A DNA stretch of 48,060 nt from contig LCKS01000009.1 in assembly GCA_001001555.1 (NCBI GenBank), forward strand, positions 1-48,060, written 5' to 3'. The notes beneath the pieces are model-generated. The model was not told where the DNA came from and did not search any database. It was given only the letters and a program-made list of their open reading frames with translations. The translations under genes were made by a program, and so were the position numbers. Source of the stretch: Candidatus Amesbacteria bacterium GW2011_GWC2_45_19. Its GTDB lineage: Bacteria; Patescibacteriota; Microgenomatia; CAZETR01; Amesbacteraceae. Positions within the stretch are counted from its first letter, which is position 1. Every line of letters starts with the position of its first letter. This document shows, one piece after another, positions 1-48,060 of this stretch.

Positions 1-41
1 ACCCTTTTGGATTCTGGATTCGGCGGGGGGAATGCATTAGT

Positions 42-60
42 GTCGCGCCTTCGGCGCGAC
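42..60. other. GC-rich hairpin
   Basis: Perfect 8-bp inverted repeat (GTCGCGCC / GGCGCGAC) with a 3-nt loop, 33 bp beyond the 3' end of tRNA-Ser(GCT). It could end the leftward transcript, but no T-run follows it on the minus strand. Nothing else is recognisable in positions 1-93. Confidence 0.4.
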
Positions 61-93
61 CCCATTTCGACTCTAAAATCCGATTTCGTTTTT

Positions 94-186
94 TGGCGGA
101 GGAGGTGGGATTCGAACCCACGCGAGCCTGTTACGGCTCAAGGGGTTAGCAACCCCTCGCAATGGACCAAACTATGCGACTCCTCC
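94..186 (-). tRNA. tRNA-Ser(GCT)
   Basis: On the minus strand the acceptor arms GGAGGAG and CTCCTCC pair over 7 bp. The anticodon loop TTGCTAA gives anticodon GCT, reading AGC/AGU. A long variable arm (GAGCC / GGCTC) marks a class II serine tRNA, and the T arm carries GGTTCGAATCC. Discriminator G is followed by an encoded CCA at 94-96. It lies 12 bp after the 35-residue ORF and is probably co-transcribed with it. Confidence 0.95.
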
Positions 187-198
187 AGCACCCCCATT

Positions 199-306
199 TT
201 ACTTCCTTTTCCCCTTTTTCTCACGAATCGCGTCCGCCCAATACACTAAAGCCACCACCAGCAACAATATGGCACCCATTATGTAAAAACTATCCAGCCC
301 CTGCAT
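199..306 (-). CDS. 35-residue single-pass membrane protein
   Basis: Small protein of unknown function. It starts ATG at 306, overlapping the TGA of the upstream gene by one base, with an AGGAGG Shine-Dalgarno about 7 nt upstream inside that gene. It ends TAA at 199. A short N-terminal segment (MQGLDSFYIM) leads into one hydrophobic helix at about residues 9-25, then a strongly basic tail (REKKGKRK). The coupling and RBS argue that it is translated. The tail resembles the positive-inside end of a single-span peptide. tRNA-Ser(GCT) follows 12 bp later. Confidence 0.6.
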   Translation of the reverse strand: MQGLDSFYIMGAILLLVVALVYWADAIREKKGKRK

Positions 307-506
307 CACCCATCCCTCCTTCCAGCCCTTCTCATCAAACGCAAGCTCAACCACAAACTAAACAACGCCAGAATTCCACCAGAAACTAAGCTTCTGACTA
401 TCAGTTGGCCGCCAGAAAAAAATGGTAATACCGCCGACCCAAAAAACACCACCGACACATTACTCGTCCACTCCGATAACCTATCATACATCCCGCCAGT
501 AAACAT
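306..506 (-). CDS. 66-residue small membrane protein
   Basis: Hypothetical two-helix membrane protein. Hydrophobic stretches lie at about residues 17-30 (VSVVFFGSAVLPFF) and 38-57 (SLVSGGILALFSLWLSL), followed by a basic tail. It starts ATG at 506, with a second in-frame ATG at residue 6. A TATACT hexamer at 516-521 lies 9 nt upstream, so the mRNA may be nearly leaderless. The stop overlaps the start of the next small membrane gene. The pair plus tRNA-Ser(GCT) looks like one short operon. I do not recognise the family; the ordered hydrophobicity and coupling support a real gene. Confidence 0.55.
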   Translation of the reverse strand: MFTGGMYDRLSEWTSNVSVVFFGSAVLPFFSGGQLIVRSLVSGGILALFSLWLSLRLMRRAGRRDG

Positions 507-510
507 ATTA

Positions 511-539
511 TTACCAGTATAACATCAACGGCGTATAAT
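511..539 (+). promoter_or_regulatory. Promoter of tRNA-Ser(TGA)
   Basis: TTACCA (511-516), 17-bp spacer and a perfect TATAAT (534-539), ending 9 bp before the mature 5' end of the tRNA. It overlaps the -10 of the divergent 66-residue gene. Confidence 0.7.
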
Positions 540-548
540 TAGCTTCAA

Positions 549-636
549 GGAAGGGTCGCATAGTGGTCTAGTGCGTTGGTCTTGAAAACCAATGTGGGTT
601 TTTTGCTCACCGTGGGTTCGAATCCCACCCCTTCCG
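549..636 (+). tRNA. tRNA-Ser(TGA)
   Basis: Acceptor arms GGAAGGG (549-555) and CCCTTCC (629-635) pair over 7 bp. The anticodon loop CTTGAAA gives TGA, reading UCA and other UCN codons. A long variable arm with a T-rich loop marks class II serine, and the T arm carries GGTTCGAATCC. Discriminator G636 is not followed by an encoded CCA, unlike the other tRNA-Ser. Its last 30 bases overlap the 3' end of the dus gene on the other strand. Confidence 0.95.
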
Positions 637-1590
637 CAAAACTTCTGCCATCTCTTCCAGGGACTTAGTCTCAAACAGCCTGGCCCGCAAATCACCTGCC
701 CCCTCCCATCCCTTGATATACACTTTCACAAATTTCTTCATAATCGAAAAATTTTTAGTATCTCCCCACGTCTTCTGCCACAATTTAATATGTTCCCGCA
801 GTAAATTAATATTCTCTTGAGGGCTGAGGGTTGCGGGCTGAGGGCTGAAAGCATTTATGCTTTCCAGCACGCCGCGTCCAATCATCACCCCATCCACCCC
901 TGACTCCTGGCTCCTAACTCCTGCCTCCTGGGCATTTTTAATGTCGCCGTTGCCGATAATTACTGTGTCCACTAATTTCTCATTTCTCATCTCTACGACC
1001 TTCTTGATCTCATCCCAATGCGCCGGGACATCAGACGTTTCGCGAGCAGTGCGCCCATGCACTGTCAGCGCGTCAATTTTTTGTTCCAACAAGAATCCGC
1101 ACCAATCCTCGGTCACAATTTTATCCAACCCAATCCTCGTCTTTACACTCACTGGCAACCTCCCCGCCCCTTTCTTAACCGCCGCAATTATTTTCGCTGC
1201 CAAACTCCGGTTATTTATCAGGGCAATACAGCAGCCGTTTTTAACCACGTCTTTTTCCGGGCAGCCCATGTTAATATCCACCCCGTCGAATCTTAATCTC
1301 TTAATTAACTTAGCCGCTTCGTAATAATTCTTCGGATCTTTCCCCCAAATCTGGGCCACAATCGGCCTCTCAACCTCGGTAAACGCTAACCGTTGTAGCA
1401 GAGAGGGATCAGAGGGTGAGTTATTAATGGCGTGTATGATTCCCTCCACGTTCGTAAACTCCGTAAAAAACACATCCGGACGTGCGACTTTAGCCACCAT
1501 CTGCCGAAAAACCGTATCCGTCACCTCCTCCATCGGCGCCAACGCCAAAAAAGGTTTTCTAGATTTTGCCAATTTTTGCCATAGATTCAT
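607..1590 (-). CDS. dus: tRNA-dihydrouridine synthase (Dus family)
   Basis: FMN-dependent enzyme that reduces uridines to dihydrouridine in the tRNA D loop. The 327-residue protein has the family N-terminus (LALAPMEEVTD, 15-25), the catalytic-cysteine motif NMGCPEKD with Cys110, the TVHGRT motif near 180 and the FMN-phosphate segment GDGVMIGRG-like (VDGVMIGRG) near 235. ATG at 1590 lies 6 nt after TATAAT (1597-1602), suggesting a leaderless mRNA. Three tandem 7-bp repeat arrays are translated within it, two of them giving AQEAGVRSQESG and SPQPATLSPQ. The last residues (GWDSNPR) and the stop are antisense to tRNA-Ser(TGA), so the C-terminus is probably a read-out of tRNA sequence. Confidence 0.92.
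   Translation of the reverse strand: MNLWQKLAKSRKPFLALAPMEEVTDTVFRQMVAKVARPDVFFTEFTNVEGIIHAINNSPSDPSLLQRLAFTEVERPIVAQIWGKDPKNYYEAAKLIKRLRFDGVDINMGCPEKDVVKNGCCIALINNRSLAAKIIAAVKKGAGRLPVSVKTRIGLDKIVTEDWCGFLLEQKIDALTVHGRTARETSDVPAHWDEIKKVVEMRNEKLVDTVIIGNGDIKNAQEAGVRSQESGVDGVMIGRGVLESINAFSPQPATLSPQENINLLREHIKLWQKTWGDTKNFSIMKKFVKVYIKGWEGAGDLRARLFETKSLEEMAEVLRKGWDSNPR
817..847. repeat. Tandem 7-bp repeat array in dus
   Basis: Four to five degenerate heptamers of the gagggct/gagggtt type, read on the other strand as CTCAGCC-like words. The same word family recurs in dnaA, tsaD and the PrgI gene. Confidence 0.7.
901..931. repeat. Tandem 7-bp repeat array in dus
   Basis: Four degenerate ctcctgg/ctcctaa heptamers. 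They encode a short extra segment in Dus just before the FMN-phosphate motif. Confidence 0.7.
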
Positions 1591-1596
1591 CGCCCG

Positions 1597-1602
1597 ATTA
1601 TA
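1597..1602 (-). promoter_or_regulatory. -10 box of dus
   Basis: Perfect TATAAT on the minus strand, 6 nt upstream of the dus ATG. It overlaps the left edge of the palindromic element at 1601-1682. Confidence 0.6.
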
Positions 1603-1682
1603 ACTCCCCCTTACGTCCCCCTCTTACGGCGAAAGACGCAAAACGAAGTTTTGATTTAAGAGGGGGATCAGGGGGGGCGTTA
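1601..1682. repeat. Palindromic TA-ended element, copy A
   Basis: Long inverted repeat with inner arms CCCCCTCTTA (1617-1626) and TAAGAGGGGG (1657-1666), and looser outer arms running TAACTCCCCC to GGCGTTA. It fills the space between comF and dus. It provides the comF stop codon (TTA at 1680-1682) and touches the dus -10. A 30-bp centre without symmetry makes it longer than copies C-E. Confidence 0.65.
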
Positions 1683-2351
1683 CCGGGCCAGCGCCAATCC
1701 CCACACTTTTTCTATCCCTGCTTTTTTGAGGACCCGGCAGCATTCGCACATGGTGGCTCCCGTCGTCCACACATCGTCAATGAGTAATACTGTTGTGGGT
1801 AGTGAGTTGTGAGGAGTAATCACAAAAGCTCCCTGGACCGCCTTTAACCGCTCATCACGTTCCCGCCCCGCCTGATGCCCGGTATCCCTAACTCTAAACA
1901 ATAAATGACTATTGCATGACAATTTATGACGCGCAGCGAATGACTTCGCAATAACTTCAGCCTGATTAAACCCCCTCTCCCTATATCTTTTTTCGTGCAA
2001 CGGCACCGGCACCACCACCGGCTTCTCCTGCAAAAATTTTTGCAAATAAAAATATTCCCCGCCCTCCGGCAAATTTATCAATTCCCCCAGCAGGTCATAA
2101 AAATATTTATACTTGGCTTTCTTAATAATCTTCTTCGCGATTCCCTCATAACTCCACAAACAAGTCAGCCCATCCAACCCATAAGATTTGTGACAATACT
2201 TGTGCGGTAATCCATATCTGGAATTCCTGGTACACACGGGGCAAATCTGCTCCTCCTCCCACAATCCCACCTTGCAATCCTCACATACGTAAGCTCCAAA
2301 CTTCCCGCAATTCACGCACTTCTTGGGCCACAAAATATCCAACAGATTCAT
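1680..2351 (-). CDS. comF: ComF family phosphoribosyltransferase-like protein
   Basis: ComF (ComFC) proteins act in the cytoplasm during DNA uptake for transformation. The 223 residues match the usual length. An N-terminal zinc-finger-like region has CxxC pairs (CVNC 13-16, CEDC 26-29, CPVC near 40). The C-terminal PRT fold has the PRPP-binding motif VLLIDDVWTTGAT at about 188-200. ATG at 2351 overlaps the TGA of the GIY-YIG gene (ATGA), so the two are translationally coupled. A 7-bp repeat array (1792-1820) encodes the segment PHNSLPTT just before the PRPP motif. A DNA-uptake role fits an organism likely to scavenge nucleic acids, but that is inference. Confidence 0.88.
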   Translation of the reverse strand: MNLLDILWPKKCVNCGKFGAYVCEDCKVGLWEEEQICPVCTRNSRYGLPHKYCHKSYGLDGLTCLWSYEGIAKKIIKKAKYKYFYDLLGELINLPEGGEYFYLQKFLQEKPVVVPVPLHEKRYRERGFNQAEVIAKSFAARHKLSCNSHLLFRVRDTGHQAGRERDERLKAVQGAFVITPHNSLPTTVLLIDDVWTTGATMCECCRVLKKAGIEKVWGLALAR

Positions 2352-2584
2352 ACGAGTCGTTTGTTTCTAAAAGCAAAACCGGAATAAGTTTTTAAATATT
2401 TCTCGAAATCTAAAGCCTTTTTCTTGGAAATAAAGGCCGAATAATAAACAAGTGTTAAAGGTCTGAGATTTTTAGTGTGAGAGACTTTACCGGTTTGGTG
2501 TTCAGAAATCCTTTGTTTCAAATTTTCCGAAAAACCCGTGTAGTATGTTTGGTCGGAAAGTCGAAGCAGATAAGAATAATACAC
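2348..2584 (-). CDS. GIY-YIG domain nuclease-like protein
   Basis: Stand-alone GIY-YIG protein of the small UPF0213/YhbQ type; cellular role unproven. I choose GTG at 2584 (78 residues), because the family motif begins there as VYYSYLLR...YYTG and TATACT (2591-2596) lies 6 nt upstream. The open frame extends to 2662, but the upstream part resembles translated intergenic hairpin. The order VYY, YYTGFSENLKQRI, EHQTGKVSHT and FEKYLK matches the family: YIG-like motif, conserved Arg, and Glu in KALDFEKYL. Its stop overlaps the start of comF. Confidence 0.8.
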   Translation of the reverse strand: MYYSYLLRLSDQTYYTGFSENLKQRISEHQTGKVSHTKNLRPLTLVYYSAFISKKKALDFEKYLKTYSGFAFRNKRLV

Positions 2585-2590
2585 AAATAA

Positions 2591-2596
2591 AGTATA
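2591..2596 (-). promoter_or_regulatory. -10 box of the GIY-YIG/comF operon
   Basis: TATACT on the minus strand, 6 nt upstream of the GTG start. Upstream, 2597-2675 holds an inverted repeat around GCCCAATGGGC and no gene. Confidence 0.45.
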
Positions 2597-2675
2597 GTCC
2601 CACTTCGCCCAATGGGCTACGTTTGGGACACTCTTCGCAACTAGAACGAATATCTTTTTCAAAGCATGGCCGTGC

Positions 2676-2712
2676 CACTTCGAAGCCTCAATTGTTAAAT
2701 TGAGGCGAAGTG
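2676..2712 (-). terminator. Hairpin directly after tmRNA
   Basis: Arms CACTTC-GAA-GCCTCAATT and AATTGAGGCGAAGTG pair over about 15 bp with a 3-nt bulge. The hairpin begins one base after the tmRNA 3' end. It has no clear U-tract, so it may be a processing or termination structure. The GCGAAGTG word recurs in the hairpin at 2597-2632. Confidence 0.5.
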
Positions 2713-3081
2713 TGGAGGTGGCGGGAATTGAACCCGCGTCCGAAAAAGTTCTTTTAAAGCATCTACAAGCTTAGTCTCGCATAAAGTCGCGGACCACTTG
2801 GATTAATTGGTCTTTCTCTGACCTCGGCTAATCCGTAACCTGTCAAAGGCATCCCGATTTAATTACACCCCAGTCAAACTCTCGAGATAAGTTTGAAAGA
2901 GATGCCTCACTTGAGCTTAAGCGAATGCGTACGCGAAGCGAGGAGTGCGATTTGCATCGACACTTGTGTTTTTGAACCTGTTTTACCCTGCAGAGCAGGG
3001 TCTGGCTTTGCCAGACGAGCCTGGTTCAAGCTCGGCTTGCAGCTTGTCAAAGTACATTTCCCGTCGAAGCCTTGCACCCCC
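2713..3081 (-). ncRNA. ssrA: Transfer-messenger RNA (tmRNA)
   Basis: One-piece tmRNA for rescue of stalled ribosomes, 369 nt. The 5' end GGGGGTGCAAGGCTTCGACG and the 3' end GGTTCAATTCCCGCCACCTCCA-like region form the alanine-tRNA-like domain. GGGGGTG pairs with CACCTCC with one G-U pair, and the terminal CCA is not encoded. The reading frame ends at TAA 2917-2919. Reading back gives the tag ANRTPRFAYAFA (2920-2955), possibly preceded by Asp as the resume codon (GAT at 2956-2958). The tag ends AFA rather than the common ALAA. The smpB stop lies 17 bp upstream on the same strand, so the two partners are adjacent. Confidence 0.95.
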
Positions 3082-3098
3082 GACTGCTTTGTAGTATA

Positions 3099-3512
3099 TC
3101 ACATCTCCCTGTCTAAATCACGCTTCTTAATCGCTTCCCTTTTCTCATATTTTCTTTTTCCCCTGGCCAGGGCAATTTCCAGCTTTATTTTGCCTTCCTT
3201 AGTATACATGGCCGTCGGCACCAGCATCAACCTGCCCTGTTTCATTTTGCTTAAAAGTCCCAAAATTTCTCTCCGGTGCAGCAGCAATTTTCGGCTTCTT
3301 GTGGGATCGTAATTAGTGTTGTCCGCATGTTTATACGGATAAATATGCAGTCCCACTATTTCCGCACCATCTTTAATCCGCACGTGTGCGCCGCTCATAT
3401 CTACTTGCCCCAGTTTCACCGACTTCACTTCCGGCCCGGTCAGGGCTATTCCCGTCTCGATTCTTTCCCCCAACTCATAATTAAACTTCGCCTTATCATT
3501 AACAATTTTCAT
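3099..3512 (-). CDS. smpB: SsrA-binding protein SmpB
   Basis: Binds the tRNA-like domain of tmRNA and brings it to stalled ribosomes. The 137 residues are slightly short for the family. Landmarks are NYELGERIETGIALTGPEVKS (about 11-31, oligonucleotide-binding barrel), HIYPYKHADNTNYDPTR (55-72), RKLLLHRREI (74-83) and the basic C-terminal tail (ARGKRKYEKREAIKKRD) that enters the mRNA channel. ATG at 3512 is 5 nt after TATAAA (3518-3523), so the mRNA is likely leaderless. It sits directly upstream of ssrA. Confidence 0.96.
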   Translation of the reverse strand: MKIVNDKAKFNYELGERIETGIALTGPEVKSVKLGQVDMSGAHVRIKDGAEIVGLHIYPYKHADNTNYDPTRSRKLLLHRREILGLLSKMKQGRLMLVPTAMYTKEGKIKLEIALARGKRKYEKREAIKKRDLDREM

Positions 3513-3517
3513 ACAAA

Positions 3518-3523
3518 TTTATA
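3518..3523 (-). promoter_or_regulatory. -10 box of smpB-ssrA
   Basis: TATAAA on the minus strand, 5 nt before the smpB ATG. Two of its bases come from the TA edge of palindromic copy B. Confidence 0.5.
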
Positions 3524-3541
3524 CCTCTCCGGGGTGAGGTA
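3522..3541. repeat. Palindromic TA-ended element, copy B (core-deleted)
   Basis: TACCTCTCC followed at once by GGGGTGAGGTA. These are exactly the two end sequences of the copy inside tsaD (43677-43729) with the middle missing. It separates the smpB start from the stop of the next gene. Confidence 0.6.
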
Positions 3542-5377
3542 TTACAACTTTATGACATAAACCTTACTCCCCGCCAATAAATATATCTTCCCCGTCTTCT
3601 CATCCACCACCAGCCCCGTCGCCCCTTTTATCGCCTCATTCACATACTGACTCTCGTATTCTCCGGTCTTAGCCAGGACCACTATCCGCCCACCGGCCGT
3701 ATCCAGTACATATAATTTTTCCGTCTCGTCGTCCGTGTATATCACTTCTCCCTCCAGCCCTTCCACCCCGCTTACTTCAAAACTCTCCTTCACCCCCCTG
3801 GTATACTTTCTAATTTCTAATTTCTCATTTCTAATCTCTGTAATCCACACGCTGCCATCAATCGCCATCCCTAAATAATCTCCGGCTTCAGATAGCCAAG
3901 ACTGCTTGGCCCCATACCCCCCCTCTCCTCCCTGATGTTTCCAAATACCCGCTTTAGACAACAAGTAAATATTTCCTCCCCACATCCCCATATCCACTAT
4001 CTCCCCCCATCCATCATCCGGCTTCACAACTACTTGGCACTTAGCACCTAGCCCCTGGCACTCTACGATTCCTTTGTCAGACAAAACCACCGTTTTTCCC
4101 GGATACGTAGCCAAAAGTCTGGCCTCTCCCAGATCATTTTTTCCCGCCACTACTTCCGCGCTTTTCTTCCCGGGATTAACCTCTATTAACCGATCGCCCT
4201 GCGTATCCAGCACCACTAATTTCCCATCTCTCATTTCTAATTTCTCTCCCACCATCCCCTCTCTCACCAGCCCCAGATCCAGCACCAGCTCCGGCTGCGC
4301 CACCTTTGTCCCCATCGCTTCATTCCACACCCCCTCCCATTCACCGACTATTTGCATCACCCTCTTATCCTTACTTTGAGTTTTTGAATTTTTGAGTTTT
4401 TGCACTTCCGGATCTATTTCTTTCAAAAGTTCTCTGCTCCTGGCCGGATTCAACGTCACTACCGCCTTAGCCTCATTAAATTTTTCGCTAATCATCTCAA
4501 TCTGCTTATTTTGCTCACTTTGCTTAATCTGCTTATTCCGCTCACTCCACCTCCAGCCCCCCACCAGCACCATCAGCATCACTAAAAATCCTATCCCCGC
4601 CCACATCATTCTCTTCCGGTCCAAATCTTTATTTCCCCGCACCACATACACCCCGCCGCCGCGGGGCAAACTCGGCCACCTTAATTTCGGCAGTTTTATC
4701 TCCGGCAGCTTAAAATTTATTTTGGGTTTCTTAATTTGATCATTTAAATTTACTTGGGATTTAGAATTTAGAATTTCGGATTTGTCGTTGTGCAATTGCA
4801 CGACGACCCCTACCGCCCCTTCCCCCCTCTCCCCCCCGTGCACCACTGCCCCCAGTGTCTCCACTGCCGCCTCCACATCATTATTTTCCACTGCCGCTTT
4901 CACTACCCCTAACGGCAGCTCTTCCCAAAACCGGCTATTCCCCAACACCAAGATCTCTTGATTTTTTGTCCAGCTGCTCAACACCCTCACCCCCGGTTCC
5001 GCGTCCGGCCGGATAACCCACCCTTCCTTCTCCTTCATCTTGGCCCACGCCCCTCCCATATTTGCCGCTACATACAGCACTTCTCCCACCGCCGTCAGTA
5101 CTACCATCTCTACCCCCTCAAACTCGGTCTCCATCGTCTCTACCATCCGTTTTAGGTTTATCATCGCCTCCTCTTCCAAATTACCAAAATACAGTTCGTG
5201 CACCCTCGCCAGCAGTTCCCGTCCCATCTCCACCATCTCTACCTCGGTTTTTTCCCCACTTACCGCCAGACTAGCCGCTACAATTAAACGACCTTTTGTC
5301 TCATGCACAAAATCATGTACCTGCGCCCACCGCTTCCCGCTGATCCTGCCCACTATTTTACCTACATATATTTCCAT
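3542..5377 (-). CDS. Membrane protein with PP2C-like N-terminus and propeller-like C-terminus
   Basis: Hypothetical, 611 residues from ATG 5377. The frame is open further upstream, but that part is Cys/Gly-rich and overlaps the next gene, so I reject it. Residues 1-196 resemble a degenerate PPM/PP2C-type domain (GRLIVAASLAVSG, MVVLTAVGEVLYVAANMGG, VLVLGNSRFWEELP); the acidic metal-binding set is not clearly present, so it may be inactive. A Lys/Pro-rich linker leads to one TM helix at 257-276, a helical segment at 280-350 and, from about 365, repeated strands like an NHL/YncE beta-propeller. Translated 7-bp and 9-bp repeat arrays occur within it. Possibly an envelope signalling protein. It is 5 bp from the next gene, so same operon. 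Confidence 0.7.
   Translation of the reverse strand: MEIYVGKIVGRISGKRWAQVHDFVHETKGRLIVAASLAVSGEKTEVEMVEMGRELLARVHELYFGNLEEEAMINLKRMVETMETEFEGVEMVVLTAVGEVLYVAANMGGAWAKMKEKEGWVIRPDAEPGVRVLSSWTKNQEILVLGNSRFWEELPLGVVKAAVENNDVEAAVETLGAVVHGGERGEGAVGVVVQLHNDKSEILNSKSQVNLNDQIKKPKINFKLPEIKLPKLRWPSLPRGGGVYVVRGNKDLDRKRMMWAGIGFLVMLMVLVGGWRWSERNKQIKQSEQNKQIEMISEKFNEAKAVVTLNPARSRELLKEIDPEVQKLKNSKTQSKDKRVMQIVGEWEGVWNEAMGTKVAQPELVLDLGLVREGMVGEKLEMRDGKLVVLDTQGDRLIEVNPGKKSAEVVAGKNDLGEARLLATYPGKTVVLSDKGIVECQGLGAKCQVVVKPDDGWGEIVDMGMWGGNIYLLSKAGIWKHQGGEGGYGAKQSWLSEAGDYLGMAIDGSVWITEIRNEKLEIRKYTRGVKESFEVSGVEGLEGEVIYTDDETEKLYVLDTAGGRIVVLAKTGEYESQYVNEAIKGATGLVVDEKTGKIYLLAGSKVYVIKL
4032..4066. repeat. Tandem 7-bp repeat array
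   Basis: Five degenerate cacttag/cacctag/cccctgg heptamers inside the propeller region. The same words occur at 7456-7489 (SpoIID gene) and 37801-37830 (ligase-like gene). Confidence 0.7.
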
Positions 5378-5382
5378 TGGGA

Positions 5383-5622
5383 TTACAACACGGCTATCGC
5401 CAGAATTACTAAAGCAACAGCTAACAGTAGATGCACCCAAGCAAACAACGAAATCACGCCGTTGACATCGTCCTCCACCGCCTCCGTCATAATTTTTACC
5501 TGCCTCACAATTACCACCGCAAAAGCCACATACATCAGAAGACCCACCACCAAAAACCACTTCACCACCCCAAACAACGTAATCTTCTCCAAACTATTAA
5601 CTATGAACTCTGAACTATTCAC
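5383..5622 (-). CDS. 79-residue two-helix membrane protein
   Basis: Small integral membrane protein of a type common in CPR genomes, resembling the DUF5657-like layout (MYVAFAVVIVRQVKIMTEAVE). It has TM helices at about 18-41 and 58-78 with a short acidic linker (TEAVEDDVNG). Start GTG at 5622 has AGGAGG 7 nt upstream (5630-5635) and overlaps the upstream PH-domain gene by 8 bp; a 5-bp gap precedes the PP2C-like gene. The N-terminus (NSSEFIVNSLE) is encoded by tatgaac-type 7-bp repeats (5597-5622). Function unknown; an accessory to its membrane neighbours is plausible. Confidence 0.7.
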   Translation of the reverse strand: MNSSEFIVNSLEKITLFGVVKWFLVVGLLMYVAFAVVIVRQVKIMTEAVEDDVNGVISLFAWVHLLLAVALVILAIAVL

Positions 5623-6256
5623 CCCTTTCCCTCCTTTTCTCCAACTCCTCCGCCAGGCGCGAAATAATATCCACCACCTTATGCGGCCAGGGCACCCCCA
5701 AAGCTTCTATGGTTGGCTTTTCCGACGCCGTAGTCACAAACACATCCCCGTATTGGAACATCGACCGGATAAATCCACCCGTCACCATGGCCGGCTCCTC
5801 AATATGGTTTAAGTTGGCGTAAGTAATCACTCTGAACATCAGATTTTCAAAATCAATGTCCACCAGTCTTTCGTTAGTCACTATAAACACGCTGTAATAC
5901 CAGTACAGAAATCTCTCCATGGCGTACATTAACGTCACCAAATACCACACCAGCTTCCCTACCAGTACAAATTTTCCCGGCACCGCCGCGAACACTCCCG
6001 TTCCCAAAATAACGCCCGGCAAAACCAGCATCAGAATCACCAGCAGCACCCACCCCAAATTGGTGATCGGATGTGCCCGCAGCAGCAACACTATCTCCTC
6101 GTCCTCTTGCTGGGTCATAAATCTCTGGTCCGGCCGCACGCAAAACGCCCCCAGCATCGCCCGCCTTGGTTCTTCCCCCACTTTCTCTAGCACCCCGTCC
6201 ACCAACTCCTTCCACCATTCCTTTTTTGTACCTTGGGCTGAATACACCTCCGGCAT
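5615..6256 (-). CDS. PH domain-containing membrane protein
   Basis: Bacterial PH-domain (YdbS/DUF304-type) membrane protein of 213 residues. Two hydrophobic helices (about 69-92 WVLLVILMLVLPGVILGTGVF and 97-118) precede the hallmark YSVFIVTNERLVDIDFENLMFRV (119-143) and a barrel through GDVFVTTASEKPTIEALGVP. It ends in a charged helix. The family's biochemical role is not well established. It heads a three-gene operon with the 79-residue and PP2C-like proteins. ATG at 6256 is 6 nt after TACAAT (6263-6268), which has an upstream TG (extended -10). Confidence 0.82.
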   Translation of the reverse strand: MPEVYSAQGTKKEWWKELVDGVLEKVGEEPRRAMLGAFCVRPDQRFMTQQEDEEIVLLLRAHPITNLGWVLLVILMLVLPGVILGTGVFAAVPGKFVLVGKLVWYLVTLMYAMERFLYWYYSVFIVTNERLVDIDFENLMFRVITYANLNHIEEPAMVTGGFIRSMFQYGDVFVTTASEKPTIEALGVPWPHKVVDIISRLAEELEKRRERGE

Positions 6257-6262
6257 GCCTAA

Positions 6263-6271
6263 ATTGTATCA
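6263..6271 (-). promoter_or_regulatory. Extended -10 of the PH-domain operon
   Basis: TGATACAAT on the minus strand (TG-n-TACAAT), 6 nt before the ATG. It fits a leaderless start. Confidence 0.55.
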
Positions 6272-7966
6272 CTTTCTCTCAATATTAAAGAATGCAAACC
6301 CGCTTTGGGGAATTTGCAATCTCCCAGGAGCCCGCAAATTAAAGGCTGTTTTAAAATCAGATCCGCTTAGGCGGATTTCTCCTTTATCAGTCTGAAACAC
6401 CACTTCATTTGTCCGGCCGTTTCCCAGAGATACATAGACCGAAGACACTGATAACGGACCATTGGCTTTAGACCGGAGTTCAGAATATGAATAGGGGTTG
6501 CCTCCCCAGCAGGATGTGGTAATGGGCGTTACTCTGTCGTCTCTATACAGCGCGGCGTTAATTATGTCCGCCATTTCTTCAGAGGAAAGCCAGGGATTAT
6601 CCCTTCCACAAGAGTCGCCGCTGGGCGAATAACCTTTTCTATACCACGCTTTGTAGGCCCAAGGTGATCCCCCGATTTTCTCATAGCTTTTGTCAAAAAA
6701 GTTTGCTCCCCCACCACCATCGGTCGTGTCCCAGCCCATGGTGGTAATATAGCCTCCCGTGGTAGAAGAATAATAGGTCACGACTCCATCCAGAACCTGG
6801 CCGCGGGTTTCCTGGACTGCAGTCCGCCACTCACTCGGAGGATTGTCGGCCTTTGATTTTCTAAAAACCTGACAATATTCATCCGTACAAATAGATTTAC
6901 CCCCGATTTTGTAGCGATAGGCATATGTTCTGGCCGCAATGGCCTGCGCTTTTAGAGCCGGCATGGGAAAACTTGATGGCATCTCCGCAATTCCCAGCAG
7001 ATAATAATCTTCAAAATTCAAGTTTCCCAAACCCGCAACGCTGATAGTTCCTCCGGTATCTTTTCCCACCGGAGATGCTTTATAATAAGCTTGTAAAATT
7101 TGATTATAGTCCTGGCCGCTTTGGGCCCGGCCTTTGGCCCCATACTGGCTCATCCCCTTAGCTCCACCCTGATGGGTATAGGCCCCAAAAGAAAACACCG
7201 CAAACGACCCTCCGGGCGCGGCTTCTCTAAAACCCCTGATAGACGCATTGTAATCATCAGACAGCTCGCTATCCCCGACACTGGCGATAAAGTTGCCGCT
7301 TCTGGCGGCTAGAATTTCATTTTGCCTGGCCGTCAAAGAGGCGATTTTCCCGGACAAATCGGATACATACTTATTCGCCTTAGCTACTTCTCCCGCCAGC
7401 CACTTGGCTTGGTCATCCACTCTTTTTTTCAACGCATCCACATTCAGCTTTTGATCACTTAGCACTTGGCCCCTAGCCCTTAGCACTTGTATTTCCCCCG
7501 AAATTTCGGCGATCAACTCCCGGTCATCCCTGGCCAGTTTCTCCCGGTAAGCCAGATCCGCAAACAGCCGCTGCGCCGTCTGGTCCGCAAACAGCGTTGT
7601 CAATATCGTCTGGTCCCGCTTACGGATATAATCCCTTTTTACCCGCGCGGCCAATAGGGTTTCCCGCACCCCAATTTTTACCTGTCTTTCAAACACGTCT
7701 GCTTGCAACTTTTGAATTTGGGAGTTTAATTGGTTTATTTGAGCTTTGAGATTTGAGATTTGAGTATTGAGACTTGCCAACTCGCGGGAGTTGGTGGCAT
7801 TGGCTTTCGAAATCGCGTCCGCGAACCCGCTGAATTTACTGATACAAGGCCCAATCTGCTCCAAACCCAAACTGCTGATGTTGTCGCACTCATCAGCCCG
7901 CACTATCCCCGCCGTCGCCAAAATTACCATGAACCATGAACCAATAACTAATAACTTTTTTCTCAT
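6269..7966 (-). CDS. SpoIID/LytB domain protein with coiled coil
   Basis: Exported protein with a SpoIID domain, a family that cleaves or activates cleavage of peptidoglycan glycan strands. Start ATG 7966 (565 residues) is preferred over 7981, because TAAGAT lies 5 nt upstream and the signal peptide then begins MRKKLLVIG. After cleavage near ADEC, a long coiled coil spans about 50-235. The SpoIID part runs from about 260 to 555, with HQGGAKGMSQYGAKGRAQSGQDY, YLLGIAEMPSSFPMPALKAQAIAARTYA and YYSSTTGGY motifs intact. Signal peptide, coiled coil and linker each contain translated 7-bp repeats. Likely acts at the cell wall. It diverges from the Phd/RelE operon over a shared promoter region. Confidence 0.9.
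   Translation of the reverse strand: MRKKLLVIGSWFMVILATAGIVRADECDNISSLGLEQIGPCISKFSGFADAISKANATNSRELASLNTQISNLKAQINQLNSQIQKLQADVFERQVKIGVRETLLAARVKRDYIRKRDQTILTTLFADQTAQRLFADLAYREKLARDDRELIAEISGEIQVLRARGQVLSDQKLNVDALKKRVDDQAKWLAGEVAKANKYVSDLSGKIASLTARQNEILAARSGNFIASVGDSELSDDYNASIRGFREAAPGGSFAVFSFGAYTHQGGAKGMSQYGAKGRAQSGQDYNQILQAYYKASPVGKDTGGTISVAGLGNLNFEDYYLLGIAEMPSSFPMPALKAQAIAARTYAYRYKIGGKSICTDEYCQVFRKSKADNPPSEWRTAVQETRGQVLDGVVTYYSSTTGGYITTMGWDTTDGGGGANFFDKSYEKIGGSPWAYKAWYRKGYSPSGDSCGRDNPWLSSEEMADIINAALYRDDRVTPITTSCWGGNPYSYSELRSKANGPLSVSSVYVSLGNGRTNEVVFQTDKGEIRLSGSDFKTAFNLRAPGRLQIPQSGFAFFNIERK
7456..7489. repeat. Tandem 7-bp repeat array in SpoIID gene
   Basis: Five units of cacttag/cacttgg/cccctag/cccttag. 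Translated within the coiled coil. Confidence 0.7.
7741..7775. repeat. Tandem 7-bp repeat array in SpoIID gene
   Basis: Repeats of gagattt/gagcttt/gagtatt, giving the coiled-coil segment LNTQISNLKAQINQL. The same gagattt word occurs in dnaN and tsaE. Confidence 0.75.
7927..7957. repeat. Tandem 7-bp repeat array in signal peptide
   Basis: catgaac, catgaac, caataac, taataac. It encodes most of the SpoIID signal peptide. Same words as in the ligase-like gene and dnaN. Confidence 0.75.
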
Positions 7967-7971
7967 AATTA

Positions 7972-7980
7972 ATCTTATCA
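7972..7980 (-). promoter_or_regulatory. Extended -10 of SpoIID gene
   Basis: TGATAAGAT on the minus strand, 5 nt upstream of ATG 7966, in the divergent intergenic space shared with the toxin-antitoxin promoter. Confidence 0.5.
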
Positions 7981-7985
7981 CCCTC

Positions 7986-8014
7986 TTGACAAACTACAAC
8001 TTAAATGCTAACTT
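7986..8014 (+). promoter_or_regulatory. Promoter of the Phd/RelE operon
   Basis: Perfect TTGACA (7986-7991), 17-bp spacer, extended -10 TGCTAACTT (8006-8014), then 7 nt to the antitoxin ATG. This suggests a leaderless transcript. Confidence 0.7.
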
Positions 8015-8021
8015 AAACACC

Positions 8022-8294
8022 ATGTTAAACGCTCAATCCATAAAAAGTTTTACTGATTTACGCACCGACCCGGCTGGCGTCACCCAGCTTGCAATAGATT
8101 CCGGTCCCATTTATATTCTTAATAGAAACCGTCCCATCAGCGTTCTTCTCGACGTGGCTCAATACGAACAGCTTATCGAAGAGCTTCAAGATGCGCGGGA
8201 CAGCCATTGGCTAGCCAAAAAGGAAAATTATTTCAATAAAGCCAAGGGCCTCACTTCCAAACAAATCGCCGAAAAATATCATCTGTCTATATGA
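8022..8294 (+). CDS. Phd/YefM-family antitoxin
   Basis: Antitoxin of a type II toxin-antitoxin pair, 90 residues from ATG 8022. The open frame extends far upstream through the SpoIID gene, but promoter position and homology support 8022. The N-terminal Phd fold is recognisable (SIKSFTDLRTDPAGVTQLAIDSG, PIYILNRNRPISVLLDVAQYEQLIEEL); the C-terminal tail should wrap the toxin. It normally binds DNA and represses its own operon. The stop overlaps the toxin start as ATGA. A second in-frame element (GLTSKQIAEKYHLSI) at the C-terminus looks helix-turn-helix-like. Confidence 0.88.
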   Translation: MLNAQSIKSFTDLRTDPAGVTQLAIDSGPIYILNRNRPISVLLDVAQYEQLIEELQDARDSHWLAKKENYFNKAKGLTSKQIAEKYHLSI

Positions 8295-8563
8295 GCCAAT
8301 CCTACCAGGTTGAGTACCTGCCACTTACCGAAAAATTCTTCAAAAAACACCCCGCCAACCTTTGTTCCCAAATTCTTGAAAAGGTAGACCTTGTTGCCAG
8401 AGACCCATTCGCCCCCAACAGCAATCTTACTCAACTCAAAGATCCCATATCTGGGTTTCGATTAAGAATTGGCGATTTTCGCATAATTTACGTTTTGGAC
8501 AAGGAAAACCGTCGACTAGTCGTCGTCAAAATCGACCACCGCTCCTCCGTCTATAAACCCTAG
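8291..8563 (+). CDS. RelE/ParE-family toxin
   Basis: 90-residue toxin, usually a ribosome-dependent mRNA endonuclease (RelE) or gyrase poison (ParE); which one cannot be decided here. Motifs are YLPLTEKFFKKHP (9-21), then LKDPISGFRLRIGDFRIIYVLD (about 49-70) and VVVKIDHRSSVYKP at the C-terminus, matching RelE proteins that keep the Arg/Tyr/His set. The start is coupled to the antitoxin (ATGA overlap). The stop codon lies inside a terminator hairpin. Confidence 0.88.
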   Translation: MSQSYQVEYLPLTEKFFKKHPANLCSQILEKVDLVARDPFAPNSNLTQLKDPISGFRLRIGDFRIIYVLDKENRRLVVVKIDHRSSVYKP

Positions 8564-8575
8564 CCCCAGGGTTTT
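8555..8575 (+). terminator. Rho-independent terminator of the TA operon
   Basis: Stem AAACCCT / AGGGTTT with a 6-nt loop, followed by T-rich sequence. The toxin stop codon (8561-8563) is part of the stem. Confidence 0.65.
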
Positions 8576-8576
8576 G

Positions 8577-8614
8577 TTGACATAACTCATTTGCTATGAT
8601 ACAGTAAATACTGT
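8577..8614 (+). promoter_or_regulatory. Promoter with overlapping operator-like palindrome
   Basis: TTGACA (8577-8582) and TACAGT (8600-8605) are 17 bp apart; an alternative extended -10 TGCTATGAT lies at 8592-8600. The palindrome ACAGTA-AA-TACTGT (8601-8614) covers the probable start point, so a repressor could act here. A further TATAGT at 8623-8628 lies 9 nt before the ATG. Confidence 0.5.
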
Positions 8615-8637
8615 TATTGTAATATAGTAAACAGAGT

Positions 8638-9882
8638 ATGCACCAATACTGGCAATCGGTACTCCTGGAATGGCAAGGCCGGAAACTGCCGCAAATTATA
8701 GACCGCGGCACAAATTTAAATTCATATCTATCTTCCTCTGTCAAAAAAATCATCTCGGTGGTAGGATTTCGCCGGACCGGCAAGACTTTCAGCCTCTTCG
8801 AACTGGCCCAAAAAATTGGCCAACAGAATTGTCTTTACGTCAGCTTCGAAGACGAACGCCTTCCCAAACAAACCCCTGTTTTAACCTCGCTTACAGACAC
8901 TATCACAGAGCTTTTCCCAAACCGGAAATTTATTCTTCTGCTTGACGAAATTCAAAACATACCCGATTGGAGCCTCTGGGCCCGCCGAATCCATGAGTCA
9001 ACTGATCATCAGCTATTTATTAGCGGGTCATCTTCCCGTTTACTGTCTACCGAACTCCCCACCGAGCTTCGGGGCAGGTCTCTAAGTGTTATCATAAACC
9101 CGCTTGGTTTCAAAGAATTTTTGCGTTTCAAACAACAAGATCCCGGCCAACTTGCCAAACCTAAAATTTTGAGCCTCCTGCGAGAATTTCTCTACTTTGG
9201 TGGCTTCCCGGAAATAGTCTTAGCCGAGGAGGGCAAAAAGCCATTAATTCTGGATGAATATTATCAAACTTTTCTCTCCAAAGACGTCATTGAACGTTTC
9301 CATATCCGTCAAACCCAAACTCTCAAACAACTCATTCAGCTCCTCCTCAACTCTCCCTATTTCACCGCTTCCAAACTCACCAACAATTTAAAAGGTCTGG
9401 ACCTTCAGGCTAGTAGGGCAACTGTTGCCAGATACGTAAATTATTTGCAGGAAAATTTCTTCCTCCATCCCTTAAGTTTGCATACTCCCGGCATCAGAAA
9501 TCGCCTCAAGGCTGAAAGGAAAACCTATTTTGTCGACTCGTCGTTTTTGGCCCGCTTTTCTACCGCTTTCTCGCAAAACATAGGCCGGCTAATGGAACAA
9601 GCCGTCTTTTCTCGTCTTTTTCTCCAAAGCGATATTTACTACTGGAAAGACCACCGGCTCAGGGAAATCGACTTCGTTACCAGAAAACTGGAACAAACCC
9701 AAAAGTTAATTCAGGTCACCTACGCTTCGTCACTTCCGGAAATTTCCGACCGGGAAATTTCCAATCTCATTTCAGCCCACTCCAAACTAGGTGGAAATAT
9801 GCAAATAATTACCTGGGATTTGGAAACCGATCTTAAAAATGGAATTTCCTGCGTCCCGCTTTACAAATTTCTCCTATCTTAA
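8638..9882 (+). CDS. AAA ATPase with DUF4143 domain (first copy)
   Basis: ATP-binding protein of the AAA_14/DUF4143 family, abundant in CPR genomes and archaea; physiological role unproven. The 414 residues contain Walker A GFRRTGKT (43-50), Walker B FILLLDEIQ (98-106), a sensor segment FISGSSSRLL, a winged-helix part near 215-270 and a C-terminal nuclease-like fold with REIDFVTRKLEQTQKLIQV. In that fold the usual ExD...K set is partly replaced (IDF...QV), so nuclease activity is doubtful. It sits between the toxin-antitoxin terminator and the first pilin gene and looks like cargo. Confidence 0.85.
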   Translation: MHQYWQSVLLEWQGRKLPQIIDRGTNLNSYLSSSVKKIISVVGFRRTGKTFSLFELAQKIGQQNCLYVSFEDERLPKQTPVLTSLTDTITELFPNRKFILLLDEIQNIPDWSLWARRIHESTDHQLFISGSSSRLLSTELPTELRGRSLSVIINPLGFKEFLRFKQQDPGQLAKPKILSLLREFLYFGGFPEIVLAEEGKKPLILDEYYQTFLSKDVIERFHIRQTQTLKQLIQLLLNSPYFTASKLTNNLKGLDLQASRATVARYVNYLQENFFLHPLSLHTPGIRNRLKAERKTYFVDSSFLARFSTAFSQNIGRLMEQAVFSRLFLQSDIYYWKDHRLREIDFVTRKLEQTQKLIQVTYASSLPEISDREISNLISAHSKLGGNMQIITWDLETDLKNGISCVPLYKFLLS

Positions 9883-9886
9883 CCTG

Positions 9887-9895
9887 TGCTAAACT
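9887..9895 (+). promoter_or_regulatory. Extended -10 of pilin cluster
   Basis: TGCTAAACT, 8 nt upstream of ATG 9904. No convincing -35, as expected of an extended -10. Confidence 0.55.
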
Positions 9896-9903
9896 TAATT
9901 TAC

Positions 9904-10755
9904 ATGAAAAGGTTCATTTTGCTCGCAGGATTAGTTTTATTTGTTTTTCTAACTTATCCCCCAGCCCTCTTGGCTCAGGGAACGGCAAATTGCAAAGTCA
10001 GCGGGTCTGGTACATCAAGAAAATGCGACACTGTCAATAATTGTGATCCAGATTACGAACCCCCATCAGGAATATGTATAGACCTTACTAATTGTGACAC
10101 TGCACCAGTCAGTTGCGTTCCTACCCAACCTCCTGTTCCGGCTCCCCCAGGAACTTGCCCTGCTTCCAGACCATTTTCGGTTTGCCAAAATTCTAACCCT
10201 GACTCATCCAGATGCTTATCGTCAGGGCCTTGTTTTGGTGGCAGCGGCCCACCTTTTCAATTCTGTTGTACTGTCCCTGGGTATACCCCCCCTGCCTGCA
10301 CTGCTGCGCCGTATTGTGATCCGGTAACCAAGCCCTGCAAGTCCGGAGAGTTCTGCAATACAGTCGTAATTCCTGGCATGCCAGAAGGGTGTAGCGGTGT
10401 TTGTAATACACTTGATTCTGGCACCTCGGCTTTTTGCAACGAAGACGTAAATCGGGGCGTGAATACGGCTATTGGCTGTCTGTTAGCCGCAGAGCCCAAA
10501 AAGTTTGTCGGCCAGATATTGGGCTGGGGAGTGGGAGTTGGCGGCGGCATTGCTTTCTTGATGATCGTCTTAGCCGGATTTCAAATGGTCACCGCCTCCG
10601 GCGACCCCAAACGCGTCCAAGCCGCCAAAGAGTTGCTTACCTCCGCCCTCGCCGGCCTGATCTTAATCGTTTTGTCTGTGGTTCTGCTAAACTTTATTGG
10701 AGTAAAAATCCTTAATTTACCCGGATTCGCAGGAAATCCTGATCTTAATCTATGA
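9904..10755 (+). CDS. Exported Cys-rich protein with C-terminal pilin-like (VirB2/TrbC) region
   Basis: First gene of the secretion-like locus, 283 residues from ATG 9904 (the frame opens at 9886, but the promoter covers that stretch). A signal peptide (about 1-26, cut near ALLAQ) is followed by about 160 Cys/Pro-rich residues with roughly 20 cysteines, many in pairs, suggesting disulphide-rich surface modules. The C-terminal 90 residues have the pilin layout: TM (GVGGGIAFLMIVLAGFQMV), polar loop with ASGDPKRVQAAKELL, then TM (LAGLILIVLSVVLLNFIG). The Cys-rich part may be a displayed or adhesive domain on a pilin core; this is inference. The stop overlaps the next start (ATGA). Confidence 0.7.
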   Translation: MKRFILLAGLVLFVFLTYPPALLAQGTANCKVSGSGTSRKCDTVNNCDPDYEPPSGICIDLTNCDTAPVSCVPTQPPVPAPPGTCPASRPFSVCQNSNPDSSRCLSSGPCFGGSGPPFQFCCTVPGYTPPACTAAPYCDPVTKPCKSGEFCNTVVIPGMPEGCSGVCNTLDSGTSAFCNEDVNRGVNTAIGCLLAAEPKKFVGQILGWGVGVGGGIAFLMIVLAGFQMVTASGDPKRVQAAKELLTSALAGLILIVLSVVLLNFIGVKILNLPGFAGNPDLNL

Positions 10756-11069
10756 AACAACTCGCCCAAATCACCGGTATCGATGACCCCGTCGGAACCA
10801 AATTCCCAATTGCCGACTACGCTGATCTACCCGGCCTCATTGTCAGCCGTCTGTTGACTTTTGCCATCATTGGCGCCGGATTATTCTTTTTCGTCCGTCT
10901 CATCTCCGCCGGATATTCATACCTCACCAGTCTGGGCGAACCGGCCAAAATCCAATCCGCCACCAAAGAACTAACTAATGCCGTTATTGGCCTTCTGGTC
11001 ATTATCTCCTCTTATTTCATCATCCAAATAATTGAAGTGGTGTTTGGTTTTAACATTCTCAAGCCATAA
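10752..11069 (+). CDS. VirB2/TrbC-like pilin (paralogue 2)
   Basis: 105-residue pilin-like protein with two TM helices (about 33-57 and 76-100) flanking the cytoplasmic-type loop SLGEPAKIQSATKELTNA. The loop carries the small-residue/Lys pattern shared by all eight paralogues. There is no obvious signal peptide; residues 1-30 are mostly polar. It is translationally coupled to the Cys-rich protein. The transcript is then interrupted by the second DUF4143 ATPase, which has its own promoter. Confidence 0.75.
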   Translation: MKQLAQITGIDDPVGTKFPIADYADLPGLIVSRLLTFAIIGAGLFFFVRLISAGYSYLTSLGEPAKIQSATKELTNAVIGLLVIISSYFIIQIIEVVFGFNILKP

Positions 11070-11078
11070 AATAGATAC

Positions 11079-11106
11079 TTGACATACAAAAATCTGGCAT
11101 TAAAAT
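11079..11106 (+). promoter_or_regulatory. Promoter of second ATPase
   Basis: Perfect TTGACA (11079-11084), 16-bp spacer, TAAAAT (11101-11106), 6 nt before the GTG start. One of the best promoter matches in the window. Confidence 0.75.
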
Positions 11107-11112
11107 AAAGAT

Positions 11113-12378
11113 GTGATCCGCCGTTACCTCTATCCTGGACTCAAAAAACACCTTTCGGCTAAGGAAATCACTTTTTTAGTTGGTCCCCGCCAGGCCGGCA
11201 AAACCACCCTGTTGCGCCAGCTCCAAACCGAACTGGAAAACTCCGGCCAAGCCACCCTTTTCCTCAATCTTGACCTGGAAGCCGATCTGGACCAATTATC
11301 GTCTCAGCTCGAACTCCTCCAAATCATCCGCCTCCGCCTTGGTCCAGCCGGCGGTTATGTTTTTATCGACGAGATCCAAAGAAAAGAAAATGCCGGCATC
11401 TTCCTTAAGGGTATCTATGACCAAAATCTTCCTTACAAGTTCATTGTTTCCGGCTCCGGCTCTTTTGAGCTGAAAGAAAAAATCCATGAATCACTCATGG
11501 GCCGCAAGCGGGTCTTTACTCTCTATCCTCTCTCCTTCCCCGAGTTTGTCGACTTCCAAACTGAATACCATTACTCCGACCGCCTCCCCGACTACTTCTC
11601 TCTCCAAACTGACCGCCTCCGCCAATACCTAATCGAGTATCTTACTTTCGGCGGCTACCCCCGAGTCGTTCTCTCTCCCACTACCGAGGCCAAACAATCC
11701 GCTCTGGCCGAAATCCTCCAAAGCTACCTGGAAAAAGACATTCGCTACTTGCTCAACATCGACAAAAACCGCACCTTTTCCGATCTGCTGCGCTTGCTGG
11801 CTGTCCAAACCGGCAGTCCGGTTAATTTTTCCGAACTTTCCGCTACCTTGACTGCTTCCCAGCTCACCGTCAAAAAATACTTATGGTATTTGGAAAAGAC
11901 TTTTATCGTCCAAGAAGTTACTCCCTACTTCCGTAACCGCCGGTCTGAAATTACTAAATCCCCCCTTTACTACTTCGTGGACCTGGGCCTAAGAAACTAT
12001 CTCTTTGGCCTCTTCCCCGCCTCCATTACTCCATTTACTGCCGGTCACTTATTTGAAAATTTCGTCCTCAACCATCTCCAACTCCAATTACCCTACTATC
12101 CGTTCGGTTTTCACTTCTGGCGCACCACCGACGGCGCCGAAGTAGACTTTGTCCTCGAACGCGGCCCTATCCCCCTCCCCATCGAAGTCAAATATCAGGA
12201 TCTTAAAAAACCCGTCGTCCCCCGCTCCCTCAAAAGTTTTATCCGTAAATACCGCCCCCCTATGGCCTACATTGTCAATCTCTCCCTGGATTTGGAAATC
12301 CAAATAGACACCACCAAGGTTGTTTTCCTCCCCTATTTTCACCTTGACCGCCTGTCTGATGTTAGAATAGATCCATGA
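11113..12378 (+). CDS. AAA ATPase with DUF4143 domain (second copy)
   Basis: 421 residues, starting GTG at 11113. Walker A is GPRQAGKTT (24-32) and Walker B is YVFIDEIQ (82-89), with sensor VSGSGSFEL. The C-terminal domain keeps the nuclease-like TTDGAEVDFVLERG...IEVKY set, unlike the first copy. Sequence differs widely from the first copy, so this is not a recent duplication. It lies between pilins 2 and 3, carries its own promoter, and its 3' end contains the -10 box of the next pilin. It looks like a cassette placed within the pilin operon. Function of the family unproven. Confidence 0.87.
   Translation: MIRRYLYPGLKKHLSAKEITFLVGPRQAGKTTLLRQLQTELENSGQATLFLNLDLEADLDQLSSQLELLQIIRLRLGPAGGYVFIDEIQRKENAGIFLKGIYDQNLPYKFIVSGSGSFELKEKIHESLMGRKRVFTLYPLSFPEFVDFQTEYHYSDRLPDYFSLQTDRLRQYLIEYLTFGGYPRVVLSPTTEAKQSALAEILQSYLEKDIRYLLNIDKNRTFSDLLRLLAVQTGSPVNFSELSATLTASQLTVKKYLWYLEKTFIVQEVTPYFRNRRSEITKSPLYYFVDLGLRNYLFGLFPASITPFTAGHLFENFVLNHLQLQLPYYPFGFHFWRTTDGAEVDFVLERGPIPLPIEVKYQDLKKPVVPRSLKSFIRKYRPPMAYIVNLSLDLEIQIDTTKVVFLPYFHLDRLSDVRIDP
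12360..12368 (+). promoter_or_regulatory. Extended -10 for pilins 3-8
   Basis: TGTTAGAAT inside the 3' end of the ATPase gene, 6 nt before ATG 12375. It would restart transcription of the pilin run after the ATPase cassette. Confidence 0.5.
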
Positions 12379-12686
12379 CCCCAATCCCCCAGCTTTTTTT
12401 TGGGTCAAACCCCAAATTCGAGAATATTGGTACCCTGGTATCTTCTCTCCTCCCCAACCTGCTCGTCGGCGCCGGAGTCATTTTCTTTTTCCTCATACTC
12501 GGCGGCGGATTTATGATGATCAAAAGCGCCGGCGGCGACGCCAATGCTCAAGACACGGCCAAAGCCAAAAATGCCGTCACTTTTGCCGTCATCGGCTTCT
12601 TGCTTGTCATATCCGCTTACTTTATACTGCAGATAGTGGGTGTAATTACTGGCATAAATTTTATTAATCCACCACCAATACCATGA
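12375..12686 (+). CDS. VirB2/TrbC-like pilin (paralogue 3)
   Basis: 103 residues: polar N-terminus, TM about 27-49 (NLLVGAGVIFFFLILGGGF), loop KSAGGDANAQDTAKAKNA, TM about 69-92 and a Pro-rich end (NPPPIP). It overlaps the ATPase stop by 4 bp and the next gene by 4 bp (ATGA). The SAGGD-x-KAK loop is the closest to the family consensus seen in paralogues 6-8. Confidence 0.78.
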   Translation: MTPIPQLFFGSNPKFENIGTLVSSLLPNLLVGAGVIFFFLILGGGFMMIKSAGGDANAQDTAKAKNAVTFAVIGFLLVISAYFILQIVGVITGINFINPPPIP

Positions 12687-13036
12687 TTTTTCAATTCGGC
12701 GCCATATCCGATCCTTTCGGTCCCAGCGGCCTAAATGTAACGGGTCTAGCCGGAACCGCTTCCGGATCGGGTCTTGTTATTATCCTTAATAACCTGATTA
12801 AATTCGTCATCGTTGTGGCTGGTCTGTACACTTTTTGGAACTTGATTTTGGCTGGCTATGGATTTATGAGTGCTGGGGGAGAAGCAAAAGCAATCGAAAA
12901 AGCTTGGGCTAAGATTTGGCAGTCACTCATGGGTCTTCTGGTTGTCGCCGGCTCATTCGTCCTAGCCATGATCTTCGGCTGGTTAATCTTCCAAGACGCT
13001 ACCGTTTTAATTGCCCCCAAAATATACACACCCTAA
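12683..13036 (+). CDS. VirB2/TrbC-like pilin (paralogue 4)
   Basis: 117 residues. A Gly/Ser-rich N-terminus (about 1-34) precedes TM helix LIKFVIVVAGLYTFWNLILAG, loop SAGGEAKAIEKAWAKIWQ and a second TM (LMGLLVVAGSFVLAMIFGWLI), followed by a short hydrophobic tail. Tryptophan- and aromatic-rich helices set it apart from the others. Coupled to both neighbours by ATGA and TAATG overlaps. Confidence 0.75.
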   Translation: MIFQFGAISDPFGPSGLNVTGLAGTASGSGLVIILNNLIKFVIVVAGLYTFWNLILAGYGFMSAGGEAKAIEKAWAKIWQSLMGLLVVAGSFVLAMIFGWLIFQDATVLIAPKIYTP

Positions 13037-13386
13037 TGGTCACCATTGTTCCTTTACCAACTCTGAGCGGCATCGGGCCACTCGGCACCTCCCCAGATTT
13101 AAACGAAGCCCTCTTTACTTTCGCTAATGTCATCTCCATCACTATTGGCGTTTTAACTATTTCCGCCGGTCTTTGGTTCATAATACAAATCTTCTCCAGC
13201 GCTTTTCAGTGGCTAACTAGCGGGGGCGAAAAGCAAGCCTTGCAAAACGCCCAAAAACGCCTCACTCACGCCATTATTGGCCTCTTGATGGTAGTTTTGT
13301 CGTACGCTCTCATCGGCATTGTCAGCTTTGTCTTCGGCCTTCCCATTCTCAACATTGCCCAAATTATTATCTCTATCCGACCATAG
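13036..13386 (+). CDS. VirB2/TrbC-like pilin (paralogue 5)
   Basis: 116 residues from ATG 13036, whose A is the last base of the previous TAA. The longer open frame from 12916 is a shadow of paralogue 4. TM1 is about 36-58 (ISITIGVLTISAGLWFIIQIF), the loop is TSGGEKQALQNAQKRLTHA, and TM2 is IIGLLMVVLSYALIGIVSFVFG. Gln/Asn-rich loop. Confidence 0.75.
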   Translation: MVTIVPLPTLSGIGPLGTSPDLNEALFTFANVISITIGVLTISAGLWFIIQIFSSAFQWLTSGGEKQALQNAQKRLTHAIIGLLMVVLSYALIGIVSFVFGLPILNIAQIIISIRP

Positions 13387-13388
13387 CC

Positions 13389-13763
13389 ATGAACTTCCTT
13401 GCACCATTAGCCGCACTGCCCGCCCCCTTACCAACACCAAAATCGGGCTTCATCGTTAACCCCGCTCTTAATCCCGCCGTCGGTACCGGGGAAGGAATCC
13501 CAATTCTCCAACTTTTTCTCACCAACTTCATCACCCTGGCTCTCGGGGCTGCCGGTGTCATTACTTTCTTTATGCTCCTGGCTGGAGGAATACAATATAT
13601 TACTGCCGGCGGGGACAAGGAAAGAACTCAAAATGCCAGCAAAAGAATTACTCACGCTTTAATAGGTCTTGTAATTGTCTTCTCCATCTTTGCTATAATT
13701 TACATAGCAGAAACGTTATTTGGGATTTCTATTAGAGAGTTTACGATCCCAATTATTAATTAA
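13389..13763 (+). CDS. VirB2/TrbC-like pilin (paralogue 6)
   Basis: 124 residues. An Ala/Pro-rich N-terminus (LAPLAALPAPLPTP) and a spacer lead to TM1 at about 49-70 (LALGAAGVITFFMLLAGG), the loop ITAGGDKERTQNASKRITHA and TM2 (LIGLVIVFSIFAIIYIAETLFG). It begins 2 bp after the previous stop. The AGGDKE loop is shared with paralogues 7 and 8. Confidence 0.78.
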   Translation: MNFLAPLAALPAPLPTPKSGFIVNPALNPAVGTGEGIPILQLFLTNFITLALGAAGVITFFMLLAGGIQYITAGGDKERTQNASKRITHALIGLVIVFSIFAIIYIAETLFGISIREFTIPIIN

Positions 13764-13770
13764 TACTGAG

Positions 13771-13778
13771 AGGAGGTG
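13771..13778 (+). promoter_or_regulatory. Strong Shine-Dalgarno fixing a GTG start
   Basis: AGGAGGTG, complementary to the 16S rRNA 3' end, 6 nt before GTG 13785. It contrasts with the SD-less operon-leading genes. Confidence 0.7.
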
Positions 13779-13784
13779 AAATAA

Positions 13785-14105
13785 GTGCAAGACCCAATTG
13801 ATATCACTAAAGGAGTGGATCCGGCAATTTCCGGTCTCAAGCCGTCATCCCTTATCTCTGGCACCATCAACGTTATCCTTGGTGTCGTTGGTATAGTGGC
13901 TTTCTTTTTTCTATTAGTCGGCGGTATCCAATGGATCATGGCTGGCGGTGACAAAGAAGCCACCGAAAAAGCCAGAAAGAAAATCACTGCCTCACTGGTA
14001 GGCCTGGCTATAGTTTTTTCCGCCTACGCTCTACTATTTATCTTGAGCACGTTATTCAACATTAACTTGCTTCAATTTACTCTTAAACCATTAATTCAAT
14101 ATTAA
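13785..14105 (+). CDS. VirB2/TrbC-like pilin (paralogue 7)
   Basis: 106 residues, starting GTG at 13785 behind a near-perfect Shine-Dalgarno, which suggests higher translation than its neighbours. TM1 is about 28-50 (INVILGVVGIVAFFFLLVGG), the loop MAGGDKEATEKARKKITA is the cleanest form of the family motif, and TM2 is LVGLAIVFSAYALLFILSTLF. It is a candidate major subunit, judged only from its RBS and consensus-like sequence. Confidence 0.8.
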   Translation: MQDPIDITKGVDPAISGLKPSSLISGTINVILGVVGIVAFFFLLVGGIQWIMAGGDKEATEKARKKITASLVGLAIVFSAYALLFILSTLFNINLLQFTLKPLIQY

Positions 14106-14120
14106 GAGTAAATAACAAGT

Positions 14121-14420
14121 ATGCCAGCCAAAATTTCTAACCTGGAACAGGTTTTTGAGAAAGTGGTTTCTGGCGCCCTCTCGCTGGCTGGCATCGCCGT
14201 CCTGGTCATGCTAATTTGGGGCGGGTATCAGTTTTTGATGGCCGGTGGGGACAAGGAAGGGGCTGTCAAGGCCCAAAAAACTCTCACCTACGCCATCGGC
14301 GGTTTGATCCTGGTCCTCTCCGCCTGGATTATTCTCAATTTGCTGGGCAAATTCTTAGGCGTCAATTTCTCCGTCTTTAGTATCTGTCTTCCCGGCTTCA
14401 CCGGCCCTAACTGCACCTAA
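14121..14420 (+). CDS. VirB2/TrbC-like pilin (paralogue 8)
   Basis: 99 residues: TM1 about 16-38 (GALSLAGIAVLVMLIWGG), loop MAGGDKEGAVKAQKTLTYA, TM2 IGGLILVLSAWIILNLLG. The C-terminus is unusual for the run because it has two cysteines (SICLPGFTGPNCT), possibly a disulphide-closed tip. Last of the pilin run. Confidence 0.8.
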   Translation: MPAKISNLEQVFEKVVSGALSLAGIAVLVMLIWGGYQFLMAGGDKEGAVKAQKTLTYAIGGLILVLSAWIILNLLGKFLGVNFSVFSICLPGFTGPNCT

Positions 14421-14426
14421 ACCCTC

Positions 14427-14435
14427 TGCTACAAT
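14427..14435 (+). promoter_or_regulatory. Extended -10 of the 1300-residue protein gene
   Basis: TGCTACAAT, 6 nt before ATG 14442. It shares TGCTA with the promoters at 9887 and 18397. Confidence 0.6.
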
Positions 14436-14441
14436 ATACTC

Positions 14442-17400
14442 ATGTTCATCCTGCTCCTCTTTATTTCTTTCTTCCTTCTCTTTCCCCCATCCACCCAAGC
14501 AATCCCTGTCGCTTGTCCGGCCAACTACCCGCTTTGTTTTTATGATTACAACAAAGGCATTAACACTGGCGACTGCCTGAGTCGCCAGTCCACCGGATGC
14601 CTAGATCCAGTTGACTCCCCCAATCCCGGCTACGGCGACTACTGCTGCAAACAACAATCCCCACCCACTCCCGCCCCGTCCTGTGTAGCCAACGGCAATT
14701 ACTGCGTCCCCGCCAACGTAGCTTGCGACCCCGGCGACGTCAGGGGCAGCGGCGGAACCTGCCTGGCCGACCGGACTTGTTGCCGCATCACTTCCCCTCC
14801 CCCATCCCCTAGTGGCAGCGGCGGCAGTTGGGGTTCACCCGCAGGAGGGATTCCACCCGCCCCCGGTTCTTCCGGCAGCAATTTCACCCCTCTTCAATAC
14901 CCCTGCGGCGTTACCATCCCCAACTCCGCTTTCCCCAACGAAGAGGAATTTCACCCCCTCCGCCCCTATCCCGGCTCTCCCTGTGACCCATTGATACCCA
15001 AAATCGTCCCGGAAGCCAAAGACGCCGGCGACAAAAAATATATCTCCTTCACTTGTGGTAAGTCTATCAACGCCGGAGGCTCCTTTACATTTCCCAAGGC
15101 CATCAACGCCGCCGGCCTGCCGCTCTTCCCCGGCGACGCTGCCGCCGAAGCCGGCAGGCTCTACAAATGTTCCATCGGTCTTTACCCTGACGTCTGTGTA
15201 GTCAAACGCACGGCCTTCGACGTCACCCTCAATTCTTCTTCCGCCACTTTCCCCATCCTCGGCAACACCCAGAACCTCTTGGACGACGCCACCAAAGTCA
15301 ACAATTATGTCAATTGGTATCTTGCCGGTACCAACCCCTCCTGGCTCGACGACATAGATACCGGCCCGGGCAATCCAGCCGCATCTTGTACCGGTACGCA
15401 GGTCGCCAATTATGTCAACGCCGTCCTAACTGCGCTCGGGACCAGCCGTCCTTCCAATGCCCGCCTTCTTTCTCCGGCCTTCAATCTTACCAGTCGCTTT
15501 TCCCCTCCCCTCTTCGACGCCATGGTCACCGCCGGCGCCAAGTTCAATCAGTTGGACGGTTTCGCCGGCAATACCTATACCCTGCCAATATCGGGCGGTG
15601 TCATCCCGGCGTACGACTGGTATGCCGTCCGCCCCGCTGCCGGCACCGGCCCCACTTGGAAACAGGTTTTTGCCTCCGCTGCTCCCGGCAAGCAAGTTGT
15701 TTTCACCGAATACGGCGACTTTCGGACTGGCGGCCAAACTCCCGAAGTTCCCAATAACCCCGTTATTCTGGCTGATATGAAAAACGAGTTTAACCGGGCC
15801 GCCGGTGATAACGATGCCAACGGGGGAGTCAAGGCCGTTGTTTACTTCAACGCTTTTGGCACCAATCCCGGTTTTATGTCTCACCTCCTGGGTGACGTCC
15901 AAGCCCCGCCCAACGAATTGGGCGGCATTATCGGCTCTACTCCCGGCAAAGCCGGGGTCAACTCCGGTATCGGTGTGGACGGCGTCGGGAATTTTGGCGG
16001 GCGCGTCAACAGCAATGGAGCCGCCTGGGCCGTCGAGTTGGTCTTTTCTCCCGGTGATACCCAGGGCGCCATCGACGCCGTCAACAATTCCCCCTCCTCC
16101 GTTCTCACTGTCATCCGCCCCTGCGCCGGGTCATCCTGCGGCTTCTCAAACCCTTCCGTCTACGCCCAATTCATAAAAGACGTCTCGGCGGGAGTCCGCG
16201 GCAAACAGATCTGGTTTATAGTCGGGCCCAACGAGCCAGAAACCGAATCGTGGGCTTCCCCGACCTGCGGCTCTGCCGCCAGTTCTCAATTCGACCGCTT
16301 TCTCACCTACTCCGGTCCTTTAAAAAAACTCCTCCCCCAAAACGCCCTGACCGATCTCAAGGCCGCCATGATCAGCGGCGGCCGGTCCAAAACAGACATT
16401 CACGACTATCGGGTGGACGACGCCAACCGCCGCCTGTCCCAATTTCCCGGCGGTCTTCCCCCTTCCGACAATTTCTGGCGCAGTCTTTTCCAGCGAATTT
16501 CCCTGGCCTCCCTGGAAGATACCGTGGGTGAAATCACCATCAGTCTTATCCCCAACCAACAACCGGGAAATACTTTCATTCAGGACTGGTTTACAATCGT
16601 CGTCCCCGATCTCAAAGGCTCCGACCCGGCCGTCAAAGAAAGCAAAATCATCCCCGACACATCCGGCTCCAACGCCATCACCTTAACTATCAAACCTTCC
16701 GACTCCCGTCTGTACTTTTCCGGCGTCCGCCTGGCCAACGCCCTCTCCGAAATTCTCTCCGGCCTCTCCCGCCCCAAAGATCTGCTGTGGGGCCCGATTA
16801 CCCCCGACAGCAATGAGGCCATGCAAAAAATCACCCAACACCAGGGTTTTGAAGACAGCACTCCCATCCAGATCAAGTACGGAGAAGGAAACTATCCTAA
16901 TACTCAAATCACCAGAAACACCCAGGTCCGCGATAACCTGCCCGCCCCCACTCCCCTGTTTACCCAATACGACCAGGTCTGCGATCTCTCCGAAGTCCGC
17001 GTCAACCCCGGCGACGCGCTGGTCGGCAACACTATTACCGCCCACCTGGCCTACGCCCAAAAAATCCGCTACACCCCCGAAGCGACCACCCCCGGTTGCA
17101 TGTCAGGAGACAATGGCGTACCCAACCAGTGTAATGGCGGCTACGCCGGCAATGACGTTAACTGCTGCACCAACCAATGTAACTGGCGCGACGGAACCCG
17201 CCAATATCCTTGCACCGCGCCCGGCAGATATGATTGCGGCACTTATTGCACCACGGCCGCCGACCTCACCGTCCCTACCGAAGCTCGCGTTGCCACTTTT
17301 ATGAAAACTCCGCTCGTCGAACGCATTTACTACAATCTTATCACTGCCCCGGCCTCCTTCCTGCGCCATCTCCTCCCCGGCCCCCCCATCGATTTTCCGG

Positions 17401-18344
17401 CCGATAGACAATACCTCAGGGGCGAAAAAAATCCCGCCATGACTATTCCCGGGGCTGCCGACGTTTCCTATAGCGGCAATGCTGTCCCCGATCCGGCTCA
17501 TCCCGATGTCCCCAATTCCGCCCAAATTACAGCCGGGGACAAAACCTCCGGCGGCCGCATTTACTTTCCCCGCATCGGCTCCCTCTTCGATTATTTCCTC
17601 GGCGCCGCCTCAGAAAACAAAAACCTCCAACGCCTCCTCCGCCCCCTGGGAGGAGCTTTTTTATCCACCCCCCCTCTTCCGCTATCGGGAGACTGCAACA
17701 CCGTAGCCGCCGCCACTACTTCCGCTCCCGCTTGTCCTTCCGGCTCCAACCTGCCTTTTCCTTATCCTTGTGGCATAAATAGCGAATTGAAAACAATTAT
17801 TCAGGAAGCCGGCGGCGCCTACAGAGTTCCCCCCGCCATTATTGCCGGCGTTATGTCCATCGAAACCAGAAACGGCGTCTTCGGAATTCCCAGGGACGAG
17901 GTCAGCCTCCACAACACCTACGGCGCCTATACCCCCTACTTTTGCCAACCCAATACCTGCGGAGCCATGGGGGCCATGCAGCTTTTGACGGGATATGGAG
18001 TCCAACCCTCGTGTTCCCAAGCCGCGGGCATTAACCGCTGGGCAGAATATGCCTGCAAGTCCGGGTCGGGAAATCCCAACCCCGGAAATTTACGCGATTC
18101 TGTCTTTGCCGGAACCAAAATGATTAAGGCCATTAGTGGAACCACTTCTGCCCAAAACTCCAATTGGAGCCAGGCCACGGTATTTCAGGTAGCCGAGCGG
18201 TATTATGGCAGTTGCAGTGCATCGTTTAATCTCAAAAGCAATATCGAATATGCCAATAGTTGTATTCCTGTCCCCCCCGTTATTGCTGAACCAGACATGA
18301 CCTATTGCGATTATTTATGGTACTACTACTCCCCCCGCCGCTAG
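14442..18344 (+). CDS. Large exported protein with C-terminal lytic-transglycosylase domain
   Basis: 1300 residues. A signal peptide (1-20) and a Cys-rich region to about 120 precede a Pro/Gly/Ser linker. The middle (about 270-700) reads like tandem TIM-barrel or cellulase-like modules (NYVNWYLAGTNPSWLDDI, VVFTEYGDFRTGG, WFIVGPNEPETE near 593-604). A second Cys-rich patch lies near 880-940. The C-terminal 190 residues look like a goose-lysozyme/SLT-type lytic transglycosylase: VPPAIIAGVMSIETRNG with candidate catalytic Glu near 1141, then GAMGAMQLL near 1174. It probably opens peptidoglycan for the secretion machine, the VirB1 role, in a very enlarged form. The glycosidase-like middle is inference. 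Its own promoter, then VirB6-like, follows. Confidence 0.72.
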   Translation: MFILLLFISFFLLFPPSTQAIPVACPANYPLCFYDYNKGINTGDCLSRQSTGCLDPVDSPNPGYGDYCCKQQSPPTPAPSCVANGNYCVPANVACDPGDVRGSGGTCLADRTCCRITSPPPSPSGSGGSWGSPAGGIPPAPGSSGSNFTPLQYPCGVTIPNSAFPNEEEFHPLRPYPGSPCDPLIPKIVPEAKDAGDKKYISFTCGKSINAGGSFTFPKAINAAGLPLFPGDAAAEAGRLYKCSIGLYPDVCVVKRTAFDVTLNSSSATFPILGNTQNLLDDATKVNNYVNWYLAGTNPSWLDDIDTGPGNPAASCTGTQVANYVNAVLTALGTSRPSNARLLSPAFNLTSRFSPPLFDAMVTAGAKFNQLDGFAGNTYTLPISGGVIPAYDWYAVRPAAGTGPTWKQVFASAAPGKQVVFTEYGDFRTGGQTPEVPNNPVILADMKNEFNRAAGDNDANGGVKAVVYFNAFGTNPGFMSHLLGDVQAPPNELGGIIGSTPGKAGVNSGIGVDGVGNFGGRVNSNGAAWAVELVFSPGDTQGAIDAVNNSPSSVLTVIRPCAGSSCGFSNPSVYAQFIKDVSAGVRGKQIWFIVGPNEPETESWASPTCGSAASSQFDRFLTYSGPLKKLLPQNALTDLKAAMISGGRSKTDIHDYRVDDANRRLSQFPGGLPPSDNFWRSLFQRISLASLEDTVGEITISLIPNQQPGNTFIQDWFTIVVPDLKGSDPAVKESKIIPDTSGSNAITLTIKPSDSRLYFSGVRLANALSEILSGLSRPKDLLWGPITPDSNEAMQKITQHQGFEDSTPIQIKYGEGNYPNTQITRNTQVRDNLPAPTPLFTQYDQVCDLSEVRVNPGDALVGNTITAHLAYAQKIRYTPEATTPGCMSGDNGVPNQCNGGYAGNDVNCCTNQCNWRDGTRQYPCTAPGRYDCGTYCTTAADLTVPTEARVATFMKTPLVERIYYNLITAPASFLRHLLPGPPIDFPADRQYLRGEKNPAMTIPGAADVSYSGNAVPDPAHPDVPNSAQITAGDKTSGGRIYFPRIGSLFDYFLGAASENKNLQRLLRPLGGAFLSTPPLPLSGDCNTVAAATTSAPACPSGSNLPFPYPCGINSELKTIIQEAGGAYRVPPAIIAGVMSIETRNGVFGIPRDEVSLHNTYGAYTPYFCQPNTCGAMGAMQLLTGYGVQPSCSQAAGINRWAEYACKSGSGNPNPGNLRDSVFAGTKMIKAISGTTSAQNSNWSQATVFQVAERYYGSCSASFNLKSNIEYANSCIPVPPVIAEPDMTYCDYLWYYYSPRR

Positions 18345-18396
18345 ACTTATGAAAAAACTCTTACTTTCACTCTCCCAACAAAAACAATAACCGTTA

Positions 18397-18405
18397 TGCT
18401 AAAGT
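18397..18405 (+). promoter_or_regulatory. Extended -10 of the VirB6-like gene
   Basis: TGCTAAAGT, 7 nt before ATG 18413. Confidence 0.55.
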
Positions 18406-18412
18406 AATATCA

Positions 18413-20032
18413 ATGAAAAAATTCCTGCCCGTTCTACTTACACTCTTCTACTCTTCTACTCTTCTACTCTCGTCCTTCGCATCCCCCATCCCCGCCTCCG
18501 CCCAAGCACCAACTACTTGTGTTATCACAGACCTGATTAATCTCATTCCATGGATAGGAAATAAAATAAGTCAATTAGTTTTACCTGATGGGCCTTGGTA
18601 CAACCAAAACACTTGCCAATTTAATCGAAAAGTCTTCGATACCACCAACCCCGACGAGATTTTTGGTGAACGCTACACCTTTGCCCAAATAAACTGGATA
18701 ATAAACAGCCTCCAGGCAGTTCTTAATCCTTTTGTTGCACTAAGTCAGAACCTTAATAATTTTATTGATGCTATTAAAAATCTTTATGCCTCCAATTCAC
18801 CTCCGCCCACTTTCGCTCAATATTCCCAGCTCGGAGTAGCCGGAATCCTCGTAGGAACGATTTCCGACCTGTATGCGTCCCCCCCCGCATCAGGAATCCA
18901 ATCAATAAACAACGCGCTTGCATATTTCGATATCACCACTACCGCACACGCCCAAGGATACGGCTACGGCGCTTTAAACGGCTTCAAAAAAATTTGGTCC
19001 GCTTCTCGCAACATGACCTACCTCATCATGACTGTTCTGCTTGTTGTCGCCGGATTTATGGTCATGTTCCGAGTCAAAATCAATCCCCAGACCGCCGTCA
19101 CCCTTCAGCTCATGATTCCCAAAATCATTATCACTCTTTTATTAGTCACCTTCTCCTACGCCATTGCCGGCCTCGTTATCGATATGGTTTACGTCCTCAT
19201 AAGTTTTGTGATTGTCTTGCTCGGCATCGTGGGCTCACCTCCTGTTCTCACCGACGTCGGCAAGAGCATCGCCTTCCTTACATCGTCAGATTACGGCAAA
19301 ATATTTTGGTATTTCATGGCCCCGTGGCTGGTAATATTCGCCGCAGGAGGACTGACAATCCTGATCGCTGCGGCATTAGCACCACCCTTAGCTCCCTTTG
19401 TACTTCCGGCTCTGGGCGCAGTTGGAATTCTCAATTTGATCGTCGGCGCCTTCTTCTTCATTCTACTTTTCAAGGTGTGGTGGATGTTACTCAAGACATA
19501 CCTCACGCTTATGCTTCTCATCGTCGTGGGTCCGTGGCAAATTATGCTCGGGCTATTACCTGGCCAATCCGGATTTGGCTCCTGGTTAAGAAATATCATC
19601 GCCCAAGCTTCAACTTTCGTCGTCGTTCCCTTGATGTTCCTATTCACCATGCTCATTTGGAACATTCCGGTAATTAATCCCCTCGGTGGAGTCAACACTG
19701 GAACCGGTCTCTTTATGACTCTCCCCAACTTTCCCTTTCAAGATGGAAACGGCATAATCTTTAATTTTGCAGTCGGTTACGCCATTCTTGCCCTCACCCC
19801 CAAAATCGCCGAAATTATCAGGGACGCCCTCAAAGTCCCGGCCTTCAAGTACGGCACCGCCTTCGGCGAAGCCCTGGGGCCCATCAGAACTATGGGGGGT
19901 TGGGGACAAGCGGGAGCATCCGTAGCCACCGACAGGTACACCGCCGGACTAGGTAAAGCAGATCCGTGGGAAAGAAAAGCCATTGATATAGCTCGCTATT
20001 TAGGAGCACTCAAGGGGAAACCGGGGTCATAA
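18413..20032 (+). CDS. VirB6/TrbL-like polytopic membrane protein
   Basis: Likely inner-membrane channel component of the secretion-like system, 539 residues. A signal peptide-like N-terminus (1-30) is followed by a soluble part to about 180. Then come at least seven hydrophobic segments (from YLIMTVLLVVAGFMVMFRV near 202, with KINPQTAVTLQLMIPKIIITLLLVTFSYAIAG-type sequence, to FNFAVGYAILALTPKIAEII near 450), and a Gly-rich C-terminal tail. The NMTYLI...FRVKINPQT...FSYAIAGLVID pattern is what CPR VirB6-like proteins show. The stop lies 2 bp from the stop of the opposing 853-residue gene. The signal peptide is encoded by an 8-bp tandem repeat. Confidence 0.82.
   Translation: MKKFLPVLLTLFYSSTLLLSSFASPIPASAQAPTTCVITDLINLIPWIGNKISQLVLPDGPWYNQNTCQFNRKVFDTTNPDEIFGERYTFAQINWIINSLQAVLNPFVALSQNLNNFIDAIKNLYASNSPPPTFAQYSQLGVAGILVGTISDLYASPPASGIQSINNALAYFDITTTAHAQGYGYGALNGFKKIWSASRNMTYLIMTVLLVVAGFMVMFRVKINPQTAVTLQLMIPKIIITLLLVTFSYAIAGLVIDMVYVLISFVIVLLGIVGSPPVLTDVGKSIAFLTSSDYGKIFWYFMAPWLVIFAAGGLTILIAAALAPPLAPFVLPALGAVGILNLIVGAFFFILLFKVWWMLLKTYLTLMLLIVVGPWQIMLGLLPGQSGFGSWLRNIIAQASTFVVVPLMFLFTMLIWNIPVINPLGGVNTGTGLFMTLPNFPFQDGNGIIFNFAVGYAILALTPKIAEIIRDALKVPAFKYGTAFGEALGPIRTMGGWGQAGASVATDRYTAGLGKADPWERKAIDIARYLGALKGKPGS
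18442..18470 (+). repeat. 8-bp tandem repeat in VirB6-like signal peptide
   Basis: Three exact copies of actcttct plus a partial fourth. Because the unit is not a multiple of three, gain or loss of one unit would shift the frame near codon 10-20. Confidence 0.75.
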
Positions 20033-20034
20033 TT

Positions 20035-22596
20035 TTAGTTTTGTTTGGGCAATCCAATCCTAAAATAATCCGGATAACTCATATTAAATCCACGCAAATA
20101 GCCCGCTTTCTCAAGCCCTGATACGGCGAGTTCAAGATTACTCTTGTGTGCGTGTAACTCATATCTTCTCTCGGAATGGGCGATTATCAATTGCAATGTT
20201 TGCCTGGAGTTTAACCTGATTGTCCCCAAATCTCCAAAGGCTTTCACAACCTGTTCAACGGTGGTATCTTTTGGCAAGGCAAGATTTTCCAACATTGATA
20301 CAATTAACTGCGCCGGTTTTATCATCCCAAATTCATACAAAAACAACGGTGTTTCGTTCTCAGCATTTTTCCAATCAATATGAAACTTATCAACCTTTTT
20401 AGAAACCAATTCCACCGCTGCCCCTATTAACGCCCCTTCCATTCTTCGGTCATCGCCCGCCTTCATCAGCTTATCGGCTTGGCCATTTTCATCCACAAAA
20501 TCCACTTCACAAAAAGCATTTCCCACCAAGGGCTCCTTCTGCCACACTTTAGTTATTCCGCCAGCGTCATCTATGTTGCGGACAATCCAGTTACCCAGAG
20601 TGTTCCTCGGCCAGCCCTTTCTGCCGCCTCTCGATACCGAATGAATATTGCCCATGCCGTCTACTTTCTCTACCGCATCCAACATCTTGTAAGCCGGATT
20701 CAACAAAGTTCTGAACGTGTCGTTAACCACCGCGCTCAGTCTGGTTCTATTGGTTCTCTGATATTCAGGATAAAACCTATAATCCACCGATTCTGGTATT
20801 TTGAACGCCCTGCAAAAATTATATGCCACAGCCTCCGCATTACTTGCGTCTTGAGCCTCCAAACCAAACCTCTCACCCAAATAGGTAGCAAAAGTCTCTC
20901 TGTACGTCTTTAGTTCTGTTTTTTCAGCTATGTCCAAAAGATGCTTCTCTGGTAAACCCAACTGACTCAGATATTGGCGCATCAAATCCGGTCGGGTAAT
21001 CAAAGCCGCATAAATCGCCGTTGCTTCAGAAACTCCCGGCATAGAGGACAAAGATTCTAGTCCCGCCTTAGAAATACTCATCAACTCTGGAGCCGGAAAC
21101 ACCTGCTCCGTCTTTACAGCTTGTTGCACTCTCGCTCTAGCGTTAGACAACGCCATTCTGGCCGCCAAAGTCTCCGCCTCTCGATGAGTCAAACTATAAT
21201 AAATCTCTCCGTGTGGCACCAGCGGAATACTTTCATAAATATTGTCCCCATCTTTTTCCACTGTTAAAAAAGCTGCTCTTGCCAACGCAGCCTGCTCCAA
21301 TCTAGATTTCTTCATATAATCTACCCCCCCATATTGTGCGCTCGCCGCTTCTGTCTCCTCTTTTTTCCATTTCCCGCTCGCTACCATCGCCTCCGCGTAC
21401 CTTTTCGCCCCCTCCGCCATCCTCGGGTCAATTTCCGTCCCGCTCACGTTCATAATCGCCTGCCTGACAATCGCCCCGTTCAAATTTCTCATCTCTCCCT
21501 CTGTCAATCCGACCAGCCCGTCCTTCGCCGACAATTCAGTGATTACTGCCTCATCGTTCGCCTCCTGTATCCTCGCCTCCACCACTCCTCCCAACACTTT
21601 CGTCATGTGATCCCTGGCCTCTTTTCCCCACTTCGCCTCAACCATATCCAAAAACCTTGATCCCGCCCCGCCCCCTCCCTCGAAATACCGGCTGGCCTGC
21701 AAATGCGCCATCTCCTCTCTCATTTTTTCCCATTCCCCAATCCTAGGATCGGGATGTCCATAAATAAGAGGTTCGCCCACCAACCTCTCCCGTAATACTT
21801 TATCGATCTTATCCTCCACAAAATCCCCGTGTTCACCTCTGGGACTTGCAAACATCCCCACTCTTCGCGCGTACTCCATGAGTTCATTTTTTTCCCTAAG
21901 CCACCTTTCCGGAACGTCTCCCAAAGAGCCGCGACGTACTGCTTTATCCAAATCTGTCCTAATCTGCCCCCAACTCCGTCCCTCCCACCTCTCCCACTCG
22001 TCCTCCCTCTTCGCCTCCTTTGGAGCTTTCCCCACTTCCGGCTCCGGCTGGGGTTTTGGTTCAGCTTTTTCCCACCCTGCCTGCTGCTGTTTCAGCGCCT
22101 CGGCCACCGCCGCTCCTATCTCAGCCGCAGTTGGAGCCCGCTGCCCTTCCGCCTTAGGTTCTTCTTCTTCCGACTCCTTCTGTTTCCCCCAAATTGTTTC
22201 TCTAACTCCTCTCACCATCTTGGAAAAAACATCTTTCTCTATTTTAAATTTGTCCACCAACTCCTGCGCCTCGTCCATTGCCAAGGCGGCTGTCGCCGCT
22301 GCCGATACAATCCGATCAATCGTCCATTTGCTTTTATCTTCAACGACTTCTGCTCCTCCCTTACTTTCTGCAACCCCTTCTTTTAGGACGTCTTCATCAA
22401 CCACGCCTCGGTGTTCTGGTTCTTTTGATCCGGTTTTTCCGGCCTCTATCGCTTTTTCCATTCTCGCCACAGCTTCTTCCGCACTCATTGGTTCAACACC
22501 TTTTCTTTCAGCTGCCTTCCTCTCTCTTTCCGCCAGAGCTTTTCCCCCACTTAGATCCAGTTTTGATTTTGGTGTCTCTACGCCATTTTCAGCCAT
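20035..22596 (-). CDS. Orphan 853-residue cytoplasmic protein in the secretion locus
   Basis: Not recognised. ATG 22596 is preferred over TTG 22602, because TAAAAT (22603-22608) lies 6 nt upstream. Residues 1-200 are highly charged, Ala/Glu/Lys-rich and probably disordered or helical (AERERKAAERKG, ESEEEEPKAEGQ, KPQPEPEVGKAPKEAK). The rest is predicted mostly helical and soluble, with no signal peptide, TM or Walker motif. Patches that may be conserved are WERWEGRSWGQIRTDLDKAV near 205 and YNFCRAFKIPESVDYRFYPEYQR near 630. It lies opposite to the secretion genes, stop to stop with VirB6-like. Possibly a cytoplasmic factor or substrate of the machine; unproven. Confidence 0.75.
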   Translation of the reverse strand: MAENGVETPKSKLDLSGGKALAERERKAAERKGVEPMSAEEAVARMEKAIEAGKTGSKEPEHRGVVDEDVLKEGVAESKGGAEVVEDKSKWTIDRIVSAAATAALAMDEAQELVDKFKIEKDVFSKMVRGVRETIWGKQKESEEEEPKAEGQRAPTAAEIGAAVAEALKQQQAGWEKAEPKPQPEPEVGKAPKEAKREDEWERWEGRSWGQIRTDLDKAVRRGSLGDVPERWLREKNELMEYARRVGMFASPRGEHGDFVEDKIDKVLRERLVGEPLIYGHPDPRIGEWEKMREEMAHLQASRYFEGGGGAGSRFLDMVEAKWGKEARDHMTKVLGGVVEARIQEANDEAVITELSAKDGLVGLTEGEMRNLNGAIVRQAIMNVSGTEIDPRMAEGAKRYAEAMVASGKWKKEETEAASAQYGGVDYMKKSRLEQAALARAAFLTVEKDGDNIYESIPLVPHGEIYYSLTHREAETLAARMALSNARARVQQAVKTEQVFPAPELMSISKAGLESLSSMPGVSEATAIYAALITRPDLMRQYLSQLGLPEKHLLDIAEKTELKTYRETFATYLGERFGLEAQDASNAEAVAYNFCRAFKIPESVDYRFYPEYQRTNRTRLSAVVNDTFRTLLNPAYKMLDAVEKVDGMGNIHSVSRGGRKGWPRNTLGNWIVRNIDDAGGITKVWQKEPLVGNAFCEVDFVDENGQADKLMKAGDDRRMEGALIGAAVELVSKKVDKFHIDWKNAENETPLFLYEFGMIKPAQLIVSMLENLALPKDTTVEQVVKAFGDLGTIRLNSRQTLQLIIAHSERRYELHAHKSNLELAVSGLEKAGYLRGFNMSYPDYFRIGLPKQN

Positions 22597-22602
22597 ACCC
22601 AA

Positions 22603-22608
22603 ATTTTA
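22603..22608 (-). promoter_or_regulatory. -10 box of the 853-residue gene
   Basis: TAAAAT on the minus strand, 6 nt before ATG 22596. Confidence 0.45.
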
Positions 22609-22610
22609 TC

Positions 22611-22696
22611 ATGCTCCTCACGAATTGCGAGTCACGCCGAGCAACCGAGTGAGGCAAGAGATATCGACAATCATCAGATTGCGATACACCATTTCC
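22611..22696. other. Intergenic stretch between orphan gene and hepT
   Basis: About 85 bp with no gene. It holds imperfect inverted words (TTGCGAGTCACGC, ATTGCGATAC) that resemble bacterial REP-type intergenic sequence. No promoter or terminator is convincing. Confidence 0.3.
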
Positions 22697-23137
22697 TCAA
22701 TTTTTGGCCCTTAATTCGTAAAACTTGGCGATTTGCTGAGAAAATTTCTCGAAATCTCCCAATTTATTATTTATTTTATCGGCCACCTCGCCATAGTCTA
22801 TATCTAAATACATATGTACCAGAATGTTTCTAAATCCGGCAATTTTGGAAAACTCCTCGGCAAATTTTTCTTCCAAAATTCCCGCTTTCCCTAATGCTGA
22901 AATATACCCCTTAGAGTCCTCTGGTATTTTTAATCTTTGATCAGTAACAACCAACCTAGAAATATCTAGTACCGATTCGCAAGCTAGTTCTAAAAACCTG
23001 TCTACCATAGCAGCTGTTTTGAAATCTTCTTCTAACTCTTCCTTGGTTGTGTTCTGATATGTTTTTAGCTCTTTGACAAACTCTTTTAGTTTGTCTAGGC
23101 GTAAAACTATTTTGTCCACGTTGTCTAATTGGGTCAT
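22697..23137 (-). CDS. hepT: HepT-like toxin (DUF86 family)
   Basis: HEPN-superfamily toxin of a type VII toxin-antitoxin pair, 146 residues. The RNase motif appears as R103-N-ILV-H108-M-Y110 in FRNILVHMYLDID, matching Rx4-6HxY, so the catalytic set and the AMPylatable tyrosine are present. All-helical sequence elsewhere. The start overlaps the stop of mntA (ATGA), so antitoxin and toxin are coupled. In studied systems MntA adds AMP to the HepT tyrosine and silences its RNase. Confidence 0.9.
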   Translation of the reverse strand: MTQLDNVDKIVLRLDKLKEFVKELKTYQNTTKEELEEDFKTAAMVDRFLELACESVLDISRLVVTDQRLKIPEDSKGYISALGKAGILEEKFAEEFSKIAGFRNILVHMYLDIDYGEVADKINNKLGDFEKFSQQIAKFYELRAKN

Positions 23138-23547
23138 ATTTGCGAGAATACTTTTAAATAATCCCTCGTTGTTTGTTTCATATAATACATTTCGTCCAAA
23201 TAATCACGCAAGACTTCATATTCAAAATCATCTCTAATCTGGTTATTGGCTACAAAGATTTCCTTCCTGGCCTTAATGGCCTCATATTTAAATCTTAAGT
23301 AAGCCTTATCCAAATCTACCACGTCCACTTTGTTTTTTTTTAATATCTCTTGAAAAAAGGTCACCAATTCTAAATCCATTTCGAATTTCTGATGGCTGTT
23401 TAATTGTTTTTGATACAAGACCCCAAAATCATAATCTGAACCGGGTCTTGCGTTCCCCGCCGCTTGGGAGCCAAACAAATACACCACCTCTACCGGCTTA
23501 TCTTTCACATACTCACGAATTTTCCTTTTTTGTTCTTCTGTTAACAT
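23134..23547 (-). CDS. mntA: MntA-like nucleotidyltransferase antitoxin
   Basis: Minimal nucleotidyltransferase of the MNT fold, 137 residues. The signature is complete: LFGSQAAGNARPGSDYDFGVL, with GS at 26-27 and the D38xD40 metal pair; a third acidic position is likely in VDVVDLD near 75. It is expected to AMPylate HepT. ATG 23547 is 6 nt after TAAAAT (23554-23559), again leaderless. Upstream lies the truncated ATPase, divergently oriented. Confidence 0.9.
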   Translation of the reverse strand: MLTEEQKRKIREYVKDKPVEVVYLFGSQAAGNARPGSDYDFGVLYQKQLNSHQKFEMDLELVTFFQEILKKNKVDVVDLDKAYLRFKYEAIKARKEIFVANNQIRDDFEYEVLRDYLDEMYYMKQTTRDYLKVFSQI

Positions 23548-23553
23548 CCCCCA

Positions 23554-23559
23554 ATTTTA
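23554..23559 (-). promoter_or_regulatory. -10 box of mntA-hepT
   Basis: TAAAAT on the minus strand, 6 nt before ATG 23547. Confidence 0.45.
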
Positions 23560-23610
23560 CACCATCCCTCAAATTTTTGTGCGAAAAAGCCCTAAGCCTG
23601 GAATTAGAAC

Positions 23611-24549
23611 TTGACAAATTCAAAAAGTAGGGCACAAAATTTTGCTCTCATGCCAGGAGTGGGAGAATCTCTAGCCGGCCGGGCCGCAATCTTTTCTCTG
23701 CTCCCTCTCACTGTGGCCGAAATTGCCAAACAAGGATCCACCAGTTTGTCCCTCACCCCATGGTTAAATTACTTCGACAAGTTCAACCCCCAAAACGCTT
23801 CCACTTTAGACTTATCTCAACTCCTGTTACGGGGAGCCTACCCAGAACCATCTGTCCAGCTCACCGTTGACCGTAATTTTTGGTGCGGTTCTTATATAGC
23901 AACTTATCTAGAACGGGATGTGCGAAATCTCCAGCAAGTGGGAGATCTGGGTCAATTTCAAACCTTCTTGCGGATTTGTGCCACTCGTACCGGTCAAATA
24001 TTGGGTCTCACTGGACTGGCGGCAGATGTGGGCGTTAGCCATACCACCGCCAAACGCTGGTTATCACTTTTAGAAGCCAGTCATCAAATCTATTTGCTTT
24101 ACCCCTATTACAAAAATATAGGCAAGAGATTAGTAAAAAGACCCAAACTTTATTTTGTCGATACCGGATTGGCCACTTATCTCATGGGGGTACACAGTTC
24201 TGAGGTTTTACTGTCTAGTCCATATTTTGGACCATTATTTGAAACTTTTGTAGTGATTGACACTCTCAAGCGGTTTTATAATCACGGCCTATCACCAGCG
24301 TTATATTATCTACGCACTCCAGATAAATTAGAGGTCGATCTGGTTATTGAATTAGAAGACAAACTTCATTTAATTGAGATCAAGGGGGTGCAAACTATTT
24401 TTAGTAAATATAGCAGTAATTTACTACGTCTCAAAAAGGAGTTGGGGGGGAAAATAAAAACAATTGCTCTAATCTCTAACACGGAACACTCTTCTCCCCA
24501 GCCCTATGAAACAATCAACCGCTCCTGGAGAGACACTTTGATTTTGTGA
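23611..24549 (+). pseudogene. 5'-truncated AAA/DUF4143 ATPase (third copy)
   Basis: Remnant of a DUF4143 ATPase. The surviving 300 residues begin in the middle of the AAA domain: GVGESLAGRAAIFSLLPLT corresponds to the post-sensor segment seen in the two complete copies near residues 140-155. Walker A and Walker B are absent, and in-frame stops lie just upstream. The winged-helix and C-terminal parts remain (LYFVDTGLATYLMG, DKLEVDLVIELEDKLHLIEIKG with the ExD...ExK-type set). The left end abuts the mntA promoter, so insertion of the HepT/MntA pair or a deletion may have removed the 5' part. TTG at 23611 or ATG at 23650 could start a remnant protein. Confidence 0.7.
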
Positions 24550-24643
24550 AAAAGCTTGTAGCTTGCACAAAATCGTTCACGCAGTACTATTAATTAGTAC
24601 TCAGTACCCAGAGAGAAGTACTCAGTATAGATTTAGCCTGCCT

Positions 24644-25003
24644 ATGAGTTATTTTGATCACCACAATCTAATCTATTTTCAGAAAGCTAAACAATTGACT
24701 AAGGAGGTTGTTTTACTGTTTGGTAAACTTCCTCAAACCAAAACCAATGAAATTTTATATAAACAAATTTTGAGGGCAGTCAGTTCTATTGGAGCAAACA
24801 TTGCCGAAGGGTACGGTAGAAACAACAAGAAAGAGTTTCGTCAATATCTGGGAATTGCCCGCGGTTCAGCACTAGAAACCGAGTACTGGTTGGAAATTAT
24901 TCAAGAAACTTCAAGTGTCAATACTCAAGTGTTAATTGAGTTAAATAAAGAGATAATTCGGTTACTTACAACAACTATCAAAAATTTGGGGTTAAAATCC
25001 TGA
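24644..25003 (+). CDS. Four-helix bundle protein
   Basis: Member of the S23/four-helix-bundle family, first known from 23S rRNA intervening sequences and often free-standing in CPR genomes; function unknown. 119 residues from ATG 24644, which matches family length; the frame opens earlier at 24563 but that part is repeat-derived. Hallmark segments are QILRAVSSIGANIAEGYGRNNKKEFRQYLGIARGSALETEYWLEI (about 46-90). The stretch 24550-24643 has no gene but contains several agtactcagta-like repeats, a word partly repeated just after the stop. Confidence 0.85.
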   Translation: MSYFDHHNLIYFQKAKQLTKEVVLLFGKLPQTKTNEILYKQILRAVSSIGANIAEGYGRNNKKEFRQYLGIARGSALETEYWLEIIQETSSVNTQVLIELNKEIIRLLTTTIKNLGLKS

Positions 25004-25036
25004 GTACTTTTCTCTTTTATCTGAGCACTGATCAAG

Positions 25037-25816
25037 ATGGACCAACACCCAGTACCACAAAATATCTCTTCTTATGAATTCCACCTAGTGGGAGATATGA
25101 CTCTCAAGCAATTTTTTCAGCTGGCCGGCGGTGTGGCTGTCGCTGTTGTTGTCTATCGTCTTCCCCTGCCTTTTATTTTGAAATGGCCAATTATGGGCCT
25201 GGCGGCTTTAACCGGCGTCATGCTGGCCTTCGTTCCCGTCTCCGGCCGCCCCTTTTCCCAATGGATCATGGCTTTTATCAAAGCCATCTATTCCCCCACA
25301 GAATTTCATTGGTCTGAAACTTCCCAACCCCTGCCTACTATGAACCATAAACCAAGTAACCAAGTAACCAAAAAGTCTGTTCTCGACTTGATCGAATCCC
25401 AACTCATCGCCCGCTTCTCCCAAATATTTACCCACCCAAGTCTCGCCTTCTCTGCCATTCAACCAAACACTCAACGCTCAACGCGCAGCCCGCAACCCCT
25501 ATCCCCACTCCCTATCTCACTACCCACAACTCACAACTCTATGCCCCCTCCCGACCGCCCCAATCTTCTCACCGGCCTCGTTCTTGATCCCGCCGGATCA
25601 CGTTTAGAGGGAGTCATTTTAGAGTTATCCGACGCCACCGGCCTGCCCGTCCGGGCTTTGCGCACCAACAAACTCGGCCAATTCATGACCGCTACCCCCC
25701 TCTCTTCCGGAATTTATACTCTCTTTGCCGAAAAAGACGGTTTCGGTTTCCCCTCCGTCTCCATCCAAGTCGAAAACAAAATTATTTCTCCCATCGTCAT
25801 CACTGCTCATGCCTAG
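25037..25816 (+). CDS. PrgI family (VirB3-like) protein with C-terminal carboxypeptidase-regulatory-like domain
   Basis: Small secretion-system membrane component normally encoded just before VirB4, as here. 259 residues. The N-terminal PrgI part (about 1-95) has QNISSYEFHLVGDMTLKQFFQLAGG and two TM helices (25-43, 48-66). A linker (100-175) is largely translated 7- and 8-bp repeats. The C-terminal 80 residues (LTGLVLDPAGSRLEGVILEL, LRTNKLGQF, GIYTLFAEKDGF) form a carboxypeptidase-regulatory-like beta-sandwich. Its 3' end overlaps virB4 by 8 bp. The extra sandwich domain could contact the envelope or ATPase; inference. Confidence 0.85.
   Translation: MDQHPVPQNISSYEFHLVGDMTLKQFFQLAGGVAVAVVVYRLPLPFILKWPIMGLAALTGVMLAFVPVSGRPFSQWIMAFIKAIYSPTEFHWSETSQPLPTMNHKPSNQVTKKSVLDLIESQLIARFSQIFTHPSLAFSAIQPNTQRSTRSPQPLSPLPISLPTTHNSMPPPDRPNLLTGLVLDPAGSRLEGVILELSDATGLPVRALRTNKLGQFMTATPLSSGIYTLFAEKDGFGFPSVSIQVENKIISPIVITAHA
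25466..25498. repeat. Tandem 7-bp repeat array in PrgI linker
   Basis: Units of ctcaacg/ctcaacg/cgcagcc/cgcaacc. Translated NTQRSTRSPQP, nearly identical to the dnaA insert SPQRSTRNPQ although the genes are unrelated. Confidence 0.8.
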
Positions 25817-28193
25817 ACCCGTCCCCATCATCAAGGCTTCCACTCAAGACCACCTGGACATCGAAGATATCACAAACGACCTCGTTCTTCTCCAAGACGG
25901 TTCAGCCTGTTTAATCCTCGAGGTCTCCGCCCTCAATTTTGGCTTGTTATCAGAAAAAGAACAGGATGCTACCATTTACGCTTATGCCCAGCTTCTCAAT
26001 TCCCTCACTTTCTCCATTCAAATTGTTGTCTCCTCAAAACAAAAAGACATCTCCGATTACCTCGCGCTCCTGGACCTGCAATTGGGAAAGACCGCCAATT
26101 CCCTTCTCCATACCCAGCTCGCCAAATATCGTGATTTTATTAAAACCGTCGTCCGTCAAGGAAATGTTCTAGATAAGAAATTTTACGTGGCCATTCCCTT
26201 TTCCTCACTCGAACTCGGCATTTCCTCTAATTTCCAATCTCTAATTTCTATCCCCAAAAAGTCCAAGGAGTTGCCAAAGCCCGCTTCCGAAATTCTCGAA
26301 CGCGCCATTCTCATGTTGTCGCCCCGGCGCGACCATCTCGTTCGCCTGCTCACCCGTATTGGTCTGCGCGCCCGCCAGCTCACTTCTCCTGAACTCATCC
26401 AGTTTTTTTTCAATTCTTACCACCGCTCCCAGATCGAAACCAAAGTCACCGCTGCCTCCGCTATCGCCCCTCAATCAATTACGGTTGATTTCAACACTCT
26501 TAAAATCGACGATTGGTATTTCCGCTCCCTCTTTGTGGCGGGCTATCCCCGCTTCGTCACCGCCAATTGGCTGGCTCCCCTTATTAATTTCGACCATTCG
26601 TTAAATATCTCCATGTTCGTCTATCCTGTGGAAAGCAAGTCCACCCTGGACGACCTGCGCCGCAAAATTGCCGAAATGGAGGCCGAAATCTCCACCGATC
26701 TCCAGCGCGGCCGGGTAGTCGACCCCAGCACTCAAGCCAAACTGGAAGACGCCTTAACTCTCCAAGAACAATTAGTAAAGGGCGCCGAACGCTTCTTCCA
26801 ATTTGGCTTGTATGCCACCATCCCCGCCAAATCCGAAAGCGAGCTCAATCAGGTTACCAAGCAGGTTTCCAGCACCTTGGGTTCTCTGCTTATTACCACC
26901 GCCCCCGCCCTCCTCCAACAGGCCGACGGCTTCAAAACCACCCTGCCTACCTGTATCGACCACCTCATGGTCACCCGCAACATGGACACCACCTCCCTAG
27001 CCACCACCTTCCCTTTTACTTCCTCCGAGCTGACCAGTAACGAAGGCGTTCTCTATGGCTTGAACGAGCACAATGGAAGTTTAGTAATTTTTGACAGGTT
27101 CAGTTTAGAGAACGCCAACACCGTTTTGTTCGCAAAGGCTGGCGCCGGGAAGTCGTATTTAGTCAAACTGGAAATTCTCCGTTCCCTGATGTTTGGCACG
27201 GAAATACTTGTCATTGACCCGGAAAATGAATACAAGGCTCTTTGCGACGCCGTCGGCGGAGAGTACATTAATTTTGGCTTTAATTCTCCTGCCCGTCTCA
27301 ATCCCTTTGACCTCTCCGCCCTCACCCAATACTCCGACGAAAATGAATTGAACCTCAAAATCATGTCCCTGCACTCCCTTTTCAAAGTCATCATGGGCAC
27401 GCTCACCCCGACAGAAGAGGCAATTTTAGACCGGGCCCTGGTCGCTACCTATAAAATGAAGGGCATTACCCCCGACGCCGAAACTCAAAAAAAGACTCCT
27501 CCGTTAATGGAAGATCTTTACAAAGCCTTGATCGGCATGGAGGAGCCTCTTTCCCAAACTCTGGCCGACCGCATCGAAAAATTTGTCAAGGGCAGTTTCC
27601 GCGGCATTATCGACCAGCCCAGCAATGTCAACCTCAAAAATCCTTTCACTGTTTTTTCCGTCCGCGATCTGGAGGACTCTCTCAAGCCCATTGCCATTTT
27701 TATTATTCTCGATTACATTTGGACCAAAATGCGCCGGGAGCTTAAGAAAAGAATTTTAGTGGTTGATGAGGCTTGGTACCTGATGCGTTCCCCCGACTCC
27801 GCGGCTTTTTTATACGGCATTGCCAAACGGGCCCGCAAATATTTCCTAGGATTAACTACTATTACTCAAGACGTGGACGACTTTCTGACCACCGACTACG
27901 GCAAGGCCATTGTCACTAATTCCAGCATCCAAATTCTGATGAAGCAGTCCCCCGCCGCCATCGACAAAGTGGCCCAGGTCTTTTACTTATCCGAAGGAGA
28001 AAAACACTTATTGTTAAGCAGCGAAGTGGGCGAGGGCCTGTTCTTCGCCGGCAACAACCATGTGGCTATCCGGGTAGTGGCCTCTCCCGATGAACATAAA
28101 CTAGTCACCACCAAACCCTCGGAAATTTTGCGACAACAGGAGGAGCCAAAAGTCAGACTAGTTACTTCAACCGAAACCGGAGGTTCCACCTAA
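25809..28193 (+). CDS. virB4: VirB4-family secretion ATPase
   Basis: Energising ATPase of type IV secretion systems at the cytoplasmic face of the membrane, 794 residues from ATG 25809 (the open frame to 25725 is a shadow of prgI). The N-terminal part (1-200) has the TraC/VirB4 fold with DIEDITNDLVLLQDGSACLILEVSALNFGLLSEKEQ. The C-terminal motor has Walker A FAKAGAGKSYL near 441-451, VIDPENEYKALC, and Walker B RILVVDEAWYLM near 647-658. A Gln motif TTITQDVDDFL follows. All catalytic residues are present. Coupled to prgI and 1 bp from the next gene. A 7-bp repeat array (26225-26252) lies in the N-terminal part. Confidence 0.93.
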   Translation: MPRPVPIIKASTQDHLDIEDITNDLVLLQDGSACLILEVSALNFGLLSEKEQDATIYAYAQLLNSLTFSIQIVVSSKQKDISDYLALLDLQLGKTANSLLHTQLAKYRDFIKTVVRQGNVLDKKFYVAIPFSSLELGISSNFQSLISIPKKSKELPKPASEILERAILMLSPRRDHLVRLLTRIGLRARQLTSPELIQFFFNSYHRSQIETKVTAASAIAPQSITVDFNTLKIDDWYFRSLFVAGYPRFVTANWLAPLINFDHSLNISMFVYPVESKSTLDDLRRKIAEMEAEISTDLQRGRVVDPSTQAKLEDALTLQEQLVKGAERFFQFGLYATIPAKSESELNQVTKQVSSTLGSLLITTAPALLQQADGFKTTLPTCIDHLMVTRNMDTTSLATTFPFTSSELTSNEGVLYGLNEHNGSLVIFDRFSLENANTVLFAKAGAGKSYLVKLEILRSLMFGTEILVIDPENEYKALCDAVGGEYINFGFNSPARLNPFDLSALTQYSDENELNLKIMSLHSLFKVIMGTLTPTEEAILDRALVATYKMKGITPDAETQKKTPPLMEDLYKALIGMEEPLSQTLADRIEKFVKGSFRGIIDQPSNVNLKNPFTVFSVRDLEDSLKPIAIFIILDYIWTKMRRELKKRILVVDEAWYLMRSPDSAAFLYGIAKRARKYFLGLTTITQDVDDFLTTDYGKAIVTNSSIQILMKQSPAAIDKVAQVFYLSEGEKHLLLSSEVGEGLFFAGNNHVAIRVVASPDEHKLVTTKPSEILRQQEEPKVRLVTSTETGGST

Positions 28194-28194
28194 C

Positions 28195-29319
28195 ATGACC
28201 CAGACCGACCTGGCCGTCTATCGCTATGCTCTGCTGGCCCGTAATCTAATCTACAGGTGGGAGAGACATCAGGAAAATATCATTGACTCCCGATTTGATT
28301 GGAAGGCGGAAGATGAAGCGCTGCTGCAAACAACCTTCGAGTACTTTCAATCCAGCGTCGCTCCCAAACCGGATTTCGAATATCTGTCCGGGCAAATTAA
28401 GTTCTTCGAGCAATTCAAAGAGTATTTGCAGGAACAAATTATTGATCGGTACCAGGAAGTTCAGGCCAACTTGCCGCCTCCGGAGTTGGTCAAGTTGTAC
28501 GAGGAGCACCTCCAGCAAGAACGGCGGCTGCTAGAACAGCGGCAAAACCAACACCTCAAACTGGCTCCGGCCAGGATAAAGCTTATCCAAGATTTGGCCC
28601 GCCAATTTCCCCAGGTCGACCCCCAAACCATTCAGTTTATAGCCGACGAGGCCCTGACTATCTCCTACGAGATTTACCCCGAGTCGGCCCTCCCCCAAAT
28701 CGTTGCCGGCCTGCAACAACTGGCTCGGGTCACCCAGACTAAAGTTTCAGCTTCCCAACTGGCGGCCACTCTCTCCCAAGAAGATCTGGTGGCCGGTTTA
28801 GTCGAACAGCACCCCCGGTTCAAGGAAGCCTTGGAGTATGCTTCGCAAACTCTGCCCCGGATACTGGAAACGGCTGCTTCGGCAGAAACAAACCGCCTGT
28901 CTTCATATCTGGTTATTGCCAATGCCGCCGGACTGGCTCCCGCCATTCTGACCCCTTCCTCAGTTGAACTCCAGTCGGCTCTAGTCACCAGAACCGAGCC
29001 CTCATTAACGGCCCCGAAGATTTCCCAGGTGGGCGACCTGTGGGACAATTTATTGACTCACCACCAGCCCCAGGCAGAACAGCTGCTCACCCAACTCGAA
29101 CAGGTCCATCAACACCAACAACAAATTACCCAGGAGGTAGCTAAAAGGGTTGAGCTTTCGGGGCTCAATCCGGAAAGCCAGCAGATGGCTACCCAAATTA
29201 TCACCCAGTATATTCTCCCGCCCCTGCTTTACGCTTCCTCCTTCCCTCAAAACGCGGCGGAAAAAGAAGAAGTGCTGTCAACTGCCCAACGGGTGTTTGT
29301 GGATTTGGGAATTGGTTAA
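28195..29319 (+). pseudogene. Repeat-bearing secretion-locus protein, fragment 1 (N-terminal)
   Basis: N-terminal part (374 residues) of a long gene that now lies in three frames up to 32388. It is rich in Gln, Leu and Ala and largely helical (ELVKLYEEHLQQERRLLEQRQNQHLKL). Its last 60 residues are repeat module 1 (EVAKRVELSG...STAQRVFVDLGI), after which TAA ends the frame at 29317-29319. The next fragment continues at once in frame +1. It starts 1 bp after virB4, so it was built as part of the secretion operon. Confidence 0.6.
29134..29315 (+). repeat. Repeat module 1
   Basis: About 182 bp, nearly identical to module 2; both end in the shared sequence tttgtggatttgggaattgg. Encodes EVAKRVELSG-type helical unit. 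Confidence 0.85.
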
Positions 29320-29677
29320 GACTCAGCCCCTTTTCCTCACTGGCACTATGCCCCCCTTATTGGTTAAGGAATACTATAAAGCTGCCTACTCCCCCCCAGA
29401 CCCGGTCACCCAAGCTGCGATAGAAAAAATTGTGACTTCACCCGTTTCCCTTGAGCCAATCACCGCCGAAGTGGCTAAAAGGGTTGAGCTTTCGGGGCTG
29501 AGCCCGGAAAGCCAGCAGATGGCTACCCAAATTATCACCCAGTATATTGTCCCGCCCCTGCTTTACGCTTCCTCCTTCCCTCAAAACGCGGCGGAAAAAG
29601 AAGAAGTGCTGTCAACTGCCCAACGGGTGTTTGTGGATTTGGGAATTGGCCTACCAGGAGGCCGTGCAGTGGATTAA
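29316..29677 (+). pseudogene. Repeat-bearing protein, fragment 2
   Basis: Continuation in frame +1 of fragment 1: KTQPLFLTGTMPPLLVKEYY, then module 2, ending GGRAVD-stop. There is no promoter or RBS of its own. It makes sense only as an internal part of one long protein. About 20 residues expected from comparison with module 3 (the AEYQKGQ...AYQEAVQ linker) are missing at the junction. Confidence 0.55.
29468..29649 (+). repeat. Repeat module 2
   Basis: 182 bp, differing from module 1 at only a few positions. The downstream linker is shortened by 35 nt relative to module 3, which changes the frame. Confidence 0.85.
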
Positions 29678-30173
29678 GACTCAACCCTACTTCCTGGCCA
29701 ATATTAAAGTTCCCCCCGGTTCTATATCAACACCCCAAGTCCAGGAACTTTTTAACCAATTTTTCAGCTTAGCCGCTCAACCGGGACAGGACCAGGCAAT
29801 TCAGGCCGCTGTCCAGAAAGTTCTCGCTTCTTCACTCGGCCCGCCTCTCATCTCGGCGCTAGGCAGCAGAACGCCGGCGGCCATGGCAGCAGCTCTGCCG
29901 GAATCAATAACTCTTGGCATAGCCAAAAGAGTGGGGTCGTCGGGGCTGAGCCCGGAAAGCCAGCAGATGGCTACCCAAATTATCACCCAATATATTCTCC
30001 CTTCTATGGCTTATGCCGCTTCTTTTTCCCCAGATGAAATAACCGGAAAGGGAGCGCTGTCAACTGCCCAACGGGTGTTTGTGGATTTGGGAATTGCCGA
30101 GTATCAAAAAGGCCAACCAGCCCTCACCCCGGCCTACCAGGAGGCCGTGCAGTGCCTCGGAACGCATCCGTAA
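29650..30173 (+). pseudogene. Repeat-bearing protein, fragment 3
   Basis: Continuation in frame +1 of fragment 2: YQEAVQWIKTQPYFLANIK, a spacer, then module 3 with the complete linker AEYQKGQPALTPAYQEAVQ, ending CLGTHP-stop. The expected WIKTQP continuation is missing at the right junction. Confidence 0.55.
29919..30097 (+). repeat. Repeat module 3 (mosaic)
   Basis: Identical to modules 1-2 over blocks at both ends (aagccagcagatggctaccc and tttgtggatttgggaattg) but clearly different in the centre. This is the pattern left by gene conversion or by a chimeric assembly. Confidence 0.8.
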
Positions 30174-32388
30174 CGCTCTCCGCCAACACCAGATAAACCA
30201 GAAGGTACTCAAACTAATAGACCTGTCCGGACTCAGTCCGGAAGAAAGACGAATAGCCACCCAAATTATTACCCAACAACTACTGCCGTCTCTGCAATAC
30301 GCCGCCTCTTTCGCCAAAGACGAGTCTGAAAAACGGGGGCTTCTGCCACAAATCCAGCAAGTTTTTGTCCACCTGGGCCTGGCCGCCCACCAAAAAGACT
30401 CCACCCTGACCTATCGCACGGCCTACTTGTGGATTGCAGCTCAATCTTTCTATCAATTCACCTCCGCCGGTCAACCGCAGTACGGGCCACCCCCTCAAGT
30501 TGCGGGTTTCTACCGCCAGCTGTTTAGTTTTGCTTCCGGGAAGATTCAAGACAGAGTTACCCGGGTCGCCATGCAAAAATTCCTGTCTTCATCTATGGGA
30601 AAGGGAATCACATCCGCTCTTGGGCTTGGAACCAAAGCCGCCGCAACCGCCGCCGCTAAGGCGGGCTTGACAAAGGCCATCTCCTCAATCGCCATAAAAA
30701 CACTGGCTGCAATTGGAATTGCCGACCCCGAACCTATAACTAAAGCCATCATTTTTGTGGCGACGCTGCTGTTGGACAAACTGCGCGACTTGGCCTCTTG
30801 GCTGAAACGCCAAGTTAAAGAGTATATCCTGCCTTTGTTGGCAGGTCTGCTGACGATTGGACTGGCGGCCTTGGGTGGAATTACCTCGCTCTTCGGACTG
30901 GCGGCAGCGGGGATAGTGGGTGGAATTGCCGGAAGTGCTCTATCCGTAGGAGGATTAAGCCGGCTGGGGGCCGGGGCCAGCCGTTTCTTCAACAGCTTCG
31001 CCGGTCTGGCTGTCACTCAAATTGCCACTCCCGTCATCGTCATTAGCCTGTCTATCCCCGTCGCCGTCGCCTTCATCCTCTTCATCATCAACACCTCCGC
31101 CCTGGTCGTCCCCCCCGGCGGCCCTACTTCCGGAATCTCCCCGGGCCCGGTCGCTTCCGGATCTTGCCCTCTGGCGGGAACTGTCCAAATTTACCAGTCT
31201 TCGTATAATGAAAGCTCACAAGCCGGTCACGGCAGTAACGCCTACTGGGGAACAACGCCCCCTGTTTGTACCTATCCTATCCCAATTGACGCAATGGTTT
31301 CCGGTTGTTGGGGGCCAGTTAATTCAACTACCAACGTCTGCAGAAACGCCTCGTCCCTCTGTCCTTACTACGGCTTCGCCGCAGATCTTAAACCACCGGA
31401 CACCTCTCTCCCTAACGTCGTTCTTCCTACTCTTTGTGGCCCGGGAATAAACAGTTGCCCTCCTCTTACCTGGACCGTTGAACAAGGGTGGTTTAATTGT
31501 GGCGGCGGAGCTGTCCCAAATCCCCAAAGCTGTAGTGGCAGCAAATGGGGCTATGGGGTTGTCTTTAATTCAAGTGGAAACGGAGCAAATTGGAAAATTT
31601 ATCTGAATCATTTCCAACCTGTTGGACCCCTCCTTGATCAATCCGGAGTAATTAAGACCGGGGGAAGTTTTTCTTCAGGTGACGTTATGGGGACAATCTC
31701 CTCGACTCTGGCTCCTCCCCACCTCCACGTTGAGCTTGACATCAACGGTGTCCCTGTAAGGCCCGACTTTCTCTGTCAAGCCGGCGCGGGGGGGCCAGTC
31801 AATGGATGGCTCGTTACTGCCCCTCTTTCTGATGCCTCAACCTTCATTGCCTCAACACCTTTGGAATACAAAAATAAAACTTGCGATTGGTCAGGCGCAA
31901 AAAGCGGGGTAACTTATGCCATCAACGCAAATTACTTTAACACCAATACCGATCCCGAAGGTCCTGCGGGACACGGGGGAAGCTTTACGAACTATCCCCC
32001 AACTAGAAATGTGGAACCATATTCTCTTATCGTTGATTCAAGCAATAACGCCAGCATTGTTGCCTCTTCGTCTTTGCCCAGCAATTTGAGCGGCTATAAA
32101 CTCGCCATCTCCGGGATTCCTTTCTATCCATCAATTAATACTCGGGCTCCACGCGCGGCAGTCGGAATAGGCGGAGGAAATCTATATATGCTTATTCTCC
32201 AGGCCGCTACGGGGCCAGAAACCGAAATTGCAATAAGAGCGGCAGGAGCGACCGAGGCAATTTTGCTCGACGGCGGCCAATCCGCTACTCTGTGCCAAGG
32301 CGGTAACATAATATTTGGAAATACAAGAGTGGTTGCTAACAGTTTCGCCGTAAAATCTGGTACTATGAGTGTGTTTTCTTACCCTTAA
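30154..32388 (+). pseudogene. Repeat-bearing protein, fragment 4: membrane segments, M23-like and phosphodiester-glycosidase domains
   Basis: C-terminal part of the broken gene, in frame +1 relative to fragment 3. After module 4 come Ala/Gly-rich hydrophobic segments (30820-30950 and 31020-31110) that would anchor it. An M23-peptidase-like region follows (31190-31790) with HLHVEL near 31719 and YLNHFQPVGPLL, but the first metal-binding motif reads YGFAAD without its His, so it may be inactive. The last 170 residues are a NAGPA/phosphodiester-glycosidase domain (INANYFN, RAAVGIGGGNLYMLIL, ILLDGGQSAT), a family acting on GlcNAc-1-P diesters. Prodigal-type callers may start it at ATG 30571. Probably an envelope-remodelling part of the secretion system. 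Confidence 0.65.
30201..30387 (+). repeat. Repeat module 4 (diverged)
   Basis: Same helical unit (LIDLSGLSPEERRIATQIITQQLL...FVHLGLAA) but strongly diverged in DNA from modules 1-3. Confidence 0.75.
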
Positions 32389-32391
32389 AAA

Positions 32392-32892
32392 ATGAAAAGT
32401 CTATTAGAAAAACTTAGATCTAGAAAAATTTTGTTAGTAATTATTATAATAATCCTTTTCTTTCTAGGAATTGCTGTTTTAATTTTCTCGAGCAAAAAAC
32501 CAAAACAAATTGGACTCCCCGGACCGCTTCCAACTTCTACGCTCGAACAGGCTGGTGCTCTTGCGGTAGACGGGATTTATCCAAGCTCGGGGAGCGTGGA
32601 ACTGGCCCAAACAAGAAATTCAATCTCTGTCTTTTTTGAAACTGAAGTTGATCCCAAGTCGATTACGGTAAAATCCGAGCCTTCTTTGGAATTCGAGATA
32701 AAAACCCTAAAAGACTTTCCCGAAAGAATAATCCTTGAGCCCCGATCTCCTTGGGTTGACAAAACGGTTTATAAGATTAAAATCTTGAAAGGGGTTAGGA
32801 GCAAAGACAACAGTAAAGAACTCAAAAATGATATCGAGATAGAATATAAAATTCTTCCTGTAAAACCTCCAAAATATGACAGGCCCGTTTAA
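32392..32892 (+). CDS. Anchored protein with Ig-like (Big_5-type) domain
   Basis: 166 residues. An N-terminal basic segment and one TM helix (about 13-33, LLVIIIIILFFLGIAVLIF) anchor it outward. A Pro-rich linker leads to a beta-sandwich (IYPSSGSVELAQTRNSISVFFETEVDP, ITVKSEPSLEFEIKTL, IILEPRSPWVDKTVYKIKIL) resembling SbsA/Big_5 Ig-like domains. It starts 3 bp after the glycosidase stop, so it closes the secretion operon. Likely a structural or adhesive envelope accessory; exact role unknown. Codon use is more AT-rich than upstream. Confidence 0.7.
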   Translation: MKSLLEKLRSRKILLVIIIIILFFLGIAVLIFSSKKPKQIGLPGPLPTSTLEQAGALAVDGIYPSSGSVELAQTRNSISVFFETEVDPKSITVKSEPSLEFEIKTLKDFPERIILEPRSPWVDKTVYKIKILKGVRSKDNSKELKNDIEIEYKILPVKPPKYDRPV

Positions 32893-32900
32893 GATCGGCC

Positions 32901-33995
32901 CTAAACTCTCACCGGCATTATCAGATGAATCAGGCTCTTGTCTTTTTCCCCCATCCACACTCCGGGAGACAAATTATCGTTTATTTTTAATCTTATTCTT
33001 TCTTCTCTCACGCTTCCCAGGAAGTCTTGCACGAATTTATAGTTAAAGGCAATCTCTCCGTCTTCCCCCTCTTTCTCTATCTCTATTTCACTCTCGTTCT
33101 CCCCCGTCTGCGCCGCCTGGGCCTTTACTATGAACTGTGAACCATGAACCATAAACTTAACAATATTGCTGTTTTCCCTGGCAAAAATCCCCGCCACCCG
33201 CAGGGCCGCCGCTAATTTCTCTCTATCTATTATCGCTTCCGTTTTAAAGCTTTGGGGAATTATTTTGTCTACGTCCGGAAAGTTTCCTTCCAGCACCCGC
33301 GACACCAGTTGTACGTCCCCGCAACTAAATATCACCTGATTGTTTTCTTTTACCGTCTCCATTATTATCTCTTCCTCTTCTGCTACTCTGGCCAATTCCA
33401 GTATCGTCCTCGCCGGCAATATTACATTTGGGATTTGGGATTTGAGATTTGGAATTTGTTTCCGGCTAAGCCGGAAACCGTCTGTCGCCACCACCATTAA
33501 CTCACTACCCACTACCCAAAACTTAACCCCAGTCAGCACCGGCCTACTCTCATCCGCCGCCGCCGCATACGCCACCTGACTTGCTATCTCCAGCAATAAT
33601 TCCTTTTTAATTTTAATGGGGGCCTGCCCCGCCGTAGCTTTAGCGAAGGCGGGGAACTCGCTGGCGGCAATCCCTGTCAACATTCCCGCCGATTTCCCGG
33701 TTTTAATTTTTAATTTCTCCCCTTCCGTTTGTAAATCCAAACTCTCTCCAGGCAGTGACCCTACCAATTCACCCAAGTTTTTTCCAGGAATTGTAACCGC
33801 CCCCGGCTCTGTTACTTTTCCCCCCACCCTCACCCGCAATCCGATTTCCAGGTTCGTCGCTGCCAACGTCAATCCTTCTTTACTGGCCTCAATTAATACA
33901 TTTGCCAATACCGGTAATTGCCCACGGGTAGCCACCACCCGGCTGACTATCCCCAACCCTTTATTCAGATCCGGCTGTAAAACTGTGGCGTGCAT
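32901..33995 (-). CDS. dnaN: DNA polymerase III beta subunit (sliding clamp)
   Basis: Ring-shaped processivity clamp, 364 residues, near family length. The three-fold domain pattern is clear: RGQLPVLANVLIEA (24-38), LTLAATNLEIGL, DESRPVLTGVKF, VATDGFRLSRK and the C-terminal HLIMPVRV, which ends like family MPMR/L. Three extras look inserted: PAFAKATAGQ (115-124) from a palindromic element, and two segments from 7-bp repeats (IPNLKSQIPN and VHGSQFIVKA). It lies downstream of dnaA on the same strand, 155 bp apart; no clear -10 at the start. Confidence 0.95.
   Translation of the reverse strand: MHATVLQPDLNKGLGIVSRVVATRGQLPVLANVLIEASKEGLTLAATNLEIGLRVRVGGKVTEPGAVTIPGKNLGELVGSLPGESLDLQTEGEKLKIKTGKSAGMLTGIAASEFPAFAKATAGQAPIKIKKELLLEIASQVAYAAAADESRPVLTGVKFWVVGSELMVVATDGFRLSRKQIPNLKSQIPNVILPARTILELARVAEEEEIIMETVKENNQVIFSCGDVQLVSRVLEGNFPDVDKIIPQSFKTEAIIDREKLAAALRVAGIFARENSNIVKFMVHGSQFIVKAQAAQTGENESEIEIEKEGEDGEIAFNYKFVQDFLGSVREERIRLKINDNLSPGVWMGEKDKSLIHLIMPVRV
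33128..33157. repeat. Tandem 7-bp repeat array in dnaN
   Basis: ctatgaa, ctgtgaa, ccatgaa, ccataaa. Same word family as 7927-7957 and 38398-38430. Confidence 0.75.
33427..33458. repeat. Tandem 7-bp repeat array in dnaN
   Basis: gggattt, gggattt, gagattt, ggaattt. Encodes the insert IPNLKSQIPN next to the conserved FRLSRK. Confidence 0.8.
33625..33656. repeat. Palindromic insertion in dnaN (PAFAKATAG type)
   Basis: Inverted repeat CCCCGCC (33627-33633) / GGCGGGG (33648-33654). On the coding strand it is translated FPAFAKATAGQ. This peptide recurs in unrelated bacterial proteins as the read-out of a dispersed palindrome (recalled knowledge). It lies in a domain I loop after ASEF. Confidence 0.7.
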
Positions 33996-34150
33996 ATTTT
34001 CTTTCTTAATTAGTAGTACTCGTAGTAGGTCTTGTGGATAAGTTAATAACTGCCTCCAGCCAGCCAGGGGATTGTTTTGTGTATAACTTTGTGGATAGTT
34101 TCATTATTCCAGTTAATAAGTGCATAAGCGTCTCCAGTTGTATACAAATA
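33996..34150. other. dnaA-dnaN intergenic region with DnaA boxes (candidate oriC)
   Basis: Contains TGTGGATAA (34033-34041, the exact complement of TTATCCACA), TGTGTATAA (34078-34086) and TGTGGATAG (34090-34098), each of the last two one base off consensus and all in one orientation. AT-rich flanks (GTTAATAACT, CATTATTCCAGTTAATAAG) could unwind. The classical gene order supports an origin. GC skew does not (see findings). Confidence 0.65.
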
Positions 34151-35515
34151 TCATCTGCTTGTCAACAATTTTTTCTTGATATCCCCAATTTGGTTGTGGA
34201 CAGCTTGGTCTGTCTGCATAGCCAGAACCACTTTTTTGTCGGCGTGCATCACGGTTGTGTGGTCCCTCCCTCCTATTAACCTCCCCACTTCCTCCAATGG
34301 TAATTTTAGATCCGTCCGCAGCAGATGCATCAAAATTTGCCTCGGCCAAACCACGGCTTTGGTTCTCCGTTCTCCCTTAAGCTGTTGCACCCCCAGTCCG
34401 TAGTAATTCGCTATCAGATTAATAACTTCGTTCGGGGTCACAATCCTGGCCTGCCCGTCGGCCGGCTGGCTAATTTTTAACAGCCTCTCCACCATTTCCA
34501 CCGTCACCGGCTCCTTCTTGACCTCCGCCTCGGAGGTGATCCTCATCAAAAACCCTTCCAGTTCCCGTACCCCCTCAATATATGAAGCAATAGCCTGGGC
34601 TACATCCATGGCCAGTTCCTGGCCCCGCTGTTTGGCTTTAATTAAGAGAATGGCCGTCCGTAGTTCAAAATCCGCTGGTCCCACGTCCACAATCATCCCC
34701 GCCCCAAACCGGCTGCGTAGTCTTTCCTCCAGTTTAGATATTTCCCCCGGCGGTTTGTCCGAAGTCATGATAATCTGTCCCCCCTCCCGGCCAATAGAGT
34801 TAAAAGTGTGGAAAAATTCCTCCTGCACCGATGCCTTTCCGGCAATAAATTGCACGTCGTCGATAAGCAGAGCTTTTACTTTCCGGTATTTGCCCCGCAC
34901 CCGGTCGGTATCTTTGTTGCGGATACCCATCACCAGGTCGTTAGTAAATTCCTCTCCGGTACAAAATAGCACCGGCCCTTCTCCCCTTTCGATGACTGCG
35001 TGCCCGACCGCCTGCATTAAATGGGTTTTTCCCACCCCCACCCCGCCGTAAATAAACAGCGGATTGTAAGCCGTTCCCGGTTTACGGGCCACCGCCATGG
35101 CCGCCGCGTGCGCCATTTGGTTTGATCCCGAAACGGCGTAATTATCAAAAGTAAACTCGGATCTTAATCTGGCTCTCTTCACCTCATCACTATCATCTCT
35201 TTCCGTAAACAGCGGCAAGTCTTTCTCTTCTTGAGGGTTGCGCGTTGAGCGTTGAGGGCTGATTATAAATCTTATTTCGCAATCTTTTTCTGTCACCCTT
35301 TTCAACTCCTCCGCCAATTGTCCATAGAAACGTTGCTCCAACAAAGTCTTAGTCATTCCTGACGAGCAGCCTACTTCACATATCCATCTGTCGCCGCTGT
35401 CTGCTATGGCTACTAATTTCGTTTGCCGGATGAGAGTATTGAAGGTTCCCGCAGACACTGCTACCTTCATCCCTTCTAAAACAGTCTTCCAAATTCTGGT
35501 TACGTCTCTGTCCAT
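34151..35515 (-). CDS. dnaA: Chromosomal replication initiator DnaA
   Basis: AAA+ initiator that binds DnaA boxes and opens the origin. 454 residues from ATG 35515; TTG 35521 is an alternative start. Domain I (1-80) carries IWKTVLEGMKVAVSAGTFNTLI. The domain II linker (81-115) contains SPQRSTRNPQ, a translated 7-bp repeat array. Domain III has Walker A GGVGVGKTH (157-165) and Walker B ALLIDDVQF (215-223). The domain IV signature GRDHTTVMHA is present near 425. TATAAC (35525-35530) lies just upstream, with a perfect DnaA box between -10 and -35, suggesting autoregulation. Confidence 0.97.
   Translation of the reverse strand: MDRDVTRIWKTVLEGMKVAVSAGTFNTLIRQTKLVAIADSGDRWICEVGCSSGMTKTLLEQRFYGQLAEELKRVTEKDCEIRFIISPQRSTRNPQEEKDLPLFTERDDSDEVKRARLRSEFTFDNYAVSGSNQMAHAAAMAVARKPGTAYNPLFIYGGVGVGKTHLMQAVGHAVIERGEGPVLFCTGEEFTNDLVMGIRNKDTDRVRGKYRKVKALLIDDVQFIAGKASVQEEFFHTFNSIGREGGQIIMTSDKPPGEISKLEERLRSRFGAGMIVDVGPADFELRTAILLIKAKQRGQELAMDVAQAIASYIEGVRELEGFLMRITSEAEVKKEPVTVEMVERLLKISQPADGQARIVTPNEVINLIANYYGLGVQQLKGERRTKAVVWPRQILMHLLRTDLKLPLEEVGRLIGGRDHTTVMHADKKVVLAMQTDQAVHNQIGDIKKKLLTSR
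35231..35262. repeat. Tandem 7-bp repeat array in dnaA linker
   Basis: ttgaggg, ttgcgcg, ttgagcg, ttgaggg. On the coding strand CTCAACG-type words give SPQRSTRNPQ. Confidence 0.8.
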
Positions 35516-35524
35516 TGCCAATTT

Positions 35525-35552
35525 GTTATACTAGTTATCCACAATTTTTCAA
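35525..35552 (-). promoter_or_regulatory. dnaA promoter with DnaA box
   Basis: TTGAAA (35547-35552), 16-bp spacer, TATAAC (35525-35530) on the minus strand. TTATCCACA (35535-35543) fills the spacer, so bound DnaA would block the polymerase. Confidence 0.65.
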
Positions 35553-35563
35553 GTACATCTTTG

Positions 35564-35572
35564 TGATATAAT
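35564..35572 (+). promoter_or_regulatory. Extended -10 of rpmH
   Basis: TGATATAAT, 7 nt before the rpmH ATG. It is divergent from the dnaA promoter over about 35 bp. Confidence 0.65.
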
Positions 35573-35579
35573 TTTGCAT

Positions 35580-35720
35580 ATGGCAATGAAGCACACCTGG
35601 CAACCCAAAAAACTTAAAAGACTGCGCAAGCACGGATTCCGTTCCCGCATGTCCACCCGCACCGGCCGCAACGTTCTCAAGCGCCGCCGTCTCGTCGGCC
35701 GCCGCAAACTGGCAGTATAA
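35580..35720 (+). CDS. rpmH: 50S ribosomal protein L34
   Basis: 46-residue ribosomal protein with the complete L34 signature: [19 protein letters not shown], then [23 protein letters not shown] 35580 is directly behind an extended -10, so the mRNA is likely leaderless; a second ATG two codons later would give the form starting MKHTWQP. It is followed by rnpA, whose own -10 overlaps the rpmH stop. Confidence 0.96.
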
Positions 35721-35721
35721 T
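35716..35721 (+). promoter_or_regulatory. -10 box of rnpA
   Basis: TATAAT overlapping the rpmH stop codon, 6 nt before the rnpA ATG. Confidence 0.5.
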
Positions 35722-35727
35722 TAGCAA

Positions 35728-36036
35728 ATGCTTCCTAAATCTCTTCGCCTGTCCCGTCAGGATTTTCTCGCCGTCAAATCCGGTGGCAAGTCTCTGTCCT
35801 TACCTCACTTCTCCGTTCTCTATTCTCCCCACACTCCCAACCGGGTAGCCATTGTCACCTCCACCAAACTTTCCAAATCCGCAGTCATCCGCAACCGTCT
35901 CCGCCGCCAAATTTATTCATGCATCCCAAAATCCGATTTTGACATCATAATATTTCCCAAACAATCAATGTTAAAATTAACCCGTGACCAAATTCGCGCT
36001 TGCCTTGATTCGTTGGTATCAGCGCTTTCCCACTAG
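35728..36036 (+). CDS. rnpA: Ribonuclease P protein component
   Basis: Protein subunit of the tRNA 5'-end processing ribozyme, 102 residues. The N-terminus LPKSLRLSRQDFLAVKSGGK, the strand FSVLYSP and the RNA-binding motif KLSKSAVIRNRLRRQIY (47-63) are all present. The usual aromatic-rich N-terminal helix is conserved in outline. Its 3' end overlaps yidD by 53 bp, as in many bacteria. Confidence 0.94.
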   Translation: MLPKSLRLSRQDFLAVKSGGKSLSLPHFSVLYSPHTPNRVAIVTSTKLSKSAVIRNRLRRQIYSCIPKSDFDIIIFPKQSMLKLTRDQIRACLDSLVSALSH

Positions 36037-36172
36037 CCTGCACGCTTCTTGCCGCTTCACCCCCACCTGTAGCGAATACACCTATCAAGCCGTAGATAAA
36101 TATGGTATTCTAAAGGGCGTTTTGATGGGAACGTGGCGCGTTTTACACTGCCACCCATTCAGTCATGGCTGA
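35984..36172 (+). CDS. yidD: Membrane protein insertion efficiency factor YidD
   Basis: 62 residues, GTG start at 35984 inside rnpA. The signature FALALIRWYQRF...CRFTPTCSEYTYQAVDKYGILKGVLMGTWRVLHCHPF is complete with its three cysteines. The C-terminus stops soon after HPFSHG, shorter than typical. It acts with YidC at the membrane and overlaps yidC by 8 bp. Confidence 0.93.
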   Translation: MTKFALALIRWYQRFPTSLHASCRFTPTCSEYTYQAVDKYGILKGVLMGTWRVLHCHPFSHG

Positions 36173-36980
36173 TCTTTGGAAATTATTATTGTTTCAACCC
36201 CTGCTTAATGCCCTAATCGGTTTGGCCCGCCTGACCGGTGATCTGGGCTGGTCTATTATTCTTCTTACCATTGGTCTGCGCCTGGTCATGACACCCCTGG
36301 TCATTCCCTCACTCAAAGCCAGCAAAAAAATGCAGGACCTGGCTCCGGAGCTGGCTGACTTAAAAATTAAACATAAAGGCGACAAGCCAGGATTGGTTGC
36401 CGCCCAGGCCGAGCTGTATAAAAAACACGGCCTTAATCCCGCCGCCGGCTGTCTGCCCCAGATCATTCAGATTCTGGTCCTGATCGCCCTTTTCAACGCC
36501 TTTAATACTATTCTCAAACCTAACGGCCAGTCTCTGGTCGAGCTCTTGAACCCTATTTTATATGCGGTCAACAAACTTCCTTCCGACTTTAAACTTTCCA
36601 CGTCATTTTATGGTCTCGAATTGACCAAGCCCGACCTGATTCGCCTTCCCGGTCTCCCCCTCCCTCTTCCTGGGCTGTTCGTTTTGGCCTCCGCCCTTAT
36701 TCAGTTTGCCAGCTCCAAAATGATGATGCCGGAAACCAAAGCGGCAGTTAAAGTTGCCGGAACCACCCCCGGCGGTTCCGACGATATCATGGCCGCCACC
36801 CAAACCCAGATGTTGTATATGTTTCCTCTCATGACCATATTTTTTGGCTATCAATTTCAATTTGGCCTGGTTCTCTACTGGCTGGTCTTTTCTGCGGTTT
36901 CCATGGTTCAGCAATATTTTGCCTCCGGTTGGGGCGGCCTGACTCCTTGGATAAACAAGTTATATGGAAGAAAAAATTAA
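36165..36980 (+). CDS. yidC: Membrane protein insertase YidC
   Basis: Inserts and folds membrane proteins. 271 residues of the short Gram-positive/CPR type without the large periplasmic domain. TM1 region GWSIILLTIGLRLVMTPLVIPSLKASKKMQDLAPEL carries the conserved Arg of the hydrophilic groove. The coiled C1 loop (ELADLKIKHKGDKPG...KKHGLNPAAGCLPQIIQILVLIALF) and the last helices (YMFPLMTIFFGYQFQFGLVLYWLVFSAVSMVQQY) follow. It overlaps khpB by 17 bp. Confidence 0.95.
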   Translation: MADLWKLLLFQPLLNALIGLARLTGDLGWSIILLTIGLRLVMTPLVIPSLKASKKMQDLAPELADLKIKHKGDKPGLVAAQAELYKKHGLNPAAGCLPQIIQILVLIALFNAFNTILKPNGQSLVELLNPILYAVNKLPSDFKLSTSFYGLELTKPDLIRLPGLPLPLPGLFVLASALIQFASSKMMMPETKAAVKVAGTTPGGSDDIMAATQTQMLYMFPLMTIFFGYQFQFGLVLYWLVFSAVSMVQQYFASGWGGLTPWINKLYGRKN

Positions 36981-37416
36981 GGGCCTGCTTTCCCAGTTTC
37001 TTTCCCAGTTAGGTTACACATCGCCATATGCGGCCACAGTATCTTTCGACTCGGAAAATAACATATATCAGGTGACCATTGACACCTCCGACCCGGCTAT
37101 TCTTATCGGTTATCACGGTGACACCATTTCTTCTTTGCAATTGCTCTTAGCCCAACACCTGCATTCTCAATCCGGGGAGTGGACCAGCATCTCTATCAAT
37201 GTTAATGATTATAGGCAGCGCCGCGAGCAAGCCTTACAAGTCATGGCCGATACGGTCGTCAACCGGGTAATTGCTACCCACCGTCCGGAGGCTCTCCCTC
37301 CTCTTCCCGCCAACGAACGCCGGGTCATCCACGTCTATCTTACCGACCACCCCCGGGTCACCACCGAATCACAAGGCGAGGGCCGCTTCCGCACAGTAAT
37401 AATATCTCCTAAATGA
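36964..37416 (+). CDS. khpB: KH-R3H RNA-binding protein (KhpB/Jag/EloR)
   Basis: RNA-binding protein linked to cell elongation in other bacteria. 150 residues: a KH domain (about 35-85, ILIGYHGDTISSLQLLLAQHL with the GxxG-like turn GYHGDT) and an R3H domain (about 88-150, REQALQVMADTVVNRVIATHRP...NERRVIHVYL). It lacks the N-terminal Jag domain of firmicute versions. Conserved position after yidC. Palindromic copy C follows the stop. Confidence 0.92.
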   Translation: MEEKIKGLLSQFLSQLGYTSPYAATVSFDSENNIYQVTIDTSDPAILIGYHGDTISSLQLLLAQHLHSQSGEWTSISINVNDYRQRREQALQVMADTVVNRVIATHRPEALPPLPANERRVIHVYLTDHPRVTTESQGEGRFRTVIISPK

Positions 37417-37418
37417 AA

Positions 37419-37474
37419 TATCACCCCCTTGATCCCCCTCTTAAATTAAGAGGGGCCGAAGGGAGAGGGTGATA
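37419..37474. repeat. Palindromic TA-ended element, copy C
   Basis: 56 bp from TATCACCC to GGGTGATA, with perfect 10-bp outer arms (37417-37426 / 37467-37476) and inner arms CCCCTCTTAA / TTAAGAGGGG. It lies between khpB and the ligase-like gene; the -10 of the latter overlaps its right edge. Confidence 0.75.
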
Positions 37475-37478
37475 TTAT
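37470..37478 (+). promoter_or_regulatory. Extended -10 of the ligase-like gene
   Basis: TGATATTAT, 7 nt before ATG 37486. The TG and the first bases belong to palindromic copy C. Confidence 0.5.
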
Positions 37479-37485
37479 GTGGTCA

Positions 37486-38691
37486 ATGGTTAATTTGGAA
37501 AAATTCTTGATTGTCCTATTTCTCTTGTTCCTGCCCTCCCAACTCGCTTTTCATTTTTGGCCCGCGTGGAGTCTGGTTAACGGTATTCGTGTCGACTATC
37601 TCTCCCCCACAATATATTTAACAGATTTAATTATTCTTAGCTTATTTCTCGCCTCCCGCCTTCGCGTCCGCATCCCTATATTTATAATCATCTTCTCTAT
37701 TCTTAATATCTTAGTCTCTTCGTCCCCCTTAGTATCTTTATATAAGTGGCTCCGCGTTCTCGAATACCTCTGGCTCTTTAAATATTTAACTCAAAAACAC
37801 TTAGCCCTTAGCCCTTGGCCCTTAGCCCTATCTGTAATATGGACTAGCGCATTGGCCTGGTGGCAATTTTTTCTCCAGGGCTCCGTCGGCGGCCTCTGGT
37901 ATTGGTTAGGTGAACGCCCGCTTTCTGTTTCCACTCCCCTCATTGCCAAGGTCACCCTCACTATTCACAACTCACTACCCACCCTCGTCATGCGCCCCTA
38001 TGCCACATTTCCTCACCCCAACGCCCTGGCGGGGTTTTTGTTGGTTGGAAGTGTAATCCTTTACTCTTTTTATACCTCACCCTTACGTCCCTCTCCTATT
38101 ATAGGAGAGGGATTTAGAGGGAGAGGTATGGGGCTATTGGCCGTCTTAATTGCCCTTCTCACCATTCCCATCACATTTTCCCGCACAGTTATCGTTTTAG
38201 AAATGTTGATTTTATTAATTTGGCTTCGTCCATTGCTTCTTAAAGTATTTCTCCTAATTTCTAGTATCTACTTTCTAATTTCCACATCCGGTTCTGTCGC
38301 ATCTATTCCCGACCGCCTTGATCTTATTCGTAAATCATTATTCCTAATTCAAAAATCGCCGATTCTGGGGGTAGGCCTCGGGTCGTTTATCCCGGCTACT
38401 ATGAACTATGAACTAATAACTAATAACTATTTATATCAGCCCGTCCACAATATTTACTTGCTCCTCGCCTCCGAACTCGGCCTCCCCGCCGCAATGGTTA
38501 TTGGTTATTGGTTATTGGTTCATGGTAAAAAAATGCTCCGAACTATGAACTATGAACTAATAACTGCGGTCGCCGTGATCGTGATTACAGGCGCCGCAGA
38601 CCATTACTGGCTCACTCTCCACCAAAACATTTTATTATTAATTATACTTATAGCCTATGCATATTCATACCGATGGGGGAGCCAGAGGTAA
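37486..38691 (+). CDS. O-antigen ligase/polymerase-like membrane protein
   Basis: Wzy/WaaL-like polytopic protein of 401 residues (ATG 37486; ATG 37477 is an alternative). About ten hydrophobic segments. The periplasmic-loop motif RPYATFPHPNALAGFLL (near 172-188) is the O-antigen ligase signature, and PILGVGLGSFIPA (near 295) and QPVHNIYLLLASELGL (near 320) agree. It probably joins or polymerises surface polysaccharide. Oddities: palindromic copy D is translated in frame (TSPLRPSPIIGEGFRGRG, about 197-214), and at least four 7-bp arrays add segments such as MNYELITNNY. The 3' end overlaps rnhA by 35 bp. Confidence 0.82.
   Translation: MVNLEKFLIVLFLLFLPSQLAFHFWPAWSLVNGIRVDYLSPTIYLTDLIILSLFLASRLRVRIPIFIIIFSILNILVSSSPLVSLYKWLRVLEYLWLFKYLTQKHLALSPWPLALSVIWTSALAWWQFFLQGSVGGLWYWLGERPLSVSTPLIAKVTLTIHNSLPTLVMRPYATFPHPNALAGFLLVGSVILYSFYTSPLRPSPIIGEGFRGRGMGLLAVLIALLTIPITFSRTVIVLEMLILLIWLRPLLLKVFLLISSIYFLISTSGSVASIPDRLDLIRKSLFLIQKSPILGVGLGSFIPATMNYELITNNYLYQPVHNIYLLLASELGLPAAMVIGYWLLVHGKKMLRTMNYELITAVAVIVITGAADHYWLTLHQNILLLIILIAYAYSYRWGSQR
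37801..37830. repeat. Tandem 7-bp repeat array
   Basis: ttagccc, ttagccc, ttggccc, ttagccc. Translated LALSPWPLAL in a loop of the ligase-like protein. Confidence 0.85.
38073..38128. repeat. Palindromic TA-ended element, copy D (in frame)
   Basis: TACCTCACCC to GAGAGGTA, 56 bp. Minus one TA this is 54 bp, exactly 18 codons. The central palindrome CCTCTCCTATTATAGGAGAGG is preserved. It matches copy E read on the opposite strand. Confidence 0.85.
38398..38430. repeat. Tandem 7-bp repeat array
   Basis: aactatg, aactatg, aactaat, aactaat, aactat; translated MNYELITNNY. A second near-copy is at 38540-38566. Confidence 0.85.
38493..38526. repeat. Tandem 7-bp repeat array
   Basis: ggttatt three times, then ggttcat; translated within a membrane helix (VIGYWLLVHG). 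Confidence 0.85.
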
Positions 38692-39061
38692 TCCCGGACC
38701 GGCCGCCTGCGCCTTCGTTGTCACCGACGAAAAAGGCAGACTAATTCACCGGCAAGGTTTTTATTTGGGCGTCACCACCAACAATCAAGCAGAATATTTG
38801 GGAGTCATAAAAGCTTTGGAGTGGTTGTCAGCTCAAAAACATGAAGAAACAGAATTTTTTCTGGACTCCCAATTAATAGTTAATCAGTTAAACGGCCGGT
38901 ATCGTGTCAAAGATTCGGGTTTAAAAATTAAAAATTTAGAAATTAAAGATTTGATTAAAAATTTCAAATTAAAAATTAAAAATTTCTCTTATGTTCCCCG
39001 GACCCAAAATAGTCAAGCAGATTTATTAGTAAATCAAACTCTCGACCGGCGCACGCGGTAG
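38657..39061 (+). CDS. rnhA: Ribonuclease HI
   Basis: Degrades RNA in RNA-DNA hybrids. 134 residues. Active-site elements in order: HTDGGARGNPGPAA (first Asp at 5), TTNNQAEYLGVIKAL (Glu 46), FFLDSQLIVNQLNG (Asp 69) and a C-terminal Asp in NSQADLLVN. The segment KIKNLEIKDLIKNFKLKIKNF is encoded by AT-rich repeats and replaces the usual basic-protrusion region. It starts inside the ligase-like gene; TATACT lies 8 nt upstream. Confidence 0.93.
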   Translation: MHIHTDGGARGNPGPAACAFVVTDEKGRLIHRQGFYLGVTTNNQAEYLGVIKALEWLSAQKHEETEFFLDSQLIVNQLNGRYRVKDSGLKIKNLEIKDLIKNFKLKIKNFSYVPRTQNSQADLLVNQTLDRRTR

Positions 39062-39121
39062 TTTCACGTTGTTCTTGTTCACGCGACGTGAATAGCTGTT
39101 GTAAATTGTAAATTGAAAATT

Positions 39122-39127
39122 GATAAT
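39122..39127 (+). promoter_or_regulatory. -10 box of the DUF4012 gene
   Basis: GATAAT, 7 nt before ATG 39135. It is embedded in a degenerate attgtaa/attgata repeat run (39104-39132). Confidence 0.4.
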
Positions 39128-39134
39128 TGATACG

Positions 39135-40823
39135 ATGCCTTTTCGATTAATCACTGAAGAACTTCCGGAACAAAAATCCATCAAGAAACAGCCGGCTCGA
39201 TACGCACTTCCTTTTATAATTTTTATTCCACTATTATTTATCTCCTATCCCATATCCCTATACTTTTTTCTGCGTTGTTCTGCTTCTCAATTTTTGCGTG
39301 GGAATTTTTCCACATCCTTAACCTGCGCAAAACTGTCATCCAGACTTTCGCAATTGGCTCCGCAGGTTTCTCCTTATTTAGTTGTCTCCCGCCAGTTATC
39401 CGAAACTCTGGTTCTGGCCAACCAATTCGCAACCGGCGCCCTTTCATATCTGCAGTCGCCAAACACTACCAACTTATCCTTTTCCCTGTCTCGTTTATCA
39501 GATTCATTGGCTTTTCTTCAAGCCGGCCTGCAACCGCTTCCCCGCCTGGCTCCGCTATTGCTCCGGGTAAATACCGCCCGGGCCCTGGCTCAAAAAATTT
39601 CTCCCCTCGTCTCTTCTTTGCCGGAATTAATATCTGTAAATGGCAAAAGCACAATTCTCGTTTTGCTTCAAGACTCAACGGAGTTGCGCCCTACAGGCGG
39701 ATTTTTAAGTCACATCGCGCTGTTAACTTTAGATAGCGGCCGGTTGATTAACGTCCAGATCTATGACACGGCTTCAACCGACAGTCAATTGCGGGGTCAG
39801 GTTTCTCCTCCCGCCGATCTGTCCCGGGTCATAGGGGAGTCGAGCTGGTTTCTGCGCGACTCGAATTGGGACCCGGATTTTCCCTCTTCTGCCGCCCGGG
39901 CTATCTGGTTTGTCAACAAAGAGCTGTCACTATCTCCCGACCGGGTAGTTAGCCTGAATTTGGAAACTCTAGTTGAACTTCTTTCCGCGACCGGCCCCCT
40001 CCGGCTCCCGGAACTTAATCTGACAGTCACCAAACAAAGCTTTTATTCCCAATATCTGGCCCGCCCCGACTTCCTCTCTCTTTTCTATCAGCGCCTTTTT
40101 GATCGGCTGCGCGCTCTTAATTCCACCCAACTATTCCAGGTCTTAGGAGTAATCATTAACTCTCTCGAATCCCGCCAAGCGTTTATTACCTCTACCGTTT
40201 GGGATGGGCAAGTCGCCCCACCCGCTTGCCGCTCAACTCTTCCTTGCTTAAATAATTATTTTTATGCCGTCAGCAGTAACGTCGGTGTCAACAAAACCAA
40301 TTTGTCTATCCGGACAACCGCTCAATTGGCCGTCCAACTTGCTCCCACCCGGGCCGATTTCAGTTATCAGGCAGATTTTACTCACACGTCTTCTCAAACC
40401 AATTGGCCTTCCGGCCGCTACAAAAACTATCTCCGTTTATATCTGCCGCCCCAATCTCAACCCGACGCTGTCCTGGTGAATGGTCAACCGGCTTCGGTTT
40501 ATTATGTCACCGCCGAACACGGGTTGGTTGTTCTCGGGGTGCTTATCGATATCCCTCCGGCATCTACGGCCAAATTATCCGTCCGCTGGCACCAGCCCCT
40601 TATTTTATCTTCCCGCTTCCGTTATCAATTAGACATTCCCAATCAGCCCGGCCAGTTACCGTATCCAATTACAGTTACAGTTACTTATCCCAAAGGATGG
40701 TTTGCTACTACCGCCACCACTCCCACTCTTGCCTCTGCCGGCCAGCTTCAGTATAATCAACCCCTGTCGCGCCCGTTGCGCTTCGATATTGATTTTGCTC
40801 AAGGAGTACTAAATGGCAATTAA
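39135..40823 (+). CDS. DUF4012 domain membrane-anchored protein
   Basis: 562 residues from ATG 39135. One N-terminal TM helix (about 24-44, YALPFIIFIPLLFISYPISLYFF) anchors an extracytoplasmic region. The DUF4012 core starts near 170 with TILVLLQDSTELRPTGGFLSHIALLTLDSGRL, the family hallmark, and NWDPDFPSSAARAIWFVNK. The C-terminal third is beta-rich (NYLRLYLPPQSQPDAVLVNG). The family is widespread in CPR and Actinobacteria; molecular role unknown, often near surface polysaccharide genes, which fits the ligase-like neighbour. It overlaps rplY by 11 bp. Confidence 0.85.
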   Translation: MPFRLITEELPEQKSIKKQPARYALPFIIFIPLLFISYPISLYFFLRCSASQFLRGNFSTSLTCAKLSSRLSQLAPQVSPYLVVSRQLSETLVLANQFATGALSYLQSPNTTNLSFSLSRLSDSLAFLQAGLQPLPRLAPLLLRVNTARALAQKISPLVSSLPELISVNGKSTILVLLQDSTELRPTGGFLSHIALLTLDSGRLINVQIYDTASTDSQLRGQVSPPADLSRVIGESSWFLRDSNWDPDFPSSAARAIWFVNKELSLSPDRVVSLNLETLVELLSATGPLRLPELNLTVTKQSFYSQYLARPDFLSLFYQRLFDRLRALNSTQLFQVLGVIINSLESRQAFITSTVWDGQVAPPACRSTLPCLNNYFYAVSSNVGVNKTNLSIRTTAQLAVQLAPTRADFSYQADFTHTSSQTNWPSGRYKNYLRLYLPPQSQPDAVLVNGQPASVYYVTAEHGLVVLGVLIDIPPASTAKLSVRWHQPLILSSRFRYQLDIPNQPGQLPYPITVTVTYPKGWFATTATTPTLASAGQLQYNQPLSRPLRFDIDFAQGVLNGN

Positions 40824-41469
40824 ACACATTCTCAAAGCCGAACCCCGTAAAATAACCGGACGCAAGGTCAAGTCTTTACGCAGTCAGGGATTGATTCCCG
40901 CCAACGTTTTTGGCAAGGACGTAAAATCACAGTCTCTTCAGGTCAAAGCCTCCGACTTCTCTAAATTGTACAAAGAAGTAGGGGAGTCGACTCTGATTTA
41001 CTTAGACGACCGTCCTGTCATGGTTCACGAGGTGGCCGTCCACCCCGTCACCGACAAAATCCTGCACGTCGATTTTCACCAGGTCAATCTCAAAGAAAAA
41101 ACTACCGCCGAAGTAGCCATCAAACTAACCGGCGAGGCCCCGGCCGAAAAAGAGAAGCAGGGGATTCTGGTCCAACAACTGCACGAGCTGGAGATTGAAG
41201 CTCTGCCCGCGGACATGCCAGAGTCCATAGAAGTTTCCATTGCCTCTTTGGCGGCAGACGGCGACGCCATCTATATCAAAGACATTTCTGTTTCATCTAA
41301 GCTAACTATCAAAACTGATCCGGAATCTATCGTAGTCAAAATCGAGCCTTTGGCTAAAGAAGAACCTAAAGAAGAAGTCCCTGTCACACCGTCACCGGCC
41401 ACGGTTGAAGAATCAGCTGCCCAGGAAGCCCCAGCTCCTGCCACACCGCCTCCGTCACAAACGGCATAA
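40813..41469 (+). CDS. rplY: 50S ribosomal protein L25 (CTC family)
   Basis: 5S rRNA-binding ribosomal protein, long CTC form of 218 residues. AAGGAG (40801-40806) precedes ATG 40813. The L25 N-domain (KAEPRKITGRKVKSLRSQGLIPANVFGKD, 8-36) and the TL5-like C-domain (KEKTTAEVAIKLTGEAPAEKEKQGILVQQL, LPADMPESIEVSIASL) are present. The last 40 residues are an Ala/Pro/Glu tail (EEPKEEVPVTPSPATVEES...); its final 86 bp are antisense to the 3' end of valS. Confidence 0.94.
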   Translation: MAIKHILKAEPRKITGRKVKSLRSQGLIPANVFGKDVKSQSLQVKASDFSKLYKEVGESTLIYLDDRPVMVHEVAVHPVTDKILHVDFHQVNLKEKTTAEVAIKLTGEAPAEKEKQGILVQQLHELEIEALPADMPESIEVSIASLAADGDAIYIKDISVSSKLTIKTDPESIVVKIEPLAKEEPKEEVPVTPSPATVEESAAQEAPAPATPPPSQTA

Positions 41470-43432
41470 ATGGGTGCAGCAATTTAAGGAATATTTCTAG
41501 CCCATGTTTTAGTTCCTCTTTGGCTACCTCGCCTTTTTTGGCTTTTTCAATAATCTCATCGCAGTACCAGTGCCAAAACTTATCATAAATAAACTCCGCT
41601 GCCATCCCCAACTGCATCTTCTCTATATGAGCACTTACTGATTTAATGATTTTGTTTAATTCGTTTTTAGTTTCAGCTTTGACGTTTGACTTTTGACTTT
41701 TGACTTCGCTTTGCGCCACAAAACGAGAGGCGTTCCAAATCTTATTCGCAAAATTCCGGTAGCCCCGGATTCTCTCCTCCATCTGTTGTTTAGAGATCAA
41801 CAAATCGTTTCCATTGTCTCGTCCTGCTACCAAAGCCATGCGCACCGCATCCGCTCCATATTTAGCAATTGCCTCGTTAGGGTTTACTCCATTGCCTTTG
41901 GACTTACTCATCTTGACGCCCTTTTCGTCTCTCAATACGCCATTAATTAGGGCAATTTCAAAAGGGACCTTCCCAGTTAGGTACAATCCAAACATAATCA
42001 TTCGCGCCACCCATAAAAATAAAATTTCATAGGCCGTATTCATCACCGACGTCGGATAAAATCGTTCGAAGTCTCTCTCGCCTGAAGTCTTTAGAGTGTT
42101 TGTCGGCCATTGTCCGGAAGAAAACCAGGTGTCAAAAGTATCCGGATCCTGCACCCACCCTTCCCCAGGACTCTCGATTGAAACAGTAGGGGATTCCCTC
42201 TTTTTGTCTTCTTTTCTATACCACGCTGGCAACTGGTGCCCCCACCAAATTTGCCGGCTAATTGGCCAGTCCCGGATATTTTCCATCCAGTTAAAATACA
42301 TTTTTTCATATTTCTGGGGAATAATTTTTACTTTGCCTTCGCGCACCGCTTTGATAGCCGGGGCCGCCAGCTCTTTTGTTTTTACAAACCATTGCCGGGA
42401 AATCAGCGGTTCAATAATCGTCCCGCACCGTTCGCAAGTTTTGACGCTATGTACTAGCTCCTCCGTTTTTATTAATTTTCCCCCCAGCATTTCTATCGTC
42501 TTTTCTCGAGCTGCGGCTACTTTCATAGCTTTTATTTCTTCCGGCACCCCCCCCATAATTTTTCCGTCAAAATCGATCACCGTCAAAGTTGGAAGTTCAT
42601 GTCTCTCTCCAATTTCATAATCAGTCACGTCGTGGCCCGGAGTTACTTTCAAAGCTCCAGTCCCAAATCCCATTTCTACCGCTGCGTCTCCAATGATTGG
42701 AATCTCCCGGTTTACCAGCGGAACCACGGCCGTTTTTCCAATTAAAGCTTTATATTTTTTGTCTTTAGGATTTACCGCTATCGCCACATCCGCAAAAATC
42801 GTCTCCGGTCGGGTAGTGGCAATTGTTACAGACCCGTAATCCAAGAAATACAGTTTATCTGTCTGATCTTTTTCTTCTGTTTCCAAATCAGACAAAGTGC
42901 TTCTACAGCGCACACACCAATTAACAATCCTGTATCCCCGGTAAACTAATCCGTCCTTGTGCATTTTTACAAACGTCTCGAGCACAAGTCGAGAGATCTC
43001 CGGGTCCAGCGTAAACTTCTCCCGGCTCCAATCGCAGCTCGATCCCAGCGCCCGCATTTGGTCTTCCATCAGATGCTTGTTTTCCAAGCAAAAAGCATAG
43101 CACTGTTTAGAAAACTCTTCCCGACCCAGGTCGTGTCGGGATTTACCTTCTTTCTGCAGTTTTTTTTCAAATGTCACTTGAGTCAAAATTCCGGCGTGGT
43201 CCACACCAGGTAACCACAGAGCAGGGGACCCCTTCATCCGGTGATACCGAATTAAAGCATCCGATACGGCGACGAACGTCGCATGTCCCAAATGTAATTC
43301 CCCATTCGCATTCGGCGGCGGCATAATAATGGTGAAGGGCTTGCCGTCTCCTTTGGGCTGAAAAGCCCCACTTTCTTCCCAGTTTTTATAAATCTCTTTC
43401 TCATATTTCTGATGCTCGTAAACCTTATTCAT
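41384..43432 (-). CDS. valS: Valyl-tRNA synthetase
   Basis: Charges tRNA-Val. 682 residues, much shorter than the usual 850-950; the C-terminal coiled coil that clamps tRNA is missing. HIGH-type motif is LHLGHA (45-50 in PPPNANGELHLGHA), the editing domain carries the ATTRPETIFADVAIAVNP motif, and KMSKSKGN is intact. CxxC pairs (CVRC, CERC) suggest zinc binding. The segment SEVKSQKSNVKAETKN derives from a 7-bp repeat array in the anticodon-binding part. ATG 43432 is 6 nt after TAAAAT. The 3' end overlaps rplY. Confidence 0.95.
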   Translation of the reverse strand: MNKVYEHQKYEKEIYKNWEESGAFQPKGDGKPFTIIMPPPNANGELHLGHATFVAVSDALIRYHRMKGSPALWLPGVDHAGILTQVTFEKKLQKEGKSRHDLGREEFSKQCYAFCLENKHLMEDQMRALGSSCDWSREKFTLDPEISRLVLETFVKMHKDGLVYRGYRIVNWCVRCRSTLSDLETEEKDQTDKLYFLDYGSVTIATTRPETIFADVAIAVNPKDKKYKALIGKTAVVPLVNREIPIIGDAAVEMGFGTGALKVTPGHDVTDYEIGERHELPTLTVIDFDGKIMGGVPEEIKAMKVAAAREKTIEMLGGKLIKTEELVHSVKTCERCGTIIEPLISRQWFVKTKELAAPAIKAVREGKVKIIPQKYEKMYFNWMENIRDWPISRQIWWGHQLPAWYRKEDKKRESPTVSIESPGEGWVQDPDTFDTWFSSGQWPTNTLKTSGERDFERFYPTSVMNTAYEILFLWVARMIMFGLYLTGKVPFEIALINGVLRDEKGVKMSKSKGNGVNPNEAIAKYGADAVRMALVAGRDNGNDLLISKQQMEERIRGYRNFANKIWNASRFVAQSEVKSQKSNVKAETKNELNKIIKSVSAHIEKMQLGMAAEFIYDKFWHWYCDEIIEKAKKGEVAKEELKHGLEIFLKLLHPFMPFVTEAVWQELGLPGQLILQPWPVTV
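41677..41708. repeat. Tandem 7-bp repeat array in valS
   Basis: tttgacg, tttgact, tttgact, tttgact. Encodes VKSQKSNVKA on the coding strand. Confidence 0.8.
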
Positions 43433-43438
43433 GCCTCA

Positions 43439-43444
43439 ATTTTA
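43439..43444 (-). promoter_or_regulatory. -10 box of valS
   Basis: TAAAAT between the tsaD stop and the valS ATG, 6 nt before the latter. Confidence 0.5.
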
Positions 43445-43446
43445 CC

Positions 43447-44484
43447 CTAGTTCTCATCCACTCTCCACCTCGGCCTTCGGTCTATAGTATCTGGATCGGT
43501 AAACTCACCGCGTTCGGCTCTGAAACCTGCCGCGATTCCAATCATTGCCGCATTGTCTCCATACATCCCTTTTGCCGGAAAATAAACACCCATCCCAACT
43601 TCATCACTTAATCTCTTAATCTCTTCTCTAAGCTTAGTATTGGCTGCTACCCCTCCACCTACAAGCAAGTCGTGAATACCTCTCCCTCTAACTCCCTCTC
43701 CTATTATAGGAGAGGGATGGGGTGAGGTATAAAAAGCGATAGAGTTCTTTGTCTCTCTTAGTAAGTGTTTAAACGCCGTTTCTTGAAAACTCGCCGCCAA
43801 GTCATTTACTTCTTGAGAGCTGAGCTCTGAGCGCTGAGCGTTGGTTAATCGGTAAAAGGCGGTTTTTAGACCGGAATAACTAAATGCCAAATTTTTCTCT
43901 TTCCCCGCCATCGGCAAAGGTAGGGGATACTTTTTCGGGTTGCCCAGCGCAGCTTTTTTCTCCAGCTCCGCCCCGCCCGGATATCCCAGTCCCAGCATCC
44001 TGGCCGCTTTATCTAATGCTTCTCCCAGCGCATCGTCCATCGTCCTAGCCACGATTTTATATCGCCCAATTTTTTCCACCCAAATTAGCTCCGTATGCCC
44101 TCCCGAAACAACTAAAGCCAATGCCGGAAATCTTACCTCCGGCGTTAGTCCGCTTAGCACATGTCCTTCAATGTGATTTACGGAGATCAACGGCTTATCC
44201 CATTCCTGAGCCAACCCTTTGGCCTTTTTAATACCGACCTCTAAAGCGATGGCAAGTCCCGGCCCCGCTGTGACCGCAATGGCGTCAACATCAGTAACCA
44301 GGGCTTTATTGATAACCCAATCTATTTTTTCTTCATGTGCCCGCTTGGCAATACTCGGCACCACGCCTCCAAACTCTTTATGCAAGGCCACCTGACTCCA
44401 TACCACATTCGACAATATTTTTGTGCCCTCGGTTACAGCGGCGCACGTCTCATCACAAGATGTCTCAATTGCTAATATCTTCAT
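43447..44484 (-). CDS. tsaD: tRNA N6-threonylcarbamoyladenosine synthase subunit TsaD
   Basis: Transfers the threonylcarbamoyl group to A37 of ANN-decoding tRNAs, with TsaB and TsaE. Start ATG 44484 (345 residues) has AGGAGG at 44492-44497; the frame opens 33 nt earlier. Motifs: AIETSCDETCAAV (4-16), HIEGH, VSGGHTELI, ALDKAARMLGLGYPGG and VGGGVAANTKLREE. Two inserts interrupt it: a 7-bp repeat segment (TNAQRSELSSQE, about 213-224) and palindromic copy E in frame (TSPHPSPIIGEGVRGRG, about 253-269) just before the GGGVAAN strand. It overlaps tsaE by 20 bp. Confidence 0.95.
   Translation of the reverse strand: MKILAIETSCDETCAAVTEGTKILSNVVWSQVALHKEFGGVVPSIAKRAHEEKIDWVINKALVTDVDAIAVTAGPGLAIALEVGIKKAKGLAQEWDKPLISVNHIEGHVLSGLTPEVRFPALALVVSGGHTELIWVEKIGRYKIVARTMDDALGEALDKAARMLGLGYPGGAELEKKAALGNPKKYPLPLPMAGKEKNLAFSYSGLKTAFYRLTNAQRSELSSQEVNDLAASFQETAFKHLLRETKNSIAFYTSPHPSPIIGEGVRGRGIHDLLVGGGVAANTKLREEIKRLSDEVGMGVYFPAKGMYGDNAAMIGIAAGFRAERGEFTDPDTIDRRPRWRVDEN
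43677..43729. repeat. Palindromic TA-ended element, copy E (in frame in tsaD)
   Basis: TACCTCTCCC to GGGGTGAGGTA, 53 bp; minus one TA this is 51 bp, 17 codons. Centre CCTCTCCTATTATAGGAGAGG as in copy D. Confidence 0.85.
43813..43846. repeat. Tandem 7-bp repeat array in tsaD
   Basis: gagagct, gagctct, gagcgct, gagcgtt; coding-strand CTCAGCG-type words give NAQRSELSSQE. Confidence 0.8.
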
Positions 44485-44887
44485 ACTCGATCCTCCTTTC
44501 GTTTTCTTTTTCTCCATAATTTAATTTCACCCAAACTATTGTGGCTTGAGATTTGAGATTTGAGATTTGTTTCCGGAACTTATCCGCCCACTCAATGATT
44601 ACTAAATGTTTATTTTTAATCATCTCGATAAGTCCTAATCTTTCTATTTCTGAAAAATCCTCCACTCTCCAGGCGTCGATATGATCCAGCCCCGGATATT
44701 CCCGGTGCAATATAAAAGTAGGGGACACCACAATATCTTTAATTCCCAATTCTTTAGCAATTGCTTTCGTTAGCGTCGTCTTTCCCGCCCCCAGCGGCCC
44801 CGTAAGCGCAATTACGTTCGGGTGTAACGCCAATATTTCTCTGGCGATTTTTTTTATTTCGTTCCTCTTAAATATACAGCTTGCCAT
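44465..44887 (-). CDS. tsaE: tRNA threonylcarbamoyladenosine biosynthesis ATPase TsaE
   Basis: P-loop ATPase that resets the TsaBD complex. 140 residues: Walker A ALTGPLGAGKTTLTKAIAKEL (27-47), SPTFILHREY switch region, HIDAWRVEDFSEIERLGL and VIIEWADKF are all in place. The segment RKQISNLKSQA comes from a gagattt-type repeat array (44545-44571). The start lies inside vanW (34-bp overlap) and the end inside tsaD, forming one tight operon. TsaB is not in the window. Confidence 0.94.
   Translation of the reverse strand: MASCIFKRNEIKKIAREILALHPNVIALTGPLGAGKTTLTKAIAKELGIKDIVVSPTFILHREYPGLDHIDAWRVEDFSEIERLGLIEMIKNKHLVIIEWADKFRKQISNLKSQATIVWVKLNYGEKENERRIEYEDISN
44545..44571. repeat. Tandem 7-bp repeat array in tsaE
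   Basis: gagattt three times plus a partial unit; same word as 7741-7775 and 33427-33458. Confidence 0.8.
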
Positions 44888-46407
44888 GGGCGATAGTTAG
44901 AATAAAAGGTGCGCTCCTGCAGTACTTCGTCGCCCCGGGTGACTTTCCAATCAAAAGCCACTTTGGCTCCCCACGCCGCCCAATCTACTTGCCGGACTTG
45001 TCCCGAAAGAATAGAGGGATCATCCTGATACAAGGCCGGGGGTGGGGGAGTCACATTCCACACCCGGGCCTTAGATATTTCCACTTTTCTCCCATCACTG
45101 GTTCCATACAATTCGAACGTCAACTTAGATTTTGCTTCGTCTACTGTCGTCTGAACTAGAATATACGCCGGGGTGTCGTTTTTAAATTTAAAATCCACGT
45201 CCGGAGTAAAGATAGTAGCGTCAAATCCCGGCTGGCTATCCTCCTCGTAAAAGTGAACTCGGTAGGCGTGCGCCGTCCGTTCTTCAATGGGTAGCCCGGC
45301 GGCCAGAATTGCCCGAAATAGAGTCGTCGACACTTGGCATACTCCGCCCCCGTCGCCCAATATAGTCCGTCCCTCTTTGATAATATAAGCCTGCTTGTAG
45401 CCTCCGGCGGCGGAAATATCCCCCACATATTTATTGAACGAAAAAATTTCCCCCGGCGCCACCAGCCCTCCGTTCATGTTCGCAGCCGCCTTTTTAATAT
45501 TAAATACTCTGTTTGGAATAGACCCGGAGAAATTAGATTCTCCTTTTCCAATTAATTCTTTTATTCCCAGAGTGTTCACTTGATCGGTTTTGATGGCCGG
45601 TTCAGCCGTAATAGTCGGAATCTCCACCATGACTTCCTTTTGCCCGTCTTTCTCCAAGTTGACCAAGTGACTAACTAACAAATTAACCAATTCTCCTTGT
45701 TTAACCACCACTCCATTTTCAGCCGGGGCAAACTCTTCCACCCGGCCATTTACATACCGGAAATGCGCGTTTTGGGGCAACCGGTCGATGCCCTGGGCCA
45801 ATGTCGCCACCCACCGCTCTATCTCCAATCTCTTCCAGCCATCCGCTTCCAGCCAAGTGATTACCTGCTCCGGCTCAATTTTCCAGCTATCCCTGCCACT
45901 TTTTATGGTGATGGATTTTCCCACTGACTTTTCCGCCCGCAGCTTCAATAATCCGGCTTGTCCAGCCGTTATTTGGGGCAGCAATTTTCTTACCGGTATC
46001 TCCACTTGCGCTTCATCGCTCCTAAGCAAATTTTGCCTAACTCTTTGCAACAGCTCTCTTTCGTCCACCTCTTGTCCATTCTCCCCCAAGCTTACTTCCA
46101 CTTTGCCTGATTTGATGCCTACCTCCGGCTCCTTAGCCGGAACATTAATCTGGGCAGAAATACTGGCAATTTTCTCGGTCAACCTATTCTCGTCTAGCGT
46201 CAACACCGCCTGCGCGTCATATTCCACCCCGATATCCGCCGTCTTTATCTCCCATCTGCTGGTTCCCCAAACTAAATTTATTGCCTGCCTTGCCTGTAGT
46301 GCCAGCACCGCCTGTCTTGTCTGTTCCCGCCTCTGTCTTTCCATCTTTACATACAACCCACCCACTAACCCCATGACCACCAATAATCCCACCAGCAAAT
46401 GTTTCAT
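44854..46407 (-). CDS. VanW family protein
   Basis: Membrane-anchored envelope protein, 517 residues from ATG 46407, chosen because TATAAT lies 7 nt upstream and a TM helix (about 3-22) follows at once. The middle has peptidoglycan-binding-like (YoaR/PG_binding_4) repeats (about 75-270). The VanW domain runs about 290-450: NFSGSIPNRVFNIKKAAANMNG, GGGVCQVSTTLFRAILAAGL and RTAHAYRVHFY are diagnostic. Cys in GGGVCQVST is conserved in the family. Function unproven, linked to cell wall and glycopeptide loci. It heads the vanW-tsaE-tsaD operon. Confidence 0.88.
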   Translation of the reverse strand: MKHLLVGLLVVMGLVGGLYVKMERQRREQTRQAVLALQARQAINLVWGTSRWEIKTADIGVEYDAQAVLTLDENRLTEKIASISAQINVPAKEPEVGIKSGKVEVSLGENGQEVDERELLQRVRQNLLRSDEAQVEIPVRKLLPQITAGQAGLLKLRAEKSVGKSITIKSGRDSWKIEPEQVITWLEADGWKRLEIERWVATLAQGIDRLPQNAHFRYVNGRVEEFAPAENGVVVKQGELVNLLVSHLVNLEKDGQKEVMVEIPTITAEPAIKTDQVNTLGIKELIGKGESNFSGSIPNRVFNIKKAAANMNGGLVAPGEIFSFNKYVGDISAAGGYKQAYIIKEGRTILGDGGGVCQVSTTLFRAILAAGLPIEERTAHAYRVHFYEEDSQPGFDATIFTPDVDFKFKNDTPAYILVQTTVDEAKSKLTFELYGTSDGRKVEISKARVWNVTPPPPALYQDDPSILSGQVRQVDWAAWGAKVAFDWKVTRGDEVLQERTFYSNYRPWQAVYLRGTK

Positions 46408-46413
46408 AAAATG

Positions 46414-46420
46414 TATTATA
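46414..46420. promoter_or_regulatory. Overlapping divergent -10 boxes
   Basis: TATAAT on the minus strand (46415-46420) serves vanW, 7 nt before its ATG. TATTAT on the plus strand (46414-46419) lies 9 nt before ATG 46429. One 7-bp AT core would serve both, so the two genes probably compete for polymerase. Confidence 0.5.
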
Positions 46421-46428
46421 CTTGACAT

Positions 46429-47832
46429 ATGGATCTTCCACCTCAACCTCTATCTTCTCCCATCCAGCCTCAGGTTCCAGCCTCTAGCGTCCAGCGTCCA
46501 CCATCAAAGTTTCCTCTTAGCGCCATTATCATGGCTGTAGTAGTCTTGATAATTTTAGTTGTTGGCTTTTTTGCCGCTAAATCTATTCTTTCCCTAAACA
46601 AAAAAAACCAACCCGTCGAACTGACTTATTGGGGTCTTTGGGAATCCGAATCGGTAGTTAAGCCCCTGATTGATGAATATCAATCCGCCCACCTCAAAGT
46701 TAAAATTAACTATATTTTTCAATCTCCCCGCGAGTACCGCGAGCGCCTGCAAACCGCCTTAAGCATGTCAAAGGGTCCGGACATTTTTAGAATCCACAAT
46801 TCCTGGGTTCCTATGTTTAAGAATGATCTGGCTCCCCTTCCTCCCGCCGTTTACTCTGCTTCTGAATTTGAATCCGTCTTTTATCCGACAGTTAAATCCG
46901 ACCTCCGGCTTTCTGGAAATTATGTAGCTGTGCCCTTAGAAATTGACGGTCTGGCCATGTATATTAATGACGACCTGCTGGCCGCCTCCGCCCTTTCTGT
47001 GCCTGCCACCTGGGAAGATCTGCGTGTTGCCGCTAAAGCCCTTTCCGTTTGCGATTCCGTAGACGGCACTTGTTCATCTGGCGACCGTATCTTAATTTCC
47101 GGAGTGGCTCTGGGCACAGCGGACAACGTTGACCACTGGCAAGATATTCTGGCGATCCTGATGCTGCAAAATAATGTTAATCTCAATGCGCCAGCTGGCG
47201 CATCTGCCGAAGACGCCCTGTCTTATTACTCCGTTTTTAACCGCTCCGACCACATTTGGGATTCTACTCTGCCTCCTTCCACTCAAGCCTTCGCCGCCGG
47301 CAAACTGGCTATTTACTTCGCTCCTTCGTGGCGGGTCTTCGATTTGCAAGCCATCAACCCCCAGATCAAGTTCTCTGTTTACCCCATTCCTCAATTGCCC
47401 CTCGATCCCGCCCGGGGTGAAAAACCCATCACTTGGGCCAGTTACTGGGTAGAGGGGGTCAATAAAAAAAGCCCCAACGCCGCCGCCGCCTGGGAGTTTC
47501 TCAAATTTTTATCTTCCAAAGAATCATTGGCCAAGCTCTATGCCTCATCGGGCCGTATTTTCGGCGAACCCTACAGCCGGAGGGATATGACGGATTCTTC
47601 GCAGTTTGTTCAACCCTATTTATCACAGGCCCCCGACGCCCGCTCCTGGTACATCGCCAGCAATACTTTCGACGGCCCCACCGGCATCAATACCCGCCTC
47701 TCCTCCCATTTCGCCGACGCGGTAAATAGCGTCAATCAGGGCCGCTCTCCCGCCGAAGCCGTCAAAACTTTAAACGCCGGGATAAATCAGGTATTATCCC
47801 AGTATGGCCTCGCTTCCCCCCTCACTCCGTGA
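46429..47832 (+). CDS. Membrane-anchored extracellular solute-binding protein
   Basis: Family 1-type substrate-binding protein (sugar ABC importer type), 467 residues. A Pro/Ser-rich cytoplasmic N-terminus is translated partly from 7-bp repeats (46463-46500). A TM helix at 29-50 replaces the usual signal peptide or lipobox. The binding fold follows: ELTYWGLWESESVVKPLIDEYQ, PDIFRIHNSWVPMFKNDLAPL, VAVPLEIDGLAMYINDDLL and AWEFLKFLSSKESL. No permease or ATPase is in the window. It may feed a distant importer or bind polysaccharide for surface use; undecided. Confidence 0.85.
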   Translation: MDLPPQPLSSPIQPQVPASSVQRPPSKFPLSAIIMAVVVLIILVVGFFAAKSILSLNKKNQPVELTYWGLWESESVVKPLIDEYQSAHLKVKINYIFQSPREYRERLQTALSMSKGPDIFRIHNSWVPMFKNDLAPLPPAVYSASEFESVFYPTVKSDLRLSGNYVAVPLEIDGLAMYINDDLLAASALSVPATWEDLRVAAKALSVCDSVDGTCSSGDRILISGVALGTADNVDHWQDILAILMLQNNVNLNAPAGASAEDALSYYSVFNRSDHIWDSTLPPSTQAFAAGKLAIYFAPSWRVFDLQAINPQIKFSVYPIPQLPLDPARGEKPITWASYWVEGVNKKSPNAAAAWEFLKFLSSKESLAKLYASSGRIFGEPYSRRDMTDSSQFVQPYLSQAPDARSWYIASNTFDGPTGINTRLSSHFADAVNSVNQGRSPAEAVKTLNAGINQVLSQYGLASPLTP

Positions 47833-48060
47833 GACTCTGGCATATTTTGATAAGTATGATTACCCCCTGACCCTGGATGAAATTCGTTTCTGGCAAGGAA
47901 GGGTGACTCCTTTTGCGTCTTCGCGCGCGAAAGGTGTCACCCTGTTCAGCCGTAAGGGGAAATATTATTTTCTTCCTGGCCGTTCTCATCTTGTCAAACT
48001 CCGTCATCAGCGCGAGAAATTTAGCAAGACAAAATGGGTGATAGCAAGAGAAGTAGGTAA
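47804..48060 (+). CDS. Partial CPR-type protein with winged-helix-like N-terminus (runs off window)
   Basis: The first 85 codons of a gene cut by the window end. ATG 47804 lies inside the previous gene, 6 nt after TATTAT (47792-47797). Segments LRETLAYFDKYDYPLTLDEI, KYYFLPGR and LVKLRHQREKFSKTKW resemble CPR proteins in which this N-terminal part precedes a nucleotidyltransferase domain; this rests on memory of the family and the catalytic part is outside the window. Confidence 0.6.
   Translation, partial: MASLPPSLRETLAYFDKYDYPLTLDEIRFWQGRVTPFASSRAKGVTLFSRKGKYYFLPGRSHLVKLRHQREKFSKTKWVIAREVG

Follow-up and report, generated by a model that had tools for sequence, protein, structure and literature searches.

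Heptanucleotide arrays in the window

The window (the whole stretch of DNA analysed, 48,060 nt, from a tiny uncultured bacterium of the Candidatus Amesbacteria group) carries, among others, dus, dnaN, dnaA, tsaD, tsaE and genes for SpoIID, PrgI and O-antigen ligase-like proteins, and degenerate tandem arrays of 7-bp units lie inside these genes, an observation that we confirm as real. Arrays were called with Tandem Repeats Finder and a lag-7 scan, which recovered them where a first-pass annotation of this DNA had reported them, and were counted under one fixed scoring rule. By this rule the window contains 27 degenerate period-7 arrays, compared with a mean of 2.2 (maximum 5) in 40 codon-preserving shuffles. 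The annotation had put the number at about thirty and suggested such shuffles as a check; the excess holds, with the count set at 27. An array that it placed in virB4 was not separately recovered: nothing in 25725-28193 exceeded the threshold except an overlap with prgI. Other lags from 4 to 24 were mostly at the null level in the window, with small excesses only at 8, 14, 15 and 21. The arrays are listed below, with G000 denoting the window's genome and strands being those of the genes.

818..848, in dus (607-1590, -; Dus by Pfam): TGAGGGC array, by Tandem Repeats Finder/lag-7 scan
899..930, in dus (-): CCTGACT/CTCCTGA array; word also in G000 stretches L014, L021 and L027 and in G001
975..994, in dus (-): ATTTCTC array
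3807..3839, in a 672-aa ORF without Pfam match (3542-5560, -): TTTCTAA array (AAATTAG class)
4032..4056, in the 672-aa ORF (-): CACTTAG array
4759..4783, in the 672-aa ORF (-): ATTTAGA array, weakly matching the G043 hairpin element (see below)
5592..5616, at the start of a 79-aa ORF/between ORFs: AACTATG array
7738..7771, in the SpoIID gene (6269-7981, -): TTTGAGA array
7926..7956, in the SpoIID gene (-): array passing from ACCATGA to ACTAATA
25466..25498, in the PrgI gene (25037-25816, +), linker between the PrgI and C-terminal domains: CTCAACG array
25518..25539, in the PrgI gene (+): CACTACC/CACAACT array; related array at the same place in G001
33127..33156, in dnaN (32901-33995, -), encoding a beta-hairpin: AACTATG/AACCATG array; period-7 arrays at these codons also in G001 (weaker), G002, G005, G011 and G012
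33426..33458, in dnaN (-): ATTTGGG array; identical word at the same place in G001
33503..33518, in dnaN (-): CACTACC array; CTCCTGA at the same place in G001, protein length unchanged
33701..33716, in dnaN (-): short TTTTAAT array
35237..35256, in dnaA (34151-35521, -), between domains I and III: CTCAACG array (read on -); 8-bp repeat AGAGCAGG at this place in G001
37800..37829, in the O-antigen ligase-like gene (37477-38691, +): CTTAGCC array
38398..38429, in the O-antigen ligase-like gene (+): array passing from ACTATGA to ACTAATA; absent in G001, G000 being 9 residues longer
38495..38520, in the O-antigen ligase-like gene (+): perfect TGGTTAT array
38540..38559, in the O-antigen ligase-like gene (+): perfect GAACTAT array; other word in G001
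38921..38936, in an RNase H-like gene (38657-39061, +): TTAAAAA array, kept in G001
38959..38984, in the RNase H-like gene (+): AAATTAA array, kept in G001
39099..39132, intergenic: TTGTAAA/TTGATAA array; TTTAGGA/TTAGAAA at the same intergenic place in G001
41678..41706, in a class I tRNA synthetase gene (41384-43432, -): TTTGACT array; array with another word in G001
43820..43840, in tsaD (43447-44517, -): CTGAGCG array; CTTAGCA at the same place in G001, length unchanged
44546..44569, in tsaE (44465-44887, -): perfect TTGAGAT array; 8-bp repeat ATCTCTTA at this place in G001
46479..46500, near the start of a solute-binding protein gene (46429-47832, +): AGCGTCC array

The density of period-7 arrays is 18 per 100 kb genome-wide in the source genome, 12 in a congener and about 1 in other phyla. 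Stretches of G000 amounting to 414 kb (about half of the genome) yielded 76 arrays built on 39 distinct words. An assembly artefact is ruled out by independent genomes having arrays at orthologous sites within conserved synteny, and composition or codon bias by the codon-preserving shuffles and mirror-word controls.

A word vocabulary belonging to the DNA

Recurrence of the same words in unrelated genes, as claimed earlier, was borne out: the 76 arrays of G000 form 90 pairs with identical words, whereas A+T-matched heptamers sampled from the same stretches gave a mean of 5.7 (maximum 14). Similar excesses were observed in G001 (34 versus 2.9) and G003 (15 versus 0.3). ATTTGAG, annotated as gagattt, is present in SpoIID, dnaN and tsaE, and AACTATG in dnaN, the Wzy_C ligase gene and the 79-aa gene; the peptides SPQRSTRNPQ (DnaA) and NTQRSTRSPQP (PrgI) are likewise both there. 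Because identical words are common to unrelated loci, occur in either orientation with respect to coding and are also found in intergenic arrays, the vocabulary belongs to DNA rather than to peptides. Protein-level selection or codon bias creating the repeats is hardly credible: the dnaN hairpin words do fit a conserved pattern (F-x-V-x-x-S-x-F), but intergenic arrays, both orientations with different peptides, and the excess over codon-preserving shuffles refute it as a general cause.

One word, AAATTAG, recurs across array-rich genomes, whereas its mirror image is hardly ever found. A 17-mer composed of CTCAACG units was detected in G000 and only one other among 153 genomes of the phylum, so the vocabulary is partly genome-specific and a purely biochemical bias does not explain it. 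Words may also shift along single arrays (such as ACCATGA to ACTAATA). Among purine/pyrimidine patterns, RRRRRYY and RRRYRYY are enriched and RRRRYRY is depleted, a clearer signal than any one aligned word motif, which was barely above null. A universal T-N-A motif appeared strong by eye but fell to 0.73 versus 0.57 once A+T was matched, and words did not differ from null in leaving RNA or DNA unfolded.

Inherited sites and constant length

Comparison of G000 and G001 orthologues reveals that arrays are shared in 40% of cases, compared with 7% for randomly chosen positions of the same genes. When sites are grouped by protein variability, sharing exceeds independence by about 10-50-fold, and protein tolerance falls short of such an excess. 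Orthologous sites often carry another word, usually without length change, and some carry unrelated words, including one congeneric pair (TGCTCAG versus AATTATG). Amino-acid identity is 0.42 in arrays versus 0.69 in flanks. The first-pass annotation had spoken of near-identical inserts, which is only partly right: the peptides that it named exist, but at 26 of 50 well-flanked sites the protein is exactly as long as its orthologue, and array-less relatives are no shorter at the dnaN hairpin. A view of the arrays as mainly insertions is not supported. No dnaN hairpin array was found in other array-rich families among the few dnaN genes with a readable hairpin. Between G002 and G012 (85-87% identity), none of the mapped arrays, of which only a handful could be mapped, differs by whole units.

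Arrays typically end at 30-34 bp (about 4.5 units), few exceeding 35 bp, in genes and intergenic DNA alike (mean length 27.9 bp coding, 27.6 bp intergenic), and the same peak and drop were observed in other families. One near-perfect array of 102 bp in G270 indicates that slippage-type expansion can happen. Within the family, 178 of 196 arrays are coding, at similar density in coding and intergenic DNA (13.7 and 18.1 per 100 kb, respectively); the coding ones sit at variable loops, beta-hairpins and linkers. Since arrays are spread throughout contigs, the terminal-repeat process suggested earlier finds no support. Their link with GC skew is weak in G000 (rho 0.30) and not significant in G001.

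Plain neutral microsatellites, that is, random heptamers undergoing ordinary slippage and tolerated where proteins permit, appear unlikely in view of these features. Heptanucleotides are reported to be the commonest long simple repeats in most bacteria, as summarised in PMC4679880, MutS is absent, and coding arrays occupy variable positions. However, the words are non-random and do not reflect random local sequence, the mirror of AAATTAG is almost never found, the length limit holds in intergenic DNA too, turnover is length-neutral, and sites are shared more often than tolerance would account for.

Genomes rich in arrays turn up at scattered points of the class Microgenomatia and also outside it, limited neither to G000 nor to its family, and array presence is patchy between genera of one family. 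MutS is missing throughout the family and in nearly all of the class; its loss is not a distinguishing factor, as array-poor relatives also lack it. We also considered that the arrays might serve as binding sites for a factor that organises the chromosome or acts post-transcriptionally, by analogy with a proposal for TAACTGA repeats in Beggiatoaceae. Inherited sites, constant length, retention of arrays as words change and the position of several G043 copies (see below) would fit such a function, but we regard it as quite improbable given 39 words in 76 arrays, similar coding and intergenic densities, both orientations, the patchiness between genera and the lack of a consistent secondary-structure property in the words.

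Origin of the arrays and relation to known repeats

It is possible, though doubtful, that segments of about 30 bp have moved between loci of one genome and replaced resident arrays, whether by gene conversion, short-patch illegitimate recombination or a mobile hairpin element. The probability of an identical word declines from 13.6% at less than 500 bp to 3.4% within the same genome and 1.3% in other genera (null 0.3%), words are replaced wholesale at conserved sites, and G001 has two pairs of identical 30-bp arrays with unrelated flanks. The distant genome G043 has 11 exact occurrences of a composite 23-mer, spread over several contigs (0 in a unit-order permuted control); the 23-mer belongs to an imperfect inverted repeat of 150-170 bp that is made up of heptamers, and one copy of a related hairpin element lies in G000 (stretch L018). 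Several G043 copies directly precede apparent start codons. On the other hand, G000 arrays share unit order no more than permuted arrays do beyond word sharing, which gives no signal of block copying and is expected if each array was written locally; their flanks are unrelated, and apart from the L018 copy they generally contain no conserved inverted-repeat block longer than the array. No reverse transcriptase (PF00078) was matched in G000-G013, which argues against copying and against a diversity-generating retroelement in these genomes.

Our preferred reading, to which we give nearly an even chance, is that the arrays are self-maintaining heptanucleotide tracts that are both made and kept up by a DNA-level process and rewritten in place. 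Once formed, a tract of about 4-5 heptamers would keep being homogenised and rewritten at a set length by copying in which realignment by 7 nt occurs, through slippage or a short template switch at the fork, and realignment errors would stay uncorrected, MutS being absent, such that the tract would outlive its own sequence. The process would favour certain words, giving rise to the vocabulary, and protein selection would only set where tracts survive and which units change to avoid stop codons or frameshifts. Several observations fit this reading poorly: the length limit and the constant unit number in G002/G012 are unusual for slippage, the vocabulary is partly genome-specific, unrelated words occupy some orthologous sites even between congeners, and MutS loss is common to array-poor relatives. 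Slippage seeded by a few words, as proposed in the first-pass annotation, may be one part of the process but does not predict the length limit, stable unit number or wholesale word change. Dedicated copying machinery spread among lineages, which would draw on a genome-specific list of words to write discrete heptamer patches of ~31 bp (about 4.5 units) at sites already present, length-neutrally and in genes and intergenic DNA, seems improbable.

Heptamer repeats in bacteria have long been noted and, to our knowledge, have no accepted cause. The short tandemly repeated repetitive (STRR) sequences of filamentous cyanobacteria have degenerate 7-bp units, with several word families dispersed in each genome, mainly in intergenic regions. 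The G000 arrays are similarly tandem, degenerate, 7-bp and dispersed, and the preferred reading places them with STRR in kind; however, they belong to a different phylum, about nine tenths are inside genes (including dnaA and dnaN), and they show a length limit and in-place word turnover. Rickettsia palindromic elements and other small in-frame repeats place one DNA element in tolerant places of unrelated proteins, as here, but those are insertions of one hairpin family, whereas about half of the present arrays are length-neutral and only the G043-type element is palindromic. TAACTGA direct repeats (2-6 copies) of Beggiatoaceae, Cyanobacteria and Bacteroidetes are also heptameric, patchy over distant lineages and centred on one favoured word whose single-base neighbours are rare, mostly directly upstream of start codons (MacGregor 2015, PMC4679880); in contrast, dozens of related, mostly coding words occur here, and the list of array words does not include TAACTGA. 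According to the summary in PMC4679880, Mrazek's survey likewise found the heptamer to be favoured in long simple repeats and explained this by polymerase contact/slippage, but that summary describes no shared vocabulary, conserved sites or length limit. Borg tandem repeats are genome-specific, fast-evolving and found within and between genes, but their in-gene units are all divisible by three (PMC9879509), unlike the short, degenerate 7-bp arrays here.

No description of such arrays in CPR bacteria was found in the open-access literature searched, in agreement with the first-pass annotation, whose heptamer process with a shared vocabulary and STRR-like unit size is supported, unlike the terminal-repeat origin that it suggested. 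The length limit, the inherited sites and the spread across Microgenomatia and beyond with the AAATTAG asymmetry go beyond that annotation. Conservation of place between species while words change points to an unusual rewriting of DNA itself. As arrays here are dense, lie in essential genes, keep their place as sequence turns over and have a set length and shared words, the cause becomes testable by comparison, and in these bacteria DNA-level repeat writing would partly shape the variable loops of core proteins.

Excess and vocabulary of period-7 arrays

The first-pass annotation had described about thirty arrays of degenerate tandem 7-bp units in the window, with the same heptamers (words) recurring in unrelated genes. 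Both the arrays and the recurrence of words are borne out. A lag-7 scan under one fixed rule detected 27 arrays, compared with a mean of 2.2 and a maximum of 5 in 40 codon-preserving shuffles, whereas most other lags between 4 and 24 were at the null level (small excesses at 8, 14, 15, and 21). Identical canonical words were paired 90 times in the genome of the window, versus 5.7 (maximum 14) for A+T-matched heptamers taken from the same stretches; the corresponding values were 34 versus 2.9 in the congener G001 and 15 versus 0.3 in G003, a relative of the same family.

At the stricter threshold used for genome-level counts, 76 arrays were found in 414 kb of the window's genome and 46 in 390 kb of G001. 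Period 7 (18.3 per 100 kb) stands alone among the periods compared in the window's genome (3.4, 2.4, and 0.5 per 100 kb for periods 6, 8, and 11, respectively). Scanning 50 kb of E. coli revealed no period-7 arrays, and 441 kb from other phyla gave 1.1 per 100 kb. Density within the family ranges from none in the sampled stretches of G007 and G008 to 34 per 100 kb in G003. Dense genomes are also present in at least five other families, whose stretches were selected by AAATTAG matches, so that their densities are biased upward.

Array-bearing genes include dus, a SpoIID-domain gene, prgI, dnaN, dnaA, tsaD, tsaE, and genes for O-antigen ligase-like, RNase H-like, and class I tRNA synthetase proteins. 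A given word can be found in either orientation with respect to coding, and intergenic arrays use the same words; thus a peptide-level cause is ruled out and the vocabulary belongs to the DNA level. Many words contain stop trinucleotides on one strand or both, and 82% of coding arrays carry one on the antisense strand (31% expected), suggesting that coding arrays preferentially lie in the open orientation and hold altered units, which would explain why CTCAACG is read on the coding strand. The words also follow a purine/pyrimidine grammar. An 18-mer of the AAATTAG array was found in 53 of 280 Microgenomatia genomes, in which its mirror sequence was found only once, and the 18-mer is also present outside this class; CTCAACG, unlike AAATTAG, is almost private to the window's genome.

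That genome comprises 814 kb in 21 contigs (95.7% complete by the tool's figures), the window being contig C9. The dnaA gene shares 62-63% identity with its counterpart in Candidatus Amesbacteria RBG_19FT_COMBO_48_16 (MEXE01000003.1), a match to relative G013, which a search of relatives assigned to the same family. Synteny with the window is seen in contig C14 of G001. GC skew in the window is strong and constant in sign (-0.13 to -0.34 per 4 kb) whatever the gene strand, its magnitude being only 0.07-0.1 on several other contigs; in the window's genome this magnitude shows a weak positive trend with array density.

Inherited sites, changing words, and array length

Array sites are inherited and their words are not. 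In orthologous genes, 16 of 40 arrays of the window's genome face an array in G001, compared with 7% at random positions in the same genes. When sites are grouped by local protein conservation, every class exceeds the expectation for independence about 10-fold or more, so that tolerance of variable loops fails to account for these shared sites. The words were identical at 3 of the 16 sites and differed by four or five of seven bases at another 4. Among 50 well-flanked sites, the length difference was zero at 26, and amino-acid identity was 0.42 within and 0.69 around the arrays.

The clearest case is the dnaN beta-hairpin, where the window's genome, G002, G005, G011, and G012 carry period-7 arrays that span the same codons, each genome with its own word; the array is weak in G001 and absent from G004, G006, G007, G010, and G013, and array-bearing and array-less genomes align without a gap. 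In a comparison of the congeners G002 and G012, which are 85% identical across the stretch examined, one intergenic array of 32 bp is unchanged; at one coding site, TGCTCAG units in one genome face AATTATG units in the other. The DnaA linker contains CTCAACG units in the window's genome and an 8-bp repeat in G001.

With a detector that had no upper length limit, arrays in the family averaged 27.9 bp when coding and 27.6 bp when intergenic, with a peak at 30-33 bp and few arrays beyond 35 bp. Other array-rich families show an identical peak and drop, with a few exceptions up to 48 bp and a single long one, a near-perfect 102-bp AAATTAG array at a contig end in the more distant genome G270 (L236, 5849-5950). 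What is limited may be the overall length and not the number of units, because arrays of 8-bp units, too, stay under 40 bp.

Heptamer-built elements and other dispersed repeats

In G043, another distant array-bearing genome, one composite of ordered units (an exact 23-mer) has 11 copies, and permuted unit orders gave no match. These copies are imperfect inverted repeats of 150-170 bp made of heptamers, with a predicted long hairpin fold; in at least this genome, heptamer tracts thus belong to a dispersed element. A related copy lies in the window's genome (L018, 15666-15801). The dispersed heptamer-built inverted repeats are:

L258-L271: sampled stretches of G043
L256: contig C4 of the window's genome
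L257: contig C6 of G001

In several cases the copy stops directly 5' of what looks like a start codon (ruvC-like, dnaJ-like); short hairpins adjoin some copies. Different arrays of the window's genome share unit order no more than expected by chance.

Other repeats were also observed. A REP-like palindrome in tsaD (43680-43771, ctctccctctaactccctctcctattataggagagggatggggtgaggt) is in frame, encoding SPHPSPIIGEGVRGRG; related sequence occurs at L011 1287-1363 and L016 5784-5851, and tsaD of G001 has a heptamer array at this protein position. In-frame inserts in dnaN of G011, G003, and G013 and in tsaD of G006 (e.g., PSASFGHAQDKGSG, PAFAEASAGKDE, PSASSGLSADQ, and RQAQGK) have the look of a further family of short repeats, dispersed and inserted within core proteins. 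Direct repeats of ~180 bp (29134-29315, 29468-29649, and 29920-30096; 97% and 78% identical) follow the VirB4/TraG-like gene, partly within a reading frame without Pfam matches. The ends of contigs C1, C5, C6, C7, and C12 (L009, L019, L021, L022, and L026) have 98-101 bp of identical or nearly identical sequence in common, a pattern that an assembly break at a multi-copy repeat would leave.

Known repeats and possible origin

A search of open-access papers gave no earlier description of such arrays in Patescibacteria. The short tandemly repeated repetitive sequences (STRRs) of cyanobacteria are dispersed and heptameric, and the present arrays resemble them in both respects. Favoured words and patchy distribution are shared with TAACTGA repeats (PMC4679880). 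However, coding location, a length cap, in-place word turnover, and many related words distinguish our arrays from both systems, and their 7-bp units differ from the in-gene units of Borg repeats, which are divisible by three (PMC9879509).

The data show a period-7 signal at the DNA level, word bias, a length set-point, and persistent sites. Plain neutral slippage and a selected function of the arrays are less probable readings, each accounting for fewer facts. Copying between arrays would better fit those words that are specific to one genome and the cases of wholesale word replacement, whereas the lack of a common unit order in the window's genome is a better fit to local writing. Weighing these lines of evidence, we tentatively place local biased rewriting of arrays first, and copying between arrays, which seems rather unlikely, second. 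The family lacks the mismatch-repair protein MutS, which would permit copying with 7-nt realignment but does not set array-rich genomes apart. Under local rewriting, repeated short copying with such realignment would maintain tracts as tracts, so that words would turn over while place and length stay.

Follow-up and report, generated by a model that had tools for sequence, protein, structure and literature searches.

The locus

The window that we analysed, a stretch of 48,060 nt, is one contig (C9) of a MAG (G000) with 21 contigs and 813,806 nt in total. On its plus strand it carries a gene for a PrgI-type (VirB3-like) protein (25037–25816; Pfam PrgI, 2.2e-9), a gene for a VirB4/TraC-type ATPase (25725–28193; TraG P-loop, 1.5e-31; AAA_10, 8.7e-13) and, directly downstream of these two, a repeat-bearing gene (28195–32388) whose reading frame is broken. 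A gene for a small Big_5-like protein follows, and then dnaN (32901–33995) and dnaA (34151–35521) on the opposite strand. T4SS genes of Patescibacteria often lie near dnaA/dnaN (PMC12102498), and with a VirB4 ATPase, a PrgI-type protein and a placement near dnaA and dnaN, the broken gene is part of a T4SS-like locus of Patescibacterial type. At least 539 relatives of the VirB4 protein were found, the best 80 of which were used for comparison; the closest among the matches listed come from Candidatus Amesbacteria and other Microgenomates of the phylum Patescibacteria.

The C-terminal end of the PrgI-type protein has a weak carboxypeptidase-regulatory-like match (22.7 bits, cut-off 32.3), and by eye a similar sequence occurs in a genome of the same genus (L058). 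The VirB4 gene of that genome (L058:7227–11993) contains an intein at the ATP-binding motif (LAGLIDADG_3, E 1e-17; Intein_splicing, 2.6e-8, slightly below its cut-off), unlike the VirB4 gene of the window.

Four repeat modules and three frame breaks

The repeat-bearing gene is read as four overlapping ORFs on the plus strand: 28195–29319 in frame 1, 29150–29677 in frame 2, 29547–30173 in frame 3 and 30079–32388 in frame 1 again. Alignment of the repeat copies refines the junctions to 29314|29315, 29648|29649 and 30154|30155, where both the stop codons and the codon bias switch frame. The training set of the codon-bias model consisted of stretches without stops, 350 codons or longer, from the MAG's other contigs. 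The model scores the first four segments at +0.144, +0.145, +0.124 and +0.120 in the frames given above and negatively in the other frames, so that only the frame given is both positive and stop-free. Up to 30700 the coding bias is kept and the segments contain no internal stop. ORFs and codon bias thus agree on the frame path 1 to 2 to 3 to 1 of the original prediction.

The junctions are associated with four related modules of 192 nt, one more than had been predicted. Module 1 (29124–29315, frame 1), taken as the reference, ends the N-terminal part of the gene (28195–29314). Module 2 (29458–29649, frame 2) is 95% identical to it and module 3 (29906–30097, frame 3) 74%; module 4 (30192–30383, frame 1), which had been overlooked, is more diverged (62%). 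Over their best-matching stretches, modules 1 and 2 are 97% identical across 182 nt, in keeping with the near identity noted before; module 3 had been thought to share only its ends with these two, but matches both at 82–83% over 163 nt. The linker had been taken to be complete after module 3. It is broken there at 30154, and it is therefore whole only after module 4, within the C-terminal part of the gene (30155–32388). Compared with module 3, modules 1 and 2 are followed by a linker that lacks its beginning, and linker residues seen in other copies are absent at the junctions. At junction 1, linkers 1 and 2 first differ at a G that is also the first base to the right of the break.

Judged from these alignments, the module repeats are beyond chance, and the tandem modules are probably real, though their number cannot be trusted. 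A module profile gave no significant match in the loci of the 80 relatives; the top hit, to the same-locus gene of L021, had E 0.24. The missing copy of the linker was not found elsewhere in the MAG, and the exact repeat sequence was not found in viral contigs. In the one other same-genus genome compared for shared DNA, the gene at the same place matches over 59 nt only.

The breaks lie at the overlap limit of the assembly

Modules 1 and 2 can last be told apart at 29215, which corresponds to 29549 in module 2, and module 3 can last be told apart from both at 30055. From the last copy-specific base to the break the distance is exactly 99 nt at all three junctions (29215 to 29314, 29549 to 29648 and 30055 to 30154). 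In the comparison of modules 1 and 2, a single position out of 191 has this distance, and it is the junction itself. Were breaks placed at random over about 200 positions, each independent break would match with a chance of about 1 in 200, an estimate and not a formal test. Junctions 1 and 2 are homologous sites, so the three 99-nt distances amount to two or three independent coincidences: by the same kind of estimate, counting junctions 1 and 2 together gives about 1 in 40,000, and counting them separately a far smaller chance.

The same length recurs at the contig ends of the MAG. No exact repeat that involves a contig end is longer than 99 nt; 12 such repeats have exactly this length, and the contig pairs with such an overlap include C1/C2, C9/C11, C4/C11, C10/C12 and C14/C16. 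A de Bruijn assembly run at k = 100, or at k = 99 in other assemblers, is expected to give such overlaps, and it is their length that points to the assembler; k = 100 is the default of IDBA-UD. We simulated this situation with random DNA and k = 100, and 600 of 600 unitigs entering a repeat ended exactly k-1 past the last copy-specific base. Modules 1 and 2 have an exact 100-mer in common on the plus strand (29216–29315 and 29550–29649). Across the 814 kb of the MAG, no other 100-mer is duplicated on the same strand, and duplicated 101-mers do not occur. The use of this 100-mer twice under a 99-nt limit would point to a joining step and not to a simple walk through the graph. Runs of N, 70 nt in C1 and 33 nt in C11, suggest that the assembly was scaffolded. 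In the interior of another contig (C3:36403–38941), two exact inverted repeats, 98 and 90 nt long, fall slightly short of the overlap limit; they are possibly a further misassembly or a mobile element.

Other repeats and relatives' genes served as controls. Other in-gene repeats of the MAG, with exact runs shorter than 99 nt or less identical, leave their frames open: unbroken repeat-bearing ORFs are present in C15 (531 and 434 aa) and C6 (752 and 773 aa), and tandem repeats lie within a 733-aa ORF of C14 and a 719-aa ORF of C15. In the relatives, where a comparison of orthologues had been proposed as a check, the gene at the same locus is mostly one long open frame (789 aa in the same-genus L058; 788, 927, 911 and 1129 aa in others). 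The same-locus gene of L024 (VMGA01000048.1; L024:3997–5908) is split by one apparent frame shift into two overlapping ORFs.

Origin of the frame breaks

Contigs of a de Bruijn assembly whose overlaps are 99 nt long must end at these very points, and we therefore read the breaks as false joins. With high confidence, the organism has the gene as a single ORF that contains four or more related modules, and the three breaks in its frame are errors made locally in the assembly. The assembler would have built a de Bruijn graph with 99-nt overlaps between neighbouring contigs. Each module end and the linker sequence after it would be repeated over more than 99 nt, so that contigs would have ended exactly 99 nt past the last copy-specific base. 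These ends would then have been linked to the next unique sequence in a later joining step that omitted the rest of the repeat and dropped linker sequence at each join; the lost lengths, not being multiples of three, would have shifted the frame. We infer both the joining step and the unbroken state of the real gene. When both edges of the three junctions were compared with this graph model, the left edges fitted exactly. On the right, junction 1 is as trimming by the whole overlap would leave it, junction 3 can be reconciled with the model, its lost length not being fixed, and junction 2 misfits the simplest model, as about 25 nt more are kept than a simple k-1 join predicts. The chimeric assembly put forward as one possibility in the original prediction thus holds as far as assembly error is concerned, which is strongly supported; a chimera of two organisms is unneeded, since false joins within one genome suffice.

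Errors of this kind have been described. Chen et al. (2020) reported local assembly errors and suspected them to be prominent in IDBA-UD assemblies (PMC7111523). Their cases likewise involve local repeats, with sequence lacking read support or with wrong repeat content, and one that they corrected is a repeat-bearing protein gene in a CPR genome. In difference to that study, the error described here is deduced from the 99-nt geometry alone, without reads.

That the breaks are instead real deletions in the sampled population, marking a recent pseudogene or a strain variant, is improbable. They are present in the contig, tandem repeats are prone to deletion, and codon bias would outlast a recent inactivation for a while. 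Against this, the end of each of three non-homologous deletions would have to fall precisely 99 nt from the last copy-specific base, a distance equal to the overlap limit, and no stop codons have accumulated inside the segments; homologous recombination between in-frame modules, for its part, would preserve the frame. It is still less probable that the breaks are real in some cells, in which inter-module deletions would inactivate a T4SS-associated wall hydrolase.

The original prediction had also proposed that recombination generates the deletions and could turn the M23/NAGPA protein on and off. Near-identical direct repeats in a gene of a surface-directed system are what such a reversible, phase-variable switch might use, but we consider it very improbable. 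Three separate breaks would need to be restored jointly. Exchange between in-frame modules would give in-frame products; the junctions are not products of homologous exchange, and they coincide with the k-1 limit. A search of 28000–32500 for simple tandem repeats found none, and the junctions hold nothing slippage-prone. The only inverted pair in the region (75% match, 31370/31487) is away from the junctions, so that no simple repeat, invertible segment or site-specific recombination site of the sort that marks a phase-variable gene was found at a break. The lack of a significant match to the module profile in the relatives' loci also speaks against a switch.

Programmed +1 ribosomal frameshifting, by which the three segments would be read as one protein, is equally remote: the three shifts share a direction and sum to a return to frame 1, but the linker residues of other copies that are lost at the junctions mark deletions and not shift sites, and a shift site would have no reason to lie 99 nt from the last difference between copies.

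False joins at the repeats are by a wide measure the best explanation: the gene is interesting in other respects, but its breaks are an ordinary artefact of assembly, and the claim of phase variation is removed as false. The comparison that leads to this reading, of the distance between the last copy-specific base and the break with the length over which contig ends overlap, is a test that needs no reads, and apparently broken repeat-bearing genes in MAGs can be screened by it.

The encoded protein

The protein is composed of helical repeat modules, membrane segments, an M23-like region and a NAGPA domain; module 4, its linker and all the features after it are encoded by the C-terminal part of the gene. 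Of the two domains originally named, the NAGPA phosphodiester glycosidase domain is solid (39.4 bits, Pfam gathering score 25), whereas Peptidase M23 is weak and falls below its cut-off (14.7 bits, gathering score 28.7), although an HxH motif is present. Compared with solved M23 peptidases, the M23-like region again gives a weak match (E 0.02). Same-locus genes in relatives have M23 or CHAP domains; of eight scanned with Pfam, five have M23 above the cut-off.

The arrangement resembles the Patescibacterial T4SS, which is MPF-FATA-like (PMC12102498), in that the PrgI and VirB4 genes adjoin dnaN/dnaA and a cell-wall peptidase-type gene lies near virB4. In the epibiont strain ML1, peptidase and lysozyme homologues immediately downstream of virB4 are essential (PMC12102498). 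The window's copy differs in that its membrane part is preceded by four or more tandem modules and a NAGPA domain stands at the end, whereas the scanned relatives mostly have M23 alone. From its position and domains, the protein probably acts together with the T4SS-like machine as a partner that is anchored in the membrane and directed at the cell wall. By eye, the M23-like region (31150–31830) keeps HLH and seemingly lacks the usual first histidine, and a YYG[FY]AxD stretch similar to part of this region occurs in L024 and L025.
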